From positions 2,844,001 to 2,908,000 of the forward strand of contig NZ_CP137555.1 of the NCBI RefSeq assembly GCF_033723955.1: 64,000 nt of DNA. The letters are read 5' to 3'. The DNA is from Microbulbifer pacificus. GTDB taxonomy: Bacteria; Pseudomonadota; Gammaproteobacteria; Pseudomonadales; Cellvibrionaceae. The position numbers and the translations under genes were made by a program. Of this stretch, positions 1 through 64,000 are shown one piece after another (the first letter of the stretch is position 1; every line of letters begins with the position of its first letter). The notes beneath the pieces were generated by a model. It worked only from the letters and a program-made list of their open reading frames with translations, did not search any database and was not told the DNA's origin.

Positions 1-283
1 CAGGGAAATAGGCAGGCCGATAGAGATCAGCGGGCTCGATTCCATGGGGCGCTCCGATAATTATTTTTAGATCTTTTTGTATATAGCCCAAATGGATGGG
101 CACATCGCTTCAGGCATTCTAGAAAACGTGCTTGGGGCGAGAATGTCAACAAGTTTACGTTTGGGTAGATGCAGAATGACTGCAGAGGAGGTGAGCGTGT
201 TAAAGGGGATAGCGCGGGTGGCGCCATCCCCACGTTTCGGGTCGTTCGCTAACAGCTCGAGACTGATTTCCCGTATTTGGTTC
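1..283. other. Left-edge region without a supported gene
   Basis: Short open frames exist on both strands, but none has a recognisable product, a good ribosome binding site or codon use like the neighbouring genes. I see no clear terminator for the GNAT gene that ends at 284 on the minus strand. Confidence 0.4.
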
Positions 284-853
284 TCAATGCAAATTCAGGC
301 TGTAGCGCACCATGGTGTAGTCGCGGGGGTCCGACTTGCAGTTGAATCCCAATTCTCTCGCCACATGATCGATGGCAGCGTTACTGGCGGATTCAATGGA
401 GTAGATTTCATCCAGGCCATCCAGCTTGGCGGCATCTACCAGCTCCTGCAGCAGGAATTTATCCAGCTCGGTTTTCTGCCATTCATCGGCGACCACAATC
501 GCACATTCACAGGTGCGGCCATCTGGATCACAGGCAAAGTTGGCTACGCCCACCGCGTGCTGCTTGCCACTTTCATCTTTGCCCAGCGCAATAAAGGCCT
601 CGTGGCGGGAATCGTTGTCGGTCAGTATCTTGATCAACTGCCGGCTGACCTGGCCGATACCCCCCAGAAAGCGCATGCGACTGGTGTCTGCAGAAAGGTG
701 CTCAATCAGCTCTTTTTCCAGGGCGCCGTCAGATGGTTGTACTGGGCGAATGAGAACCTGTCGACCGTCCGTGAGTGTGTAGTGTTGTTCTTCCCAGACC
801 GATGTGGATTCAGATGTGGGCCCAGAGCGCCCGCGCATCGTCGTGCCTGTCAT
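284..853 (-). CDS. GNAT family N-acetyltransferase
   Basis: A 189-residue single-domain protein resembling Gcn5-related acetyltransferases, which move an acetyl group from acetyl-CoA to an amine. The central part (HAVGVANFACDPD, then CECAIVVADEWQ and LGFNCKSDPRDYTMVRY at the C-terminus) fits the beta4/beta5 core and the closing strand of the fold. The start at 853 was chosen over an upstream in-frame ATG at 913 because GGGGAGGG lies about 7 bases before it. The substrate cannot be read from the sequence. It is divergent from the helicase gene to its right, and the 480 bp between them hold both promoters. Proteins of this type are sometimes fused to acyl-CoA synthetases, but no such domain is present here. 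Confidence 0.7.
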   Translation of the reverse strand: MTGTTMRGRSGPTSESTSVWEEQHYTLTDGRQVLIRPVQPSDGALEKELIEHLSADTSRMRFLGGIGQVSRQLIKILTDNDSRHEAFIALGKDESGKQHAVGVANFACDPDGRTCECAIVVADEWQKTELDKFLLQELVDAAKLDGLDEIYSIESASNAAIDHVARELGFNCKSDPRDYTMVRYSLNLH

Positions 854-1334
854 GTTGTTACCCTCCCCGTTGTGGTTCGATCGGTTTTCATGCGAATAGC
901 CATAAAGTTGCACTGCTTGCGGCCTGTATCAAAGGCTATGGTGAATGACCGGTAATACCCAAGATTCGAAGACTGGCGCCCACGCCGTTGGCCGAAATAG
1001 TGCACGCGACGCATCACTGAAGTTAAAACTGGGCAGTCTGTTGCACTGTGGTATAGTGCCGCGGCTGGCACTAGCGCCAGTTGCGTCATCTGTAGGCTGG
1101 AATGTTTTCCGGCTCATTTCTGGAACACTGTGCTCAACAGTGTGTCTGAACCCTATCTACTGAATGCCGCACCGGGTCGAATTGGAATTTTCGACCACAG
1201 CCTTTGGCGGCAACCTGAGCTCACCCGTAGCACAGTAGAGTTTTCTGCTTCTACCTGGCGAGTTACCCGAATTTTTACCCGGCTGCTTTGTGTGGTTTAG
1301 AACCAGGCACCGGTCATCTGCAAGAAGAACCGTT
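854..1334. promoter_or_regulatory. Divergent intergenic region between GNAT and rhlE
   Basis: About 480 bp without a convincing gene; the small open frames here overlap each other on both strands and match nothing known to me. A TATAGT -10-like hexamer at about 1052 could serve the rightward gene, but no good -35 is paired with it. The region must contain the promoters of the two divergent genes. Confidence 0.35.
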
Positions 1335-2816
1335 ATGTTGTTTGAAGATCTCGGCCTTGTGCCGGAAATTGCCCGCGCCGTTGCGGAGCAGGGCTATACC
1401 CAACCTACCCCGATTCAGGAGCAGGCGATTCCTGTGGTGATGCGCGGTGGCGATGTCATGGCCGCGGCCCAGACCGGTACCGGCAAGACTGCGGGCTTCA
1501 CCCTGCCACTGCTGCACCGCCTGTGTGCGGGCGAGCGCGCGCGCAATAACCAGGTGCGCGCGCTGGTTCTCACGCCCACCCGCGAGCTGGCGGCACAGGT
1601 ATTCGACAATGTGCAGAGCTATTCCAAGTACCTGCCACTGCGCCACAGCTGCGTATTCGGTGGGGTGAAAATCAACCCGCAAATGATGCGCCTGCGCGGC
1701 GGTGCGGACATTCTGGTGGCGACCCCGGGCCGTCTGCTGGATCTGTATAACCAGCGCGCGATCAAGTTCGACCTCCTGGAAGCGCTGGTGCTGGACGAAG
1801 CCGACCGCATGCTGGACATGGGCTTTATTCACGACATCAAGAAAATCCTGAAACTGCTGCCGGAGCGACGCCAGAACCTGCTGTTCTCCGCGACCTTCTC
1901 GCCGGAAATCCGCGCCCTCGCCAAGGGCCTGGTGAAAGACCCGGTGGAGATCGACGTAAGCCCGCGCAACAGCACCACCAAGACCGTGCAGCAGAAGCTG
2001 CACCCTGTGGATAAGTCGCGCAAGACCGCGCTGCTCAGCCACCTGATCCGCGAAAACAACTGGCACCAGGCACTGGTGTTCAGCCGCACCAAGCACGGTG
2101 CCAACCGTCTGGCACAGCAGCTGGAAAAGGACCGCATCACCGCTGCTGCCATTCACGGTAACAAGAGCCAGAATGCGCGCACCAAAGCCTTGGCGGATTT
2201 CAAAAGCGGCAAGGTGCAGATTCTGGTGGCGACAGATATCGCCGCCCGCGGTATCGACATCGACCAGCTGCCGCAGGTAGTGAACTTCGACCTGCCGAAT
2301 GTGCCGGAGGATTACGTGCACCGTATCGGCCGCACCGGTCGCGCCGGCGCGAGCGGGCAGGCGGTTTCACTGGTTTCCGCGGACGAGATCAAGCAGCTGC
2401 GGGATATCGAGAGGCTGATCCAGAAGCCGATTGAGCGCGAAGAGGTGGAGGGCTTTGAGCCGGATCACCAGCTGCCGGAGTCCGGTGGCAAGATCGGCAA
2501 GGGCAGCCAGGTGCGCCGCGGCGGCAACCCGCGTCCGCAGTCCGCTGGCAACGGCAGCTCTACCGGGAATGGCAAGCCGTCCGGCAATCGTTCGGGCAAC
2601 CGCTCCGGTAATCGCACTGGAAATGGCGGCGGCGAGTCGCGCGGTGGCAATGCCAATGCCCGTTCCGGCAACCGCTCTGGTGGCAATAACTCCGGGGGTA
2701 ATACGTCCGGTGGACAAAACCGCAATCGCAACCGCAGCGCCGATGGTCAGGGCGAGAATCGCTCCCAGCCGAACCGCCGCAGGCGCAGCCCGCAGCGCCG
2801 TCCGGAAACGGCCTGA
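1335..2816 (+). CDS. rhlE: ATP-dependent DEAD-box RNA helicase, RhlE type
   Basis: A 493-residue cytoplasmic RNA helicase that unwinds short duplexes; RhlE is linked to ribosome assembly and RNA decay. Visible motifs in order: Q motif (PTPIQ), motif [28 protein letters not shown], then in the second domain ARGIDI and HRIGRTGR. The core closely matches E. coli RhlE. From about residue 395 it carries a long low-complexity tail of repeated GNRSG/GN units ending in an arginine-rich segment ([10 protein letters not shown]), expected to be disordered and RNA binding. The start at 1335 is preceded by AAGAAG; the upstream extension to 1290 is not supported. A strong terminator follows. Confidence 0.93.
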
Positions 2817-2835
2817 GCGTTGAACATATAGAAAC

Positions 2836-2864
2836 AAAAAAGGCGATCACTGATCGCCTTTTTT
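2836..2864 (+). terminator. Rho-independent terminator after rhlE, probably bidirectional
   Basis: A-run, GGCGATCA stem, short loop, TGATCGCC stem and a run of six T. The symmetrical A and T runs allow it also to end transcription of the convergent amidohydrolase gene. Confidence 0.9.
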
Positions 2865-2882
2865 GTTGTCGCCAACTTTCAG

Positions 2883-4178
2883 TCAGCGTTTCGCCTGATT
2901 GGCAAAGTAGTCCAGGGTCAGCTGGGTAATGGCCCTGGTTCCCACCTTGAGCGCATCCTCTTCCACATAGAAATTCGGCGAGTGGTTACTGGCCGCCGTG
3001 GCAGGATTGGTGCCCTTCGGGGTTACACCGAGGAAGTAGTAAAAACCCGGGATCTCGTTGGCGAAAAACGAGAAGTCTTCCGCGCCCGTCACCTTGGGCA
3101 CTTCGATCACATTGTTTTCGCCGGCGGCTTCTCTCAGCACCGGAACCACAGCTGCGGTCAGCTCGCGGTCATTTACGGTGACCGGATACCCTTCCAGAAT
3201 TTCCACTTCCGCTTTGGCGCCGCTGCTGTCCGCGATTTTTTCCGCAGTGACTTTCAGGCGTTTGAAAATTTCCTGGCGGTTGTCCATGTCGAAATTGCGG
3301 ATGGTGCCATTCAGAAACACGCTGTCGGGGATGATGTTATTGCGCACGCCGCCATCGATCTTGCCAAAAGACACCACCGCAGGTTCCTTGGTGATATCGA
3401 TCTGGCGGCTGACAATGGTCTGGGCGCCCACAATGATCTGCGCGGCGGCAGTGATCGGGTCCACGCCGCCCCAGGGGCGGGAGCCGTGGGTCTGGCGCCC
3501 CTGCACATTGATGCGGAATTCGTCGGAGCTCGCCATCAGCGGACCGGAACGATACCCGATCACGCCAGCGGGCAGGCTGGATGACACGTGCTGGCCAAAG
3601 GCCACCGCCGGTTTGTATTTCTTGAACAACCCTTCCTTCAGCATCAGCTCTGCACCGCCTTCCTCGCCATCCGGCGCGCCTTCTTCTGCGGGCTGGAAGA
3701 TAAACAGCACGTTGCCAGCGAGTTCATCGCGCATATCTGCCAGCACCTGCGCAGCGCCCATCAGCATCGCTACGTGGGTGTCGTGGCCGCAGGCGTGCAT
3801 CACGCCGACCTGTTCGCCGTTGTATTCGGTCTTGGCCTTGGAGGCGAAGGGGATATCCACACGCTCGGTCACCGGCAGTGCGTCCATATCCGCGCGCAGT
3901 GCCACCGTGGGGCCGGGTTTGCCGCCCTTGAGGAAGCCGATCACCCCGGTGTGGGCAACACCGGTCTCCACTTCGATACCGAGGGATTTGAGATGTGCGG
4001 TGACGTACTTGGCCGTTTCGAACTCGCGGTTACCCAGTTCCGGGTTCTGGTGCAGGTGACGGCGCCATTCGATGACCTTGCTTTCAGTCTGTGCCAGTTG
4101 TTTGTCGATATCGGCAGCCTGTGTGTGGACCGCGACGGAGGCGGCGGCGAGGGCGAGAGAGAGCAGTGTTTTTTTCAC
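2883..4178 (-). CDS. Exported M20D amidohydrolase (hippurate/IAA-amino acid hydrolase type)
   Basis: A 431-residue metallopeptidase-family amidohydrolase. Residues 1-21 form a signal peptide ending near VHTQAA, so the enzyme probably acts in the periplasm or outside. M20D features are visible: ELGNREFETAKYV, the metal-binding MHACGHDTHVAMLMGAA, FQPAEEG, the dimerisation lid with HGSRPW, and MTGAEDFSFFA near the end. The family cleaves amide bonds of N-acyl amino acids such as hippurate, N-acetyl amino acids or indoleacetyl amino acids, using two divalent metals. The exact substrate is unknown. It lies upstream in the same direction as nothing obvious; GH43 precedes it on the same strand with a gap of about 85 bp, so joint transcription is possible. 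Confidence 0.85.
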   Translation of the reverse strand: MKKTLLSLALAAASVAVHTQAADIDKQLAQTESKVIEWRRHLHQNPELGNREFETAKYVTAHLKSLGIEVETGVAHTGVIGFLKGGKPGPTVALRADMDALPVTERVDIPFASKAKTEYNGEQVGVMHACGHDTHVAMLMGAAQVLADMRDELAGNVLFIFQPAEEGAPDGEEGGAELMLKEGLFKKYKPAVAFGQHVSSSLPAGVIGYRSGPLMASSDEFRINVQGRQTHGSRPWGGVDPITAAAQIIVGAQTIVSRQIDITKEPAVVSFGKIDGGVRNNIIPDSVFLNGTIRNFDMDNRQEIFKRLKVTAEKIADSSGAKAEVEILEGYPVTVNDRELTAAVVPVLREAAGENNVIEVPKVTGAEDFSFFANEIPGFYYFLGVTPKGTNPATAASNHSPNFYVEEDALKVGTRAITQLTLDYFANQAKR

Positions 4179-4263
4179 GGCAGATTCCTGAAGGGTTTTA
4201 TATAAGTTTTTCTGCGTTGCAGTGCATGGCCGTCATCAAGGAAACCATGCACTGCGGCGGGAA

Positions 4264-5262
4264 TCAATCCTTGTGCGCGATTACGGATTTCACCCGCTCG
4301 GCAAAGTCTGCAACACCCCGCTCGGTGCGCCGGACCTTCTGGATGGTGCCGTCGTCATTGAAGTACAGGTATTCCGCGGCGGAGTGACGCTGGCGTTTCT
4401 CACAGCTGGATGCGGCTGTATCCAGCCAGCGGTGGTAAAACAGCAGCCACTGCCCTTTGTACTCGACGATGGAGTGATGGTTGTTGCTGTTGTGCTCTTG
4501 CTCCATAAACACCCCCTGGTACTGCCAGGGACCGGCGGGGGAGTCGGACATGTAGTAGGCGAGGGCGCGGTTGTTTTCCGGCATGGTGAAGTAGTACTTG
4601 TCGCCGCGCTTGAAAACCCAGGGGCCTTCCATTTTCGGCTCGTAGCCGCCCATATCCATTTTCTGGAAAGCGCCCCTGATACTGCGCATATCTTCGGCCA
4701 TCTCGACCACGTAGTAATCGAAGTTGGTGCCGTGGAAGTACAGGTAGGCCTTGCCGTCGTCGTCTATAAACAGTGCCGGGTCGTTGGCGTAGGGCTCGCG
4801 CCACAGGGGGGCGCCGATGGCATCCTTAAACGGGCCGGTGGGGGAGTCGCTCTCCGCGATGCCGATGCCCATCCATTTGGTGCTTTTCTCGGGGTTAACA
4901 CGGTCCTTGTGGCCACTGCCGGCGGGGAACACAAGATAGTACTTGCCGTTTTTGTACGCGGCGTCCGGCGCCCAGGCGTAGTTGTCGGCCCAGCTGAGGT
5001 CGTCGACCGACAGCACCGCACCGTGATCTTTCCAGTTCACCAGGTCTTCCGACGAGAACACGTGCCAGTTCTTCATCCAGAAATCTTGCTGGCATTCCTC
5101 GTCGTGGGAGGTGTAGAGATACATCTTGCCGTCCTGCCACACGTGCGCGGACGGGTCTGCGGTTTTGATGTCGCTGCCGAAGTTCAGGGGGTTCTGTGCG
5201 TGACTGGCGGTAGCGCCGATCAGCAGGGAAAGCAGGGCTAGCCGCAGTGTGTGTTTCTTCAT
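4264..5262 (-). CDS. Secreted glycoside hydrolase family 43 protein
   Basis: A 332-residue five-bladed propeller glycosidase; GH43 enzymes mostly act on arabinose or xylose linkages in plant or algal polysaccharides by inversion. The three catalytic acids can be placed: general base Asp in TADPSAHVW, pKa-modulating Asp in WAPDAAYKNGKYY, and general acid Glu in KMEGPWVFKRGDKYYF. A signal peptide (MKKHTLRLALL to ASHAQ) indicates export. The start at 5262 was preferred to 5277 because GGAG sits just upstream of it. No carbohydrate-binding module is attached. Specificity (arabinofuranosidase, xylosidase or galactosidase) is not decided by the sequence alone. Confidence 0.85.
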   Translation of the reverse strand: MKKHTLRLALLSLLIGATASHAQNPLNFGSDIKTADPSAHVWQDGKMYLYTSHDEECQQDFWMKNWHVFSSEDLVNWKDHGAVLSVDDLSWADNYAWAPDAAYKNGKYYLVFPAGSGHKDRVNPEKSTKWMGIGIAESDSPTGPFKDAIGAPLWREPYANDPALFIDDDGKAYLYFHGTNFDYYVVEMAEDMRSIRGAFQKMDMGGYEPKMEGPWVFKRGDKYYFTMPENNRALAYYMSDSPAGPWQYQGVFMEQEHNSNNHHSIVEYKGQWLLFYHRWLDTAASSCEKRQRHSAAEYLYFNDDGTIQKVRRTERGVADFAERVKSVIAHKD

Positions 5263-5437
5263 GGGGTACTCCTTCATCGCCGCCGGGCGACGGTCAGGCC
5301 GTTTATTGTTTTGGTCTGGCCGATTCTACAGGGTGAAGGAACGAATGGAACCTTGGATCGGGTACGCGGAAGGGCGCTGAAACGGAAAGAAAAGGTGAAG
5401 CAAGCCACGGGCGCCGCCAGGCGCCCGTGGCACAGGG

Positions 5438-6193
5438 TCAGAATTTGTAGCCGAGACCGACGGAGTAGACCCAGGGATCCACGTCCACATCGGTGGAAAT
5501 GCGGGTGGTAAAGCCCTGGTCGTTGCGGAAGTAGATCTTGGCATCGGTGTCGATATCCAGATACCAGACAGCGGCGTTGAACAGCCAGTTGCTGTCGCGA
5601 CCGAACATGATATCTACCCCGAGTTCGCCGGCGAGCCCCCAGGAGTCGTCCAGATTCAGGTCTGCATTGCTGACGGCCCCCAGCACATCTTCAAAATAGG
5701 ATTGCGCTACGCTGCTGATATCCTCATCCATAAAGGTGGTGAAGTTCACGCCGAAACCCACGTAGGGCTGCACCCAGGATTCCTTGCACACCGGGAACCA
5801 CTGTACGGTAAGGGTCGGCGGCAGGTGCTCCAGGTCGCCGAGGTCGACCTTGCCCAGGCGCGCACCTGGATTGACCGGGTCGGGTAGCCCGCTCACTTCC
5901 AGATCGTGCTCAAACGGTACGGCGGCAAGCAGGCCGAGGCCAAAGTGGTCGGCGAACAGCCAGGTGGCGGTAATGGTGGCGCTGTCCCCGGTGTCGACAT
6001 ACACGCGGGTATCCGGTAACTGGCCGACCCCGTTAATATCCAGCAAGTCGGAGTCGTCGCTCGGGTCCACATAGCCCCAGCCGATACGCAGGACGAAGTC
6101 GCCCTGTTCGTAATCCGCGAGACACTGGCTGGCGCCGAGGGTGGCGGCCAGTGCGGCGCTGATGACGCCGATAGCCTTGTTGGCTGCTTTCAT
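5438..6193 (-). CDS. OmpW family outer membrane protein
   Basis: A 251-residue precursor with a signal peptide (to about SQCLA), then ADYEQGDFVLRIGWGYVDP, typical of the first strand of OmpW eight-stranded barrels. HFGLGLLAAVPFEHDL and KVDLGDLEHLPPTLTVQWF are family hallmarks, and the chain ends in an aromatic residue (VGLGYKF), the normal outer-membrane assembly signal. OmpW proteins form narrow hydrophobic channels and are often controlled by stress or oxygen. It is a paralogue of the OmpW gene at 35.7 kb but lacks an FNR box upstream. The start has a strong AAGGAG site. Confidence 0.9.
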   Translation of the reverse strand: MKAANKAIGVISAALAATLGASQCLADYEQGDFVLRIGWGYVDPSDDSDLLDINGVGQLPDTRVYVDTGDSATITATWLFADHFGLGLLAAVPFEHDLEVSGLPDPVNPGARLGKVDLGDLEHLPPTLTVQWFPVCKESWVQPYVGFGVNFTTFMDEDISSVAQSYFEDVLGAVSNADLNLDDSWGLAGELGVDIMFGRDSNWLFNAAVWYLDIDTDAKIYFRNDQGFTTRISTDVDVDPWVYSVGLGYKF

Positions 6194-6392
6194 ATCATTC
6201 GCTCCTTGAACTTCCCGGGAATGAGGCGCAACACTTTCAGTCTAGCCGGGCGATCTAATGCGCAATATTTTTGCGTTTTTTTGCGCGTCAGCCTGGGGCG
6301 GGTTGAGGCCGGAGGGCGCTGGCGCAATAATGTGATCACAAATTCAAGGCAGTCAGTTGTCCCTCTATGTTGTCCCTGATGTGGGTGAAAAG
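6194..6392. promoter_or_regulatory. Divergent promoter region between ompW and the amidotransferase
   Basis: About 200 bp containing an AT-rich stretch with repeated TTGCG words (6260-6290) and a 10-bp palindrome TGTGATCACA at 6331-6340. It should hold the promoters of both flanking genes. No specific regulator can be named. Confidence 0.4.
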
Positions 6393-7094
6393 ATGAAAAT
6401 TGGTGTTCTGAAGACCGACGATGTGCGTCCCCAACTGGTGGGGGAGTTTGGCGAGTATCCGGATATGTTTGCGGCGCTGTTGCAGCGCGAAGAGCCGTCG
6501 CTGGAGTTTGTGACCTATGAAGTGCAGCACGGGCATTATCCGGCGGATATCGATGAGGTGGATGCTTACCTGATTACCGGCAGCAAGACCGGGGTCTATG
6601 ACGACAAGCCGTGGATTGCGCCACTGATGGATTTTGTGCGCGAGTTGCGCCGGCGCGAGAAGCCGACCCTGGGAATCTGCTTCGGGCATCAACTGATTGC
6701 CCATGCGCTGGGTGGTGAGACGCGCAAGTCGGAGAAGGGCTGGGGTATTGGGGTGCACAGTTATGAGGTGCAGGAGACGCCGGTGTGGATGGTGGAGCCG
6801 CAGGAGAATTTCAGCCTACTGGTCAGCCATCAGGATCAGGTGATGGCGTTGCCACCGGATACCAGGGTTATTGCCTCGAGCGATTTCTGTCCCTTTGCGA
6901 TGCTGCAGGTGGGTGAGCACATGCTTACCATGCAGGCCCATCCGGAATTTACCAAGACATACTCCCACAGCCTGATGGAGTTGCGCCGCGAGGCGTTTGG
7001 CGAGGAGATGCTGGAGAAGGGCAAGGACTCCCTGCAGAACGACATCCACGCCAGCGCGGTGGCGCGGTGGATGTTGGCGTTTTTGCGTCGGTAA
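6393..7094 (+). CDS. Class I glutamine amidotransferase-like protein
   Basis: A 233-residue stand-alone GATase1 domain. The nucleophile elbow LGICFGHQLIAHALGG holds the catalytic Cys, and MQAHPEFT supplies the His-Glu pair, so the triad is intact. Such orphan GuaA-like domains (YfeJ group) are related to peptidases and amidotransferases that use gamma-glutamyl substrates; the acceptor is unknown. The start at 6393 (MKIGVLKTDD) has GGGTGAAAAG directly upstream; the longer frame from 6357 is less likely. It is a single gene, followed by a long AT-rich gap. Confidence 0.85.
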   Translation: MKIGVLKTDDVRPQLVGEFGEYPDMFAALLQREEPSLEFVTYEVQHGHYPADIDEVDAYLITGSKTGVYDDKPWIAPLMDFVRELRRREKPTLGICFGHQLIAHALGGETRKSEKGWGIGVHSYEVQETPVWMVEPQENFSLLVSHQDQVMALPPDTRVIASSDFCPFAMLQVGEHMLTMQAHPEFTKTYSHSLMELRREAFGEEMLEKGKDSLQNDIHASAVARWMLAFLRR

Positions 7095-7378
7095 TTCTTT
7101 GGTGCCGTGGGTGCCAGATTTTGCCCTGTCTCTGTTCGTCGTTGGCTAGTTCGGTATAGTTCTTTCTGTGGGGCGCTCGTTATCTGCATATGGGCGCCAC
7201 CGCGGGGCTAACATAGGGTATTGGATGGGTTTCAAATGCCAATAGTCCGTTTAGGAAGGGACACATGATGCGCTGATCTCTAAATGTGACAGAGAGGAGA
7301 AATCAAAGTGATCTCTTCTTGTTGTGTTTACAGTGTTTACTCGGGTTTAGTCTGTTGTTTTTTTATGGTTGATCTAGC
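7095..7378. other. AT-rich intergenic region upstream of the sulfotransferase
   Basis: About 284 bp without a gene. Base composition shifts here from the GC-rich background to an AT-rich stretch that continues through the next gene, marking the probable left border of an acquired segment. No integrase, direct repeat or tRNA was recognised at this border. Confidence 0.45.
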
Positions 7379-8839
7379 GTGTTTGTTGTGGAAGAAAAAA
7401 TAAAAGAGATTATGAGTGCGGCGAGTGCCGGCGACAGAAAGGCAGTCGAGTCTCTCTTTGGTGGCTTGTTGAATCAGAAATCACTTGGCGATAAAGAGCT
7501 TTTTGGCGCAGCTCGTGCAGCGAAAGTGATCGGTGAGTTTTCAATAGCGGAGCAGGCGATCTGCCGATTTATTGATGAAAACCCATTGGAGTCACTTCGG
7601 GTTGTTCACGGATGTGCGCTGCTGGGAGAGTGTGGTCGAGCTGAGATTGCGGCAGAATATTTAGAAAATTTATTAAAGAAAAAATCATCCGATCCTTCAA
7701 TTTTACATATTTCTGGAACGTTGTATCAGCAATTAGGTAGGTTAGATCTTTCAGAAATGTATTTGCGTTCAGCGCTTGAGGCTACGGGTTTTCGTAGTGC
7801 GCCGACTTGGCTTACATTGTCTGCTCAAGTTGATTTTTCTTCCGATGAATCCCTGTTTGCTCGTCTGCTCTCCTGCGAGCCGAAATTCAGCGGTCTGAGA
7901 GATGCATCTGGTGCTCCTTATTTTTATGCTTTGGGTAAAGCTTTGTGCGATCGCGGGCAGGAGGATACGGCATTCGATAAGTTCTCCGTCGGAGCGGAAT
8001 TGTTAAGGAGGGGGCGCGTATTTAATGCGGCTGCAGAGAAAAATTATGCTGATCGATTGATCGCAAATTTTCCTTGTGAAGAAAAGCTTGTTGCATGTGG
8101 TCGAAGTTACGTTGGTCGGAGCCCAATCTTTATTGTCGGTCTTCCTAGGTCAGGGACGACGTTGCTGGAAAAAATTTTCAGTGCTCATTCTTTGCTCTCT
8201 AGTGGCGGTGAATTTGGTGGGGTCGGCTTGGCGACTGCGCACCTGGGGAAAGCGATTGATATTGGTGCCAAAAAGTTGTCAGAGCTTAATTCTTGCAGTG
8301 GGTTGGACGGCGCTCAAGAGATTTACGCACAAATAGCCAAGAAAAGATTTGGTGAATCTTCCGGGATCGTAGATAAATCTATCAATAACGTTTTTTACCT
8401 GGGAATGATAGCGTCCATTTTTCCAGAATCGCCGATTATCGTGCTTAAAAGAAATGCTATGGATGTTGCATGGTCTTGCTACAGGACGTGCTTCAGTCAG
8501 GGAATGCTGTGGAGTAATTCTATGGAGCACATAGCTTCACATTTCAATATTTACGATTCATTGATTCGTCATTGGAAGGCCTATTTAGGTAACAGGCTTG
8601 TAGAAGTTGAGTATGAAGAGCTTGTCGGGAATCCAAAGATGGAAATCCCCCGGGTTTTAAGTAAATGTGGCCTTGCCGCTGAAGGTGGTTTACTGGATTT
8701 CTATCGGAATAAAAGTGTCGAAGTGACTTCAAGTGCTGTTCAGGTGAGGAATCCCATTTATACCTCTTCTGTGTCAGCATCGAAACCCGTAGCCCATAGA
8801 ATGACTGGTTTCATGCGTTCGTATAAAAACATCAGCTAA
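7379..8839 (+). CDS. TPR-containing sulfotransferase
   Basis: A 486-residue protein with an N-terminal half of helical tetratricopeptide-like repeats (about residues 40-230; for example ILHISGTLYQQLGRLDLSEM) and a C-terminal PAPS-dependent sulfotransferase domain. The 5'-phosphosulfate loop is PIFIVGLPRSGTTLLEK (residues 249-265) and the 3'-phosphate site is LKRNAMDVAWSCYRT. It should transfer sulfate from PAPS to a carbohydrate, lipid or peptide acceptor; the acceptor is unknown. The start is uncertain: GTG at 7379 or ATG at 7412. Its codon use is clearly more AT-rich than all neighbours, which suggests horizontal transfer. No PAPS-synthesis gene is nearby. Confidence 0.85.
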   Translation: MFVVEEKIKEIMSAASAGDRKAVESLFGGLLNQKSLGDKELFGAARAAKVIGEFSIAEQAICRFIDENPLESLRVVHGCALLGECGRAEIAAEYLENLLKKKSSDPSILHISGTLYQQLGRLDLSEMYLRSALEATGFRSAPTWLTLSAQVDFSSDESLFARLLSCEPKFSGLRDASGAPYFYALGKALCDRGQEDTAFDKFSVGAELLRRGRVFNAAAEKNYADRLIANFPCEEKLVACGRSYVGRSPIFIVGLPRSGTTLLEKIFSAHSLLSSGGEFGGVGLATAHLGKAIDIGAKKLSELNSCSGLDGAQEIYAQIAKKRFGESSGIVDKSINNVFYLGMIASIFPESPIIVLKRNAMDVAWSCYRTCFSQGMLWSNSMEHIASHFNIYDSLIRHWKAYLGNRLVEVEYEELVGNPKMEIPRVLSKCGLAAEGGLLDFYRNKSVEVTSSAVQVRNPIYTSSVSASKPVAHRMTGFMRSYKNIS

Positions 8840-8873
8840 TTTACTCGTTCTTCAATGCTTTCGGGTTCCGGGT

Positions 8874-9845
8874 TTATTGTGCGAATACTTGCAAGTACTC
8901 ACTGTGTCCATAATAGTGAAATTCTTCCAATGCGCTGTAGGCAAGTTTGATGACATGATCATCGTCGCTGCCCAAGGCCTTCTCCCGGATCTCTGACTGT
9001 CGTTGCGAAATATCTTTTATCTCTTCTTTCGCCGCGGGCTTAATGGTTTTCGGGCCGGTGCTCAGATACGCAACCACCAAACCCTGCCAGAAATAACGCA
9101 GTGCAGCCTCTTTGTCATTGCAATAGGGAAGTATCAATCGCAAGGCGTGGCAGCCGGTAACACCGTGGAGCAGGGTAAAGTCCCTGGTACCAAGGTAGGC
9201 GTCGACGGCAACGGCGGCGACATTTTCCAGGGCGATTTGACTGGGTTGGATAGGGGTTTCCATCCAGCCCGGCTGGCCGGTGACGGAGTGCATGTGATCG
9301 GCGATGTTGCCTGGAGCCAGCGAAATTTCGGGATATTGCTTGGCCAGCCGCAGGATGATTTCGGAGGTGGTAGTGGGAATGGTTTCTGCGCTGCTGTGAA
9401 GTTCTTGATAATCCAGGTTCCAGTAGGCGAGGCCCATGGCGACTTCTTCCAGGTGGCGGGCGTCGATGCCGTAGGCGGTGCGGATAAGGCCGTGGAAGGC
9501 CGCGGTGGCAATCGCTGGGAGCAGCGCGGGAAGTTCCTGTTGTAGGCAGCGGGCGATGCCAAATTGCCTGAGCTGTTGTTCGTAGTAGTGCAGTGCGCTG
9601 GGGAAACGGTCGTCGCGGTTGCGGCAGGAGGCGGGGTTTTCGATTTCATCGACCGGGCTGCCGGGGCGCGGATGAAGGTGCGGGGTGCTGCGATCGAAGG
9701 CGTGTTTGAGTGGCACCGGCCCCGCCCCTAATTTGTCCAGGGCGATCAGAACCATCGGCAGGTGGTTGGCGAGGCGGTCGCCGTAATGCACATGGTAGCG
9801 GCTGCCGGCTTCCAGCAGTTGTACGCAATCGCGGGTGACGCTCAT
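8874..9845 (-). CDS. Questin oxidase family protein (DUF4243-like)
   Basis: A 323-residue all-helical protein resembling the questin oxidase / AflY family. Recognisable blocks are YHVHYGDRLANHLPMVLIALDKLGA near the N-terminus, AAFHGLIRTAYGIDARHLEEVAMGLAYW in the middle and FTLLHGVTGCHALRLILPY near residue 240; conserved His residues in these blocks are the family signature. In fungi, members take part in Baeyer-Villiger-like oxidation of anthraquinones; bacterial members have no settled role. No polyketide genes are near it. The ATG at 9845 has a GGGGGA site. The downstream sulfotransferase gene is convergent. Confidence 0.75.
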   Translation of the reverse strand: MSVTRDCVQLLEAGSRYHVHYGDRLANHLPMVLIALDKLGAGPVPLKHAFDRSTPHLHPRPGSPVDEIENPASCRNRDDRFPSALHYYEQQLRQFGIARCLQQELPALLPAIATAAFHGLIRTAYGIDARHLEEVAMGLAYWNLDYQELHSSAETIPTTTSEIILRLAKQYPEISLAPGNIADHMHSVTGQPGWMETPIQPSQIALENVAAVAVDAYLGTRDFTLLHGVTGCHALRLILPYCNDKEAALRYFWQGLVVAYLSTGPKTIKPAAKEEIKDISQRQSEIREKALGSDDDHVIKLAYSALEEFHYYGHSEYLQVFAQ

Positions 9846-9877
9846 GGTTGAGTCCCCCGTTGGTTGATCATCCAGTC

Positions 9878-10705
9878 TCAGCTGACTTCCACTTTGTCGT
9901 TCAAGTTTATGGTCGGTGAGTTCTGGTCACAAAGCAGCGCGGCAGTGGCTTCGCTAGGGGTGAGGTTCATACCGAAGTAAATCTGTCCGTCTTCCCACCG
10001 GCGATAGCTGGCCAGGGTGCGCAGTGGCTCTTTCTGTGCACGGCCGGTGAAGGGATGCAGCCCCGGAATGGCGCAGCGGGCACAGGGGTGGGTGCAGTCG
10101 AACACCAGTGGGCCGTCATAGGTGTGAATGGTGATCGTTTTCCAGTTGTCCTCCGCGAAGGGGGAGCAGCCGCTCACGACCAGGTTCGGGCGGAAGCGCA
10201 ACATGGACACCGGTTCGCTGAGGCGGCTGTTGAGGTCATCCAGAGATGCCTGGCTAATCACCAGCAGTGGCGCGGCATCGGCAAAGCCTACCTGGCGATC
10301 GGCGCGGGGGGCTTGCAGCGGACGGGAGAACTCCTTCCCCATGGCAACCAGGCGCACCGGGGTTTGCAACTGCTCACTCAGCCAGTGCGCGGCGGCATCG
10401 CCGGCATCGCGGGCAGTGACGTTGTCATCCCATACGCGTACGGTTCTTAAATCCGCTTCACTGCCCGGCTGGCGAATTTCGATGCGCTCACCCTCGGCGT
10501 TCTCCAGTCGCAATCCGTCTCTGGCGACGGTGGCCTTGAGCTGCGCCATCGAGCGCAGGCGGCGCTGGGTGACGAACTGGTTATCCGCATCCACCAGCAT
10601 CCAGCGACGGTCGTTGACGGCCCCGAACTTGTCCAAGGGCAGGGATTTACATTTGTGGCCCTGCATGGATTTGACCGGGAAATGGTAGAGCGCGGAAATT
10701 TTCAC
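9878..10705 (-). CDS. MOSC domain protein, YcbX-like
   Basis: A 275-residue protein with an N-terminal MOSC beta-barrel (ISALYHFPVKSMQGHKCKSLPLD) and a C-terminal MOSC core with the conserved Cys in FDCTHPCARCAIPGLHP, the residue that ligates molybdenum cofactor. YcbX-type proteins reduce N-hydroxylated compounds using Moco. The GTG start at 10705 is preferred because AGGA lies 7 bases upstream; an alternative GTG is at 10708. The much longer open frame to 10894 begins with a His/Gln-rich segment that overlaps the divergent promoter and is not credible. It sits 32 bp downstream of the questin-oxidase-like gene on the same strand order, with no evident link in function. Confidence 0.85.
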   Translation of the reverse strand: MKISALYHFPVKSMQGHKCKSLPLDKFGAVNDRRWMLVDADNQFVTQRRLRSMAQLKATVARDGLRLENAEGERIEIRQPGSEADLRTVRVWDDNVTARDAGDAAAHWLSEQLQTPVRLVAMGKEFSRPLQAPRADRQVGFADAAPLLVISQASLDDLNSRLSEPVSMLRFRPNLVVSGCSPFAEDNWKTITIHTYDGPLVFDCTHPCARCAIPGLHPFTGRAQKEPLRTLASYRRWEDGQIYFGMNLTPSEATAALLCDQNSPTINLNDKVEVS

Positions 10706-10907
10706 CACTGGGTCCTGAACACATGACTGAGTTGGCAAGGGTATAGGTAAGCATGCAAACATAAAAGAGTGGGCGTTTCGATCCTGACTCTGCTGTTGGT
10801 GTTGGTGGCGCTTGTGGTGATGGTGGTACTCTTCGGATCGGCGGCATACTAATTGCTTCGCACAGCCCGACGTAAAATCGAAGCGACGTGACAATAAAGA
10901 GGCTCTT

Positions 10908-11828
10908 ATGCTGGAAGTTCAGCGCATAGATGCGATCGAAGTGGGCAACACCCTGGGTGAGGGGGTGCTGTGGAACCACAAGGAGCAGAGTGTTTGGTGG
11001 ACGGACATTCAAGAATGCAAGCTCTACCGCCTCAGCTGGCCGGGGCGCGTACTTGAGGTGTTCAACACCCCCGAACGGCTCTGCGCCTTTGCCTTCACTG
11101 ACCGCGACAACTGTATCGTTGCAGCCTTTGAAACCGGTTTTGCGCTGTTCGACTATCGCCGCGGCAAAATTCTGTGGCAGAAGACCCTGCTGGAAAAGGG
11201 CAGCGGTGTGCGCTTCAACGACGGCAAGATCGACCGCCAGGGTCGCTTCTGGGCCGGCACTATGGCCGAAGACGGCCGCACAGAACCCGCAGGGGTGCTT
11301 TATTGCCTCGAGCCCAATGGTGTGGTCAGCGAGCAGGTGAAAGGCGTACACATCTCCAACGGTTGCTGCTGGGACGTCAACTCCAGCCATTTCTACTTTG
11401 CCGACTCGCTGCGGCGCTGCATCTACCGCTACAAATTTGACGCCCGCCGCGGCGATCTGGGCCAGCGGGAAATTTTTTCCCGCACCATGTTCGGTACCTA
11501 TCCGGATGGAGCCACGGTGGATTCCGAGGGCTACCTCTGGTCTGCCCAGTGGCGCGGCGCGCGTATCCAGCGCTACAGCCCCGAGGGCAAACTGGCCGGC
11601 GCGATTCCTGTACCTGTCAGCCAGCCTACCTGTGTCACCTTCGGCGGCCCGAATATGGACCTGATGTTTGTCACCAGCGCCAGGGAGTCCCTCAACGAGT
11701 GGAATCTGGACCGCGAGTGGCAGGCGGGCAACCTGTTTGTATTCCAGACACCGTTCAAGGGCGCAATGGGCTTCCGCTTCAGCACCACGCAGCTGCTGGA
11801 AAAAATTGCCGAACCGAAACCGGCCTGA
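10908..11828 (+). CDS. SMP-30/gluconolactonase/LRE family protein
   Basis: A 306-residue six-bladed propeller lactonase. Family marks are NTLGEGVLWNHKEQSVWWTDI at the N-terminus (metal-binding Glu), RFNDGKIDRQGRFWAGTM (metal-binding Asn and Asp) and the late TYPDGATVDSEGYLW block. These enzymes hydrolyse sugar lactones such as gluconolactone or galactonolactone using one divalent metal. No signal peptide is present, so it should act in the cytoplasm. GAGG lies just upstream of the ATG. There is no clear sugar-oxidation operon around it, so the physiological lactone is unknown. Confidence 0.88.
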   Translation: MLEVQRIDAIEVGNTLGEGVLWNHKEQSVWWTDIQECKLYRLSWPGRVLEVFNTPERLCAFAFTDRDNCIVAAFETGFALFDYRRGKILWQKTLLEKGSGVRFNDGKIDRQGRFWAGTMAEDGRTEPAGVLYCLEPNGVVSEQVKGVHISNGCCWDVNSSHFYFADSLRRCIYRYKFDARRGDLGQREIFSRTMFGTYPDGATVDSEGYLWSAQWRGARIQRYSPEGKLAGAIPVPVSQPTCVTFGGPNMDLMFVTSARESLNEWNLDREWQAGNLFVFQTPFKGAMGFRFSTTQLLEKIAEPKPA

Positions 11829-11843
11829 ACGTATACCCAATAG

Positions 11844-13646
<1,803 letters not shown>

Positions 13647-13784
13647 TTACACGCACACCGTAGCAGCAAGGGGATCTTCACCTGACGGCCGGGTTTATGA
13701 TCCATGTGATAGTATCGCCTCCAAAACATAAACTCTGGCCAACACCTGCAGGAAAGGCGGAAGTGGCTGGTAAGGCGGCGATAT

Positions 13785-15500
13785 ATGGTAATGCAGGTCA
13801 CATGCTGGATTTTGGGGCTATCGCTGTTGTGTCTGTCGTCCTTGGCCCAGTCCGCACCATTTTCGGTGGCACAGGAACAGCAGCCTGCGGCCCTGACGGA
13901 AAATCTGCTCCTGCTGCAGGACCCGGAACAGAAACTCAATTTCAGTGACATTCTCTCCCCCGAACAAAAACAGCAGTTGCAGCCGTTGCACGGGCACTCG
14001 CCCAATTTTGGTTTTACCGGAGCTGCGTACTGGGTTGCGGTTACCCTGCACAATCCGCTGCCTGTGCAGCGGGAACTGATCCTGCGGCAGGATTACCCGC
14101 TGATCGATAGACTGGATTTCTGGTATCAGGACTCTTCCGATCAGTGGCAGCAGGTCGCCACGGGTGATCGCCTGCCATTTGTCAGTCGCGTGCTGGACCT
14201 CAGGGATTTTGTTTTTCCGGTGACGCTGCCGGCCAACGCAAACCGCACCTTTTATTTCCGTTTTGCTACCGAGGGGGCGCTCAACATTGGGCTCTCGGTG
14301 AGCGATCCGACCGCATTCCTATCGCAGTTGGCGCTGGAGCAATTTCTGTTGGGAATTTACTACGGCGGGTTCCTGGTGCTGGTTATCTATAACCTGTTTC
14401 TGTTTATTGCGGTGCGCGACCGTGCCTATGTCTATTACATGGGGTATGCGATCAGCTACGGGCTCTATTTTGGCGTCCACAACGGCATATCGTTTCAGTA
14501 TGTATGGCCCGGCAGCCCGTGGCTGGCGAATCAGAGTCTGGTCATCTTGTTGGGGATGACGTTGATTTTCGGTATCCAGTTCGCCCGTACTTTCTGCAGT
14601 AGTCGTTTGCTGGCGCCGCGCACAGACCGCATGGCACGCGGCCTGCTGTATGTCATCGTTCCGCTGACCGTCATTTCCCCGTTTGTCAATTATGGGCCAA
14701 CGATACTGAGCCTGGCACTACTGACCCTGGTGGTGGCGGTGTTGCTGTTGGCGGTGGGGGTTATCAGCCTGCTCAAAGGCTCGTTGTCTGCGCGCTATTT
14801 CCTGGTGGGGTGGGCCACACTGCTGGTCTGCGTGATCGTGTACATGCTGAAAACCTTTGGCTTGATACCCCACAATGCAATTACCCATAACGCGTTTCAG
14901 TTTGGCGCCCTGCTCGAGATGGTGTTGCTGTCGTTGGCACTGGGGGCCAGAGTCAACGAAATCCAGAAGCGCGGTTATATCGACCAGCTCACCGGACTCT
15001 ACAACCGCGGTTACTTCGACCAGCGGCTGCCGCGGGAACTCGCGAACGCGACGGTCACTGGTGCACCGCTTTCACTGCTGGTGCTGGATATCGATCACTT
15101 CAAATCCATCAATGATGATTACGGCCACGCCCGCGGTGACGCAGTACTGCAGGCTGTCGGCCGGTTGATACGGCGATTAGTGCGCAAACCGGTGGTGGCC
15201 TGCCGCTATGGCGGGGAAGAATTTGCCCTGCTACTGCCGCGCACCGATTGTGCGGCGGCACAAGTAGTGGCGGAGCGGCTGGTGCGGGAAGTGGCGCAGA
15301 CGGATTTTGACGGCTTGGCGCTGACCATCAGTGTGGGTGTGGCGAGTACGGAACCTTCTGTGGATCTATCGGCGCCTGAGTTTTTCGAACTGGCGGATAG
15401 GGCGCTCTATAAAGCGAAGCGGAATGGGCGCAATCGCTATGTCGTCGCCGATTCCAGTATTGCGAATAGTGGCGTGATGCTTTCCGTTGGCAATGTCTGA
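13785..15500 (+). CDS. Membrane diguanylate cyclase with 7TMR-DISM sensor
   Basis: A 571-residue signalling enzyme. In order: signal peptide, a periplasmic jelly-roll 7TMR-DISMED2 domain (residues about 30-170, with GFTGAAYWVAVTLHNP), seven membrane helices of the 7TM-DISM type (about 180-390), and a C-terminal GGDEF domain (LTGLYNRGYFDQRLPREL onward). The active loop is CRYGGEEF with GGEEF at residues 476-480, so it should make cyclic di-GMP from two GTP. The usual RxxD inhibitory site before it reads RKPV, so product inhibition through that site is probably lost. The periplasmic domain probably senses a carbohydrate or other small ligand. It is not obviously in an operon. Confidence 0.9.
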   Translation: MVMQVTCWILGLSLLCLSSLAQSAPFSVAQEQQPAALTENLLLLQDPEQKLNFSDILSPEQKQQLQPLHGHSPNFGFTGAAYWVAVTLHNPLPVQRELILRQDYPLIDRLDFWYQDSSDQWQQVATGDRLPFVSRVLDLRDFVFPVTLPANANRTFYFRFATEGALNIGLSVSDPTAFLSQLALEQFLLGIYYGGFLVLVIYNLFLFIAVRDRAYVYYMGYAISYGLYFGVHNGISFQYVWPGSPWLANQSLVILLGMTLIFGIQFARTFCSSRLLAPRTDRMARGLLYVIVPLTVISPFVNYGPTILSLALLTLVVAVLLLAVGVISLLKGSLSARYFLVGWATLLVCVIVYMLKTFGLIPHNAITHNAFQFGALLEMVLLSLALGARVNEIQKRGYIDQLTGLYNRGYFDQRLPRELANATVTGAPLSLLVLDIDHFKSINDDYGHARGDAVLQAVGRLIRRLVRKPVVACRYGGEEFALLLPRTDCAAAQVVAERLVREVAQTDFDGLALTISVGVASTEPSVDLSAPEFFELADRALYKAKRNGRNRYVVADSSIANSGVMLSVGNV

Positions 15501-15603
15501 TTAACGGCGGAACAGAAAGAAACTAGCGTAGTAATCCCTGTTGCACCACCTCGCCCCGATACAGGTAGTTGTTGATGTGTCCGAACCAATCGAGAGTTTC
15601 GCG

Positions 15604-16800
15604 ATGATATTTACTGTAGCAAGCACACCTTCCACACGGGCAAAAAAATGGTTGCGGGCTTGTCTGCTGCCGGTAATTTTATCTACTTCGTTTGATGCGT
15701 CCGCCCAGCCGTTTTCGGTCGTCGAGGGCCTGTTCAATGGCGCCATGCCGGAGACAATGGGGCTGCGGTTCCCGGTAGCTGTGGAACACACCACGGTGTT
15801 CCGGGGCGAGCAGGGAAAAAGCCAGTACAACCACGGTGCGGTACTTTATGGCTTTGGAGACAAGCTGTATCTGCAGTGGCAGAGTTCCGCCCGTGACGAG
15901 GACGCGGCAGATACCTCGGTGCTCTATGCATCCAGCCGCGATGGACTTCACTGGAGCGAGCCCCGGATATTGGAAAAAGCCCGTGATAATGCGGTGGTCA
16001 CCAGCGGTGGCTGGTGGTCTGCGGGCAATACTCTCTACGCGTTTATCAATGTGTGGCCGAACGATCTGCAGCCCCGCGGCGGCCACGTGGAAGTGCTGGC
16101 GAGTAGTGACGGCATACACTGGAAAAATATGGGCCGCCCCACCTTTGCCGATGGCCGCCCGCTGAATGGGGTTATCGAGCAGGATTTTCACCGCTACCAC
16201 GGCGGCCGTATTGTTACCGCGCTGCACCGCCAGCCGGGCCTGCGCGCAACCCCGATTTACACCGATGATCCCTCCGCGCTTTCCGGTTGGAAGCCAGGGG
16301 AGTTTGCCAACCTATCTGTCGAGAACGACGTGAGCCGCGAGCTGGAACCCAGCAGCTTTCAGCGTGCAGACGGCGCTCTGGTGATGGTGTTCCGTGACCA
16401 ACAGAGCAGTTTTCATGTGCTGGCGTCGGTGAGCAAAGACAACGGTGCAACCTGGTCGCAGGCGGAATGGACCAACCTACCGGATTCCCGTGCCAAACAG
16501 AGCGCGGGCAACCTGCCCGACGGCAGCGCATACCTGGTGAACAATCCCAGCAGCTCGAAAAGCCGTGAGCCGCTCGCGATTTCACTCAGTCGCGATGGCA
16601 AAACCTTTGACCGGGCCTTTCTGCTGCGCGCTGGTGGCAATCAGCTTGCGGACCCGCGCTATGAAGGATTGTATAAACGAAAGGGTTTTAGCTATCCCAA
16701 ATCTTTTGTATGGAAAGACAACTTGTATGTGGCCTACGGGGAAAACAAGGAAGACATCGTCGTCACCCGGATTCCGCTCACGAGCCTGATGGCGGATTGA
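15604..16800 (+). CDS. Exported sialidase-superfamily propeller protein
   Basis: A 398-residue protein with a signal peptide (cleavage near FDASAQ) and several Asp-box motifs: SSRDGLHW, SSDGIHW, SKDNGATW and a weaker SRDGKTF. These define a six-bladed sialidase-like propeller. The typical YRIP motif of GH33 sialidases is not seen, so calling it a sialidase would go too far; it may be a different glycan hydrolase or lyase-associated protein. The ATG at 15604 with GAGAG upstream is preferred to a TTG at 15541. It lies alone between a diguanylate cyclase and katG. Confidence 0.65.
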   Translation: MIFTVASTPSTRAKKWLRACLLPVILSTSFDASAQPFSVVEGLFNGAMPETMGLRFPVAVEHTTVFRGEQGKSQYNHGAVLYGFGDKLYLQWQSSARDEDAADTSVLYASSRDGLHWSEPRILEKARDNAVVTSGGWWSAGNTLYAFINVWPNDLQPRGGHVEVLASSDGIHWKNMGRPTFADGRPLNGVIEQDFHRYHGGRIVTALHRQPGLRATPIYTDDPSALSGWKPGEFANLSVENDVSRELEPSSFQRADGALVMVFRDQQSSFHVLASVSKDNGATWSQAEWTNLPDSRAKQSAGNLPDGSAYLVNNPSSSKSREPLAISLSRDGKTFDRAFLLRAGGNQLADPRYEGLYKRKGFSYPKSFVWKDNLYVAYGENKEDIVVTRIPLTSLMAD

Positions 16801-16956
16801 TGGTTTTCTGTCCGATGAATTGTTGTCGTCTATAAGGCTGATATTTACTGGCTATTTACCTCGGCTATTAGATTGTTCGTATTAATAAGATCGATAACAA
16901 CGTCTAATTACAACGTGATTGCGTGCCCCTATAGGATGCTCTGGTCCGATTGATGA

Positions 16957-19194
<2,238 letters not shown>

Positions 19195-19260
19195 TCCGAT
19201 CTTTCACAGGATGGATTTCCAGGGATGGAGAAAGGCCGCAATTCGGAAGCGGCCAAAATA

Positions 19261-19291
19261 AAAAAAGGGCGACCAGTGGTCGCCCTTTTTT
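19261..19291. terminator. Bidirectional terminator between katG and the hybrid kinase
   Basis: Six A, GGGCGACC stem, AGT loop, GGTCGCCC stem and six T. The symmetry lets it serve katG on plus and the hybrid kinase on minus. Confidence 0.92.
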
Positions 19292-19303
19292 ATTACATTG
19301 ATC

Positions 19304-21109
19304 TCAATGTGCGTGTATTTGCAGGTGCTTTTGCATCGCGGAAATCAGCTGTGGAAAGGCAATGGGCTTGGTCAGGTAATCGTCCATGCCGGAATTGAGC
19401 GCAGCATTTTTCTGCTCACTGAAGGCAGCGGCAGACAGGCCGATGATTGGTGTACGATCGATTTCCGGTATCTGGCGAATTTTCGCCGTCGCTTCAATAC
19501 CGCTGAGTCCCGGTAGCTGTACATCCATAAAAATGATATCGGGGCGCATTTCCCGTGCCTTTTCGATCCCCTGGCGACCATCGCTAACAAACGTCGCTTC
19601 AATACCCAGATCATCACAGAATGCGCGCATCAACATTTGATTGACGGCATTGTCCTCAAATACCAGAGCGCGAATTCCTCTCAGTGCGCTGAGTGTCCGA
19701 TGGGTGGCTGTGGGCAGAGGAGGGGGCGCGCTGCCTTCCTGTAGCGGCAGTGTCACTGTGAAACAAGTACCAACATTGGCTTCACTTTCGAGGCGGATAT
19801 CGCCACCGAGTAACTCCACCAGGCTGCGCGTAATTGGCAGGCCAAGGCCGGTACCGCGACATTGCCCATCGAAGGTTTTGTCTACCTGTTCAAAGGGCTC
19901 AAAGATAATGGCTTGCTGCTCGGGTGGAATGCCGATGCCGCGGTCAACGACCGCAATAGTCAGTCGGTCTGCTGCCTGTCTGCTCAGCTTCAAGTCGATA
20001 ACGCTGTTGGCCGGAGAAAACTTGATGGCATTGCCGATCAGGTTGATCAGGATCTGGGACAGCTTGCCGCGATCGATGCGAATGAACTCCGGCACGTCCG
20101 CGGCAATTTCACTTTTCAATGTCAACCGTTGTTGGTTGGCCTGGGGCTCACAGGAAACCAGAATACATTTGATCAGTCCCGGTAGCTGTACGTCTTCGTC
20201 TACCGCTTCGATTTTTCCGGCTTCGATACGGGAGATATCCAGCACATCGTTGACCAGCTCCGCCAACCCACGACCGCTAATCGCAATTTTTTCCAGGAAG
20301 TCTCGGAACTCTCCCGGCAGTTCGCCGCTGCGGCTGCGCTGCATCAGGACCTGGCTGAAACCGACAATGGCGTTGAGTGGTGTGCGAATTTCGTGGCTCA
20401 TATTGGTCAGGAACTGGGTTTTCGAGCGGCTGTAGAATTCCGCCTTTTCCTTGGCCTGGACCAGTTCCCGCTCCAGTATTTTGCGCTCGGTGATGTCGAG
20501 AATCACGCCGATCAATCCACCCAGGCGGCCGTCCGCCAGTTCGTAGGCGGCCTTATTGAAAATGACATCGTGCAGGGTTCCATCGGCATAGACCACCGAC
20601 GACTCATACACCTGGTGCCCTCTCTGGTGCATCAGCTCCAGATCCTTTTCGTGGTAGACCTGGGCCTGCGGCCCGGGCGAGACGCCGTAAACAGAGCGCC
20701 CAACGATTTCCTCCCGGGGTTTTCCCAAGAAAGCTTCAAAGGCCCGGTTGCAGCCGGTGTATATGCCTTCGGCATCCTTGTAGAAAATGGGGGCGGGAAT
20801 GGCATCAATGAGGATTTGCAGAAACTGCAGCTGGTCCGACAGCGTCTGTTCGGTTGCCCGCCGCTCATGCAATTCCTGCTGGTACTGTTTATTCAGGGTG
20901 TCCCGATGCGCGAGCATGGTGCCCAGACGATTGGTGAGCTGCCGCTTGTGATGAAGTAACAGGTAACTGGTAATCCCCACCAAAAGGGTTGCCAACAACA
21001 CCCTCACCACAGAACCGGCGGCCTCGCTCGCAGGCAACAATGTCAGTGCCCATTCGCACACGCCCATAACAAGGAATGCAACAAGGCAACACGGGAGAAG
21101 TTTGCGCAT
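19304..21109 (-). CDS. Membrane-bound hybrid histidine kinase (PAS-HisKA-HATPase-REC)
   Basis: A 601-residue sensor kinase. Two membrane helices (about 6-24 and 33-52), a short coiled coil, a PAS domain (about 90-210), HisKA with the phosphorylated His in FLTNMSHEIRTPLNAIVG (H239), an ATPase domain with LINLIGNAIKFSPAN (N box), DRGIGIP and GTGLGLPI, and a C-terminal receiver with the phospho-acceptor Asp in IIFMDVQLPG (D529). There is almost no periplasmic loop, so it probably senses a cytoplasmic or membrane cue through PAS. No Hpt protein or response regulator is encoded beside it, so its output partner lies elsewhere. Confidence 0.92.
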   Translation of the reverse strand: MRKLLPCCLVAFLVMGVCEWALTLLPASEAAGSVVRVLLATLLVGITSYLLLHHKRQLTNRLGTMLAHRDTLNKQYQQELHERRATEQTLSDQLQFLQILIDAIPAPIFYKDAEGIYTGCNRAFEAFLGKPREEIVGRSVYGVSPGPQAQVYHEKDLELMHQRGHQVYESSVVYADGTLHDVIFNKAAYELADGRLGGLIGVILDITERKILERELVQAKEKAEFYSRSKTQFLTNMSHEIRTPLNAIVGFSQVLMQRSRSGELPGEFRDFLEKIAISGRGLAELVNDVLDISRIEAGKIEAVDEDVQLPGLIKCILVSCEPQANQQRLTLKSEIAADVPEFIRIDRGKLSQILINLIGNAIKFSPANSVIDLKLSRQAADRLTIAVVDRGIGIPPEQQAIIFEPFEQVDKTFDGQCRGTGLGLPITRSLVELLGGDIRLESEANVGTCFTVTLPLQEGSAPPPLPTATHRTLSALRGIRALVFEDNAVNQMLMRAFCDDLGIEATFVSDGRQGIEKAREMRPDIIFMDVQLPGLSGIEATAKIRQIPEIDRTPIIGLSAAAFSEQKNAALNSGMDDYLTKPIAFPQLISAMQKHLQIHAH

Positions 21110-21257
21110 CAGAGGTAGTGGTGACCCGGTTGTATGCTTTTTGGCAAGCTCTGGGGCGGCTAGCTATTGCCGGTTATTTGCTCACCCTACTCAAACTCGC
21201 CGACATCGGCAATATTTGTACTTCATTATGCTGCACAAAGAAGACAGCAGTATCGAA

Positions 21258-22052
21258 TCAGACGATCGACTTGATTAGTCCACCCTCGGCCCGGATCGCG
21301 GCGCCGTTGATCGCGGAACTGAGGGGCGAAGCCAGGAACGTAACGACATTGGCAATTTCGTCGGGAAGCAGGAATCGCTGGATCAGTGATGTGGGCTCTG
21401 TTTCCTGAAAAAACTCTCTGACAAACTGGTCCTCGGACTTCCCCTGTACGGCGGCGCTCTCCTTCAGCCAGGTTTTTACCCCTTCGGTCAATGTAGGGCC
21501 GGGCAGTACCGAGTTGACCGTAATGTCCGCTGCACTTCCCTTGGTCAAATTGGCGAGACCGCGCCCGATTACCACCTGCGCGCCTTTTGTCATCGAGTAG
21601 TGCACCATACTTTCCAGGCCGCGTATTCCCGCCTCACTGGCGATATTGATTACACGCCCAAAGTCCCGCTGCAGCATTGCTGGAAAAAAGTGCCGCGACA
21701 GGCGCACAGTGCTCATCACATTGACGTCGAAAAACTTTTGCCACTCTTCATCGCCGATCTCACTGAATGGCTTGGGTTCGAAGATGCCCATGTTGTTGAT
21801 GAGAATATCCAGTGAACCAAGCGCATCGACTTGTGCACAGATTCGCTGAGTTTCCTCCGGATTCGCCAGATCACCTTCAAGCCCGATCACATCGCCGTGT
21901 ACGCGCAATTCGTCGGCGAGTAATTCTGTGCCACTGCGGCCATTGACTATAACGCGGGCACCCTCTTTCAGCAGCGCGGTGGCAATGGCCTTGCCGATTC
22001 CCTTGGTCGAGCCGCTGATAAACGCAGTCTTTCCGCTCAGATGTAGATCCAA
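21258..22052 (-). CDS. Short-chain dehydrogenase/reductase
   Basis: A 264-residue classical SDR. Cofactor loop SGSTKGIGKAI (residues 13-23), NNMG (86-89), catalytic Ser in INIASEAG (S139) and YSMTK (Y152, K156) are all present, so it should be an active NAD(P)-dependent oxidoreductase. NGRS after the second strand suggests NADP. It begins with TTG (MDLHLSGKTAF) preceded by AAGGAAG about 9 bases upstream. The substrate is not evident from sequence or neighbours. Confidence 0.88.
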   Translation of the reverse strand: MDLHLSGKTAFISGSTKGIGKAIATALLKEGARVIVNGRSGTELLADELRVHGDVIGLEGDLANPEETQRICAQVDALGSLDILINNMGIFEPKPFSEIGDEEWQKFFDVNVMSTVRLSRHFFPAMLQRDFGRVINIASEAGIRGLESMVHYSMTKGAQVVIGRGLANLTKGSAADITVNSVLPGPTLTEGVKTWLKESAAVQGKSEDQFVREFFQETEPTSLIQRFLLPDEIANVVTFLASPLSSAINGAAIRAEGGLIKSIV

Positions 22053-22739
22053 TATACGGCTTCCTTGGTTGGTGTGTCGCTATCGCGCAAGAGGTGGAGG
22101 TGTATCCGCTGAGTATAGATCGGAGCTCGGTGTGAAAGTCTGGTGTTGGTTTGCCTGTAAGAACGTGGGACAGCAGTGCTCTTCTGGCTACTTGTTCTGC
22201 CTTGTAAAAGACTACCGGGCAAAATTCGCGGTGCTTGAAAGACAAGAATTTCCATTTTTTGGGAAGATGGGTGGTTGATGTTTGGTCAATTCGGCATTTG
22301 GATGCAGCAAATTCAATGAAATTTTAAATTTGGTTAAATATTTTCATTATTTGCAAATAATCAAGACGTTGTTTTCGGAGTTGGTTATAAAGGTAAAATT
22401 TCAGGTGTTTTTTTGTTGATTTTTAGTATGTGTATCTTTTGTTTTTCGGAAGATGCTGACACCCGACTTTATCGCACAGATCCTCCATGGATTCCTGTAA
22501 GTGCCTTGTAAGTTAATGTTTTTAAAGGATTTATTTTCATTATTCACGATTGCCGCCACATTTTCTTCCGCATTTGGCGCACATTTCAACACCCCGATGT
22601 GGCCAATTTGTGATCACCTGACTATTGAGGATGATGAGGTCCTGTTCGTTGATGTTTATGTGTTGGGAATATGGCCGCTTGGGGGTAGCCATATACCACT
22701 AACCCCATAAACAACGACGATCAAAGAGGGGGCTCCTAC
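22053..22739 (+). promoter_or_regulatory. Long AT-rich leader of the TonB-dependent receptor gene
   Basis: About 690 bp with no credible gene, much more AT-rich than its surroundings, placed before a large outer-membrane receptor. It contains a perfect 16-bp palindrome at 22346-22361 and ends in a strong GAGGGGG ribosome site before the ATG at 22740. Such length suggests multiple regulators or a long 5' untranslated RNA. Confidence 0.5.
22346..22361. promoter_or_regulatory. Perfect 16-bp palindrome, operator candidate
   Basis: ATTATTTGCAAATAAT is fully self-complementary and lies in an AT-rich block about 380 bp upstream of the receptor start. Its symmetry suits a dimeric repressor or activator. 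It does not match the FNR consensus, and no regulator gene is adjacent. Confidence 0.45.
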
Positions 22740-25601
22740 ATGAGTTCTACACGCAATCTGCGTCACAACCTTGCTAGAAGCGCATTGGCGCTTGCTATTG
22801 GTACAGCAGCTATCGCTGGTGCACCGGCGGTATTTGCTGACGATACTACTGGTACCATCCGTGGTGCCGTGATTGGTACCGAGGCCGGTTCCGTAATCAA
22901 ACTGACCGATATTGCTCGTGGTATTACCAAGGAAGTTACTGCCGATGCCGATGGCAGCTTCCGTTTCGGTAGCCTGAACCCGGGTAAGTACGAGCTTAAA
23001 GTATTTAAAAATGGCGAGCTGATCGACACTCAGCAGGCAGTAGTGGGCCTGGGTGCTACCACCACCATCTACATGGGCGATTCTTCCTCCGTAGAAGAAG
23101 TCATGGTTACCGGTGAGCGCATCGTTCAGGCGGACGTTGGTATTGCCGAGTCCGGCATGGTGATTTCCTCTGAACAGCTGAACGAGCTGCCGGTTGCCCG
23201 TGACCTGACTTCCGTTACCATGCTGGCACCGAGTGTGTCCCGTGGTGATAGCGCTTTCGGTAACAACGCGAGCTTTGCCGGTGCCTCCGTTGCAGAAAAC
23301 ACCAGTTTCATTAACGGCCTGAACACCACCAACTTCCGTAACGGTCTGGGTTTCTCCAAGGTTCCGTTTGAGTTCTACGACAACATTCAGGTGAAAACTG
23401 GCGGTTACTCTGCCAAGTTTGGTCGCTCCACCGGCGGTGTAATGAACGCCACCACCAAGAGCGGTACCAATGAATTCAAGTTCGGTTCCAGCTTCTACTA
23501 CAACCAGGATATCGACACCTCTCCGAACACTTACACCGCTGACAACGATAAAGATGTCAACGACGATACTGAAGCGAATATCTACGCATCTGGCGCGCTG
23601 ATCGAAGACAAGTTGTTCTTCTACGGCCTGTACAGCAACACTGTAGATAATTCCGAGTACTACGGAATGCTCAGCGGCCTGGGTTATAAGTCCAAAACCA
23701 AAGCGGATTTCTGGGGCCTGAAGCTCGACGGCTTTATTACCGAAGACCACCGTGTTGAACTGACCGCGTTCAGCGATAAGCGTGATATCGTTGAGGGTAC
23801 CTATCGCTATGATTCCGACACGGAAACCGTAGGCGATTACCTGGGCGATAACGTATACAGCCGCGGCGGCCTCAACTGGATTGGAACCTATGTTGGTAAC
23901 CTTACCGACACCATGACCCTGTCTGTTTCCTACGGTGAAAACGAGCAGGATCGCACGTCCATTCCGGGTAACCCGGATTCTCCCTATGTGGCGATTTATC
24001 CTTCCTACGCGAACGTCGGTGAAGCGCTTGATCTGTCCATTGAGCAAGGCCTCGATAAGCGTGAAATGGCGCGTGTCGACTTCTCCTGGGACCTGAACGA
24101 CCACTTTGTAGAAGTTGGTCTGGACCGTGAGTTGAACTCCTCTGAAGCCGACACCAGCTATGCCGGCAATTCATACTGGCTGCTGATCCCTGTATCAGAC
24201 CCCTATGTACGCCAGCGTATCTACCATGCGGATGGTAGCTTCGAGGTTGAATCCAACGCTTTCTATCTGCAGGACACCTGGCAGGTTACCGACGGCCTTG
24301 AAGTTCAGGTCGGCCTGCGTAATGAAACCTTCACAAACAAGAACGTAGAAGGTGTTCCCTTTATCGAAGTGGACAATCAGTGGGCGCCGCGTCTGGCTGT
24401 TTCCTGGGATCCCACCGGTGCTGGCAACCAGAAGATCTTTGCTAACTGGGGTATGTACTACCTGCCGATCGCGTCCAACACTAACGTGCGTATGGCCGGT
24501 AACGAACTCTACTCCTACGAGTATTTCGAGTGGGACGGTGAGAGCCTGAATGCTGATGGCAGTCCGGTTATTGGTGATTCTCTGGGTGGTGGCTACTATG
24601 CCGATGGCAGCGTTGCCGATACCCGCTCCTTGGTGGACACCAACATCGAGCCGATGTACCAGTCTGAATTCATTCTCGGTTACCAGTTCTCACTGGATAA
24701 CGGTATGGAATTCGGGGTTAAGGGTATGTACCGCAACCTGGAAACTTCCATCGAGGACGTGGCAATCGATGCAGCTGTGATCGATTACTACAACTCTAAC
24801 GGTACTTGGGACGCCTCCAAGGTGGGCGGTGACAGTGTGGAGGACGTATTCAGCGGTTTCCACCAGTACGTGCTGACCAACCCTGGCAATGATATGAATG
24901 TCTATGTCTCGGAAATGGACGAGTACATTAGCCTGACTGCGGATCAGCTGCGCTACCCGGAAGCCAAGCGTCAGTATGGCGCGGTTGAATTTACCTTCGC
25001 GCGTCCTTTCGATGGCAAGTGGGGTATGAACGCTTCCTACACCTGGGGCCACAGCTGGGGTAACAACGAAGGTTACGTGCGTTCCGACAACGGTCAGGAC
25101 GATGCTGGTTTGACCACCAACTTCGACCAGCCGGGACTGCTGGATGGCGGTTACGGTAGCTTGCCGAACGACCGTCGCCACACCATCAAGGCATACGGTA
25201 ACTACGCGTTCGACATGGGTCTGCGCCTCGGCGCCAACTTCATGTGGCAGACTGGTCGTCCGAAGAACTGCTTCGGTATCCACCCGACTGACGAATTCGC
25301 TCAGGCGTATGACGACGAGTCTTTCTACTGCATGGGTGAGTTGAACCCGCGCGGTAGCCTGGGCCGTACCGATAACGTCTGGAACTTGGACCTGAACGCC
25401 CAGTACCCACTGGAGTTTGCTAATGGTCAGCGTGTAATGCTGTCTATGGACGTGTTCAACCTGTTTAACAGCGACGCCGTGACCGAGGTGCAGGAAAGTG
25501 GTGAGCGTGTGCAGGGTGAAGCCTACCAGTACTATGGTGAGCCGACCTCCTACCAGTCTCCGCGTGCGGTTCGCTTCGGCATTCGCTACGACTTCAACTG
25601 A
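22740..25601 (+). CDS. Oar-like TonB-dependent receptor
   Basis: A 953-residue outer-membrane receptor. Signal peptide (to about AVFADD), a carboxypeptidase-regulatory-like beta-sandwich (about 30-115, TGTIRGAVIGTEAGS to GLGATTTIY), a TonB-box-like VEEVMVTGERI, a plug domain, and a long barrel ending in VRFGIRYDFN. The N-terminal sandwich plus Oar-like barrel is typical of receptors that take up oligosaccharides or peptides in polysaccharide-degrading marine bacteria. It lacks FRAP/NPDL heme motifs. Codon use is unusually even and biased, as in strongly expressed genes. Substrate is unknown; the starch cluster lies 3 kb downstream but separated by ettA and another gene. Confidence 0.88.
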   Translation: MSSTRNLRHNLARSALALAIGTAAIAGAPAVFADDTTGTIRGAVIGTEAGSVIKLTDIARGITKEVTADADGSFRFGSLNPGKYELKVFKNGELIDTQQAVVGLGATTTIYMGDSSSVEEVMVTGERIVQADVGIAESGMVISSEQLNELPVARDLTSVTMLAPSVSRGDSAFGNNASFAGASVAENTSFINGLNTTNFRNGLGFSKVPFEFYDNIQVKTGGYSAKFGRSTGGVMNATTKSGTNEFKFGSSFYYNQDIDTSPNTYTADNDKDVNDDTEANIYASGALIEDKLFFYGLYSNTVDNSEYYGMLSGLGYKSKTKADFWGLKLDGFITEDHRVELTAFSDKRDIVEGTYRYDSDTETVGDYLGDNVYSRGGLNWIGTYVGNLTDTMTLSVSYGENEQDRTSIPGNPDSPYVAIYPSYANVGEALDLSIEQGLDKREMARVDFSWDLNDHFVEVGLDRELNSSEADTSYAGNSYWLLIPVSDPYVRQRIYHADGSFEVESNAFYLQDTWQVTDGLEVQVGLRNETFTNKNVEGVPFIEVDNQWAPRLAVSWDPTGAGNQKIFANWGMYYLPIASNTNVRMAGNELYSYEYFEWDGESLNADGSPVIGDSLGGGYYADGSVADTRSLVDTNIEPMYQSEFILGYQFSLDNGMEFGVKGMYRNLETSIEDVAIDAAVIDYYNSNGTWDASKVGGDSVEDVFSGFHQYVLTNPGNDMNVYVSEMDEYISLTADQLRYPEAKRQYGAVEFTFARPFDGKWGMNASYTWGHSWGNNEGYVRSDNGQDDAGLTTNFDQPGLLDGGYGSLPNDRRHTIKAYGNYAFDMGLRLGANFMWQTGRPKNCFGIHPTDEFAQAYDDESFYCMGELNPRGSLGRTDNVWNLDLNAQYPLEFANGQRVMLSMDVFNLFNSDAVTEVQESGERVQGEAYQYYGEPTSYQSPRAVRFGIRYDFN

Positions 25602-25675
25602 TCTGATTAGTTGAAATAAAACGACAAACCAAAGGGGTGGCCCTAGGGCCATCCAATTGGAAACTCTCTTGCTTG

Positions 25676-25702
25676 AGCCAGTCCTTTGGGACTGGCTTTT
25701 TT
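25676..25702 (+). terminator. Terminator after the TonB-dependent receptor
   Basis: AGCCAGTCC stem, TTT loop, GGGACTGGCT stem and a T run. Confidence 0.9.
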
Positions 25703-25726
25703 ATTGCCGGAAATTAAGCCAGCAAC

Positions 25727-25755
25727 AAAAAAGCCCGCAAAATGCGGGCCCTTTT
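25727..25755 (-). terminator. Terminator after ettA
   Basis: Read on the minus strand: GGGCCCGCA and TGCGGGC arms followed by a run of six T. It faces the receptor terminator 25 bp away. Confidence 0.85.
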
Positions 25756-25772
25756 ATTTCCACTAAAGCCAA

Positions 25773-27437
25773 TCAGGTCTTCAGTTTCTTGTACTGCATT
25801 CGATGCGGCGTGGCATTGTCGCCGTTGCGCTTCACGAAATCCTCGTGGTACTCGGTGTAGTTACCTTCGAAGAACACCACGTTGCTGTCGCCCTCGTAGG
25901 CCAGGATGTGGGTCGCCACACGGTCCAGGAACCAGCGGTCGTGCGAGATCACCATGGCACAGCCGGGGAAGCTCAGCAGGGCTTCTTCCAGTGCGCGCAG
26001 GGTTTCGATGTCCAGGTCGTTGGACGGTTCGTCCAGCAGCAGCACGTTGGCGCCCTGTTTCAGGGTGTACGCCAGGTGTAGGCGGCCGCGCTCACCACCG
26101 GACAGCTCGCCCACGCGCTTCTGCTGATCACTGCCCTTGAAGTTGAAGCGGCCGATGTAGTTGCGCGATCCCACTTCGTAGTTGTTGATCTTGAGAATAT
26201 CGTGGCCGTCTGAAATGCATTCCCACACGGTCTTGTTGTTGTCCAGGTTTTCGCGGCTCTGGTCGACGCTGGCGATCTGCACGGTTTCACCGATTTTGAT
26301 CTCACCGGAATCCGGCTGCTCTTTGCCGTTGATCATGCGGAACAGGGTGGACTTACCGGCGCCGTTACCGCCGACGATTCCCACGATCGCGCCCTTGGGT
26401 ACACGGAACGACAGGTCGTCGATCAGCAGGCGATCACCGAATCCCTTGCTGACGTGATTGAACTCAATCACGTTGTCGCCCAGGCGCTCGCCCGGCGGAA
26501 TGTAGATTTCATTGGTCTCGTTGCGGGCCTGGAATTCCTGGGACTGCATCTCCTCCAGACGGGCGAGACGGGCCTTGCTCTTGGACTGGCGGCCTTTCGG
26601 GTTCTGGCGGGCCCATTCCAGTTCTTTCTGCATGGCCTTGGCACGAGCCTGTTCGCCTTTCTGCTCCTGCTCCAGGCGCTTCTCTTTCTGCTCCAGCCAG
26701 GTGGTGTAGTTGCCTTCCCACGGAATACCGTAGCCGCGGTCCAGTTCCAGAATCCAGCCGGCGACATTGTCGAGGAAGTAGCGGTCGTGGGTAATCGCAA
26801 CCACGGTGCCGTCGAAGTCGTGCAGGAAGCGCTCCAGCCAGTAGACGGACTCGGCGTCCAGGTGGTTGGTGGGCTCGTCCAGCAGCAGCATATCCGGGCG
26901 GGACAGCAGCAGGCGGCACAGGGCCACACGGCGCTTCTCGCCACCGGACAGGTTGTTCACATCCGCATCCCACGGCGGCAGGCGCAGGGCGTCGGCGGCG
27001 ACTTCGAGACGGTGCTCAAGGTTGTGTGCATCCCAGGCCTGGATGATGTCTTCAAATTTCTGCTGTTTTTTCGCCAGTGCGTCGAAATCCGCGTCGGGCT
27101 CGGCGTAGTCGGCGTAGACCTGTTCCAGGCCGGCGAGGGCATCGATGGCCTCGCGCACGCCGTCTTCCACGTTGCCGCGCACATTTTTGGCGGGATCCAG
27201 CTGCGGCTCCTGGGGCAGGTAGCCGACCTTGATACCGGGCATGGCGCGGGCTTCGCCGTTATAGTCCTGATCCACGCCGGCCATGATTCGCAGCAGGGTG
27301 GATTTACCGGCGCCGTTCAAACCCAGCACGCCGATTTTGGCGCCGGGGAAGAAGGACAGGGAAATATCTTTCAGAATTTCGCGCTTGGGAGGAACAACCT
27401 TGCCCACGCGGTTCATTGTATAGACGTACTCAGCCAT
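25773..27437 (-). CDS. ettA: Energy-dependent translational throttle protein EttA (ABC-F)
   Basis: A 554-residue soluble ABC-F ATPase that binds the ribosomal E site and links translation to the ATP/ADP ratio. Two ATPase domains: Walker A GLNGAGKST and GGNGAGKST, signatures LSGGEKRRVALCRLL and LSGGERGRLHLAYTL, Walker B LLLDEPTNHLD and LLLDEPSNDLD, with the arm and linker between (about residues 240-310). The start at 27437 (MAEYVYTMNRVGKVVPPKR) gives almost exactly the length of E. coli EttA; the frame extends upstream to 27524 without support. It is divergent from the acyl-CoA hydrolase gene, with repeat copy A between them. Confidence 0.96.
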   Translation of the reverse strand: MAEYVYTMNRVGKVVPPKREILKDISLSFFPGAKIGVLGLNGAGKSTLLRIMAGVDQDYNGEARAMPGIKVGYLPQEPQLDPAKNVRGNVEDGVREAIDALAGLEQVYADYAEPDADFDALAKKQQKFEDIIQAWDAHNLEHRLEVAADALRLPPWDADVNNLSGGEKRRVALCRLLLSRPDMLLLDEPTNHLDAESVYWLERFLHDFDGTVVAITHDRYFLDNVAGWILELDRGYGIPWEGNYTTWLEQKEKRLEQEQKGEQARAKAMQKELEWARQNPKGRQSKSKARLARLEEMQSQEFQARNETNEIYIPPGERLGDNVIEFNHVSKGFGDRLLIDDLSFRVPKGAIVGIVGGNGAGKSTLFRMINGKEQPDSGEIKIGETVQIASVDQSRENLDNNKTVWECISDGHDILKINNYEVGSRNYIGRFNFKGSDQQKRVGELSGGERGRLHLAYTLKQGANVLLLDEPSNDLDIETLRALEEALLSFPGCAMVISHDRWFLDRVATHILAYEGDSNVVFFEGNYTEYHEDFVKRNGDNATPHRMQYKKLKT

Positions 27438-27560
27438 TAGAGCTCGATTCCACTCGGTCAGAATTTGGGCGCAAGTTAGCAGTTTGTTGGAAAACTTCAA
27501 CCTACTGGTTTGGGTTAGCCCCATAGCTGCGAAGCTACGAAGTGATTAACTAGATGCGAA

Positions 27561-27672
27561 GGCGGGGTGCCGGGTAGAGGTTTTCAAAAGCGTCGGCGAC
27601 AGGGACGTCGCCGACGCAGCTTACATGGATGTACTTGCAGCGGTTTTGAAAACCTCTACCCGGTGCTCCGCC
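27561..27672 (+). repeat. Structured intergenic repeat, copy A
   Basis: A 112-bp inverted-repeat element. The outer stem pairs CCGGGTAGAGGTTTTCA (from 27570) with TGAAAACCTCTACCCGG (to 27663), extended by GGCGG/CCGCC. Inside are hairpin 1 (GCGTCGGCGAC with GTCGCCGACGC, AGGGAC-type loop) and hairpin 2 (TACAT GG ATGTA) followed by the constant TTGCAGCGG. It belongs to the same family as 40108, 54058 and 57795. It sits in the divergent gap between ettA and the acyl-CoA hydrolase. The plus-strand frame is open and Arg-rich, but this is likely a by-product of the base composition. Confidence 0.88.
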
Positions 27673-27798
27673 GCCACCGGGTCTGCGAAAGAACATACCA
27701 CCGTGCTACCAAAAGCCTAAGGAGGAAAGAAGGAGGTAATGCCACCACCAGCCCATCTATGTTTAACTTTGCCCCAAACCAGACAACCGGGAACCAGT

Positions 27799-28902
27799 AT
27801 GACCCAGGAATCACCCGTCATCGTCGAACGCCAGGGTGCGCTCGGCAAATTGACGCTCAATCTGCCGAAAGCCCTCAATGCCCTCAACCTCGACATGATT
27901 GACCTCATGGCCGCACAACTGGATGAGTGGGAGAGCGACGACAGTCTCGCCTGCATCTGGATCGAAGGTGCCGGTGACAAGGCCCTGTGCGCCGGTGGCG
28001 ATGTGGTGGCATTGCACAGGGAGTCCGGCAGCTATGGCGACGACAAGGCCGGCCAGTTCGTCGAAGACTTCTTCACCCGCGAATACCGCCTCGACTATCG
28101 CATCCACACCTATCCCAAACCCATCGTGGTCTGGGGCAGCGGCATCGTTATGGGCGGCGGTATCGGCATCATGAGCGGCGCCAGCCACCGCATCGTCACC
28201 GAAACCACCCGCATGGCCATGCCGGAAATCTCCATCGGCCTGTTCCCCGATGTGGGTGGCAGCTGGTTCCTGAACCGCATGCCCGGGCGCACCGGCCTGT
28301 TCCTCGGCCTCACCGGCGCCCAGTTCAACGGCACGGATGCGCTTTACTGCGGTATGGCCGATCGCCTGTTGCCTAGCGAAAGCAAAGACCTGTTGCTGAA
28401 TGGCCTCGCCGCACTCGACTTCACCACAGATCCAGCGCAGAACCACGTGCTGGTCAGCAAACAGGTCCAGTCCCTGGAGCTTGCCGCAGATGCACAGCCC
28501 GCACCGAACTTGCGCACCCATTACGACGTGATCCAGGAACTGACCGACGGTGCCACCTTGCCGGAGGTTTACCGGGCGATCGCCGCGTACAGCGGCGACG
28601 ATAAGTGGCTGCAGCGCGCCTCCGCCACCATGCAAGCGGGTTGCCCGCTGACCGCGTGGATTGTGTGGGAGCAGTTGCGCCGCGGCCGGCACATGTCGCT
28701 CGCGCAGGTTCTGCAGATGGAGCTGGCGCTGGCGGTGAACATGTGCAGCAGCGGCCAGGTAAAAGAAGGTGTGCGCGCACTGTTGATCGACAAAGACCGG
28801 AACCCCCGCTGGCAACCGGCGACGCTGGAAGAGGTTACCTGGGAGCAGGTTGAGCGCTGCTTCAAATCACCCTGGTCAGAAAGTCCCCTTGAGGATTTGT
28901 AA
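27799..28902 (+). CDS. 3-hydroxyisobutyryl-CoA hydrolase (enoyl-CoA hydratase/isomerase family)
   Basis: A 367-residue crotonase-fold protein of the ECH_2 group. The oxyanion-hole blocks are GDKALCAGGDV and VWGSGIVMGGGIGIMSGASHR; MPEISIGLFPDVGGSWFLNR carries the Glu and Asp typical of HIBYL-CoA hydrolases. It should cleave 3-hydroxyisobutyryl-CoA in valine breakdown, producing the substrate of MmsB, which is encoded at 34.6 kb. The start at 27799 (MTQESPVIVERQG) fits the family N-terminus; the frame continues upstream to 27739 without support. An enoyl-CoA hydratase role is the main alternative. Confidence 0.85.
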   Translation: MTQESPVIVERQGALGKLTLNLPKALNALNLDMIDLMAAQLDEWESDDSLACIWIEGAGDKALCAGGDVVALHRESGSYGDDKAGQFVEDFFTREYRLDYRIHTYPKPIVVWGSGIVMGGGIGIMSGASHRIVTETTRMAMPEISIGLFPDVGGSWFLNRMPGRTGLFLGLTGAQFNGTDALYCGMADRLLPSESKDLLLNGLAALDFTTDPAQNHVLVSKQVQSLELAADAQPAPNLRTHYDVIQELTDGATLPEVYRAIAAYSGDDKWLQRASATMQAGCPLTAWIVWEQLRRGRHMSLAQVLQMELALAVNMCSSGQVKEGVRALLIDKDRNPRWQPATLEEVTWEQVERCFKSPWSESPLEDL

Positions 28903-28916
28903 GCGCGGACGGTGAC

Positions 28917-28951
28917 ATAAAAAGCGCGGTACCTCTACGGAGATACCGCGC
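28917..28951 (-). terminator. Terminator of the pullulanase gene
   Basis: On the minus strand: TACCGCGC-type arms (GCGCGGTA with TACCGCGC, loop of about 13 bases) followed by TTTTTAT. It ends the leftward starch genes and lies just after the convergent hydrolase gene. Confidence 0.75.
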
Positions 28952-28970
28952 CAGAGGTTACCGCCGTTGC

Positions 28971-31481
28971 TTAATCGCGATAGAGCACGGTAACCGCCGT
29001 ACCCTCCGCCGCCACCGTGCCACTCACCACCCGGCCATTGCCGGCAGCGGGGTCGGATTTTTCCATCGCCACCTTCCACTCTCCCGCCGGCAGGTTGTAA
29101 GTGTAATTGTCGGCACTGTTGTAAATCACGATGACCTCGCCCCAGCTGTCGCCCACCGCCGCGCCGTCGATGTGATTGACCACCACGCCGTAGCGGGGCC
29201 GGTTGCTGGTCATGTGCTGGTCGATTTCATCCCAACTGGTCAGGCGGAACGCAGGATGTGCGCGGCGCAGGGCGATGACGTCCCGGTAGTAGGCGTAAAC
29301 ATCGGCGTTGTCGATCTTCCACTGCCAGTAGTACTGGTTGATCGCGTCGGGAGAATCGTAGCTGTTGTGGTCTTCCTGCTTGTCCCGCATCAGCTCGACG
29401 CCGCCGTGCAGAAACGGAATTCCCTGGCTTGTCAGTACGATGCCATTGGCAAACATCTGTATCCGGCGCAGGTAGCTGCTATCCCGGTTAACACCATTTA
29501 GGTCTGCCCACTGCAGTATCTTGTCACGCAGGGTCAGGTTGTCGTGGGCCGATACATAGTTGATGCTCTGTTCCGGGTCCATGGCAAACATCGGGTCCCA
29601 GGTGTCGATCGCCGTGTCCTTGTTTTTCGTGTAGCGGATGCCGCCACGACTACCGACTTCAATACGCCAGGTGTCGGGGCTGCTGTTCAAGGCGAAGCAG
29701 TCACCGGAATTGCAGCCACCGTTATCGTTCTGCCCCTTGATCGCCTCGCGGAATTTGGGGTTGAACACACCGGCGTGGGACTCATGAATACGACCGATGG
29801 TGCCCAGGCGCACGCGGTAGGGTTGGCGCGAGTCCGCGGCAAACCCGTTCCAAGGTTCGCCATAGATCAGCAGATTTCTATCCGGGAATTTGCCGTTGAG
29901 ATGATTGGCCCAATCTTCCACCTCGTCGTAATCGAAAATGCCGATCAGGTCGAAGCGGAAGCCATCAATGTTGAATTCATCCACCCAGTATTCCAGTGAG
30001 TCGCGGATCATGCGGCCGACCATCGGCACATTGGCGTCGATACTGTTGCCGGTGCCCGACAGGTCGGTGGGTGTGTAGTAGCTGCTGGAGATGGGCTCGA
30101 ATACGGATTTGGCGTAGGTGTGGTTGTACACCACGTCCATGATCACGCGGAGGCCTGCCTTGTGGAATGCATCCACCATCGACTTGAACTCGCGCACGCG
30201 ATTTTCATAGTCGTCAGGCGTCAATGAATAGCGTTCCTCCGGCACGTTAAAGTTGCGCGGGTCGTAGCCCCAGCTGTAGCAACTGGCGTCGGCGGGATCG
30301 GCGCAGGCGTTGAAGTCGTATACCGGCATTAACTGCACGTGGGTAACGCCCAGCTCCTTTAAGTGGTCGATACCTGTTTTTACACCATTAAACGTGGTGC
30401 CGGACTCCACCATGCCCATGAACTTGCCGCGTTTCTGCGAGGACACTCCGGACTCGGGGGCGATGGTAAAGTCGCGCACGTGCACCTCGTATATCACCGC
30501 ATCCTCGCGCTCTGCGAGAGAGGGACGTGCAGACCAGCCGCCTGGCAGGTCGGTGCTGTCGAGATCCATCACGATATTGTTGTCGGTATTCGGCTCCACC
30601 ATCCTGCCGTAAGGGTCGCGAACCGCGACGCCGTTGACGACAAAGTAGTAGGGCTTCAATTTCCAGTCACCGCTGACCGTCACCGAGTAGACATCGGTGA
30701 GTCCATTGGCATCTGCCACTTTGCCCATCGGGTAATTTTGCCCATCCAGTACCAGTTGCACGTTGGCGTGATCCGGGGACCAGAGAGAGAAAGTGGTTTC
30801 CGTCGGTGAATACAGTGCGCCCAGCTCCTGCGGGTTACTGCCGCAGTTTTCCGTGCAGGCCACCGGTTCCAGGGTGTAACCCAGGGTCGCATCGTTGACC
30901 GTCAACAGATAGTTGCCCGTCGCGCTGGTATAGATATCGCTACCGGCCTGCTCCAGCACGCCGTCGCTGTTGTTATCGCCGTAGTTCTGGCTCCAGTCCC
31001 CGTATACATCCAGCTTGAAACGCTGGTTGGCCTGGCCGTCCAAACTGACCTGCAACTGCCATATGTTGTCATCGACCAGTTCCATTGCACTGGTGCCCCA
31101 GCCGTTGGGGGTGCCACGAAAAGACAAACTCGGGAAGTTGCTGTCGGGGCCTGCGGGATTGTCCCCACCACAGCTGGCCACCTCGGTGACCTGGATGGTT
31201 TTGCTGTCGCTGTAAAAAGTGATGTCGTAATTCTTGTTCGCCGCGACGGTGTAATCGGAAGCGGGGTAGGCCTCCTGCCAGTTGGCATAGCGGTCTATCT
31301 TGAAGCGTGGGCCGCCGCTGGCGTCGCCTCCGGAAAACTGCTGGCAGGTTTTATATTGTGTGCCACCGACAAAGGACAGGGCTTCGGCGGACCAGCTGTT
31401 GGGGGTGCCGCGGAAATGCCAGTCGGCGCTGGCGTTTGCACTGGCAAGCAGCAGTGCGGTAACAATCAGTTTTGTTTTCAT
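28971..31481 (-). CDS. Secreted type I pullulanase-like GH13 enzyme with two N-terminal modules
   Basis: An 836-residue starch-debranching enzyme. After a signal peptide (1-19) come two related beta modules (about 20-104 and 116-206; WHFRGTPNSWSAEAL and LSFRGTPNGWGTSAM), a CBM48-type domain (about 220-305), and the GH13 barrel with the pullulanase motif YSWGYDPRNFNVPE. Catalytic residues are D511 (GFRFDLIG), E542 (LIYGEPWNG) and D647 (SAHDN). It should cut alpha-1,6 branches of pullulan, glycogen or starch outside the cell. The start at 31481 was chosen because a signal peptide begins there; an upstream Arg-rich extension is unlikely. It follows the alpha-amylase gene by 72 bp on the same strand, so the two are probably co-transcribed. 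Confidence 0.9.
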   Translation of the reverse strand: MKTKLIVTALLLASANASADWHFRGTPNSWSAEALSFVGGTQYKTCQQFSGGDASGGPRFKIDRYANWQEAYPASDYTVAANKNYDITFYSDSKTIQVTEVASCGGDNPAGPDSNFPSLSFRGTPNGWGTSAMELVDDNIWQLQVSLDGQANQRFKLDVYGDWSQNYGDNNSDGVLEQAGSDIYTSATGNYLLTVNDATLGYTLEPVACTENCGSNPQELGALYSPTETTFSLWSPDHANVQLVLDGQNYPMGKVADANGLTDVYSVTVSGDWKLKPYYFVVNGVAVRDPYGRMVEPNTDNNIVMDLDSTDLPGGWSARPSLAEREDAVIYEVHVRDFTIAPESGVSSQKRGKFMGMVESGTTFNGVKTGIDHLKELGVTHVQLMPVYDFNACADPADASCYSWGYDPRNFNVPEERYSLTPDDYENRVREFKSMVDAFHKAGLRVIMDVVYNHTYAKSVFEPISSSYYTPTDLSGTGNSIDANVPMVGRMIRDSLEYWVDEFNIDGFRFDLIGIFDYDEVEDWANHLNGKFPDRNLLIYGEPWNGFAADSRQPYRVRLGTIGRIHESHAGVFNPKFREAIKGQNDNGGCNSGDCFALNSSPDTWRIEVGSRGGIRYTKNKDTAIDTWDPMFAMDPEQSINYVSAHDNLTLRDKILQWADLNGVNRDSSYLRRIQMFANGIVLTSQGIPFLHGGVELMRDKQEDHNSYDSPDAINQYYWQWKIDNADVYAYYRDVIALRRAHPAFRLTSWDEIDQHMTSNRPRYGVVVNHIDGAAVGDSWGEVIVIYNSADNYTYNLPAGEWKVAMEKSDPAAGNGRVVSGTVAAEGTAVTVLYRD

Positions 31482-31517
31482 CGCTGTTTTCACTTTTTGT
31501 TTTTTATGGAATGGAAG

Positions 31518-31537
31518 GCGCGGCCTGAGCCGCGCCC
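31518..31537 (-). other. Intercistronic GC hairpin between amylase and pullulanase genes
   Basis: GGCGCGGC pairs perfectly with GCCGCGCC around a 4-base loop. No T run follows directly on the minus strand, so it is more likely an mRNA stabiliser or attenuator than a full terminator. Confidence 0.55.
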
Positions 31538-31553
31538 TCAAGTGAAATGGTGA

Positions 31554-34322
<2,769 letters not shown>

Positions 34323-34597
34323 CGCTGGGTACCGTTATTTTTTATTGGATTTATCGGCCGATTGTCACGATACCGCTGTGGCTTTGACGGCTTTTATCTA
34401 GCGTCACCAGACTAGGGCTGCGTGGCAAAACTGCGCATCCTCCCCCACCGGGGCGTAGCGAAAACCGATGACAATCTGGCGTGGATGAGCAATTTGAGTA
34501 AGATGGTGGCTACCCCAAGTCCAAAATAGGAATTGGCCAACGCCATTTTGTGATGGGGTTCACGGAGCGTGTATAAAAAATAATAAAGGTAGTTCTT
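34323..34597. promoter_or_regulatory. Divergent promoter region between amylase and mmsB
   Basis: About 275 bp with no gene. It must hold the promoter for the leftward starch operon and the rightward mmsB. I see no strong palindrome or known operator in it. Confidence 0.4.
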
Positions 34598-35497
34598 ATG
34601 GAAAAGGTTGCATTTATCGGCCTCGGCAATATGGGTGGACCCATGGCGGCGAACCTGGTGAAAAAGGGGTTTGCGGTCACCGCCTTTGATCTGTCACAAC
34701 CGATGCTCGACATGGCGGTGAGCAATGGTTGCAAGCGAGCCGATAGCGCCCATAGCGCGCTGGAAGGCGCGGACGTGGTGGTGTCGATGTTGCCCCATGG
34801 CGAAGCGGTGCGATCCCTGTATCTGGGGGTGCACGGCTTGCTGCAGGGGATGAATCCCGAAACCCTGCTGATTGACTGCTCAACTATTTCTGCCAGCGAC
34901 GCCCGCCAGCTCATCGCCGCTGCCGGTGAGCGCGGGATCGAGGCGCTGGATGCGCCGGTTTCCGGTGGCACTGCGGCGGCGGCCGCCGGCACTCTGTCAT
35001 TTATGTGTGGTGGCGAGGAGAAGACGCTGGAGCGCGCGCGGCCAGTACTCTCGGCCATGGGAACAAATATTTTTCACGCGGGGCCTGCCGGCAGTGGTCA
35101 GGTAGCAAAAATCTGCAACAACATGCTGCTGGCTATCCATATGATCGGCACCGCCGAGGCGCTGCAGTTGGGGGTGGATAACGGGCTCGATCCCAAGGTG
35201 CTGTCGGAAATAATGCGCGCGAGTTCTGGCGGCAACTGGTCGCTGGAAAAATACAATCCCTATCCCGGGGTCATGGAGGGCGTGCCCGCATCGCGGGATT
35301 ATGCCGGCGGATTTTCGGTGGCGCTGATGCTGAAAGATCTCGGCCTTGCCATGGATACCGCGGCCGGCAGTGCTTCCTCCACACCGCTGGGAGCGCTGGC
35401 AAAAAACCTGTACCAGTTGCACGGCGGCGATCCCATCAATCGTGTGCTGGATTTTTCCAGTATCCAGAATCTGTTCCGCCGCCCGGCGGGTGACTGA
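34598..35497 (+). CDS. mmsB: 3-hydroxyisobutyrate dehydrogenase
   Basis: A 299-residue beta-hydroxyacid dehydrogenase that oxidises 3-hydroxyisobutyrate to methylmalonate semialdehyde with NAD in valine degradation. VAFIGLGNMGGPMAANL is the dinucleotide loop plus substrate signature; the catalytic Lys is in GSGQVAKICNNMLLAIHM; DAPVSGGTAAAAAGTL and the late DYAGGFSVALMLKDLGLA block fit MmsB closely. Its substrate is the product of the hydrolase at 27.8 kb. The two valine genes are split by the divergent starch operon. The ATG follows a weak AAAGG site. Confidence 0.92.
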   Translation: MEKVAFIGLGNMGGPMAANLVKKGFAVTAFDLSQPMLDMAVSNGCKRADSAHSALEGADVVVSMLPHGEAVRSLYLGVHGLLQGMNPETLLIDCSTISASDARQLIAAAGERGIEALDAPVSGGTAAAAAGTLSFMCGGEEKTLERARPVLSAMGTNIFHAGPAGSGQVAKICNNMLLAIHMIGTAEALQLGVDNGLDPKVLSEIMRASSGGNWSLEKYNPYPGVMEGVPASRDYAGGFSVALMLKDLGLAMDTAAGSASSTPLGALAKNLYQLHGGDPINRVLDFSSIQNLFRRPAGD

Positions 35498-35591
35498 CTG
35501 CCTGCCCCCACCCGGGGGCGGTGCGCCGATCTGCATTTTCCATTTCTGTCTTCATCCAATTTTTGGTGTTTTTTCCACACACGCAACGCGA

Positions 35592-35605
35592 TTGATTTGC
35601 ATCAA
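35592..35605. promoter_or_regulatory. FNR/Anr box upstream of ompW
   Basis: TTGATTTGCATCAA matches the TTGAT-N4-ATCAA consensus perfectly, 115 bp before the OmpW start. An Anr-type regulator is encoded 2.4 kb downstream. Confidence 0.85.
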
Positions 35606-35719
35606 GCCGTGTTGCGTGGCCCGTGTTTATTCTGCGACAACCTCGAGGCATCGATAAACCAATAACGCAAAAGCCAATCCTCGGGCGAAAAAACAACGAC
35701 TAAGGATTTGGAGATACAT

Positions 35720-36409
35720 ATGAAAAAAATGGCTTTCTGCTGCGCCCTGGTTTCCCTGGTAAGCGGTTCGGCTTTTGCTTATGAAAGCGGTGATTTAATT
35801 CTGCGCAGTGGCGCGGCAACCGTAAGTCCGGAAGTGAGCTCCAGCGCTCTTGCCCTGGGTGATGCCACACTGGATGGCACCGCAGCGGATGTTGAAAATG
35901 GAACCGCACTGAGTCTGATCGGCACATATATGCTGAATAATCACTGGGGATTGGAAGTTGTGGCCGCTACCCCGTTCAGCCACGACCTGAAAGTGTCTGG
36001 ATTGGGGGAAACCTTCGACCTGGGGGAAACCCGGCATCTTCCTCCCACAGTACTGTTGCAGTACTACCCGCTGGCACCATCCTCCCGTGTGCAGCCCTAT
36101 GTCGGCGTGGGACTGAATTACACCGTGTTTTTTGATGAGGAAATTGCCGCCGATGCAAACGACGTGTTTGCAACAATCGGGGCTACCGGCAAAGCCGAAT
36201 TGTCGCTGAAAAACTCCAGTGGCGTGGCCGCCGAAGTGGGTGCGGATATCGCGTTTGGCGCCGATGATCGCTGGCTGTTCAATGTCGCGCTGTGGTGGAT
36301 GGATATCGACACCAAGGCGCGGGTCAAGGTACCGGGTGTTGGTGTGGTAACTGCCGACGTGGCGTTGGACCCGCTGGTCTATACCGCCGGGTTCGGATAC
36401 CGCTTCTGA
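35720..36409 (+). CDS. ompW: OmpW family outer membrane protein, probable Anr target
   Basis: A 229-residue precursor with a signal peptide (MKKMAFCCALVSLVSGSAFA), then YESGDLILRSGAATVSPEV. GTYMLNNHWGLEVVAATPFSHDLKVSGL and the LGETRHLPPTVLLQYY block are OmpW hallmarks, and it ends in YTAGFGYRF. It forms a small eight-stranded outer-membrane channel; OmpW is known to rise under anaerobic conditions in enterobacteria under FNR control, in keeping with the perfect FNR box upstream. The start at 35720 has GGAG 8 bases before it; the longer frame from TTG 35708 is rejected. Confidence 0.92.
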   Translation: MKKMAFCCALVSLVSGSAFAYESGDLILRSGAATVSPEVSSSALALGDATLDGTAADVENGTALSLIGTYMLNNHWGLEVVAATPFSHDLKVSGLGETFDLGETRHLPPTVLLQYYPLAPSSRVQPYVGVGLNYTVFFDEEIAADANDVFATIGATGKAELSLKNSSGVAAEVGADIAFGADDRWLFNVALWWMDIDTKARVKVPGVGVVTADVALDPLVYTAGFGYRF

Positions 36410-36453
36410 GCCGCGGGTTCCGGGCGCAACGCCCGGCCAGAATCCGCCGCCCC

Positions 36454-36467
36454 TTGATTGAGATCAA
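36454..36467. promoter_or_regulatory. FNR/Anr box upstream of hemN
   Basis: TTGATTGAGATCAA is a perfect TTGAT-N4-ATCAA palindrome, 75 bp before the hemN start, a usual distance for activation. Confidence 0.88.
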
Positions 36468-36541
36468 GAGGCGGCGGTACATCTCCGGATAATTTTCCAC
36501 TCCTCCCTCACCCGCGATTCAACCCCTGAGGTTTTCTGTCG

Positions 36542-37960
36542 ATGGACGATCAATGTGAAAGTGCAGTCAGCGCTGCGCCCAGTCAGGAACTGCCCGCACT
36601 GTCGCCGCAACTATTGGCGCGCTATGCCGGGGCCTGCCCGCGCTACACGTCCTATCCCACCGCCGACCGGTTTTATCCGCTGAGTGGAACTGCGGGGGGG
36701 GAGCAGCCGTGGGACGCGCTGAAAAACGTGGAAACCCTGTCGCTGTATGTGCACATCCCGTTCTGTCGCTCGCTGTGTTACTTCTGCGCCTGCAACAAGA
36801 TCATCACCAATCAATACGGCCTTGCTTCCAGTTATCTGGACAACGTTTTGCGCGAGGCCCAGTGGTATCGCGAGCGGGTGGCGAAGGCGCCAGTGGTGCA
36901 GTTACACCTGGGGGGCGGAACCCCGACCTTCCTGAACGACGGCGATCTGACGCGCCTGATGGCGGGACTGGGGGAAATCTTCGACCTGCGTGCCGGTGAT
37001 GACGTGGAGTACAGCATCGAAGCTGACCCTCGCGTGCTGGAGGATGAAACCCTGGATACCCTGCGCGAATTGGGGTTCAACCGCCTGAGCCTGGGTATCC
37101 AGGATTTCAACCTGGATGTACAGCGTGCGGTCAACCGCATCTGCAGTCCCGAACAGGTGCGCGCGTTGACCGAGGGCGCGCGGGCGCGGGGCTTTGGTTC
37201 CATTTCCTACGACCTGATCTACGGCCTGCCGGGGCAGGACGTTGCGAGCCTCGAACAGACCATCGATGCCGTTATGGATCTGGCTCCAGATAGGATCGCC
37301 TTGTATCACTACGCCCACCTGCCGGAGCGCTTCAAGGCCCAGCGCCTGATCAATACCGACCTGATTCCGTCGCCGTCGGCAAAGATCGCCATGCAGCTCG
37401 CTGCCAGCCGCCGGCTCACCGAAGCGGGCTATGTGTTTCTCGGCATGGACCACTTCGCCCGCCCGGACGATGCGCTGGCACAGGCGGCCGCGGAAAGGCG
37501 CCTGGCGCGCAACTTCCAGGGTTACACCCTGATGCCGGCGGACGCACTGGTCGGCCTTGGGGCTTCCGCCATCAGCTACAGCCGCGACGGCTACTGGCAG
37601 AATCATCACAGCCTGAAAGAGTACGCCGCCGCGATCGGCGAGCGCGGTGAAGCCATCTGTCGCGGATGGCAACTTAACCCGGACGACCGCCTGCGCCAGT
37701 GGCTGATCATGGAGCTGATGTGCCATCTGCGCATTGATAAGGGGGAAGTGGAGGCGAAAACGGGGCAGTCATTCGAGTCTGCATTTGGCGCGGAACTGGC
37801 GCGATTGCAGCCCATGTTCGCCGACGGACTGGTGGGACAGTCAGAGTCTGACCTCTACGTCACCGAGCGCGGCCGCTGGTTCCTGCGCAATGCCGCCGCG
37901 GCGTTCGACGTCTATCTGCACGGCCAGCAGACCGGCGCCCGCTACTCGCGGGTGCTTTAA
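36542..37960 (+). CDS. hemN: Oxygen-independent coproporphyrinogen III oxidase
   Basis: A 472-residue radical SAM enzyme that decarboxylates coproporphyrinogen III to protoporphyrinogen IX without oxygen, a step of heme synthesis. The 4Fe-4S site is CRSLCYFC (C75, C79, C82) with the HemN-specific fourth Cys two residues on. YVHIPFC, LGGGTPTFLN, SIEADPR and the RLSLGIQDFN block are as in true HemN, and PRYTSYPTADRF at the N-terminus separates it from HemW. It lies between an FNR box and the anr gene, an arrangement common in gammaproteobacteria. Confidence 0.95.
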   Translation: MDDQCESAVSAAPSQELPALSPQLLARYAGACPRYTSYPTADRFYPLSGTAGGEQPWDALKNVETLSLYVHIPFCRSLCYFCACNKIITNQYGLASSYLDNVLREAQWYRERVAKAPVVQLHLGGGTPTFLNDGDLTRLMAGLGEIFDLRAGDDVEYSIEADPRVLEDETLDTLRELGFNRLSLGIQDFNLDVQRAVNRICSPEQVRALTEGARARGFGSISYDLIYGLPGQDVASLEQTIDAVMDLAPDRIALYHYAHLPERFKAQRLINTDLIPSPSAKIAMQLAASRRLTEAGYVFLGMDHFARPDDALAQAAAERRLARNFQGYTLMPADALVGLGASAISYSRDGYWQNHHSLKEYAAAIGERGEAICRGWQLNPDDRLRQWLIMELMCHLRIDKGEVEAKTGQSFESAFGAELARLQPMFADGLVGQSESDLYVTERGRWFLRNAAAAFDVYLHGQQTGARYSRVL

Positions 37961-38040
37961 CACGGTTAAGCGGATAGAATAACGGCGACTATTATTTCGG
38001 CTTCGAAAACTCATTTGCAAAGCGGCGAACCGGGCACTCA

Positions 38041-38766
38041 ATGAAAGAGACTTCTTCTGCAGTCAGTTGTAGCAATTGTTCCGTGCGGCGACTGTGCCTT
38101 CCTGTAGGCCTGAGTGAGGAAGATATTGCGCGCCTCGAGCAGGTCACCCGCAAGAAAAAAATCGTCAAGGCCGGCGAGACTCTGTTTCGCGCCGGTGATC
38201 CCTTTATCGGCCTGTTTGCCATTCGCTCCGGCAGCTTCAAGTCGGCGGTGATCGGTGCCGACGGTGATACCCAAGTAACCCATTTTGCGCTTCCCGGAGA
38301 ACTGCTGGGGCTGGACGCCTACAGTGGTGGCAGCCACCCGGGCTACGCCGAGGCGCTGGAAGAGAGCAGTGTGTGTGTGCTGCCCTTCAGCCAGCTGGAA
38401 AGCCTCGCCCAGGAAATTCCCGCGCTGCAAAAGCAGATCTACAGTATTTTTTCTGAAGAATTGAAGCAGGAAAATGAAGCCCTGTTGCTGCTGGGCAAGC
38501 GCTCGGCGGACAGCCGCCTGGCGGCACTGCTGATCAACATTTCCAGCCGCTACGCGCGCCGCGGTTATTCCGCCAGTGAATTCATCCTGTCGATGCCACG
38601 CATGGATATCGCGAACTATCTCGGCCTCACCGCAGAAACCGTCAGTCGCCTGATTTCCCGTTTTCAAAAGCAGGGGTTGATCAAGGTGCAGGGCCGTTCG
38701 GTGTCCATCCTCGACCTGATTGCGCTGAGCGAGCTGGCGGGTACGCACTGCAGCTACGAAAGCTGA
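38041..38766 (+). CDS. anr: Anr/FNR-type oxygen-sensing transcription regulator
   Basis: A 241-residue Crp/Fnr-family activator. The cluster ligands C10, C13 and C19 (SCSNCSVRRLC) and C112 (ESSVCVLPF) have the same 93-residue spacing between third and fourth Cys as in E. coli FNR, so an oxygen-labile 4Fe-4S cluster is expected. A cNMP-like beta-roll is followed by a dimer helix and a helix-turn-helix with AETVSRLISRFQKQGLI, whose E-x-x-S-R reads TTGAT. Three matching sites lie within 4 kb. The gene sits 80 bp after hemN. Confidence 0.95.
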   Translation: MKETSSAVSCSNCSVRRLCLPVGLSEEDIARLEQVTRKKKIVKAGETLFRAGDPFIGLFAIRSGSFKSAVIGADGDTQVTHFALPGELLGLDAYSGGSHPGYAEALEESSVCVLPFSQLESLAQEIPALQKQIYSIFSEELKQENEALLLLGKRSADSRLAALLINISSRYARRGYSASEFILSMPRMDIANYLGLTAETVSRLISRFQKQGLIKVQGRSVSILDLIALSELAGTHCSYES

Positions 38767-38851
38767 AGCCGCACTGCGGGCCAGGTTCTCCAGCTAAGCC
38801 CGCTTCCGCCAGTTTTCCCAAACTCCTCAACCGATTGCCGGTGCGCTCGCT

Positions 38852-39418
38852 TCAGGCAACGGCCTCGGTAGCGAGTTCGGCGAGCCCCCGGTAGGCGGAT
38901 TCATACAATTTTTTCACGCCTTCGGTGAAATGCGCGGATTGGCGCTGTTCCAGCTTGGTGCGGATGTCGTGCCAATCCGCTGGTGTCAGCAACTCTGCTA
39001 CCAGCGGAAACAGGATTTCGTTTTCCCGCTTGAGGTGTCGGCGCTGCAACTCGATGTAATCCCTGGCCGCGCCAAACAACAGCTCCCGCTCCACCGCCGC
39101 ATCGTTCGCCACTGCATAAAACAACTGGTTCATACGACGGGTTGCCGCGGCGATTTTTTCATGTTCGTTCAGTGTCTTGTGGATAACATCGCGCACATCC
39201 ACAGGTTTACCCAGCAGATGTTCAAAAACCAGGTCCTCTATCGGGTGATGCCACTGATCCGGGTATACGGAAAAATAATCCAGCGCGTCCATTATCAGGC
39301 TCAGGGTGGCGGGATCGCGATCGTGTTTCCCCAACTGCTGCAGTAAATGCTCAAACACATCGAGCAGTGTCTGCATATGTTTGTGATCGCTGCATAGTTG
39401 CTTGAAGGTACCGTTCAT
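38852..39418 (-). CDS. Hemerythrin-domain protein
   Basis: A 188-residue four-helix protein with the His/Glu pattern of hemerythrin HHE domains: CSDHKHMQTLLD, DQWHHPIEDLVFEHLL, TLNEHEKIAAATRR and RRHLKRENEILFPLVAEL. A di-iron site binding oxygen or nitric oxide is likely. A perfect FNR/Anr box lies 66 bp upstream, which supports a role in low-oxygen or nitrosative conditions, possibly oxygen or NO handling or iron-cluster repair. It converges on anr. The remaining C-terminal region is a short helix without motif. Confidence 0.85.
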   Translation of the reverse strand: MNGTFKQLCSDHKHMQTLLDVFEHLLQQLGKHDRDPATLSLIMDALDYFSVYPDQWHHPIEDLVFEHLLGKPVDVRDVIHKTLNEHEKIAAATRRMNQLFYAVANDAAVERELLFGAARDYIELQRRHLKRENEILFPLVAELLTPADWHDIRTKLEQRQSAHFTEGVKKLYESAYRGLAELATEAVA

Positions 39419-39483
39419 CGCCTGTCTCCGTGACTGAAGTCTTTTTTGATCTCTTCATTGTTGTCAGACGGGACGGAAGGCGA

Positions 39484-39497
39484 TTGATGTGGATCAA
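39484..39497. promoter_or_regulatory. FNR/Anr box upstream of the hemerythrin gene
   Basis: TTGATGTGGATCAA is a perfect TTGAT-N4-ATCAA site, located 66 bp upstream of the ATG at 39418 on the minus strand. Confidence 0.85.
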
Positions 39498-39583
39498 GTT
39501 GCGGTGAACTGATGGGGATATTGCCGCCCTTTGCCGGAGGGGGTGGCAAGAGGCGGCAATTCGGACGGTGGCAATGGGCGGGA

Positions 39584-39988
39584 TTAGAAGAAATAATCCT
39601 CCAGATCGATTTTCTCCCAGTCGTACACCAAACGGGCGCCATCGGCGGTAACCAGGCTCACCTTGTTTGCCACCAGGCAATCCGACCAGTCCACCCGGTT
39701 CAGATCCGCCATCTCAGCACCGCCCGGTCCCTTCACGATGGAGTCCTCCCACGCCTGGTGGCAGTAGCTGGGAATCTCTCCCTGAATCACCAGCTCGCGC
39801 CCGAGGTATTTCTCGTAATTCAGTTGCGGCATACGGTTGAGGTGAAACCGGTCCTGCTCCCCCAGCAAAAAATATTTACCGTTTTCCTCCACCAGAGTAC
39901 CGGTCGCGGTCAATGGCTGCTGGGCCGGATTGGCGGCACAGGCGGAGAGGAAAACGAGTGGTAGCAGATAGCCTTTTCGGGAATCCAT
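39584..39988 (-). CDS. Small putative lipoprotein of unknown function
   Basis: A 134-residue protein not recognised as a known family. It starts with a short lipoprotein signal and a lipobox (LVFLSAC at the cleavage Cys), followed by a mature domain rich in beta-strand character: GTLVEENGKYFLLGEQDRFHLNRMP, LGRELVIQGEIPS. This resembles small beta-barrel or OB-like periplasmic proteins. Two further Cys (SYCHQ and SDCLV) may form a disulfide. The start at 39988 is supported by an AAAGAG site; the frame reaches 40018. The membrane anchor is inferred. Confidence 0.65.
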   Translation of the reverse strand: MDSRKGYLLPLVFLSACAANPAQQPLTATGTLVEENGKYFLLGEQDRFHLNRMPQLNYEKYLGRELVIQGEIPSYCHQAWEDSIVKGPGGAEMADLNRVDWSDCLVANKVSLVTADGARLVYDWEKIDLEDYFF

Positions 39989-40107
39989 AATTGTTACTCT
40001 TTGGTTATTTGTGACCAAAATAGCAAGTGACGATTGCAGTTGCGTTTCAGTTTCATTTCACCTGGCGGATGAATACAGGCTGACGAAGTAGTGTGTCTTG
40101 AATGGAA

Positions 40108-40299
40108 GGCAAGACGGCGGGTATCGGTTTTCAGAAGCGTCAGCAACAGGGAAGTCGCTGACGCAGCGTACAGGGGTTAGGCAAGCGTTTGCGAAGCACC
40201 GCTTCGCGTGCAGCCTAACGACGCCAATCTCTGATTGGCGGCCGGGCCCGCTTGCGGGTATTCATAGCGGTTCTGAAAACCGATACCCGGTGGCTTGCC
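40108..40299 (+). repeat. Structured intergenic repeat, copy B with nested insert
   Basis: A 192-bp member of the repeat family. Outer stem GCGGGTATCGGTTTTCAGAA pairs with TTCTGAAAACCGATACCC, extended by GGCAAG/CTTGCC. Hairpin 1 is GCGTCAGCAAC with GTCGCTGACGC (one A-C mismatch). Hairpin 2 is broken after GCGTACAGGG by an insert of about 80 bp (40176-40258); the sequence then resumes with TATTCATAGCGG. The insert is itself three hairpins. The element lies between the lipoprotein and hugZ genes, both on minus. Confidence 0.85.
40176..40258 (+). repeat. Nested three-hairpin insert within repeat copy B
   Basis: Hairpin one, 40176-40219, pairs GTTAGGC with GCCTAAC and encloses CGAAGC/GCTTCG. Hairpin two, 40223-40239, is GCCAATC TCT GATTGGC. 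Hairpin three, 40247-40258, is CCCGC TT GCGGG. The three other family members have an ordinary short hairpin at this place. Confidence 0.7.
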
Positions 40300-40334
40300 G
40301 CCACTGACCAGCTCAGAACCGCACAATAAAAACA

Positions 40335-40910
40335 TCAGGCCGCGTCGCTGTCCTTCTCGCGGTGGCCATCCTTGAGGTGCAGGGCTACCTGCTTTTCCAG
40401 ACCTTCCAGAGCATACGCCTGGCCGAAGCCCTTCACATAGCGGCCCGCGCTCGGTTTCAGTTCGAACAGGTGGAAATCCTCAAGGTTTCTGAGGTGATCC
40501 ATCACCGGCCCGAACTTGTCCCGCAGCTGCTCGATGCGCTCCTGCCACAACGGCGATTCGCGACCGATCATTCCCGCCTCCACATTGAACGTCACCCGCA
40601 AGCGCGCAAACGCCTGCCTGGTATCCGCCTCGTCCGCATTAAATATCACAGAAGCCTTACGATGCGCTTTCAGGTTCGCCGCATGCTCGGAAAGATCGGA
40701 AATAAACAGGTAAAAATTGCCATCCGCCGCCAAAAATGGCGCCGTGCTCGCGTGCGGGTGACCGTCCGGTGTCAGACTCGCCAGATTCAGCAGCCGGCGG
40801 CTGGCGATAAAATCGCGGACTTCCGCTACCAGATCCGCCCCGTCGTTGGTCTTGGGTGAATCGATGTTTGCTGACTGGATATCTTGTTGTGAAACCTGCT
40901 GTTCGCTCAT
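40335..40910 (-). CDS. hugZ: HugZ-family heme utilisation protein
   Basis: A 191-residue split-barrel protein of the pyridoxamine-phosphate-oxidase-like fold. RRLLNLASLTPDGHPHASTAPFLAADGNFYLFISDLSEHAANL and the late FHLFELKPSAGRYVKGFGQAYAL match HugZ, a heme-binding and heme-degrading protein in proteobacteria. It is the last gene of the leftward heme operon, 14 bp after hutX. The start at 40910 (MSEQQVSQQD) follows GAGGGGGAAT. It should act in the cytoplasm on imported heme to release iron. Confidence 0.88.
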   Translation of the reverse strand: MSEQQVSQQDIQSANIDSPKTNDGADLVAEVRDFIASRRLLNLASLTPDGHPHASTAPFLAADGNFYLFISDLSEHAANLKAHRKASVIFNADEADTRQAFARLRVTFNVEAGMIGRESPLWQERIEQLRDKFGPVMDHLRNLEDFHLFELKPSAGRYVKGFGQAYALEGLEKQVALHLKDGHREKDSDAA

Positions 40911-40924
40911 GACGCTATTCCCCC

Positions 40925-41449
40925 TCAGGAATGCGCAGTGCCGTTGACGGCCAGCTGCTGCTTTAACTGTTTGAAACGCTCTACCTGCTCCGGGATCAGC
41001 TGACGCTCCGCATCCCGGCCCAGAAATACCTTGAATACACAATTGCCGCTGGGGGCCAGAAACACCATCGAGTGGCTCTCCGTGCCGCGGTGGGGCTTGC
41101 TCACAAAGGCGACCTCCGTAATGCCGGCCACCAGCAGGTGGCCGTGGAACGGGTTTTTGTGATGCATAAAGTTGTAGTAACCGTGGGCAATGCTGCCCTT
41201 CGGGAATTCGCCCTTGAACTCGAACACCGAGCCCTCGCTCTGTACGATCGCGGTAACCTTGCCCCAGCTCGGCAGCTCCCCGATCAGTTGCCAGACAGCT
41301 TCGCTCCCGGCCAGCGAGGCCATTTCCTCGGGCAGATGGGCGACGATCTCGCGCACACTGGTGTCGAGTTTTTCCGCCATCTGCTCCAGGGTGTAACCGG
41401 ATTCACTGGCGAGCAATTCCCGAATTTTTTCCTGTCGCTGTTGCTGCAT
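40925..41449 (-). CDS. hutX: Heme utilisation cytosolic carrier protein HutX
   Basis: A 174-residue protein of the HutX/HuvX family, which carries heme in the cytoplasm to the degrading protein HugZ/HutZ. Typical blocks are EMAEKLDTSVREIVAHLPEEM, WGKVTAIVQSEGSVFEFKGEFPKGSIAHGYYNF and GTESHSMVFLAPSGNCVFKVFLGRD. The start at 41449 (MQQQRQEK) has GGGA upstream; a GTG at 41491 is the alternative. It lies between the receptor and hugZ in one operon. Confidence 0.9.
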   Translation of the reverse strand: MQQQRQEKIRELLASESGYTLEQMAEKLDTSVREIVAHLPEEMASLAGSEAVWQLIGELPSWGKVTAIVQSEGSVFEFKGEFPKGSIAHGYYNFMHHKNPFHGHLLVAGITEVAFVSKPHRGTESHSMVFLAPSGNCVFKVFLGRDAERQLIPEQVERFKQLKQQLAVNGTAHS

Positions 41450-41505
41450 AGGCAATCCCAAAAATATTTCCGTGTGTGTGAATTCAGACACTTACTTCGA
41501 ATCCG

Positions 41506-43563
41506 TCAAAAACGGTAGCTCGCCGAAAGTTTAATGTTGCGACCCGGCATATACAGTTCCTGGAACGCCACGCGGTATTCCTCATCTGCCAGGTTATCCA
41601 GCGCCAGGCCCAGTTTCAGGCCGTTCAGGCTGCCCGTGGCCGGCTCCCAGGTCACGTAGGCGTCCGCCAGTGTGTAGGCGTCAAATGTGCGGGCTTCACT
41701 TTCCGGCAGTTGTTCCTGGGCGGAAACCACCGAGGTGCGCAGGCCCGCTTTCAGGTCGCGCTGCAGGAAGTAATAGCCCAGATCCAGTACCCATTTGTCT
41801 GCGGGGATATTGCTCAGGTAACTGTCGTCGGAGAGATTGCGGCCCTCGGTCTGGCCGTAGCTCAGGCCCAGCTCGAGATTGTTCAACAGATAGTTGGCGC
41901 CCAGCTCGAAACCTTTCAGTTCCGCCTCGTCCACATTCCGGTAGGTGGTGTTCATGGGGAAACCGAACATCGGGTGCGGGTTTATCACCAGCTGCTCGAT
42001 AAAGTTGTCCACCTTGTTGCGGAACACGGTCGCGCTGGCGCTCAGCTGGTCGTTGCCATTCGCGAGGTCGCTGAAGGAAAAGTCTGCGCGCAACTCGGCG
42101 TTGCGGGCTTCTTCCGCCTCCAGGTCCGGGTTGGGGATAAAGGTGTTGGCGAGGAAGCCCAGTCCCATAAAACTGAAGTCGCCGTAGGCGTAGTGAGAGC
42201 CCTGGGTGTACATCTCCTCCACGCCCGGAGCGCGGAAGGCTTTGGCGTAGCTGGCGCTCAGGGTCATCCAGTCGGTTGCTTTGAGGGATGCGGCGAGGGA
42301 AGGGGACACCGCGGTGTCATCGCGGGTAGAGTCCGCCAGTTGCCGACTGCTGGCTTCAAAGCGGTCGTAGCGCACGCCCGGGGTCAGGGTGAAAACGTCG
42401 GCGAAGGAGAAATCCACCTGGGCGTAAACACCCAGTACGTCGGTGTCGGCATTCAGGTTGGCGGGACGGTTGTCGCCGTCGCGCACGGTGGTCACGTCGT
42501 CGTGATACCAGTCGATGCCATATACCCACTGGCCGCCGAGCGCTTGTGTGGCATTGGTGATGGCGATGCCGGTGGTTGCGACTTCGGTGTTGTCCTGTTG
42601 TCCGCTCTCACCCTGGGTGGGGCGGAATTCCTCGAACTGGGTGTCGTTGCGGTACAGGGTGAATTTGGATGTGTGTTTGCCTTCCAGCGCCTGCGCCAGG
42701 TAGTTGGCGGTTACGTTCTGGTCGGTGATATCGCGCTCCACCAGCGGCGAGCTGGTGCCCACTACGCTGTTGGGGTTGGAGGGCACGCCCTCTTCGCGGT
42801 TGTTGTGGCGCAATGAAATATCAAAGCGCTGGTTGTCGTTGACCTGAATGCCGCCGCGGGCGAGCAGCGCGGTGTTTTCACTGGCACTGTTGGCAAGCTC
42901 TTCGCCGTCGCCGATTTCCAGGTTGTCGTGATCGGATACGCTGCCGTTTACCAGGTAATCAACGCGGCCAGACTGGCCGTAAATCGCTGCACTGGTCTCG
43001 CTGGAGTCACCGTTACTGCCGAGTTCTTCTTTCAGGTAACCGCCAACCGTCTCGCCGCTTCTCAGCAGGTCTGCGGAGCTTTTTGTGGTCATTGCCACCA
43101 CGCCACCGACGGCACCGGAGCCCCACAGGCTGGAGGCGGGGCCTTTTTTCACTTCCACCTGCTTCAGCAATTCCGGATCCAACTGGTAAGTGCCGCGATG
43201 GCCGGAGTTGAAGTTCTGGCGCGCGCCGTCGATGGTCTGCAGTACGCGCCGACCAGACAGGCCGCGAATGTTTGGCGACTGGTTGGAGTAGCGGGGGCCG
43301 CCCTCCACCTGCACATTCGGTTCATATTTCAGCGCCTGGGCGATGGATTCCGGCTGCTGTTCGTCGAGTTGCATGCGCTCCACGACCACGGTGCGCGCGT
43401 CTTGTTCTCTGGCGGCCGGGTTGCGCTCGGCGGCAACCACCACTTCGCCAAACTGGATAACCGGCTGCTCGCCACCGCCGGCTTCCGCCAAGGCAGCGTT
43501 TGCGCCCAGCGCGACTACGGCGGCGGCCAGAGGGTTGAGGTTGAGAGTCTTGAATTGGCCCAT
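41506..43563 (-). CDS. TonB-dependent hemin/hemoglobin receptor
   Basis: A 685-residue outer-membrane receptor. Signal peptide (to about ALAEA), TonB-box-like FGEVVVAAER, plug (about 45-165, with IRGLSGRRVLQTIDGARQ), and a 22-strand barrel ending in IKLSASYRF. The heme-receptor signature is complete: FRAP (443-446), the probable heme-ligand H457 and NPDL (478-481). It imports heme from free hemin or hemoproteins, powered by the TonB-ExbB-ExbD set encoded divergently. First gene of the receptor-hutX-hugZ operon, with a Fur-box-like site upstream. Confidence 0.94.
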   Translation of the reverse strand: MGQFKTLNLNPLAAAVVALGANAALAEAGGGEQPVIQFGEVVVAAERNPAAREQDARTVVVERMQLDEQQPESIAQALKYEPNVQVEGGPRYSNQSPNIRGLSGRRVLQTIDGARQNFNSGHRGTYQLDPELLKQVEVKKGPASSLWGSGAVGGVVAMTTKSSADLLRSGETVGGYLKEELGSNGDSSETSAAIYGQSGRVDYLVNGSVSDHDNLEIGDGEELANSASENTALLARGGIQVNDNQRFDISLRHNNREEGVPSNPNSVVGTSSPLVERDITDQNVTANYLAQALEGKHTSKFTLYRNDTQFEEFRPTQGESGQQDNTEVATTGIAITNATQALGGQWVYGIDWYHDDVTTVRDGDNRPANLNADTDVLGVYAQVDFSFADVFTLTPGVRYDRFEASSRQLADSTRDDTAVSPSLAASLKATDWMTLSASYAKAFRAPGVEEMYTQGSHYAYGDFSFMGLGFLANTFIPNPDLEAEEARNAELRADFSFSDLANGNDQLSASATVFRNKVDNFIEQLVINPHPMFGFPMNTTYRNVDEAELKGFELGANYLLNNLELGLSYGQTEGRNLSDDSYLSNIPADKWVLDLGYYFLQRDLKAGLRTSVVSAQEQLPESEARTFDAYTLADAYVTWEPATGSLNGLKLGLALDNLADEEYRVAFQELYMPGRNIKLSASYRF

Positions 43564-43693
43564 GACGGTGCCCCCTTACAGAAAGTTGTCCATTTTTTGT
43601 TCGCAAAAATTTCCGCAATCATCCGCCCGCGGTGTGCCGGCCTTCGCTGCGAGTGCGTCGAATCATAGTCGCTTCAAATACAAATGCAATTGC

Positions 43694-43714
43694 AAATGCA
43701 AACAATTACTATTT
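43694..43714. promoter_or_regulatory. Probable Fur box in the divergent heme promoter region
   Basis: AAATGCAAACAATTACTATTT resembles the 21-bp Fur consensus of AAATGATAAT arms, with about 15 matching positions. It lies midway between the divergent receptor and tonB genes, and related TGCAATTGCA words are just upstream. Iron control is expected for this locus. Confidence 0.6.
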
Positions 43715-43824
43715 GAGTTTGTGCGTAGGGGTTGCTAATCTCTCGCTCATGCTGGGTCGATATGGGGTGGACGTGCCTGTTTGCCTTCGCATGGGTTTTT
43801 AAATTTCGTGGCTTGTGAATTTCT

Positions 43825-44556
43825 ATGGCGTCGATGGGCGCGGACAAGGGGAGCGTGAAATTGCGCCTGACAGTAATGCTCATCTGTTCCTTTGTGCTGC
43901 ACCTCTCGTTGTTGTGGGCGTTGTTGTGGGCGGCGCCGGCGCAGGAAGTTCAGGGCCCGTCTGGCACCGTGGCGCTGAAGCTGGGGCAGATGCGGCTGGC
44001 GACGGAAGTGACGCAACGGCAGTCGGCAGAAAAGCCGGCAGAACAAAAAAGCACTGCGAAGCCTGAGCCGGTAGCGCAGAGAGCGCCGGCCAAAGTGATT
44101 GCAAAAGAGCCGGTAAAAAAACAGTCGCTTAAACAGCAGGTCGCGCAAGTGTCGATGGAAAAAACACAGCCGATCGCCAATGAGGCCGTCACCAAGCCAG
44201 AGGCCAAAACAGATTCTGGTGCAGAGGCAAGCGTCGCCACGGCCCAGCAAAATACCCAGCAGAGTGTGAGCGAGGAGCCGGTGCTCATAGAGCGCCCGGC
44301 GTTTGCGAGTCCGCCCGGTGCGCCGGTATACCCGGAACTTGCGCGCCAGCGGCGTCAGCAGGGCACGGTGGTGGTTGAGGTGCAACTGGATCGCACCGGT
44401 GCGCAGGTGCTGCGCCGGTTACTGCAGTCCTCCGGCGTAGACAGTCTGGATGAGTCCGCACTCAACGCAGTGGCGAGCTGGGAATTCTTGCCCTACCGGG
44501 AGGGTGGGCGCGCGCGCCTCTCGCGGGTGCGGCTACCAATCCGCTTTTCCCTGTAA
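43825..44556 (+). CDS. tonB: TonB energy-transducing protein
   Basis: A 243-residue TonB. One N-terminal membrane helix (LICSFVLHLSLLWALLWAAP), a long Lys/Ala/Glu/Pro-containing periplasmic spacer (about 55-160) and a C-terminal TonB domain with GAPVYPELARQRRQQGTVVVEVQLDRTG and SALNAVASWEFLPYREGG. It transmits proton-motive energy to the heme receptor. ATG at 43825 is used, though a GTG at 43855 with AGGGGAG is possible. Spacer is less proline-rich than in E. coli TonB. First gene of the rightward heme operon. Confidence 0.92.
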   Translation: MASMGADKGSVKLRLTVMLICSFVLHLSLLWALLWAAPAQEVQGPSGTVALKLGQMRLATEVTQRQSAEKPAEQKSTAKPEPVAQRAPAKVIAKEPVKKQSLKQQVAQVSMEKTQPIANEAVTKPEAKTDSGAEASVATAQQNTQQSVSEEPVLIERPAFASPPGAPVYPELARQRRQQGTVVVEVQLDRTGAQVLRRLLQSSGVDSLDESALNAVASWEFLPYREGGRARLSRVRLPIRFSL

Positions 44557-44655
44557 AGCATTTAGCGGCGCGCGGCCGATGTAAAAACGCCGCAGCCAAA
44601 AAAAAAGCCGCGGCCAGTTAAATAAAACGCCGTTGGCAAATTAATAGAGTGCGAA

Positions 44656-45345
44656 ATGTTCGAGCATCAAACCTGGTCTGAATTTTTTTCCCAGCTCGGC
44701 CCCATGGGCTGGCCTTTGTTGCTGGCGTCTGCGCTGGCGTTGGCGGTGTTGGGGGAGCGTCTGTGGTTTCTGTTGGGCACGGCGCACCGCGGCATCAGCG
44801 GCTCATTCAAGCGTCTGCAATGTACCGCCGAATCCGATCTGGATGCGCTAGCGCGCGCGTGTGAACGCGAGCGCGCGCTGGCGAGCCGCGCCACCGCACT
44901 GCTGCTGCAGCACCGTAACGTTCACAAGCCGCAGCGCGAGGAGATCGCCGCGGTGTGGCTGCAGGACCAACGCCGCCAGCTGCACAGTGGCCTGCGCCTG
45001 CTGATGGTGATCGGTGTCATCAGCCCGCTGATGGGGCTACTGGGTACGGTGCTGGGGCTGATCGGTATGTTTGCCTGCATCGAAGGCAGCAGCGAGTCGG
45101 TGACCCCGGCGCTGCTGGCGGATGGCCTTGGCATGGCGTTGAGCACCACGGCCGCCGGCCTTGTAGTGGCGCTGCCGGCCATTGCCGGTGCGCACCTGCT
45201 GGCAATCTGGAGCGACCGCGTGGTGGCGGACCTGGAACACCTTTTCAACCGCGGCAACCTGTGGCTGCAGGGGCTGGATCCCTGCTGCAAAGGCCCGGAT
45301 GCGTGCGCGCGCGAAGCGGTCAACCTGGCGGTGCCGGCGCCGTGA
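44656..45345 (+). CDS. exbB: ExbB/TolQ-type proton channel subunit
   Basis: A 229-residue inner-membrane protein of the MotA/TolQ/ExbB family. Membrane helices are near residues 15-35 (PLLLASALALAVLG), 120-145 (LRLLMVIGVISPLMGLLGTVLGLIGMF) and 160-185 (GMALSTTAAGLVVALPAIAGAHLL); the last two hold the family's conserved Thr and Pro. It forms the ExbB5-ExbD2 motor that powers TonB. It ends in a GTGA overlap with exbD, so the two are translationally coupled. Confidence 0.93.
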   Translation: MFEHQTWSEFFSQLGPMGWPLLLASALALAVLGERLWFLLGTAHRGISGSFKRLQCTAESDLDALARACERERALASRATALLLQHRNVHKPQREEIAAVWLQDQRRQLHSGLRLLMVIGVISPLMGLLGTVLGLIGMFACIEGSSESVTPALLADGLGMALSTTAAGLVVALPAIAGAHLLAIWSDRVVADLEHLFNRGNLWLQGLDPCCKGPDACAREAVNLAVPAP

Positions 45346-45782
45346 TCAGCATCAATCCCGCGGGCCGGGGGGAGTTCTCCCTGGCCAATCTGGCACCGGA
45401 TCTGACGCCGCTGCTGGACATCATTTTCATCGTGCTGGTGTTCCTGCTGCTCACCGCGAATATGCGTCTGGCATCACTGCCCATGGACCTGCCTGCGAGT
45501 GAGCATGTGGCGGCGGTGTTGCCGGTGGACCCGCTCACCGTGTCGCTGTCCAATCGCGGCCCGGATCTTTGGGGCATAGACGATCGCCGCTACCGTTCGC
45601 AGGCGGAATTTGAGCAGGCACTGGTGGCCGCACTGGCGGCGGCGCCGGAGCGCCCGGTGGCGCTGGCCTCCGACCGCAATGTGCCGGTGCAGCGCATGCT
45701 GGATCTGTTGGCGTTGCTGCAGAAGCGGGGGGTGGAAGTGGCCGAGATTGCGCTGCAGCCCGGCGCCGCCCACTCACCGTAA
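45342..45782 (+). CDS. exbD: ExbD/TolR biopolymer transport protein
   Basis: A 146-residue protein with a GTG start overlapping the exbB stop by 4 bases. A single membrane helix carries the proton-binding Asp in LAPDLTPLLDIIFIVLVFLL, the ExbD/TolR signature, followed by a periplasmic domain ending in RMLDLLALLQKRGVEVAEIAL. It works with ExbB to energise TonB. It directly precedes the heme ABC transporter genes. Confidence 0.93.
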   Translation: MISINPAGRGEFSLANLAPDLTPLLDIIFIVLVFLLLTANMRLASLPMDLPASEHVAAVLPVDPLTVSLSNRGPDLWGIDDRRYRSQAEFEQALVAALAAAPERPVALASDRNVPVQRMLDLLALLQKRGVEVAEIALQPGAAHSP

Positions 45783-45824
45783 ATCGTTTGCCATAACCAC
45801 TGTTTAATCGACTGGATTCGAAAC

Positions 45825-46691
45825 ATGAGATTTTCCATGCCCCGACTGCCGAAGTGCTCGCTGTACCACTGGATCTTTGTCGCTGCGCTGATGTTTAGCG
45901 GCAGCGCCGCCGCTGCGGCGCCGGAGCGGGTGATCAGTGCCGGTCACTCCATCACCGAACTGGTACTGGCGCTGGGGGGCGGCGACAGCCTGATCGCGGT
46001 GGATTCTTCCACCCGTCTGCCGGCGGATTTTCGCCCGCTGCCGGTGGTGGGTTATTACCGGCAATTGCCGGTGGAGGGCCTGTTGGCGCAGAACCCGCAG
46101 TTACTGGTGGGGGGCGACCATATGGGGCCTGCGAATACCCTGAAGTTGTTACAGGAGTCCGGGGTAAGTGTGTTGCAGTTGCCGGAAGCGGAAACTGGCG
46201 AACAGCTACTGGAAAACATTGATCGACTTTCTTCGGCGCTGGAAAAGCCGGCGGCGGCAATCAAACGGCAGGTAGCGGATCAACTGCGATCCCTGAAGCT
46301 TGCCAGTAAAGCGTTGGCGCAGCCGCCGCGAGTTCTGTTCGTGCGCGCGCAGCAGGGGCGCGGCCTTAAGGCCGCGGGGACGGGCACCAGCCCGGACAGC
46401 CTGATCCGCCTTGCCGGCGGTGTGAATACGGTGGACTTCGACGGTTATAAACAATTGTCGGATGAGGCGCTGCTGGAACTGCGTCCGGACTGGATTCTGT
46501 TTTCCAGCGACCAGGCAGAGCAGTTGCAAAACGGCTCGGCACTGCTGGAGTGGCAGCCCCTGTTGAAGCTGACTCCTGCGGGCAGGCGCGGTGCTTTCCT
46601 TTCCGTGGATGGTTATGCACTGCTGGGAGGGATTGGTCTCGCCAGCCTCAAGGAAGCAAAAACACTGAACGAAAAATTATCCGCTCGGTGA
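45825..46691 (+). CDS. hmuT: Periplasmic hemin-binding protein
   Basis: A 288-residue class III solute-binding protein. Signal peptide (to about GSAAAAA), then ERVISAGHSITELVLALGGGDSLIAVDSSTRLP, typical of HmuT/HutB/ShuT. VVGYYRQLPVEGLLAQNPQLLVGGDHMGP supplies the conserved Tyr that ligates heme. It hands heme from the receptor to HmuUV. The gap to exbD is 42 bp and to hmuU 36 bp. It starts at ATG 45825, with ATG 45837 as an alternative. Confidence 0.92.
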   Translation: MRFSMPRLPKCSLYHWIFVAALMFSGSAAAAAPERVISAGHSITELVLALGGGDSLIAVDSSTRLPADFRPLPVVGYYRQLPVEGLLAQNPQLLVGGDHMGPANTLKLLQESGVSVLQLPEAETGEQLLENIDRLSSALEKPAAAIKRQVADQLRSLKLASKALAQPPRVLFVRAQQGRGLKAAGTGTSPDSLIRLAGGVNTVDFDGYKQLSDEALLELRPDWILFSSDQAEQLQNGSALLEWQPLLKLTPAGRRGAFLSVDGYALLGGIGLASLKEAKTLNEKLSAR

Positions 46692-46727
46692 TTTCGCCGT
46701 AGTTGGATTGATAGAGGTATCGCGCCG

Positions 46728-47789
46728 ATGGAATTTCGCCTGAGTGATAAAAGCCTGTTGCCGACACTGATCGCACTGCTGCTGGTGGGCAGCTGCGTGT
46801 CGCTGGGGGCAGGCGCAATGACCATCGGTTGGCGGGATGTATTGAGCGGTTTGATGCACTGGAGCTGGCCGGGCTTTCTGAATTTCGATGTACCCGAACA
46901 GTACGCGCTGGTACTCGGCGAAATTCGCCTGCCGCGCCTGCTGTTGGGGTTGATTGTCGGTGGCACCCTTGGGCTCTGCGGTGCAGTGATGCAGGGGTTG
47001 TTCCGCAACCCGCTGGCGGACCCGGGGATTATCGGTGTATCCGCCGGTGCCGGTGTGGGCGCTGCACTGGTGCTGGTGTTTGCCAGTGGAGCGGCGCTGA
47101 CCACCTTTGCCGGTGGACTGTTCACGGATCTGCACTGGCTGCTGTTGCCGGCGGCGGCGAGCCTCGGTGGGGCGCTTTCCACCTGGCTGGTGTACCGCCT
47201 GGGTGATCGCGGCAAATCGGTGGTGATGATGTTGCTGGCGGGGGTCGCCATTAATGCACTGGCCGGCGCCGCCATCGGCCTGCTCAACTACGTGGCGGAC
47301 GACCGCGCGTTGCGGGATATCACCCTGTGGCAGATGGGCAATCTGGGTGGTGCCACCTGGGGGGCGGTGGCAATGTCTGCGCTGGTACTGGTGATCGCCG
47401 CTGCGCTGCTGTGGCGGCGGGCGCCGGCGCTGAATGCACTGCTGTTGGGGGAGTCGGAGGCCCGTCATCTGGGGGTGGATGTGATGCGGCTCAAGCAGTT
47501 GATGATTGTGTTGACCGCCGTGGCCATGGGCACTGCGGTTTCCGCGGTAGGCATGATCGGCTTTATCGGTCTGGTGGTTCCGCACACCATGCGCCTGCTG
47601 CGCGGGCCGGACTACCGCTTTCTGCTGCCTTACTGTGTGCTCGCCGGTGGCCTGTTGCTGGTACTGGCGGACACCGCGGCGCGCACCCTGGTAGCACCGG
47701 CGGAAATGCCGGTGGGTATTCTCACCGCGATACTGGGTGCGCCGTTTTTTATTTACCTGCTGTGGCAACAGCGCCGACAGATTTTTTAG
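46728..47789 (+). CDS. hmuU: Hemin ABC transporter permease
   Basis: A 353-residue FecCD-family permease with about ten membrane helices. Characteristic blocks are LGEIRLPRLLLGLIVGGTLGLCGAVMQGLFRNPLADPGIIGVSAGAGVGA and VSAVGMIGFIGLVVPHTMRLLRGPDYRFLLP. It forms the inner-membrane channel for heme with HmuV as the ATPase and HmuT as the donor. GAGG precedes the start. Only 9 bp separate it from hmuV. Confidence 0.94.
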   Translation: MEFRLSDKSLLPTLIALLLVGSCVSLGAGAMTIGWRDVLSGLMHWSWPGFLNFDVPEQYALVLGEIRLPRLLLGLIVGGTLGLCGAVMQGLFRNPLADPGIIGVSAGAGVGAALVLVFASGAALTTFAGGLFTDLHWLLLPAAASLGGALSTWLVYRLGDRGKSVVMMLLAGVAINALAGAAIGLLNYVADDRALRDITLWQMGNLGGATWGAVAMSALVLVIAAALLWRRAPALNALLLGESEARHLGVDVMRLKQLMIVLTAVAMGTAVSAVGMIGFIGLVVPHTMRLLRGPDYRFLLPYCVLAGGLLLVLADTAARTLVAPAEMPVGILTAILGAPFFIYLLWQQRRQIF

Positions 47790-47798
47790 GAAGGCGCC

Positions 47799-48581
47799 GT
47801 GCCGCTAGAAATTTCCAAGCTCGAAATAAAATATCCGCGCGCGGCATCGCCGCTGCTACACCAAATTTCCCTGGATTTCGCCTGCGGTGAAGTGACCGCG
47901 CTGCTCGGTCCCAATGGCTGCGGCAAGACATCTCTACTGCGCGCCATCAGTGGCGAGCTGGATTTCCGCGGTCGCGTCCAGCTGTTCGGGCGCCCGCAGG
48001 CAGACTGGTTTCGCAGCCCGCAGGATCGCCTGGCCCTCGCGCGCCGCTATGGCCTGCTGCCCCAGCACTCGAATCTCAACTTTGCGTTTACCTGCCGCGA
48101 GGTGGTGCAGCTCGGCCTGGCCCCCGGCAGTTTGTCGCGGGCAGAGCAGGGGGAGCGCATCGAGCGCTTTATGCGGCGCACGGACGTGTGGCAGCTGCGC
48201 GCCCGGCTTTTCCCCAGTCTCTCCGGCGGTGAAAAACAGCGGGTGCAATTGGCGCGGGTGCTGGCGCAACTGAGCCTTGGAGCCGCCGGCGACGCAAAGA
48301 TCCTGCTGCTGGATGAACCCACCTCCGCCCTGGATCTCAAACACCAGCACCAGGTTCTGGCGCTGGCGAGGGAAGTCGCCAGAGAAAACACCGCAGTAGT
48401 TGCGGTACTCCATGATCTCAACCTCGCCGCCCGCTACGCCGACCGCCTGGTGATGTTGGCCGACGGCCGGGTACAGGCCGACGGCACCCCCGCCGAGCTG
48501 CTGCAGCCGGAACTGGTTGAGCGGGTTTACGGTTACCGCGGGCAGCTGGTGAACATGGCTGGTTACCGTGCACTGCTGTAA
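47799..48581 (+). CDS. hmuV: Hemin ABC transporter ATP-binding protein
   Basis: A 260-residue ABC ATPase. Walker A LLGPNGCGKTSLLRAI, signature PSLSGGEKQRVQLARVLAQL, Walker B ILLLDEPTSALD and switch His in VLHDLNLAARYADRLVML. It starts with GTG behind AGGAAGG. It is the last gene of the rightward heme operon tonB-exbB-exbD-hmuTUV. Confidence 0.94.
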   Translation: MPLEISKLEIKYPRAASPLLHQISLDFACGEVTALLGPNGCGKTSLLRAISGELDFRGRVQLFGRPQADWFRSPQDRLALARRYGLLPQHSNLNFAFTCREVVQLGLAPGSLSRAEQGERIERFMRRTDVWQLRARLFPSLSGGEKQRVQLARVLAQLSLGAAGDAKILLLDEPTSALDLKHQHQVLALAREVARENTAVVAVLHDLNLAARYADRLVMLADGRVQADGTPAELLQPELVERVYGYRGQLVNMAGYRALL

Positions 48582-48671
48582 TGCGGTGTAATCCCAAAGC
48601 GCTATCTGCCCCAGATGGTTTCAAATAGAATGCCGCCACCAAAAACAACGTATAAACATTTTGGGGTTTTT

Positions 48672-49181
48672 ATGATGAAGAAAGCGTTTGCTGTCGCTGC
48701 GCTGGTTTGCTGTTCCGCAGCTGCTCAGGCGTCGGAAGGTGGTTACTGGGGTGGCGTGGGCGGCATCATGAACGTCGATATTGATGGCGACAATCCGTTC
48801 AACGCCGGTGTGCGCGCCGGTTACAACTGGGCTTCCGGTTGGGGTGTCGAGGGTGAGCTGACCGGTTCCCTGGCTGATGGTAAAGCGGAGTACCGCTACT
48901 GGGGCGGGAACTACGGTGTGGATTACTCCATTACCACGCTCGCGGCATACGGAACTTACCGAAGCAGTGGCCAGATATACTTCAAAGGCAAGCTGGGTGT
49001 CCTGAGCGAAACCGTCAAATTTTCTGACGATGGCGACAGTTACAGCGAGAGCGACAGCGGCCTGTCACTGGGTCTGGGCGCAGGTTTTAACCTCAGCGAC
49101 AACCTGAACCTGGAAGCTGAATACACGGTAGTGGAAGAGGACGTAGGATTTTTCTCCGGTTCTCTGGTTTTCCGTTTCTGA
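48672..49181 (+). CDS. Small outer-membrane beta-barrel protein
   Basis: A 169-residue protein with a signal peptide (MMKKAFAVAALVCCSAAAQA) and a barrel-like mature part with Gly- and aromatic-rich strands (GGYWGGVGGIMNVDI, NAGVRAGYNWASGWGVEGELTG, LSLGLGAGFNLSDNLNLEAEY) ending in SLVFRF, an outer-membrane assembly signal. It resembles the OmpX/OmpA-like porin-family barrels. Function unknown. Starts at 48672 or 48675 are equally possible. A terminator follows. Confidence 0.8.
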   Translation: MMKKAFAVAALVCCSAAAQASEGGYWGGVGGIMNVDIDGDNPFNAGVRAGYNWASGWGVEGELTGSLADGKAEYRYWGGNYGVDYSITTLAAYGTYRSSGQIYFKGKLGVLSETVKFSDDGDSYSESDSGLSLGLGAGFNLSDNLNLEAEYTVVEEDVGFFSGSLVFRF

Positions 49182-49206
49182 TTTTTATTGGTCACTCGAC
49201 CAACCA

Positions 49207-49231
49207 AAACGCGGCTTTCAGGCCGCGTTTT
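49207..49231 (+). terminator. Terminator after the beta-barrel protein gene
   Basis: AAAACGCGGC arm, TTTCAG loop region, GCCGCGTTTT arm with a short T run. Confidence 0.8.
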
Positions 49232-49476
49232 GCATTCTGGGCACTCGGGTCCAGCGGGGCAGCGGGTGCCAGTGACTGGCGCATCTCCCGGGCCCTTCCC
49301 AACTTGAATAAAGCCCGGTGCTGAATTGAATTTGTTTCACGTGCACCCTTTGCACCGCGGGCTACCCCTTGGTGTACAATGCGCGCCTTTCTGGGGCGGG
49401 CCGGTCACAATCAGGTCGGTAAATGCCCTGGTCGAGATTATGCTTGCGCGATCTGCGCCTTATCCGAGGGAATACC

Positions 49477-50742
49477 ATGTTTGATAAATCAGTGACTCTT
49501 GCCTCTTACGACGCCGAGCTGTGGGATGCGATTCAGGACGAAGACCGCCGCCAGGAAGAACACATCGAGCTGATTGCCTCGGAAAACTACACCAGCCCGC
49601 AGGTAATGGAAGCCCAGGGCACCAGCCTGACCAACAAGTACGCGGAAGGCTACCCGGGCAAGCGCTACTACGGTGGCTGTGAGTACGTCGACAAGGTTGA
49701 GACCCTGGCCATCGAACGCGCCAAGGCACTGTTCGGCGCCGACTACGCCAACGTCCAGCCGCACTCCGGCTCCCAGGCCAACGCCGCGGTTTACCAGGCG
49801 CTGTGCGCCCCCGGCGACACCGTGCTGGGCATGAGCCTGGCCCACGGTGGTCACCTGACCCACGGTGCCAAGGTCAACTTCTCCGGCAAGATCTACAACG
49901 CAGTGCAGTACGGCCTGAACCCGGAAACCGGCGAAGTGGATTACGAAGAAGTGGAGCGCTTGGCGCTGGAGCACAAGCCGAAGATGATCGTGGCCGGCTT
50001 CTCCGCCTACAGCCGCATCATGGACTGGGCCAAGTTCCGCACCATCGCCGATAAAGTTGGCGCCTACCTGATGGTGGACATGGCGCACGTGGCCGGTCTG
50101 GTGGCCGCGGGTGTTTACCCGTCGCCGGTCCCGCACGCGGACGTGGTGACCTCCACCACCCACAAGACCCTGCGCGGTCCCCGCGGCGGCATCATCATTG
50201 CCAAGGCCAATGAAGAGATCGAGAAGAAGCTGAACAGCGCGGTGTTCCCGGGCGGTCAGGGCGGCCCGCTGATGCACGTGATCGCGGCCAAGGCAGTTTC
50301 CTTCAAGGAAGCCATGAGCCCCGAGTACAAGGCTTACCAGAAAAAGGTAGTGGAAAACGCCCGCGCCATGGCCGAGACCTTCCTGGATCGCGGCATCAAT
50401 ATCGTGTCCGGCGGTACCGACGACCACCTGATGCTGGTGGACCTGATCGGCAAGGAATACACCGGTAAGGATGCGGACGAAGCCCTCGGCAACGCCAACA
50501 TCACCGTGAACAAGAACGCCGTTCCCAACGACCCGCGCTCCCCGTTCATCACCAGCGGCCTGCGCGTTGGTACCCCGGCCATCACCACCCGCGGCTTCGG
50601 TGTGGAAGAGACCAAGCAGCTGACCAACTGGATCTGCGACATTCTCGACGCACTGGAGAAGGGCAACGCCGACGCGACCATCGCGGAAGTGAAAGCCAAG
50701 GTGCTGGAAATCTGCGCCAAGTTCCCGGTATACAAGGGCTGA
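49477..50742 (+). CDS. glyA: Serine hydroxymethyltransferase
   Basis: A 421-residue PLP enzyme that interconverts serine and glycine, loading one-carbon units on tetrahydrofolate. [65 protein letters not shown] and the PLP-Lys motif [12 protein letters not shown] are all present. The start at 49477 follows CGAGGGAAT; an upstream in-frame GTG at 49423 is not needed. A TACAAT-like -10 hexamer lies near 49374-49379. Single gene with its own terminator. Confidence 0.97.
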
Positions 50743-50771
50743 AACACCTGCCCAGGCTAACCCCAGCCCAC

Positions 50772-50802
50772 AAAAAAGCGACTCCTCGGAGTCGCTTTTT
50801 TT
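50772..50802 (+). terminator. Terminator after glyA
   Basis: Six A, GCGACTCC stem, TC loop, GGAGTCGC stem and seven T. Confidence 0.92.
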
Positions 50803-51142
50803 ATGTCTATTTCGACCACTGCCGTATTTGTTGTTTTTAGCGCTACATCCATTGGTGTCAGATGGGGTCGGTTTGGTCACTTTCCACCTTCTGGCAATTT
50901 GTTAGATCAATATTTCTGTATTTGCCTTTCATTTGATTTTTTATTCGATTTTCAGTGGGTTCGACTGTAGAATTGCGCGCTTATATAGCAAATGTGAATA
51001 AGTCGGTTGTCATTTATTTCGAAGTGCGCATGCTTCTTGCTGCATCGGCGCGCCTCAAAAATTAACCGTGGACAACAAAAAAATCTAATCCACGGCCCTG
51101 CGGTTTTTGGGTCGGAACATTACCTGGCTGTAGGAGAACAAC
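50803..51142 (+). promoter_or_regulatory. Upstream region of the amine oxidase gene
   Basis: About 340 bp without a gene and with an AT-rich block at 50900-51010 that probably holds the promoter. A TAGGAG ribosome site lies before the ATG at 51143. No operator recognised. Confidence 0.4.
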
Positions 51143-52807
51143 ATGCGTAGCCGTAAATCCCTCTCCCCGCTTGCGGGTCTGATGCGACGCCTGGGAGCCG
51201 CTCAGGAACTGGCTGACAAGACCGGCATCTCTTCCGATGAGAGTCTCGATATCATCAAAGAAGGTGCCCAGTATCGAGGTGCAAACGCTTCCGAAGAAGG
51301 GCGTCGTCAGTTTCTCAAACAGTTGGGAATGGGTGCGGCTGCGATAGGTATCGGCGGTACCGCCAGCACTATTTCTGGGCCAGCGCGCGCAGCCCCCGGT
51401 AGCTCAAACCCGGGTCGTGTTGCGGTTATCGGTGGCGGTGTAGCCGGTGTGCGCTGTGCGCATCGCCTGCAGCAGTACGGTATCGCCAGCAAGGTATTTG
51501 AAGGCAACACCCGCCTGGGTGGCCGGGTAAACACCAACCGCAGCATTTTCGGACGCCCGGTAGAGCGCGGGGGAGAATTGATCTCCACTGAGCACACCTA
51601 TGCCCGCAACCTGGCAAGCAACCTGGGGCTGGATGTCGAAGATGTAAACGGCAATGCGGTTCCCGGTGGCAACGAGCTCTACTGGGTAAATGGCCAGCAC
51701 TACACCGAGCACCAGCTGAATGCAGAGTGGCGCGATGTGTACAGCATCTTTAAGCGCGTCCAGCAGTATGTGCCCTGGGTGCCTACCTATGAAAGCAGCA
51801 ATGCCATGCATCGCGACCTCGACTATATCGATGTCAACACCTGGCTGGATCAGGTAGGTATCGGTGCCAGCTCCAACATGGGCAAGGTATTCCAGGCGGA
51901 TATCGTGGCGGAATACGGTATTCAGCCGGAAGAAACCACCGCCCTGAACCTGATCTACCTGCTGGCCTGGAACCCGATCAACACGGCCCTGCCGCTGGCG
52001 GGTACCGACGAGCGCTTCCGCATCGCCGGTGGTAACGACCAGTTGGTGACCCGCATGGTGGAAGCACTGCCGGAGGGCACCATTGAAACCGCGCGCAAAC
52101 TGGTGGCGATTCAAGGGGATATTAACGGCCCGTATAACCTGGTGTTCGAAGACGGCTACGAGTACGCCTGTGATCGCCTTGTGCTGGCGCTGCCTTTCTC
52201 CACCCTGAAAGATGTGGAAATCGACTCCCGAATCTACGACGGCTTCCGTCCGGAAAAGCGCATGGCCATCGAACGTATGGCATTTGGTTCCAACGGCAAG
52301 ATGGCCGTGCACTGCGCATCTCGCCCCTGGACCCAGCCGCAGGTGGTTAACGGTGAAATGTTTACCCCGAACGGTGTGACCTATGTCGGCCGCCCTGAGC
52401 TGTTTGATACCTGGGACTCCACCTCGGTAACCGGCTCTACTGACGGTATTCTGGTGAACTTCTTCGGCGGTAATTACGGCAAAGAAATTGGTAGCGATCA
52501 GCCGTTCGCGGCGCCCACCAGTGCCGACCTCAATCATTTCCTCGGCATCGTGGACAATGTATTCCCGGGTACCAGCAGTGCGTTCACCGGCACTGCAATG
52601 ATGTCCAAATGGGCGGCCAACCCCTGGTCCAAAGGCTCATATTCCACCCAGACCTTCGGTGACTACACCGAGTGGTGGGGCGCGGCCGGCTTGCAGGAAG
52701 GCAATATCCACTTCTGTGGCGAGCACACAGCGCTGGAGACCTTCGGTTATATTGACGGTGCTATCAGCACTGCCGAACGGGCTGCCAAGGAGATTCACCA
52801 GGCCTGA
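51143..52807 (+). CDS. Tat-exported flavin monoamine oxidase family protein
   Basis: A 554-residue FAD-dependent amine oxidase. VAVIGGGVAGVRCAHRL (GGGVAG at 97-102) and RLGGRVNT bind FAD; IHFCGEHTALETFGYIDGAISTAERA is the C-terminal FAD motif. A Tat signal, RRQFLKQLGMGAAAIGIGG (54-72), is set about 50 residues from the start, with cleavage near ARAA, so there is an unusual N-terminal extension. Folded FAD enzymes normally use Tat. It should oxidise an amine outside the cytoplasm. The next gene encodes a polyamine-binding protein, which suggests putrescine, spermidine or a related amine. The 81-bp gap contains a strong hairpin. Confidence 0.87.
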   Translation: MRSRKSLSPLAGLMRRLGAAQELADKTGISSDESLDIIKEGAQYRGANASEEGRRQFLKQLGMGAAAIGIGGTASTISGPARAAPGSSNPGRVAVIGGGVAGVRCAHRLQQYGIASKVFEGNTRLGGRVNTNRSIFGRPVERGGELISTEHTYARNLASNLGLDVEDVNGNAVPGGNELYWVNGQHYTEHQLNAEWRDVYSIFKRVQQYVPWVPTYESSNAMHRDLDYIDVNTWLDQVGIGASSNMGKVFQADIVAEYGIQPEETTALNLIYLLAWNPINTALPLAGTDERFRIAGGNDQLVTRMVEALPEGTIETARKLVAIQGDINGPYNLVFEDGYEYACDRLVLALPFSTLKDVEIDSRIYDGFRPEKRMAIERMAFGSNGKMAVHCASRPWTQPQVVNGEMFTPNGVTYVGRPELFDTWDSTSVTGSTDGILVNFFGGNYGKEIGSDQPFAAPTSADLNHFLGIVDNVFPGTSSAFTGTAMMSKWAANPWSKGSYSTQTFGDYTEWWGAAGLQEGNIHFCGEHTALETFGYIDGAISTAERAAKEIHQA

Positions 52808-52821
52808 TCCGGTCCTACCGG

Positions 52822-52847
52822 CCCGGCGCCGCTGCAGAGGCGCCGGG
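52822..52847 (+). other. Intercistronic hairpin between the amine oxidase and polyamine-binding genes
   Basis: CCCGGCGCC pairs perfectly with GGCGCCGGG around an 8-base loop. No T run follows, so it may stabilise the upstream mRNA or reduce read-through rather than terminate. Confidence 0.6.
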
Positions 52848-52888
52848 TCCGGAAGTTGCACCTGGAATCTGCAGAGCGAGAGTAGACA

Positions 52889-53998
52889 ATGCGTCCAATA
52901 TCCCATGTATTGGTCATCCTGACCGCCGTTATCGGGCTGAATTTCAATGTGCCGGTGAGTGCGCAGACGAAAGAACTGCACTTCGCCAACTGGTCCGAAT
53001 CCATCGCCGAAGACACCATCTCCGACTTCGAGGCCGCCACCGGCATCAAAGTGCATTATTTCGAGTTCGACGATATCGAAGAGCTGGAAGAGGTGTGGCT
53101 GCAAGAAGGGCGCCGCTTCGACGTCATCGTGCCCGGCTCCGACAACATCCCCAAATACATTGCCGCCGGCCAGCTGCAGAAGCTCGACCGCAGCCGCATC
53201 CGAAACTGGTCCCAGAACGATCCCAAATTCATGCAGCGCCTGGCCCTGTTCGACCCGGGCAACGAATATGCAATACCGTACCTCTGGGGTACCGTGGGCA
53301 TTGGCTACAACGTGCAGGCCGTGCGCCAGGCTTTCGGTGGCCGCTTGCCGGAAGATAGCTGGGATCTGCTGTTCGAGCCGGAAAATCTGGCCAAGCTCGA
53401 CCATTGCAACGCGACCCTGATGCGCTCACCGGAAGAGATCTTCGACGTCGCGCTGAAATACCTCGATAAAGATCCCAATTCCATGAGCGTTGCCCACCAA
53501 TACATGGTGGCGAACCTGCTCTCCAAGGTGCGCCTGCACATCACCGACTTTGATTCCGGTGAATACGTGGAAGACCTCGCCAGCGGCAAACGCTGCATCG
53601 CCCACGCCTGGAGCGGTGATGTGCTGGAAGCCCAGCAGCAGGCGAAGGAAGCGGGCAAAACCTTTGATATCCGTTACATCATGCCGAAAGAGGGCTTCCC
53701 GCTGTGGATCGATGTGGTGTCGGTACCCTCCAACGCGCAAAACCTCGACGCTGCCTACCAGTTCCTGAACTACCTGATGCAGCCGAGCGTGATCGCAACC
53801 ATTAGCAACGAGACCCAGTACGCCAATGCCAATATGGCGGCCCAGGATCTGGTGGACCCGGAATTGCTCAGCAACCCGATCGTCTACCCCGGCCGCGAGG
53901 AAATCGAGCGCACCTGGATCCCCGCCGCCACCAACAACCGCGTACTGGCCCTGCGCCACAAACTGTGGCAACGGATTATCGAGCGCGAAGAGATCTGA
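52889..53998 (+). CDS. Periplasmic polyamine-binding protein, PotD/PotF type
   Basis: A 369-residue solute-binding protein. Signal peptide (to about VSAQT), then ELHFANWSESIAEDTISDFEAATGIKVHYFEFDDIEE, the PotF/PotD N-terminal block. RFDVIVPGSDNIPKYIAAGQLQKLDRSRI, NEYAIPYLWGTVGIGYNV and EGFPLWIDVVSVPSNAQN hold the amine-binding acids and Trp residues of the family. No potABC or potGHI genes are near, so it is an orphan in this window. It may deliver amines to a transporter elsewhere or work with the exported oxidase just upstream. Confidence 0.88.
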   Translation: MRPISHVLVILTAVIGLNFNVPVSAQTKELHFANWSESIAEDTISDFEAATGIKVHYFEFDDIEELEEVWLQEGRRFDVIVPGSDNIPKYIAAGQLQKLDRSRIRNWSQNDPKFMQRLALFDPGNEYAIPYLWGTVGIGYNVQAVRQAFGGRLPEDSWDLLFEPENLAKLDHCNATLMRSPEEIFDVALKYLDKDPNSMSVAHQYMVANLLSKVRLHITDFDSGEYVEDLASGKRCIAHAWSGDVLEAQQQAKEAGKTFDIRYIMPKEGFPLWIDVVSVPSNAQNLDAAYQFLNYLMQPSVIATISNETQYANANMAAQDLVDPELLSNPIVYPGREEIERTWIPAATNNRVLALRHKLWQRIIEREEI

Positions 53999-54057
53999 TT
54001 GCGACGGAAAAATCCGAGTCCATTTAGGCTACGAAGTCACTCACCCGGAATAGAAGT

Positions 54058-54165
54058 AAGGGTGCTGGGGATGGCTTTTCAAAACCGTCGTCGCCATGGA
54101 TGGCGGCGCCGGAGCGTACATGGATGTACTCGCAGCGATTTTGAAAAGCCATCCCCAGTGGCCTT
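54058..54165 (+). repeat. Structured intergenic repeat, copy C
   Basis: A 108-bp member. Outer stem CTGGGGATGGCTTTTCAAAA pairs with TTTTGAAAAGCCATCCCCAG, extended by AAGG/CCTT. Hairpin 1 pairs CGTCGCCAT with ATGGCGGCG; hairpin 2 is GTACAT GG ATGTAC followed by TCGCAGCG. It lies between the polyamine-binding gene and nrdR, upstream of the riboflavin operon. Confidence 0.87.
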
Positions 54166-54280
54166 GCGCCACCTCACTCTCGAGTGGTTACCCCTAACTT
54201 TGGGTAGTTCTTGGGCACTACAGGCCTAATTTTTCGCCTTGTGGTAAACTGCCGCCCATTTTCCAAAGGGCCCACTCCCC

Positions 54281-54757
54281 ATGCACTGTCCATTCTGCAG
54301 CGCAGAAGAAACCAAAGTCGTAGACTCCCGCCTTGTCGCCGATGGCGACCAGGTGCGCCGTCGCCGCGAATGCCTGCAGTGCCACGAGCGCTTCACCACC
54401 TTTGAAACCGCCGAATTGCTGCTGCCGCGAGTGGTGAAGCAGAACGGCCAGCGCGAGCCCTTCAATGAAGACAAGCTCCGTGCGGGCATCCAGCGCGCGG
54501 TAGAGAAACGCCCGGTCAGCACCGAGCGGGTAGAAGCCGCCGTTGCCCAGATCAAACACGCTCTGCAGGCCACCGGCGAGCGCGAGCTGCCCGCCATGCA
54601 TATCGGCGAGCTGGTCATGGAGCAGCTGCGGGAGCTGGACCAGGTGGCCTTCGTGAGATTTGCCTCCGTGTACCGTAGGTTTGAAGACGTCAGCGATTTC
54701 AGCGATGAGATCGAGCGCCTCAATACCCGCAAGTCCAAGAGCGAGGAGCGCGGATGA
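54281..54757 (+). CDS. nrdR: Transcriptional repressor NrdR
   Basis: A 158-residue regulator of ribonucleotide reductase genes. N-terminal zinc ribbon with paired Cys ([11 protein letters not shown] and [12 protein letters not shown]), then an ATP-cone domain ([29 protein letters not shown]). It binds dATP/ATP and represses nrd genes through NrdR boxes. It overlaps ribD by an ATGA, so the two are translationally coupled, as is common in gammaproteobacteria. Start at ATG 54281 fits the MHCPFC family start. Confidence 0.97.
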
Positions 54758-55881
54758 GCCCCAGAGAACTGATGGCCCGTGCGATCCAGCTGGCGGAGCG
54801 CGGCCTGTACACCACCATGCCGAACCCCCGGGTCGGCTGCGTGATTGCGGATGCCGAGGGCAATATCCTGGGCGAGGGTTGGCATAAGCGCGCGGGCGAA
54901 GGCCATGCGGAAGTAGAAGCCCTGAAGGACGCTGGCGAGAAGGCCGCAGGTAATATCGCCTACGTAACCCTGGAACCCTGCAGTCACAGTGGCAAGACCG
55001 GTCCCTGTACTGACGCACTGATCGCCGCGGGCGTCGCCAAGGTGGTGTATGGCATGGAAGACCCGAACCCGCAGGTCAGCGGCAAAGGGTTACAAAAACT
55101 GCGCGATGCGGGTATTGAAGTGGAAGGCCCGTTGCTGGAAGAATCCTGCCGCGCGCTGAACCCCGGGTTTATCAAGCGCATGACCCTCGGCCTGCCGCTG
55201 GTGCGCTGCAAGTCGGCGATGAGCATCGACGGCCGCACCGCCATGGCCAGTGGCGAATCCAAGTGGGTCACCGGCCCCGCCGCCCGCGCCGATGTACAGC
55301 GCCTGCGCGCGCGCAGCTGCGCCATTGTCACCGGCGTGGAAACGGTCCGCCACGACAACCCGAACATGAACGTGCGCGCCGACGAAATTGCCCTGGAGAT
55401 GCTCACCGCGGAAGCCGCCGCTGAAAAGCAGCCACTGCGGGTGGTGGTCGACAGCAAACTGCGCACCCCGGCCAAGTCCTTTATTTTGCAGGGCGACGCC
55501 CCCACATTGTTGGTCACCACCGAAGCATCGGACCCGGAGCGCCGCGCGCGTCTGCAAAAGACCGGGGCCGAGGTGCTGGTGCTGCCGGCGGACAAAGACG
55601 GCCGCGTGCACCTGGGCGAACTGCTCAGGGAACTCGCCCGTCGCGAGTGCAACGAAGTGCTGATCGAGAGCGGCGCGACCCTCTCCGGTGCCTTTATGTA
55701 CCAGGCCCATGTGGACGAAATCATCATCTATGTGGCGCCCAAGATTCTCGGTTCCAGCGCCAGGCCGCTGTTTGAGCTGCCGATCGAACGCATGGGCTCC
55801 ATGTTGCCCATCACGATTACCGATATGCGCGCCGTCGGCCACGACTGGCGCATTACCGCGACCACGGATATCGAACGCTAG
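54754..55881 (+). CDS. ribD: Bifunctional riboflavin deaminase/reductase RibD
   Basis: A 375-residue enzyme for two steps of riboflavin synthesis: deamination and reduction of the pyrimidine intermediate. The zinc deaminase domain has [13 protein letters not shown] and [18 protein letters not shown]; the reductase half includes [25 protein letters not shown] and the late [16 protein letters not shown]. It overlaps nrdR at the start and precedes ribE by 13 bp. Confidence 0.96.
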
Positions 55882-55894
55882 AAGGTAACCCGAT

Positions 55895-56557
55895 TTGTTT
55901 ACCGGAATCATTGAAGCCGTCGGCACCATCACCGCGCTGCAGCCGAAGGGCGGCGACCTGCGCCTGCGGGTGAACAGCGGCAAGCTGGATCTCGCCGACG
56001 TCAAACTCGGCGACAGCATCGCCACCAATGGGGTCTGCCTCACCGTGGTGGACCTTCCCGGTGACGGCTACTGGGCAGATGTGTCCGCCGAAACCCTGGC
56101 GGTTGCCAGCCTGAAAAACTGGAAGCTCGGCGACAGGGTCAATCTGGAAAAGGCACTGACGCCCCAGACCCGCCTCGGTGGGCATATGGTGAGCGGCCAT
56201 GTGGATGGCATCGGCGAAGTGCTGTGGCGCAAGACCACCGCCCGCGCCGAGCAGTTCCGCCTGCGCGCCCCGGACGAACTGGCCAAATACATCGCCCACA
56301 AGGGCTCCATCACCGTGGATGGCACCAGCCTCACGGTGAATGCGGTAGATGGCGCCGAGTTCGAACTCACCATCGTGCCCCACACCATCGCGGAAACCGT
56401 GATCGGTGGTTACCAGGCGGGTACGAAAGTGAACCTGGAGGTGGACCTGATAGCGCGCTACCTCGAGCGGCTACTCTTGGGGGATGCCGCGGCCAAGCCC
56501 AAAAGCGACGGACTGACCATGGAATTCCTGGCCCAGCACGGTTTTTACAAAGCCTGA
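55895..56557 (+). CDS. ribE: Riboflavin synthase alpha chain
   Basis: A 220-residue enzyme that dismutates two 6,7-dimethyl-8-ribityllumazine molecules to riboflavin. The protein is two tandem beta-barrel repeats, beginning MFTGIIEAVGTI, with SIATNGVCLTVVDL and RLGGHMVSGHVDGIG in the first and SITVDGTSLTVNAVDG in the second. It starts with TTG, behind an AAGG site; this choice is required by the conserved MFTGI N-terminus. It follows ribD closely and precedes ribBA. Confidence 0.95.
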   Translation: MFTGIIEAVGTITALQPKGGDLRLRVNSGKLDLADVKLGDSIATNGVCLTVVDLPGDGYWADVSAETLAVASLKNWKLGDRVNLEKALTPQTRLGGHMVSGHVDGIGEVLWRKTTARAEQFRLRAPDELAKYIAHKGSITVDGTSLTVNAVDGAEFELTIVPHTIAETVIGGYQAGTKVNLEVDLIARYLERLLLGDAAAKPKSDGLTMEFLAQHGFYKA

Positions 56558-56639
56558 ATATCGTTCGGGTCGATTATCTGTTCCTACGGGAAACACCAGG
56601 TAAGCCCAACAGACTTGCCAAATACGATTTGAGAGAGTT

Positions 56640-57755
56640 ATGGAACTGAACAGCGTTGAAGAACTGATCGACGACATCCGCCAGGGCAAAATGGTCATCC
56701 TGATGGACGACGAAGATCGCGAGAACGAAGGCGATCTGGTGATGGCCGCCGAGCAGGTCCGTCCCGAAGACATCAACTTCATGGCCACCCACGCCCGCGG
56801 CCTGATTTGCCTGACCCTGAGTGCAGAGCGCTGCAAACAGCTCGAGCTGCCGCTCATGTCCCGCGACAACGGCGCCCAGTTCAGCACCAACTTCACCGTC
56901 TCCATCGAAGCCGCCGAAGGCGTAACCACCGGTATTTCCGCTGCCGATCGCGCCCGCACCATTCGCGCCGCCGTCGCCCGCAACGCCAAACCATCCGACA
57001 TCGTGCAGCCCGGCCACATCTTCCCGATCCGCGCACAGCCGGGCGGAGTACTGAGCCGCGCCGGCCACACCGAAGCGGGCTGCGACCTCTCGCGCCTCGC
57101 CGGTTTCGAACCCGCCGCCGCCATCGTCGAAATCATGAACGCCGACGGCACCATGGCGCGCCGCCCGGATCTGGAAAAATTCGCGCAACAGCACAATCTC
57201 AAGATCGGCACCATCGCCGACCTGATCAACTATCGCGCCCTCAACGAGAAAACCGTCGAGTGCGTCAACGAGCGCAAGGTGCACACCGAGTTTGGCGAAT
57301 TCAAACTGCGCACCTACCTCGACAAAGCCCGCCGTGAGCGCCACTTCGCGTTTTACCTCGGCGACTTCAAACCGGAAGAGCCCACCCTGGTACGGGTCCA
57401 CGTCGCCAGCACCCTGCGCGACGTCTTCAGCCTGCGCCGCGGCGACGAGAAATACGCACCCTGGACCTTCCGCAGTGCACTGAAAAAAGTCGCGGAAGAG
57501 GGCAAGGGCGTTGTGGTCGTTATCTGCCACAACGAAACCACCGATGAAATCGAAGACAGCATCGACTGGCTGATCAGCGGCAAGCAACAGCGCCCGAGCC
57601 AGGACCTGGTGTACAAACAGGTGGGCACCGGCTCGCAGATTCTGCGCGACCTGAAAGTGCGCAAAATGCGTTTGATGAGCGCGCCGTTCAAATTCAGTGC
57701 TATTTCCGGCTTCGATCTCGAAGTCGAGGAATACCTGAACGCCGAAGAAATTTAA
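56640..57755 (+). CDS. ribBA: DHBP synthase with degenerate GTP cyclohydrolase II domain (RibBA-like)
   Basis: A 371-residue two-domain protein. The N-terminal 3,4-dihydroxy-2-butanone-4-phosphate synthase domain is intact (DDEDRENEGDLVMAAE, THARGLICLTL, AGHTEAGCDLSRLAG) and makes the four-carbon unit from ribulose 5-phosphate. The C-terminal half is homologous to GTP cyclohydrolase II, but the zinc motif of three Cys seen in RibA is replaced (RVHVASTLRDVFSLRRGD), so that half is probably not a cyclohydrolase. A full RibA is encoded at 61072. Such RibBX-like proteins are known in Shewanella. Repeat copy D follows. Confidence 0.93.
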   Translation: MELNSVEELIDDIRQGKMVILMDDEDRENEGDLVMAAEQVRPEDINFMATHARGLICLTLSAERCKQLELPLMSRDNGAQFSTNFTVSIEAAEGVTTGISAADRARTIRAAVARNAKPSDIVQPGHIFPIRAQPGGVLSRAGHTEAGCDLSRLAGFEPAAAIVEIMNADGTMARRPDLEKFAQQHNLKIGTIADLINYRALNEKTVECVNERKVHTEFGEFKLRTYLDKARRERHFAFYLGDFKPEEPTLVRVHVASTLRDVFSLRRGDEKYAPWTFRSALKKVAEEGKGVVVVICHNETTDEIEDSIDWLISGKQQRPSQDLVYKQVGTGSQILRDLKVRKMRLMSAPFKFSAISGFDLEVEEYLNAEEI

Positions 57756-57794
57756 TCGGTTAGGTAAAACTCAAACCTGCAAATCGAAGGTGAC

Positions 57795-57899
57795 GTGCCG
57801 GGGCGAGCTTTTCAGGACCGTCGCAAACAGGGATGTTTGCGACGGAGCGTACAGGGATGTATTCACAGCGGTCCTGAAAAGCTCGCCCCGGTGCGGCAC
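57795..57899 (+). repeat. Structured intergenic repeat, copy D
   Basis: A 105-bp member with the longest perfect stem: CGGGGCGAGCTTTTCAGGAC pairs with GTCCTGAAAAGCTCGCCCCG, extended by GTGC/GCAC. Hairpin 1 is CCGTCGCAAACA with TGTTTGCGACGG; hairpin 2 is GTACA GGGA TGTAT followed by TCACAGCGG. It separates ribBA from ribH, so it could divide the riboflavin genes into two units or lie inside one mRNA. Confidence 0.9.
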
Positions 57900-57969
57900 C
57901 GCCACTGCATCAGCTACGAAGCACGAGTATCTGGCAGTGGGGAAAAATTAGAAAACGGAAGAAAAGATC

Positions 57970-58440
57970 ATGAGCAATATCAAAGTCATCGAAGGGGATT
58001 TCGTAGGCTGTACCGGTAAATTCGCGCTGCTGGTCAGTCGCTGGAACAGCTTCGTCGTGGAAAGCCTGAAAGACGGCGCGCTGGATACCCTGCGTCGCAA
58101 AGGCATCAAAGACGAAGATATCACCATCTACTACGCCCCCGGTGCCTTCGAATTCCCGCTGGCCGCGCAGAAAATTGCCGAAACCAAAAAATTCGACGCG
58201 GTAATTGCATTGGGCGCCGTCATCCGCGGCGGCACCCCGCACTTCGAATACGTCGCCGGCGAATGCACCAAAGGCCTCGCCCAGGTATCCATGAACACCG
58301 GCATCCCTGTGACCTTCGGCGTGCTGACCGTAGACTCCATCGAACAGGCCATCGAACGCTCCGGCACCAAAGCCGGCAACAAAGGCTGTGAAGCCGCGGA
58401 AACCGCCCTGGAAATGGTTTCCCTGCTGGGCAAAATCTGA
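57970..58440 (+). CDS. ribH: 6,7-dimethyl-8-ribityllumazine synthase
   Basis: A 156-residue lumazine synthase that joins the pyrimidine with the four-carbon unit to give the substrate of Rib[31 protein letters not shown]-like [34 protein letters not shown] and [33 protein letters not shown] are all typical. It is followed by nusB after 16 bp, a classic ribH-nusB pair. Confidence 0.97.
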
Positions 58441-58456
58441 CTGAGAAACGACTGAA

Positions 58457-58897
58457 ATGACCGTAACCGCATCCGCCCGCCGCAAGGCCCGCCACTACGC
58501 CATGCAGGCGCTGTACCAGTGGCAAATGGCCGGCGCCAGCCTCAATGCCATCGAAGCCGAGTTTCATACCGACAACGATATGAGCAAAACCGACGTGGCC
58601 TACTTCCGTGAGCTGCTCCACGGCGTGGCGAAAAACCTCGACGACGTCGAAGGCACCTACGCCCAGTACCTCGACCGCAGTGTCGAAGAACTGGACCCGG
58701 TGTCCCGCGCCCTGCTGCGTATGTCCACCTACGAACTGAAAAGCCGTATCGACGTACCCTACAAGGTCGTGATCAACGAATCCGTCGCACTGGCGAAGAA
58801 ATTCGGGCCCACCGACGCCTTCAAATTTATCAACGGCATCCTCGACAAGGTTGCGGCCAAAGAGCGCAGCGTCGAAGTCAAAGCCGATAAAGGCTGA
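58457..58897 (+). CDS. nusB: Transcription antitermination factor NusB
   Basis: A 146-residue all-helical protein that binds boxA RNA with NusE and promotes antitermination on rRNA operons. [60 protein letters not shown] and [11 protein letters not shown] match the family. It lies between ribH and thiL, the usual order in gammaproteobacteria. Confidence 0.96.
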
Positions 58898-58907
58898 CAC
58901 CCTCGCC

Positions 58908-59879
58908 ATGGCCGGGCCCGGTGAATTTGAACTGATTCGGGATTATTTCTCCTCCCGCTTTCAGCCAGACGCAGAAAGCACTTCACAGGGTACTGGTGTG
59001 GAACTCGGCATCGGTGACGACTGCGCCCTGCTGATCCCGCCCGCCGGCAAAATGCTCGCCACCAGTGTGGATACGCTGGTGGCGGGTGTGCATTTTCCTG
59101 AGAATGCCGACCCCTACCGCATCGCCAGCCGCGCGCTGCGTGTGAACCTCTCCGACCTCGCCGCCATGAACGCGGAACCCCTGTGGTTTACCCTGGCGCT
59201 TACCCTGCCGGAAAGCAGTGATACCTGGCTGGAGCCATTCGCACGCGGACTCGCCGATACCGCGCATCAATTCGGCATTACCCTGGTGGGTGGCGACACC
59301 ACCAAGGGCCCGCTGTCGATCACCATCCAGGTTACCGGTGCCTGCGATAAGCCCCTGCGGAGGGATGGTGCCGGCGATGGCGATATCGTGTTCGTGTCCA
59401 ATGACCTCGGCGCGGCCGCCGCGGCTCTGCCCCTGGTGCTCGGGCAGATGAACGGCAGCGAGCGGCAGCAACAGCTGGCCGACGCCGCCTATTATTTTCC
59501 CGAGCCTCAGTTCGGCACCGCCCGTGCGATCGGCGAGTATGCCAGTGCTGCACTGGATATTTCCGACGGCTTGCTCGGGGATATCGGGCATATCTGCAAT
59601 GGGAGTGGGCTCGGTGTCGAGCTGTATCTGGAAAAGGTGCCGCAGGCGGAACTGGTCGCAGAAATAAAAGGTAATGGTGCAGACGCACTGGAAGCGGCAC
59701 TCACCGGCGGCGACGATTACCAGCTGTGTTTTACCGTCCCGGAAAAACATTTGGCCGCAGTCGCCGGCCTGCAACTGCCGCTGACCGCGATTGGTCGCAT
59801 GACCGCCGAGCGGGGTGTGCGCTGTATGTTGAATGGTGAACCCTGGCAGCCGCACGGCACCGGTTACCGGCATTTTTGA
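58908..59879 (+). CDS. thiL: Thiamine-monophosphate kinase
   Basis: A 323-residue kinase that phosphorylates thiamine monophosphate to the diphosphate. GEFELIRDYF at the N-terminus, GIGDDCALL, TSVDTLVAGVHF, RALRVNLSDLAAMNAEPLWFTLAL, GGDTTKGPLSI and ALDISDGLLGD follow the AIR-synthase-like fold with metal-binding Asp residues. Start at 58908 was chosen by the family N-terminus; the frame begins inside nusB. It is followed at once by pgpA. Confidence 0.95.
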   Translation: MAGPGEFELIRDYFSSRFQPDAESTSQGTGVELGIGDDCALLIPPAGKMLATSVDTLVAGVHFPENADPYRIASRALRVNLSDLAAMNAEPLWFTLALTLPESSDTWLEPFARGLADTAHQFGITLVGGDTTKGPLSITIQVTGACDKPLRRDGAGDGDIVFVSNDLGAAAAALPLVLGQMNGSERQQQLADAAYYFPEPQFGTARAIGEYASAALDISDGLLGDIGHICNGSGLGVELYLEKVPQAELVAEIKGNGADALEAALTGGDDYQLCFTVPEKHLAAVAGLQLPLTAIGRMTAERGVRCMLNGEPWQPHGTGYRHF

Positions 59880-59900
59880 GCGGTGGAGAACGAGAACAAG

Positions 59901-60383
59901 ATGACTCCGACATTTTCCCAACTGATCCGCAGCCCGGTGCTGTTCCTCGCGTTCGGCTTTGGCTCCGGCCTTGCCAAAAAGGCCCCCGGCACCTTTGGTA
60001 CCCTCGCCGCGGTACCCCTGTGGTATGGGCTGCAATTCCTGTCGCCGCTGGCATACATGGCGGTGATCGTTATCACCTTTGCCCTCGGCTGCTACCTGTG
60101 CGGGGCCGCCTCGACAAAGCTCGGTGTACACGACCACGGCGGCATTGTGTGGGATGAATTCGTCGGTTACTGGATCACCATGTTCATGGCGCCGGCGGGC
60201 TGGTTGTGGGCGCTGTACGGCTTTGTACTGTTCCGGATTTTCGATATTGCCAAACCCCAGCCCATCGGCTGGGCCGACCGCAAGGTACACGGTGGTCTGG
60301 GAATCATGCTCGACGATATACTTGCGGGCATCTACGCCGCGCTGGTGTTACAGGGCACGGCTTATCTGATCAGCCATTTTTAA
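59901..60383 (+). CDS. pgpA: Phosphatidylglycerophosphatase A
   Basis: A 160-residue inner-membrane phosphatase that dephosphorylates phosphatidylglycerophosphate. LAFGFGSGLAKKAPGTFGTLAAVPLWY, the metal-site region GVHDHGGIVWDEFVGYWITM and FDIAKPQPIGWADRKVHGGLGIMLDDILAGI are nearly diagnostic. About three or four membrane helices. ATG 59901 is preferred; a GTG at 59883 gives six more residues. The thiL-pgpA pairing is conserved. Confidence 0.95.
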   Translation: MTPTFSQLIRSPVLFLAFGFGSGLAKKAPGTFGTLAAVPLWYGLQFLSPLAYMAVIVITFALGCYLCGAASTKLGVHDHGGIVWDEFVGYWITMFMAPAGWLWALYGFVLFRIFDIAKPQPIGWADRKVHGGLGIMLDDILAGIYAALVLQGTAYLISHF

Positions 60384-60401
60384 GGCAGGACGCCCGGGAC
60401 C

Positions 60402-61052
60402 ATGGCCATGAAAGCACTGCACATATTGCTCGCCTTATTGACCCTGTCGGCATTGCCGCCGTTGGTCTTCGCGCAGCAGGTGCGTCTGCAGGCCATTTTC
60501 GGCACCAGTGCCATGTTCGACATCGACGGCCGCCAGCGGCTGTTGAAGTCCGGCAAAACATCGCCGGAAGGCGTGAAACTGCTGTCGGTCACCAGTGATT
60601 ATGCCGTGGTGCAGATCGACGGGCGCGAACAGAAATTAACCCTGGCGTCACCGGTGGCGGCGAGTTACGCCACGGTGGACCGGGCGGAAGTCCGCTTGAA
60701 CCCCGACAGCCGTGGCCACTACAACACCACGGCGTGGATCAATGGCCGCCGGGTGGATGTGATGGTGGATACCGGCGCGAGCAGTATTGCGTTCAACTAT
60801 CCCACGGCCAAAAGTCTCGGCCTGGACCTGACTCGTGCGCAGCCGATCACGGTGTCCACCGCAAGCGGCGTTGAGCGGGCTTACCGGCTGCAATTGAGCA
60901 GCGTCACCATTGGCGGCATCACGGTGCACAATGTGGAGGCGACGGTGCTGGGCAATGATTTTCCGCAGGTGACCCTGCTGGGTAACAGTTTTTTGAGCCG
61001 CGTGGATATGCAGCAACGGGATGGTCTGTTGCTGCTGCGCGCGCGCGATTGA
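60402..61052 (+). CDS. Exported retropepsin-like aspartic protease family protein
   Basis: A 216-residue protein with a signal peptide ([22 protein letters not shown]) and a C-terminal single-chain retropepsin domain. The catalytic motif is [15 protein letters not shown], followed by the second flap-strand region and the hydrophobic-hydrophobic-Gly motif in [11 protein letters not shown]. This fits the bacterial TIGR02281-like clan AA proteases, which are expected to dimerise. Function unknown. It sits 18 bp after pgpA and 19 bp before ribA, so it is in the same transcription unit. Confidence 0.85.
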
Positions 61053-61071
61053 TGGAATACGAGGTATCGGT

Positions 61072-61671
61072 TTGACCATTCGCTACGTGGAATCCTCCAA
61101 GCTGCCTACTTCCTGGGGCATGTTCAATATGCACGGTTTCGAGGAAGTGGAAACGGGCAAGGAGCACGTCGTCCTGACGATGGGCGATCTGGATACGGAT
61201 GAGCCGGTGCTGGCCCGGATTCACTCTGAGTGTCTGACGGGGGATGCGCTGTTTTCCCTGCGCTGCGATTGCGGTGCGCAGTTGCAGTATGCGTTGCACC
61301 GTATTGCCACTGAGGGCCGCGGGGCAATTTTCTATCTGCGTCAGGAGGGTCGCGGTATCGGGCTGCTGAACAAGATTCGGGCCTATCATCTGCAGGATGC
61401 GGGTGCGGATACGGTGGAGGCCAATGAGCAGTTGGGCTTTGGTGCGGATATGCGGGATTACTCGATCCTGAAGCCGATGATTGAGCATCTGGGTATCAAG
61501 TCGATTCGGTTGATGACGAATAATCCTCGCAAGGTGAAAGCGCTGCAGGATTTGGGCATCGAAGTTACCGAGCGTTTGCCGCATCAGTCCGGTCGCAACC
61601 CCCACAATCTGAATTACCTCTCTACCAAGAAGGGCAAGCTCGGCCATCTCTTCGATGATGAAGAGAAGTAA
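61072..61671 (+). CDS. ribA: GTP cyclohydrolase II
   Basis: A 199-residue enzyme that opens GTP as the first step of riboflavin synthesis. The zinc site has C54, C65 and C67 in [39 protein letters not shown] and [18 protein letters not shown] are the other hallmarks. The chosen TTG start ([16 protein letters not shown]) has GAGG 8 bases upstream and agrees with E. coli RibA; the frame reaches into the previous gene. It provides the activity likely lost from the RibBA C-terminal half. Confidence 0.96.
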
Positions 61672-61890
61672 TCCTCCGCTTCCCGTTCTAATAACCTGAA
61701 GTAGCGGCACTGCTACCGGGGATTGGCTTGCGAGACACGGGCTAGGCGCCCCCCCTCAACCCATCCCTGGGGGCTCTTCCGCGAGGTGGCCCGGCCGCTC
61801 CATGTATTCGCGGCGCCTTCGGCCCCTCTCGCGGAAGGTTTCGCATAAAGCCCCCGGCAGCAGTCTCTTCACTTCGACCTTTTAGCTTCG
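61672..61890. other. Intergenic region with a long imperfect hairpin
   Basis: The 220-bp gap between the convergent ribA and pullulanase genes contains a large GC-rich inverted repeat (see 61767-61857). No gene and no simple T-run terminator were seen, so the hairpin may serve that purpose. Confidence 0.5.
61767..61857. repeat. Long imperfect inverted repeat, possible distant member of the repeat family
   Basis: Arms CTGGGGGCT and AGCCCCCGG enclose CTTCCGCGAG with CTCGCGGAAG, and inside lie GGCCGC, CCATGTATTCGCGGCG and GGCC words. The ATGTATTCGCGGCG piece resembles the hairpin 2 tail of the four structured repeats, but the other blocks differ. Confidence 0.5.
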
Positions 61891-64000
61891 TTAGAACCTT
61901 GAGAAAAAGTTTTTAAGGCGCTTCAGCAGGTGTGATACCGCTTCCTCTCTATCTCCCTTCGACTTCTCAATCTCGTCCCGGGTTTCGACAAACACAGCTG
62001 TGCTTCTTCCCGGCAGGGTGAAGGTTCCTGTGTCGTGATCGAACGCAGTATTTTGCAGTGCTGAATCCGCCGAGTTGCGTTGCAGCGGGTGCAGTTTCAG
62101 CTTGGCGCCGGCGAGGGCTTCGCTCGAGAAGGTGACAGTTTCCTTGTCGCCGTTGAACAGCACAACGATACGCTGGTAGCGACGGTCGATGTCACCGGTC
62201 TGGTCTTGCAGCTGCATCGCGATCAGTCCCGGTACCTGCTCCGGACCGGTATTGAGGAAACTCAGGTGATCCTGGATTTGCTCGGCGGTGGTCAGGCGGA
62301 ACAGTGGGGAGCTGTTGCGGATGGCCAGTTGCTCGCGGAAGATCGCGGCGGTCTGTTCGCGGTGGGATTTTTGCGGGGTGAGCGCGGGGTTGGCGAGCAG
62401 TGGCTGCATGATCCACCAGCTGTCCCGGTTTTTATCCGCAATGGGCAGGCCTTTGCCCCAGTTGCTGGTTTCCAGTGAGAAGTCCATGGCGTTGAACCAG
62501 TCGCCCGAGTTGTAGCTGTCGCGGTCCATGGATTTGGAGCGCAGGATGTCCTGGCCAGCGTGGATAAATGGAATGCCCTGGGCGAACAGCACTAGTGAGT
62601 TGCTGAAGGCCTGTATGCGTGCGCGGTCTTCGATGGTGGCGGTGCTGTTGGCCTTGATCTGGATGCCGTCGAATAGGGTTTCATTGTCGTGGGCGGCGAT
62701 GTAGTTGATGGATTCCTGCGGGTCGGCAGTGTATCCGGTGGGCTGGCCGTTGTAGATCAGCTGTTCGCCGTTGGTGGTGTTGCCGTAGGAATCGGTGACG
62801 CTGTAGTGCTTCAGGTTGCCGGCGAGGGATACACGCACCTTGTCCGCCAATGTCAGCAGAGTCTGGCGTTCGTCACCCCAGAACTTTCCGTTGCTATCGG
62901 TAAACAGGCCGTTGCCAAAACCCTGCTCCTCAAATCCGCCGAACGGATTACCGCCGCGTACGCTGTCGCGCAGGCGGTCGTTGAAGGTGCCGATGCCGGT
63001 GCCGGCCATGTTGCCCTGGCGCGCCTGTGGGAAGCGCGCGTCATTGGCGACTTCGCCGAAATTCCAGCCCTCGCCGTAGAGATAAATATCGCGGCCATCC
63101 ACGCCCGCAGTGCGCGGTGTCAGTGCGTCGAGCATGGCGCGGGTTTTAAGCAGGTTGTCGAGGCTGTGGTGGCCCATCAGGTCGAAGCGGAAGCCGTCCA
63201 CCTTGTAGTCCTTTGCCCATACTTCCATCGAGTCCAGCATGAGTTTTTCCATCATGCGGTGTTCGCTGGCGGTGTTGGCGCAGCAGCTGCTCATCTCGAC
63301 GCCGCCCTCGTTATTACGGCGGTGGTAATAGCCGGGGACGATCTTGTCCAGCACGGAGTTCTGGTACTGACCATAGGAACTGGTGTGGTTGTAGACCACG
63401 TCCATCACCACGCGCAGGCCGCTGCGAGAGAGGCTCTGCACCATTTCACGGAATTCACGGATACGCGCAGTGCCGCTGGCGTCGGTGGCGTAGCTGCCTT
63501 CCGGTACGGTGAAGTGCAGCGGGTCGTAACCCCAGTTGAAACCATCGCTGTCACGGGTGTTGTTGACCGCTTCCTGCTGTTCGCTGCCATCTGCAGCGTA
63601 CATGGAAAGATCGCCGACCTGTTGCTGTTGTGCTTTGTCTTCATTCACCGTGGCAAAGTCGAAGGCGGGCAGCAGGTGGATGTGGGTCATGCCTGCCTTT
63701 GCCAGCTTTTTCAGGTGACGCATGCCATCGCTATTTTTTTCGGTGAAGGCTTTGAAGGTGCCGCGCTCGCTTTGCGGCACGGTGTCATCCGCGATGGAAA
63801 AATCCCGCACATGCAGTTCGTACACGGAAATGTCTTCGGGATTTTTGAGTTTCGGTTTGCGCAGGTGGCGCCAACCCGATGGCTGCAGGTCGCGGTCATT
63901 CAGGTTGATGATCTGGCTCTTGCCGCTGTTGATGGAGAGGCCGAGGGAGTAGGGGTCGGTAACCAGGTTGGTTTCGATCTTGTCGGAGAAATAGGAAAAG
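61891..64000 (-). CDS. PulA-type pullulanase / alpha-1,6-glucosidase, 5' end outside the window
   Basis: About 700 C-terminal residues of a GH13 debranching enzyme; the frame is open through the right edge, so the signal peptide and N-terminal modules are not seen. Marks of the PulA type are [48 protein letters not shown] (nucleophile Asp), [20 protein letters not shown] (acid/base Glu), [16 protein letters not shown] and [11 protein letters not shown] (transition-state Asp). It should hydrolyse alpha-1,6 links in pullulan or limit dextrins. It differs in type from the pullulanase at 29 kb. The chain ends with a short basic helix ([12 protein letters not shown]) after the usual beta domain. 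Confidence 0.9.

Follow-up and report, generated by a model that had tools for sequence, protein, structure and literature searches.

An Old Mobile Palindrome in Microbulbifer pacificus May Supply a Family of Regulator-Binding RNAs

Elements in the Window

The window, a 64,000-nucleotide stretch of the Microbulbifer pacificus genome, holds four intergenic elements (Table 1) among genes called from codon usage in this analysis. A first-pass annotation had located these elements correctly, and the common plan it described is borne out: an outer stem with complementary arms, hairpin 1 (H1), hairpin 2 (H2) and a CAGCG-type linker. Its claim that every copy carries GGA in H2 holds for R1, R3 and R4 and fails for R2. 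All four copies fold much more stably than shuffled sequences (z = -8.2, -6.6, -9.5 and -6.8). An Rfam scan of the window at gathering threshold returned 0 matches to any family, including RsmX/Y/Z-type sRNAs and TwoAYGGAY.

Table 1. Palindromic elements of the window and their parts (window coordinates)
Element	Span	Strand	Outer arms	H1	H2	Setting
R1	27555..27679	+	~27561-27589 / 27644-27673	27590-27617, loop AGGGAC 27601-27606	27622-27633, loop ATGGAT 27625-27630	covariance-model match; between a divergent gene pair, EttA (-) and a 3-hydroxyisobutyryl-CoA hydrolase-family gene (+)
R2	40102..40306	+	~40108-40136 / 40271-40299	40137-40164, loop AGGGAA	split by ~80-nt insertion with its own hairpins; GGA lost	antisense to its neighbors on either side; located 3' of a HutZ/HugZ-like gene (match below curated cut-off)
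R3	54050..54174	+	~54058-54084 / 54139-54166	54085-54112, loop ATGGAT 54096-54101	54116-54129, loop ATGGAT	PotF-like gene (match below curated cut-off) on one side, nrdR on the other
R4	57783..57907	+	~57789-57817 / 57872-57899	57818-57845, loop AGGGAT 57829-57834	57849-57861, loop AGGGAT	gap between ribBA and ribH

Family, Fold and Loops

A covariance model built from the four copies gave 95 matches across the genome at E-values up to 0.1, which are to be read as rough, and a second covariance model also found 95 copies. The family therefore numbers at least 95 in this 4.19-Mb genome, and its members are diverged from one another. The H2 core pattern (at most 1 mismatch) occurs 44 times, and the reversed pattern 0 times. 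Our copy list (n = 96) combines the 95 model matches, less 5 opposite-strand doubles, with 6 copies from fetched loci. With 57 of these on the plus and 39 on the minus strand, the shared orientation seen in the window does not extend to the genome. The replication-strand bias that the annotation had suggested looking for is likewise missing among 52 single copies (23 with the fork, 29 against). The modeled unit spans 125 bp and is flanked by partly conserved tails, GCTTACGAAGT... and ...CAGCTTCAGAGCAC.

Each copy consists of a long outer stem enclosing two hairpins. In 88 copies, paired cells reach 96.3%, compared with 73.1% in shuffles, and the covariation score is 0.629, compared with 0.187 after shuffling and at most 0.106 after sliding. 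The annotation had made its case depend on further copies and on matched changes in the arms; copies were found genome-wide, and the arm changes are matched across the 88 copies, with a matched double change at 41 of 44 pairs. Structure is thus kept over stem sequence, as had been proposed. The TTTTCA/TGAAAA segment, described as constant, is common across the family yet not invariant.

A(N)GGA occupies both loops in 83 of 95 copies and one loop only in the remaining 12, R2 among them. Of the 83 two-loop copies, 80 place their GGA motifs 23-24 nt apart, a spacing that would suit one CsrA/RsmA dimer. The A(N)GGA (CsrA/RsmA) type of both constant loops does not appear in the first-pass annotation. 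Among the 95 copies, H2 loops read ACAGGGATGT (24), ACAGGGACGT (13) and ACATGGATGT (5), and others carry CC...GG instead: CCAGGGATGG (19) and CCATGGATGG (13).

Distribution

The core is common to many gammaproteobacterial genera. Copy number is patchy: G039, the closest relative among the genomes searched, holds 132 copies, and matches per genome within the genus range from 0 to at least 92, the maximum number of candidates scored. In a survey of the class under stricter filters, 52 of 274 genomes, our own included, gave a match, and the element is therefore dispensable. Scoring in each genome was limited to 16 candidates for the class survey and to 15 for the phylum survey, both under these stricter filters. 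Pattern scans found at least 120 stretches in contigs, 80 of them among the matches listed, and 3 viral contigs. Eighteen gammaproteobacterial loci compared with Rfam at gathering threshold showed no family at the element.

The gamma-wide pattern search put no constraint on H1. In the 83 of 86 rows usable for the loop test, to which no A(N)GGA filter was applied, the H1 loop nevertheless contains GGA in 72, against a mean of 9.8 and a maximum of 18 in 100 shuffles. A further covariance model was built on an alignment of 70 of the 86 rows, selected for sufficient flank and an H1 with A(N)GGA, and six loci were removed by hand.

The Selected Strand

On the GGA strand, the outer stems of 88 copies contain 52 GU/UG and only 3 AC/CA pairs, two conserved tandem-GU columns being excluded. 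With GU and AC given the same score, the counts were 183 versus 14 in our 96 copies, here with the tandem-GU columns, and 89 versus 15 in the many-genera set (69 of 86 copies). Among 31 ortholog pairs that have few double changes, GU changes again outnumber AC changes, 23 to 6 (p = 0.002). In 78 of 90 copies, the GGA strand folds more stably than its complement. The excess of GU over AC suggests that selection acts on the folded GGA strand, whether as RNA or as single-stranded DNA. Of the three options offered by the annotation, the mobile hairpin agrees with the family evidence and a structured molecule survives as one folded strand (RNA or single-stranded DNA), whereas a cruciform target that is alike on both strands is disfavored by the asymmetry.

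Covariation could also arise without selection on the fold, if template switching in a quasi-palindrome copied one arm onto the other. The ortholog comparison fits such DNA-level correction in that double changes number 342, against one-sided changes of 56 GU, 15 AC and 58 other, and arm blocks change as units. Correction, however, treats the strands alike, so that equal numbers of AC and GU are expected; since GU is in large excess, correction as the sole cause appears very improbable. With the wobble asymmetry, one can ask cheaply on which strand of a palindromic repeat the fold is under selection, and the answer matters for YPAL-like and other bacterial repeats.

Mobility and Age

We call the element mobile because it forms a dispersed multicopy family, shares the order of parts of the Yersinia repeat RU-2, and has a same-core relative that spread recently. 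The copies are mostly old, since at least 71 of our 95 lie at the matching place in G039; as a share of the 76 assessed, this number is biased upwards, because the G039 loci were taken around that genome's own copies. Five places in G039 are without a matching copy: three retain one or both element tails and resemble interior deletions, and two are ambiguous. The G039 nrdR site is empty, without a clean alignment.

We rejected the idea of fresh arms at each insertion, since orthologs at the nrdR site share the core and differ by matched pair changes, as expected if resident arms are altered where they stand; elsewhere, modules have been exchanged between copies. A second rejected source of the variable arms is entry of the core into short GAAGG...CCGCCAC hairpins that were already there. 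Such short forms exist in G039 at two sites (L373 and L360). Scanning the fetched loci yielded 29 and 37 matches in the two genomes; because the best 25 of each included hardly another free short hairpin, the short forms look like interior deletions as well. Carriage by phages or plasmids was also rejected, within the reach of the search: blastn (E 0.01), which is weak for short diverged sequences, matched R4 to neither and matched a copy from a Lysobacterales MAG to no plasmid.

A relative with the same core has multiplied recently in genome G301. Its units of ~162 bp, read at 12 unrelated places, match L408 at 88-99% and end in TATACC...GGTATA; the Microbulbifer flanks examined are without such ends. 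This recent multiplication and the patchy copy number between genomes would suit a purely selfish mobile element, in which a mobilizing enzyme would read the GGA strand as single-stranded DNA (or RNA), with the loops and linker as its marks and no role for CsrA. A mobilizing gene was not found, DDE_3 (PF13358), the only transposase family searched, being absent from G301; moreover, the resident copies hardly move, yet the ortholog changes favor GU all the same. We regard this reading as a real possibility that is on balance doubtful.

Position Relative to Genes

The copies lie at a median of 40 nt on the stop side (82 of 124 at 60 nt or less) and 69 nt on the start side (26 of 66 at 60 nt or less). 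They are without orientation bias: 34 of 95 are sense to both neighbors, and 28 of 95 are antisense to both. Divergent gaps are avoided (2 of 60), in a table of gap classes drawn from fetched, element-rich loci that were picked for holding copies. Other intergenic repeats show the same avoidance (PMC2718517), which counts in favor of the selfish element.

The GU excess is 18 to 1 in the antisense group and 24 to 2 in the sense group. Because it is equally present in the antisense group, read-through of mRNA alone is insufficient to account for it. A function in mobility could explain the excess, and the fact that GU excess and intact loops persist regardless of gene orientation counts in favor of the selfish element. 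Roles in stabilizing, processing or terminating transcripts have been proposed for REP, ERIC and YPAL repeats. Here too the stem might act after stop codons as an mRNA 3'-end element, with the GGA loops incidental, and both the proximity to stops and the very high stability of the stems agree with this. Given the absent orientation bias, we rejected a host mRNA element that works only in sense. About equal use of sense and antisense, the lack of a consistent T-run 3' of the stem (flanks judged by eye, a few copies having one) and the conserved loop letters, left without a reason, make the broader 3'-end reading improbable.

A Candidate CsrA/RsmA Ligand

A(N)GGA is the published core of CsrA/RsmA sites (PMC4066749), which speaks against a purely selfish element. 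PMC7937890 cites the SELEX consensus as RUACARGGAUGU, presented in hairpin loops; H2 of R4 fits it exactly and other copies fit in part. In Pseudomonas putida, RsmA, RsmE and RsmI are reported to share several intergenic RNA targets beside ISPpu8 copies or its potential insertion sites, and the entry for one of these, likened to our element by description only, reads "long palindromic region" (PMC7937890). The genome of M. pacificus contains one csrA gene.

We propose tentatively, at slightly less than an even bet, that this mobile palindrome gives rise to RNA that serves as a CsrA/RsmA ligand. In this reading the four window elements are copies of an old, non-autonomous mobile palindrome of the YPAL/RU-2 type. 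One strand folds, as structure prediction, covariation and wobble asymmetry show, so that the long outer stem displays two A(N)GGA loops at near-constant spacing. Some copies at least would yield a transcript of this strand, whose two loops would be held by one dimer of the single CsrA/RsmA protein of the host, and the copies would jointly constitute a dispersed CsrA-binding RNA that offers docking sites in 3' UTRs and works as a decoy. Loops and fold would be preserved by selection on the bound RNA, while stem letters drift in matched pairs and modules swap between copies.

Several observations run counter to this proposal. In the known CsrA targets analyzed in PMC4066749, one site lies close to the ribosome-binding site; most Microbulbifer copies are closer to stops than to starts. 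The copies antisense to both neighbors, the single GGA loop of R2 and 11 others, the small share of class genomes with a match, and the opposite-strand position of the one Rfam trace (Ysr224, below) are further counterarguments. Outside A(N)GGA, the H2 loops of many copies stray from the SELEX consensus, which lowers the standing of the CsrA reading slightly and raises that of its selfish rival.

It is rather unlikely, although conceivable, that mobile palindromes spread a ready CsrA/RsmA ligand throughout the class, as a genomic sponge arising from a selfish element with the folded GGA-strand RNA selected. In that case the decoy or docking sites scattered over a carrier genome could reach a hundred or more. 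If CsrA/RsmA binds the copies, this global regulator would owe hundreds of its sites to a mobile repeat, whose copy number would be a hidden variable of the regulatory system in many genera. A literature search, mostly confined to papers outside subscription, returned the RU-2 and P. putida Rsm papers but no description of a link between such palindromic repeats and CsrA/RsmA.

Comparison with Known Systems

Sponge RNAs of the RsmX/Y/Z and CsrB/C types carry several A(N)GGA hairpin loops per RNA (PMC5864184, PMC4333381), whereas the Microbulbifer family has two sites per copy and ~100 dispersed copies; at least two such hairpin-loop motifs, as in CsrA/RsmA ligands, are present in the 83 two-loop copies. 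The TwoAYGGAY motif (RF01731) is a predicted sRNA of Clostridia for which CsrA binding is likewise predicted (PMC4333381).

Among repeats, REPs are palindromes of 20-40 bp (PMC3733652), a size exceeded by the 125-bp, two-hairpin Microbulbifer unit. REPs and the R0 and R2 repeats of P. fluorescens, the latter likened by description, resemble our family in being intergenic, biased to tail-to-tail gaps and few in head-to-head gaps (PMC2718517). ERIC/RU-1 and TA-ended bacterial MITEs share size class, intergenic location and palindromic form with our family, again by description only. The G301 relative has the TA-type ends and, as a MITE would, many near-identical short copies at unrelated sites.

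The closest counterpart is YPAL/RU-2, the Yersinia palindromic sequence (~168 bp), which is also intergenic and multicopy and is reported from Yersinia and Erwinia, where duplicated target sites of 3-26 bp occur next to dyad symmetry (PMC2759123, PMC2229807). The accessible portions of these two papers do not mention CsrA-type loops. Rfam Ysr224, a Yersinia sRNA used as a YPAL proxy, gave a subthreshold hit to R4 only, on the opposite strand and at 19.6 bits against a gathering threshold of 70. Outer stem, tails and ends differ between the two families. RU-2 as printed (PMC2759123) has the same order of parts: outer arm, GGA hairpin GCGCC-AAGGAT-GGCGC, GGA hairpin TACATGGATGTA, TTTACGGCG linker and outer arm. 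When we folded RU-2, its GGA strand was the more stable one and adopted the same fold as the Microbulbifer copies, which share its double GGA hairpin core within a long inner inverted repeat. The family also connects a Yersinia repeat to unnamed repeats of marine, soil and methane-oxidizing bacteria.

Copies in the Window and in the Genome

The repeat family represented in the window is large, old, structured and strand-polarised, with two strongly conserved GGA loops. The first-pass annotation had placed four elements (R1–R4) at positions that proved right when the window sequence was re-read, and their proposed common plan is borne out by the alignment, in which a long outer arm and its matching partner enclose hairpins H1 and H2 and a short linker, with AAG(G) at the 5′ side and CGCCAC after the matching 3′ arm. 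The fold stability of each element is far above that of shuffled sequence. The insertion within H2 of copy R2 is common to one other copy in the same genome (position 2128195). One copy in G039, the closest relative among the genomes searched, has a length of 205 bases, equal to that of the copies with the H2 insertion.

Copies of the repeat family, their neighbours and related features
Feature	Location	Strand	Description	Basis
R1	window 27555-27679	+	neighbours EttA / 3-hydroxyisobutyryl-CoA hydrolase-family gene	NCBIfam
R2	window 40102-40306	+	on 3′ side of HutZ/HugZ-like gene	NCBIfam, below cut-off
Insertion in H2 loop of R2	window 40168-40259		~80 nt, own hairpins	
R3	window 54050-54174	+	neighbours PotF-like gene (below cut-off) / nrdR	NCBIfam
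R4	window 57783-57907	+	neighbours ribBA / ribH	NCBIfam
Insertion-bearing / 205-base copies	L082:2996-3200; L355:1912-2116			
Inverted pair, L066 site	L066:3016-3140 + 3202-3326		G039 counterpart L349:1921-2045 + 2106-2230	
GGGGGGCGCCTAGC-like linker insertion	L105:3016-3153; L102:2973-3110		after H2	

A covariance model built from the four elements confirmed that further copies exist, with 95 matches in the genome (E up to 0.1); removal of 5 opposite-strand doubles and addition of 6 copies gave our list of 96. A second model, built from 88 copies, returned 95 once doubles were removed. The H2 core occurs 44 times with at most one mismatch, and the pattern read backwards 0 times. The copies are divided 57 vs 39 between the strands, and none overlaps a gene call by more than 30 nt. 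Their density drops with distance from dnaA (29, 22, 20, 13, 8 and 4 per 0.35 Mb); dnaA lies at C1:2193482, with the densest copies nearby and the fewest on the opposite side of the chromosome. The matched arm changes described for the four elements hold for the family at large: among 88 copies, 41 of 44 pairs show at least one double change, 96.3% of cells pair (73.1% when shuffled), and the covariation score is 0.629, as compared to 0.187 shuffled and at most 0.106 slid.

Inverted pairs no more than 700 bp apart number 21, 17 outward-facing and 4 inward-facing. This genome and G039 seem to have the pair at the L066 site swapped, as by inversion of the segment. In L148 and others (table), the linker that follows H2 carries a short GGGGGGCGCCTAGC-like insertion, which also distinguishes L147 from L148 at the rib site, where their arms are equal.

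Spread and Mobility in Other Genomes

By similarity the window belongs to Microbulbifer, since locus L187, from an uncultured Microbulbifer, shows 83.5% identity over 4963 bases. The 88-copy model found matches in 26 of 38 genomes, own included, with 0 to 92 per genus member when at most 92 candidates were scored. A model of the gammaproteobacterial core found matches in 52 of 274 class members, and a draw across the phylum gave 16 of 299 (own included in both), all 16 within the same class or closer. Scanning genome contigs with a pattern of H2 plus linker gave at least 120 stretches; where the titles of the 80 listed matches name a group, we take all to be gammaproteobacterial, the genera including Marinobacter, Halomonas, Microbulbifer, Stenotrophomonas, Methylotuvimicrobium, Rheinheimera, Idiomarina and others. 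By blastn at E 0.01, copy R4 had no match in plasmids or phages, and neither did a Lysobacterales copy in plasmids. The pattern scan of viral contigs returned 3 contigs.

Elsewhere, a relative that carries the core has spread recently. In genome G301, a unit of ~162 bp with TATACC...GGTATA ends stands between unrelated flanks at the 12 places read, the units being 88–99% alike to the one at L408. The pattern finds the H2 core in 10 of 12; one unit has no pattern match and L418 falls outside the pattern. Loci L408–L418 hold this recently multiplied core-bearing unit. A DDE_3 transposase was looked for in G301 and none was found. Loci L419–L423 (genomes G119 and G087) show many matches of equal score, several at contig ends, which suggests recent amplification there as well.

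Evolution in Place

For 76 of the 95 copies, the G039 loci that were fetched contain both flanks; 71 of the 76 have a same-orientation G039 copy. In the outer stem, with tandem-GU columns left out, the 71 ortholog pairs show 342 two-sided Watson–Crick changes; one-sided changes lead to or from GU in 56 cases, AC in 15 and others in 58. The 31 pairs with no more than 3 double changes give a GU:AC count of 23 to 6 (p = 0.002); their two-sided changes number 34. Many pairs differ by whole modules, in that a 6-bp arm block or the type of H1 or of H2 is swapped as a unit, which looks like exchange between copies; L070:15447 and L360:14466, for example, differ in H1 and H2 types with no double change in the outer pairs.

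The nrdR-site copies of four species agree in the core and have the arms GATGGC, GAGGGC, GAGGGC and TAGGGC. The partner arms match in three, and the second GAGGGC copy has a mutated 3′ arm. G039 has no copy at this site. Five further G039 sites are without a matching copy, and three of these retain an element tail on one side or on both, as would remain if the hairpin interior had been deleted. Of 30 fetched ribBA–ribH gaps, 14 hold a copy, with arms that differ among most of them, 15 hold none and 1 was unreadable. This gap seems to attract repeats, since other palindromic repeats occupy it in other genus members (L155, L161, L162 and L149, by eye unlike the R1–R4 family).

GGA Loops and Strand Polarity

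Both loops carry A(N)GGA in 83 of 95 own copies, H1 only in 6, H2 only in 6 and neither in 0; the two GGA motifs of the 83 are 24 nt apart in 62 and 23 nt in 18. In the genome-contig scan, whose pattern leaves out H1, GGA lies in the H1 loop of 72 of 83 usable copies (shuffles average 9.8). Double changes are kept in 22 of 25 predicted pairs among 70 selected copies. The RNA-binding regulator CsrA/RsmA prefers RUACARGGAUGU in hairpin loops, as quoted in an excerpt of PMC7937890, and H2 of R4 fits this consensus exactly. The 95 own H2 loops comprise ACAGGGATGT (24), CCAGGGATGG (19), ACAGGGACGT (13), CCATGGATGG (13), ACATGGATGT (5) and rarer forms, so that loop-adjacent bases are more variable than the SELEX consensus while A(N)GGA is kept.

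Folded RNA tolerates G-U pairs, and single-stranded DNA accepts them better than A-C. Therefore, the GU:AC ratio on one strand reports whether that strand is kept folded. Under a DNA process that is strand-symmetric, the two numbers would be equal. On the GGA strand, which shows the A(N)GGA loops, the count is 52 to 3 (88 copies, two columns of conserved tandem UG/GU left out). When pairing was ungapped and GU and AC were given equal scores, the count was 183 to 14 for the 96 own copies, with the tandem columns counted, and 89 to 15 for a set of 69 from many genera. The 88-copy model gave 59 to 8 in 95 own copies and 84 to 20 in 132 G039 copies. The asymmetry is weaker in the H2 model pairs (61 GU/UG vs 22 AC/CA cells). 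By gene context, the ratio is 24 to 2 for copies sense to both neighbours, 18 to 1 for those antisense to both, 16 to 3 in convergent gaps and 1 to 2 in two divergent-gap copies.

Our best reading, a tentative one, is that CsrA/RsmA binds RNA of the family. The GGA strand would be transcribed, its RNA would be bound by CsrA/RsmA and the bound copies may exert a regulatory effect. The strongest evidence against CsrA/RsmA binding is the absent orientation bias, which a function in mobility explains more simply; that the folded strand serves mobility alone is, in our judgement, somewhat less probable than CsrA/RsmA binding.

Comparison with Known Systems

The sole Rfam trace is a weak match of R4 to Ysr224 on the opposite strand. 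The Yersinia repeat RU-2/YPAL, in the sequence excerpted from PMC2759123, resembles the family in that it folds into an outer stem with two A(N)GGA hairpins, and a fold of the printed sequence is more stable on the GGA strand (-68.1 vs -59.4 kcal/mol). The part of a review consulted (PMC2229807) calls YPAL mobile and gives it duplications of 3–26 bp and target sites next to dyad symmetry. As regards CsrA/RsmA binding, sections of PMC7937890 report that in P. putida all three Rsm proteins target intergenic sequences next to copies of ISPpu8 or to its potential insertion sites, and list one of these as a long palindromic region.
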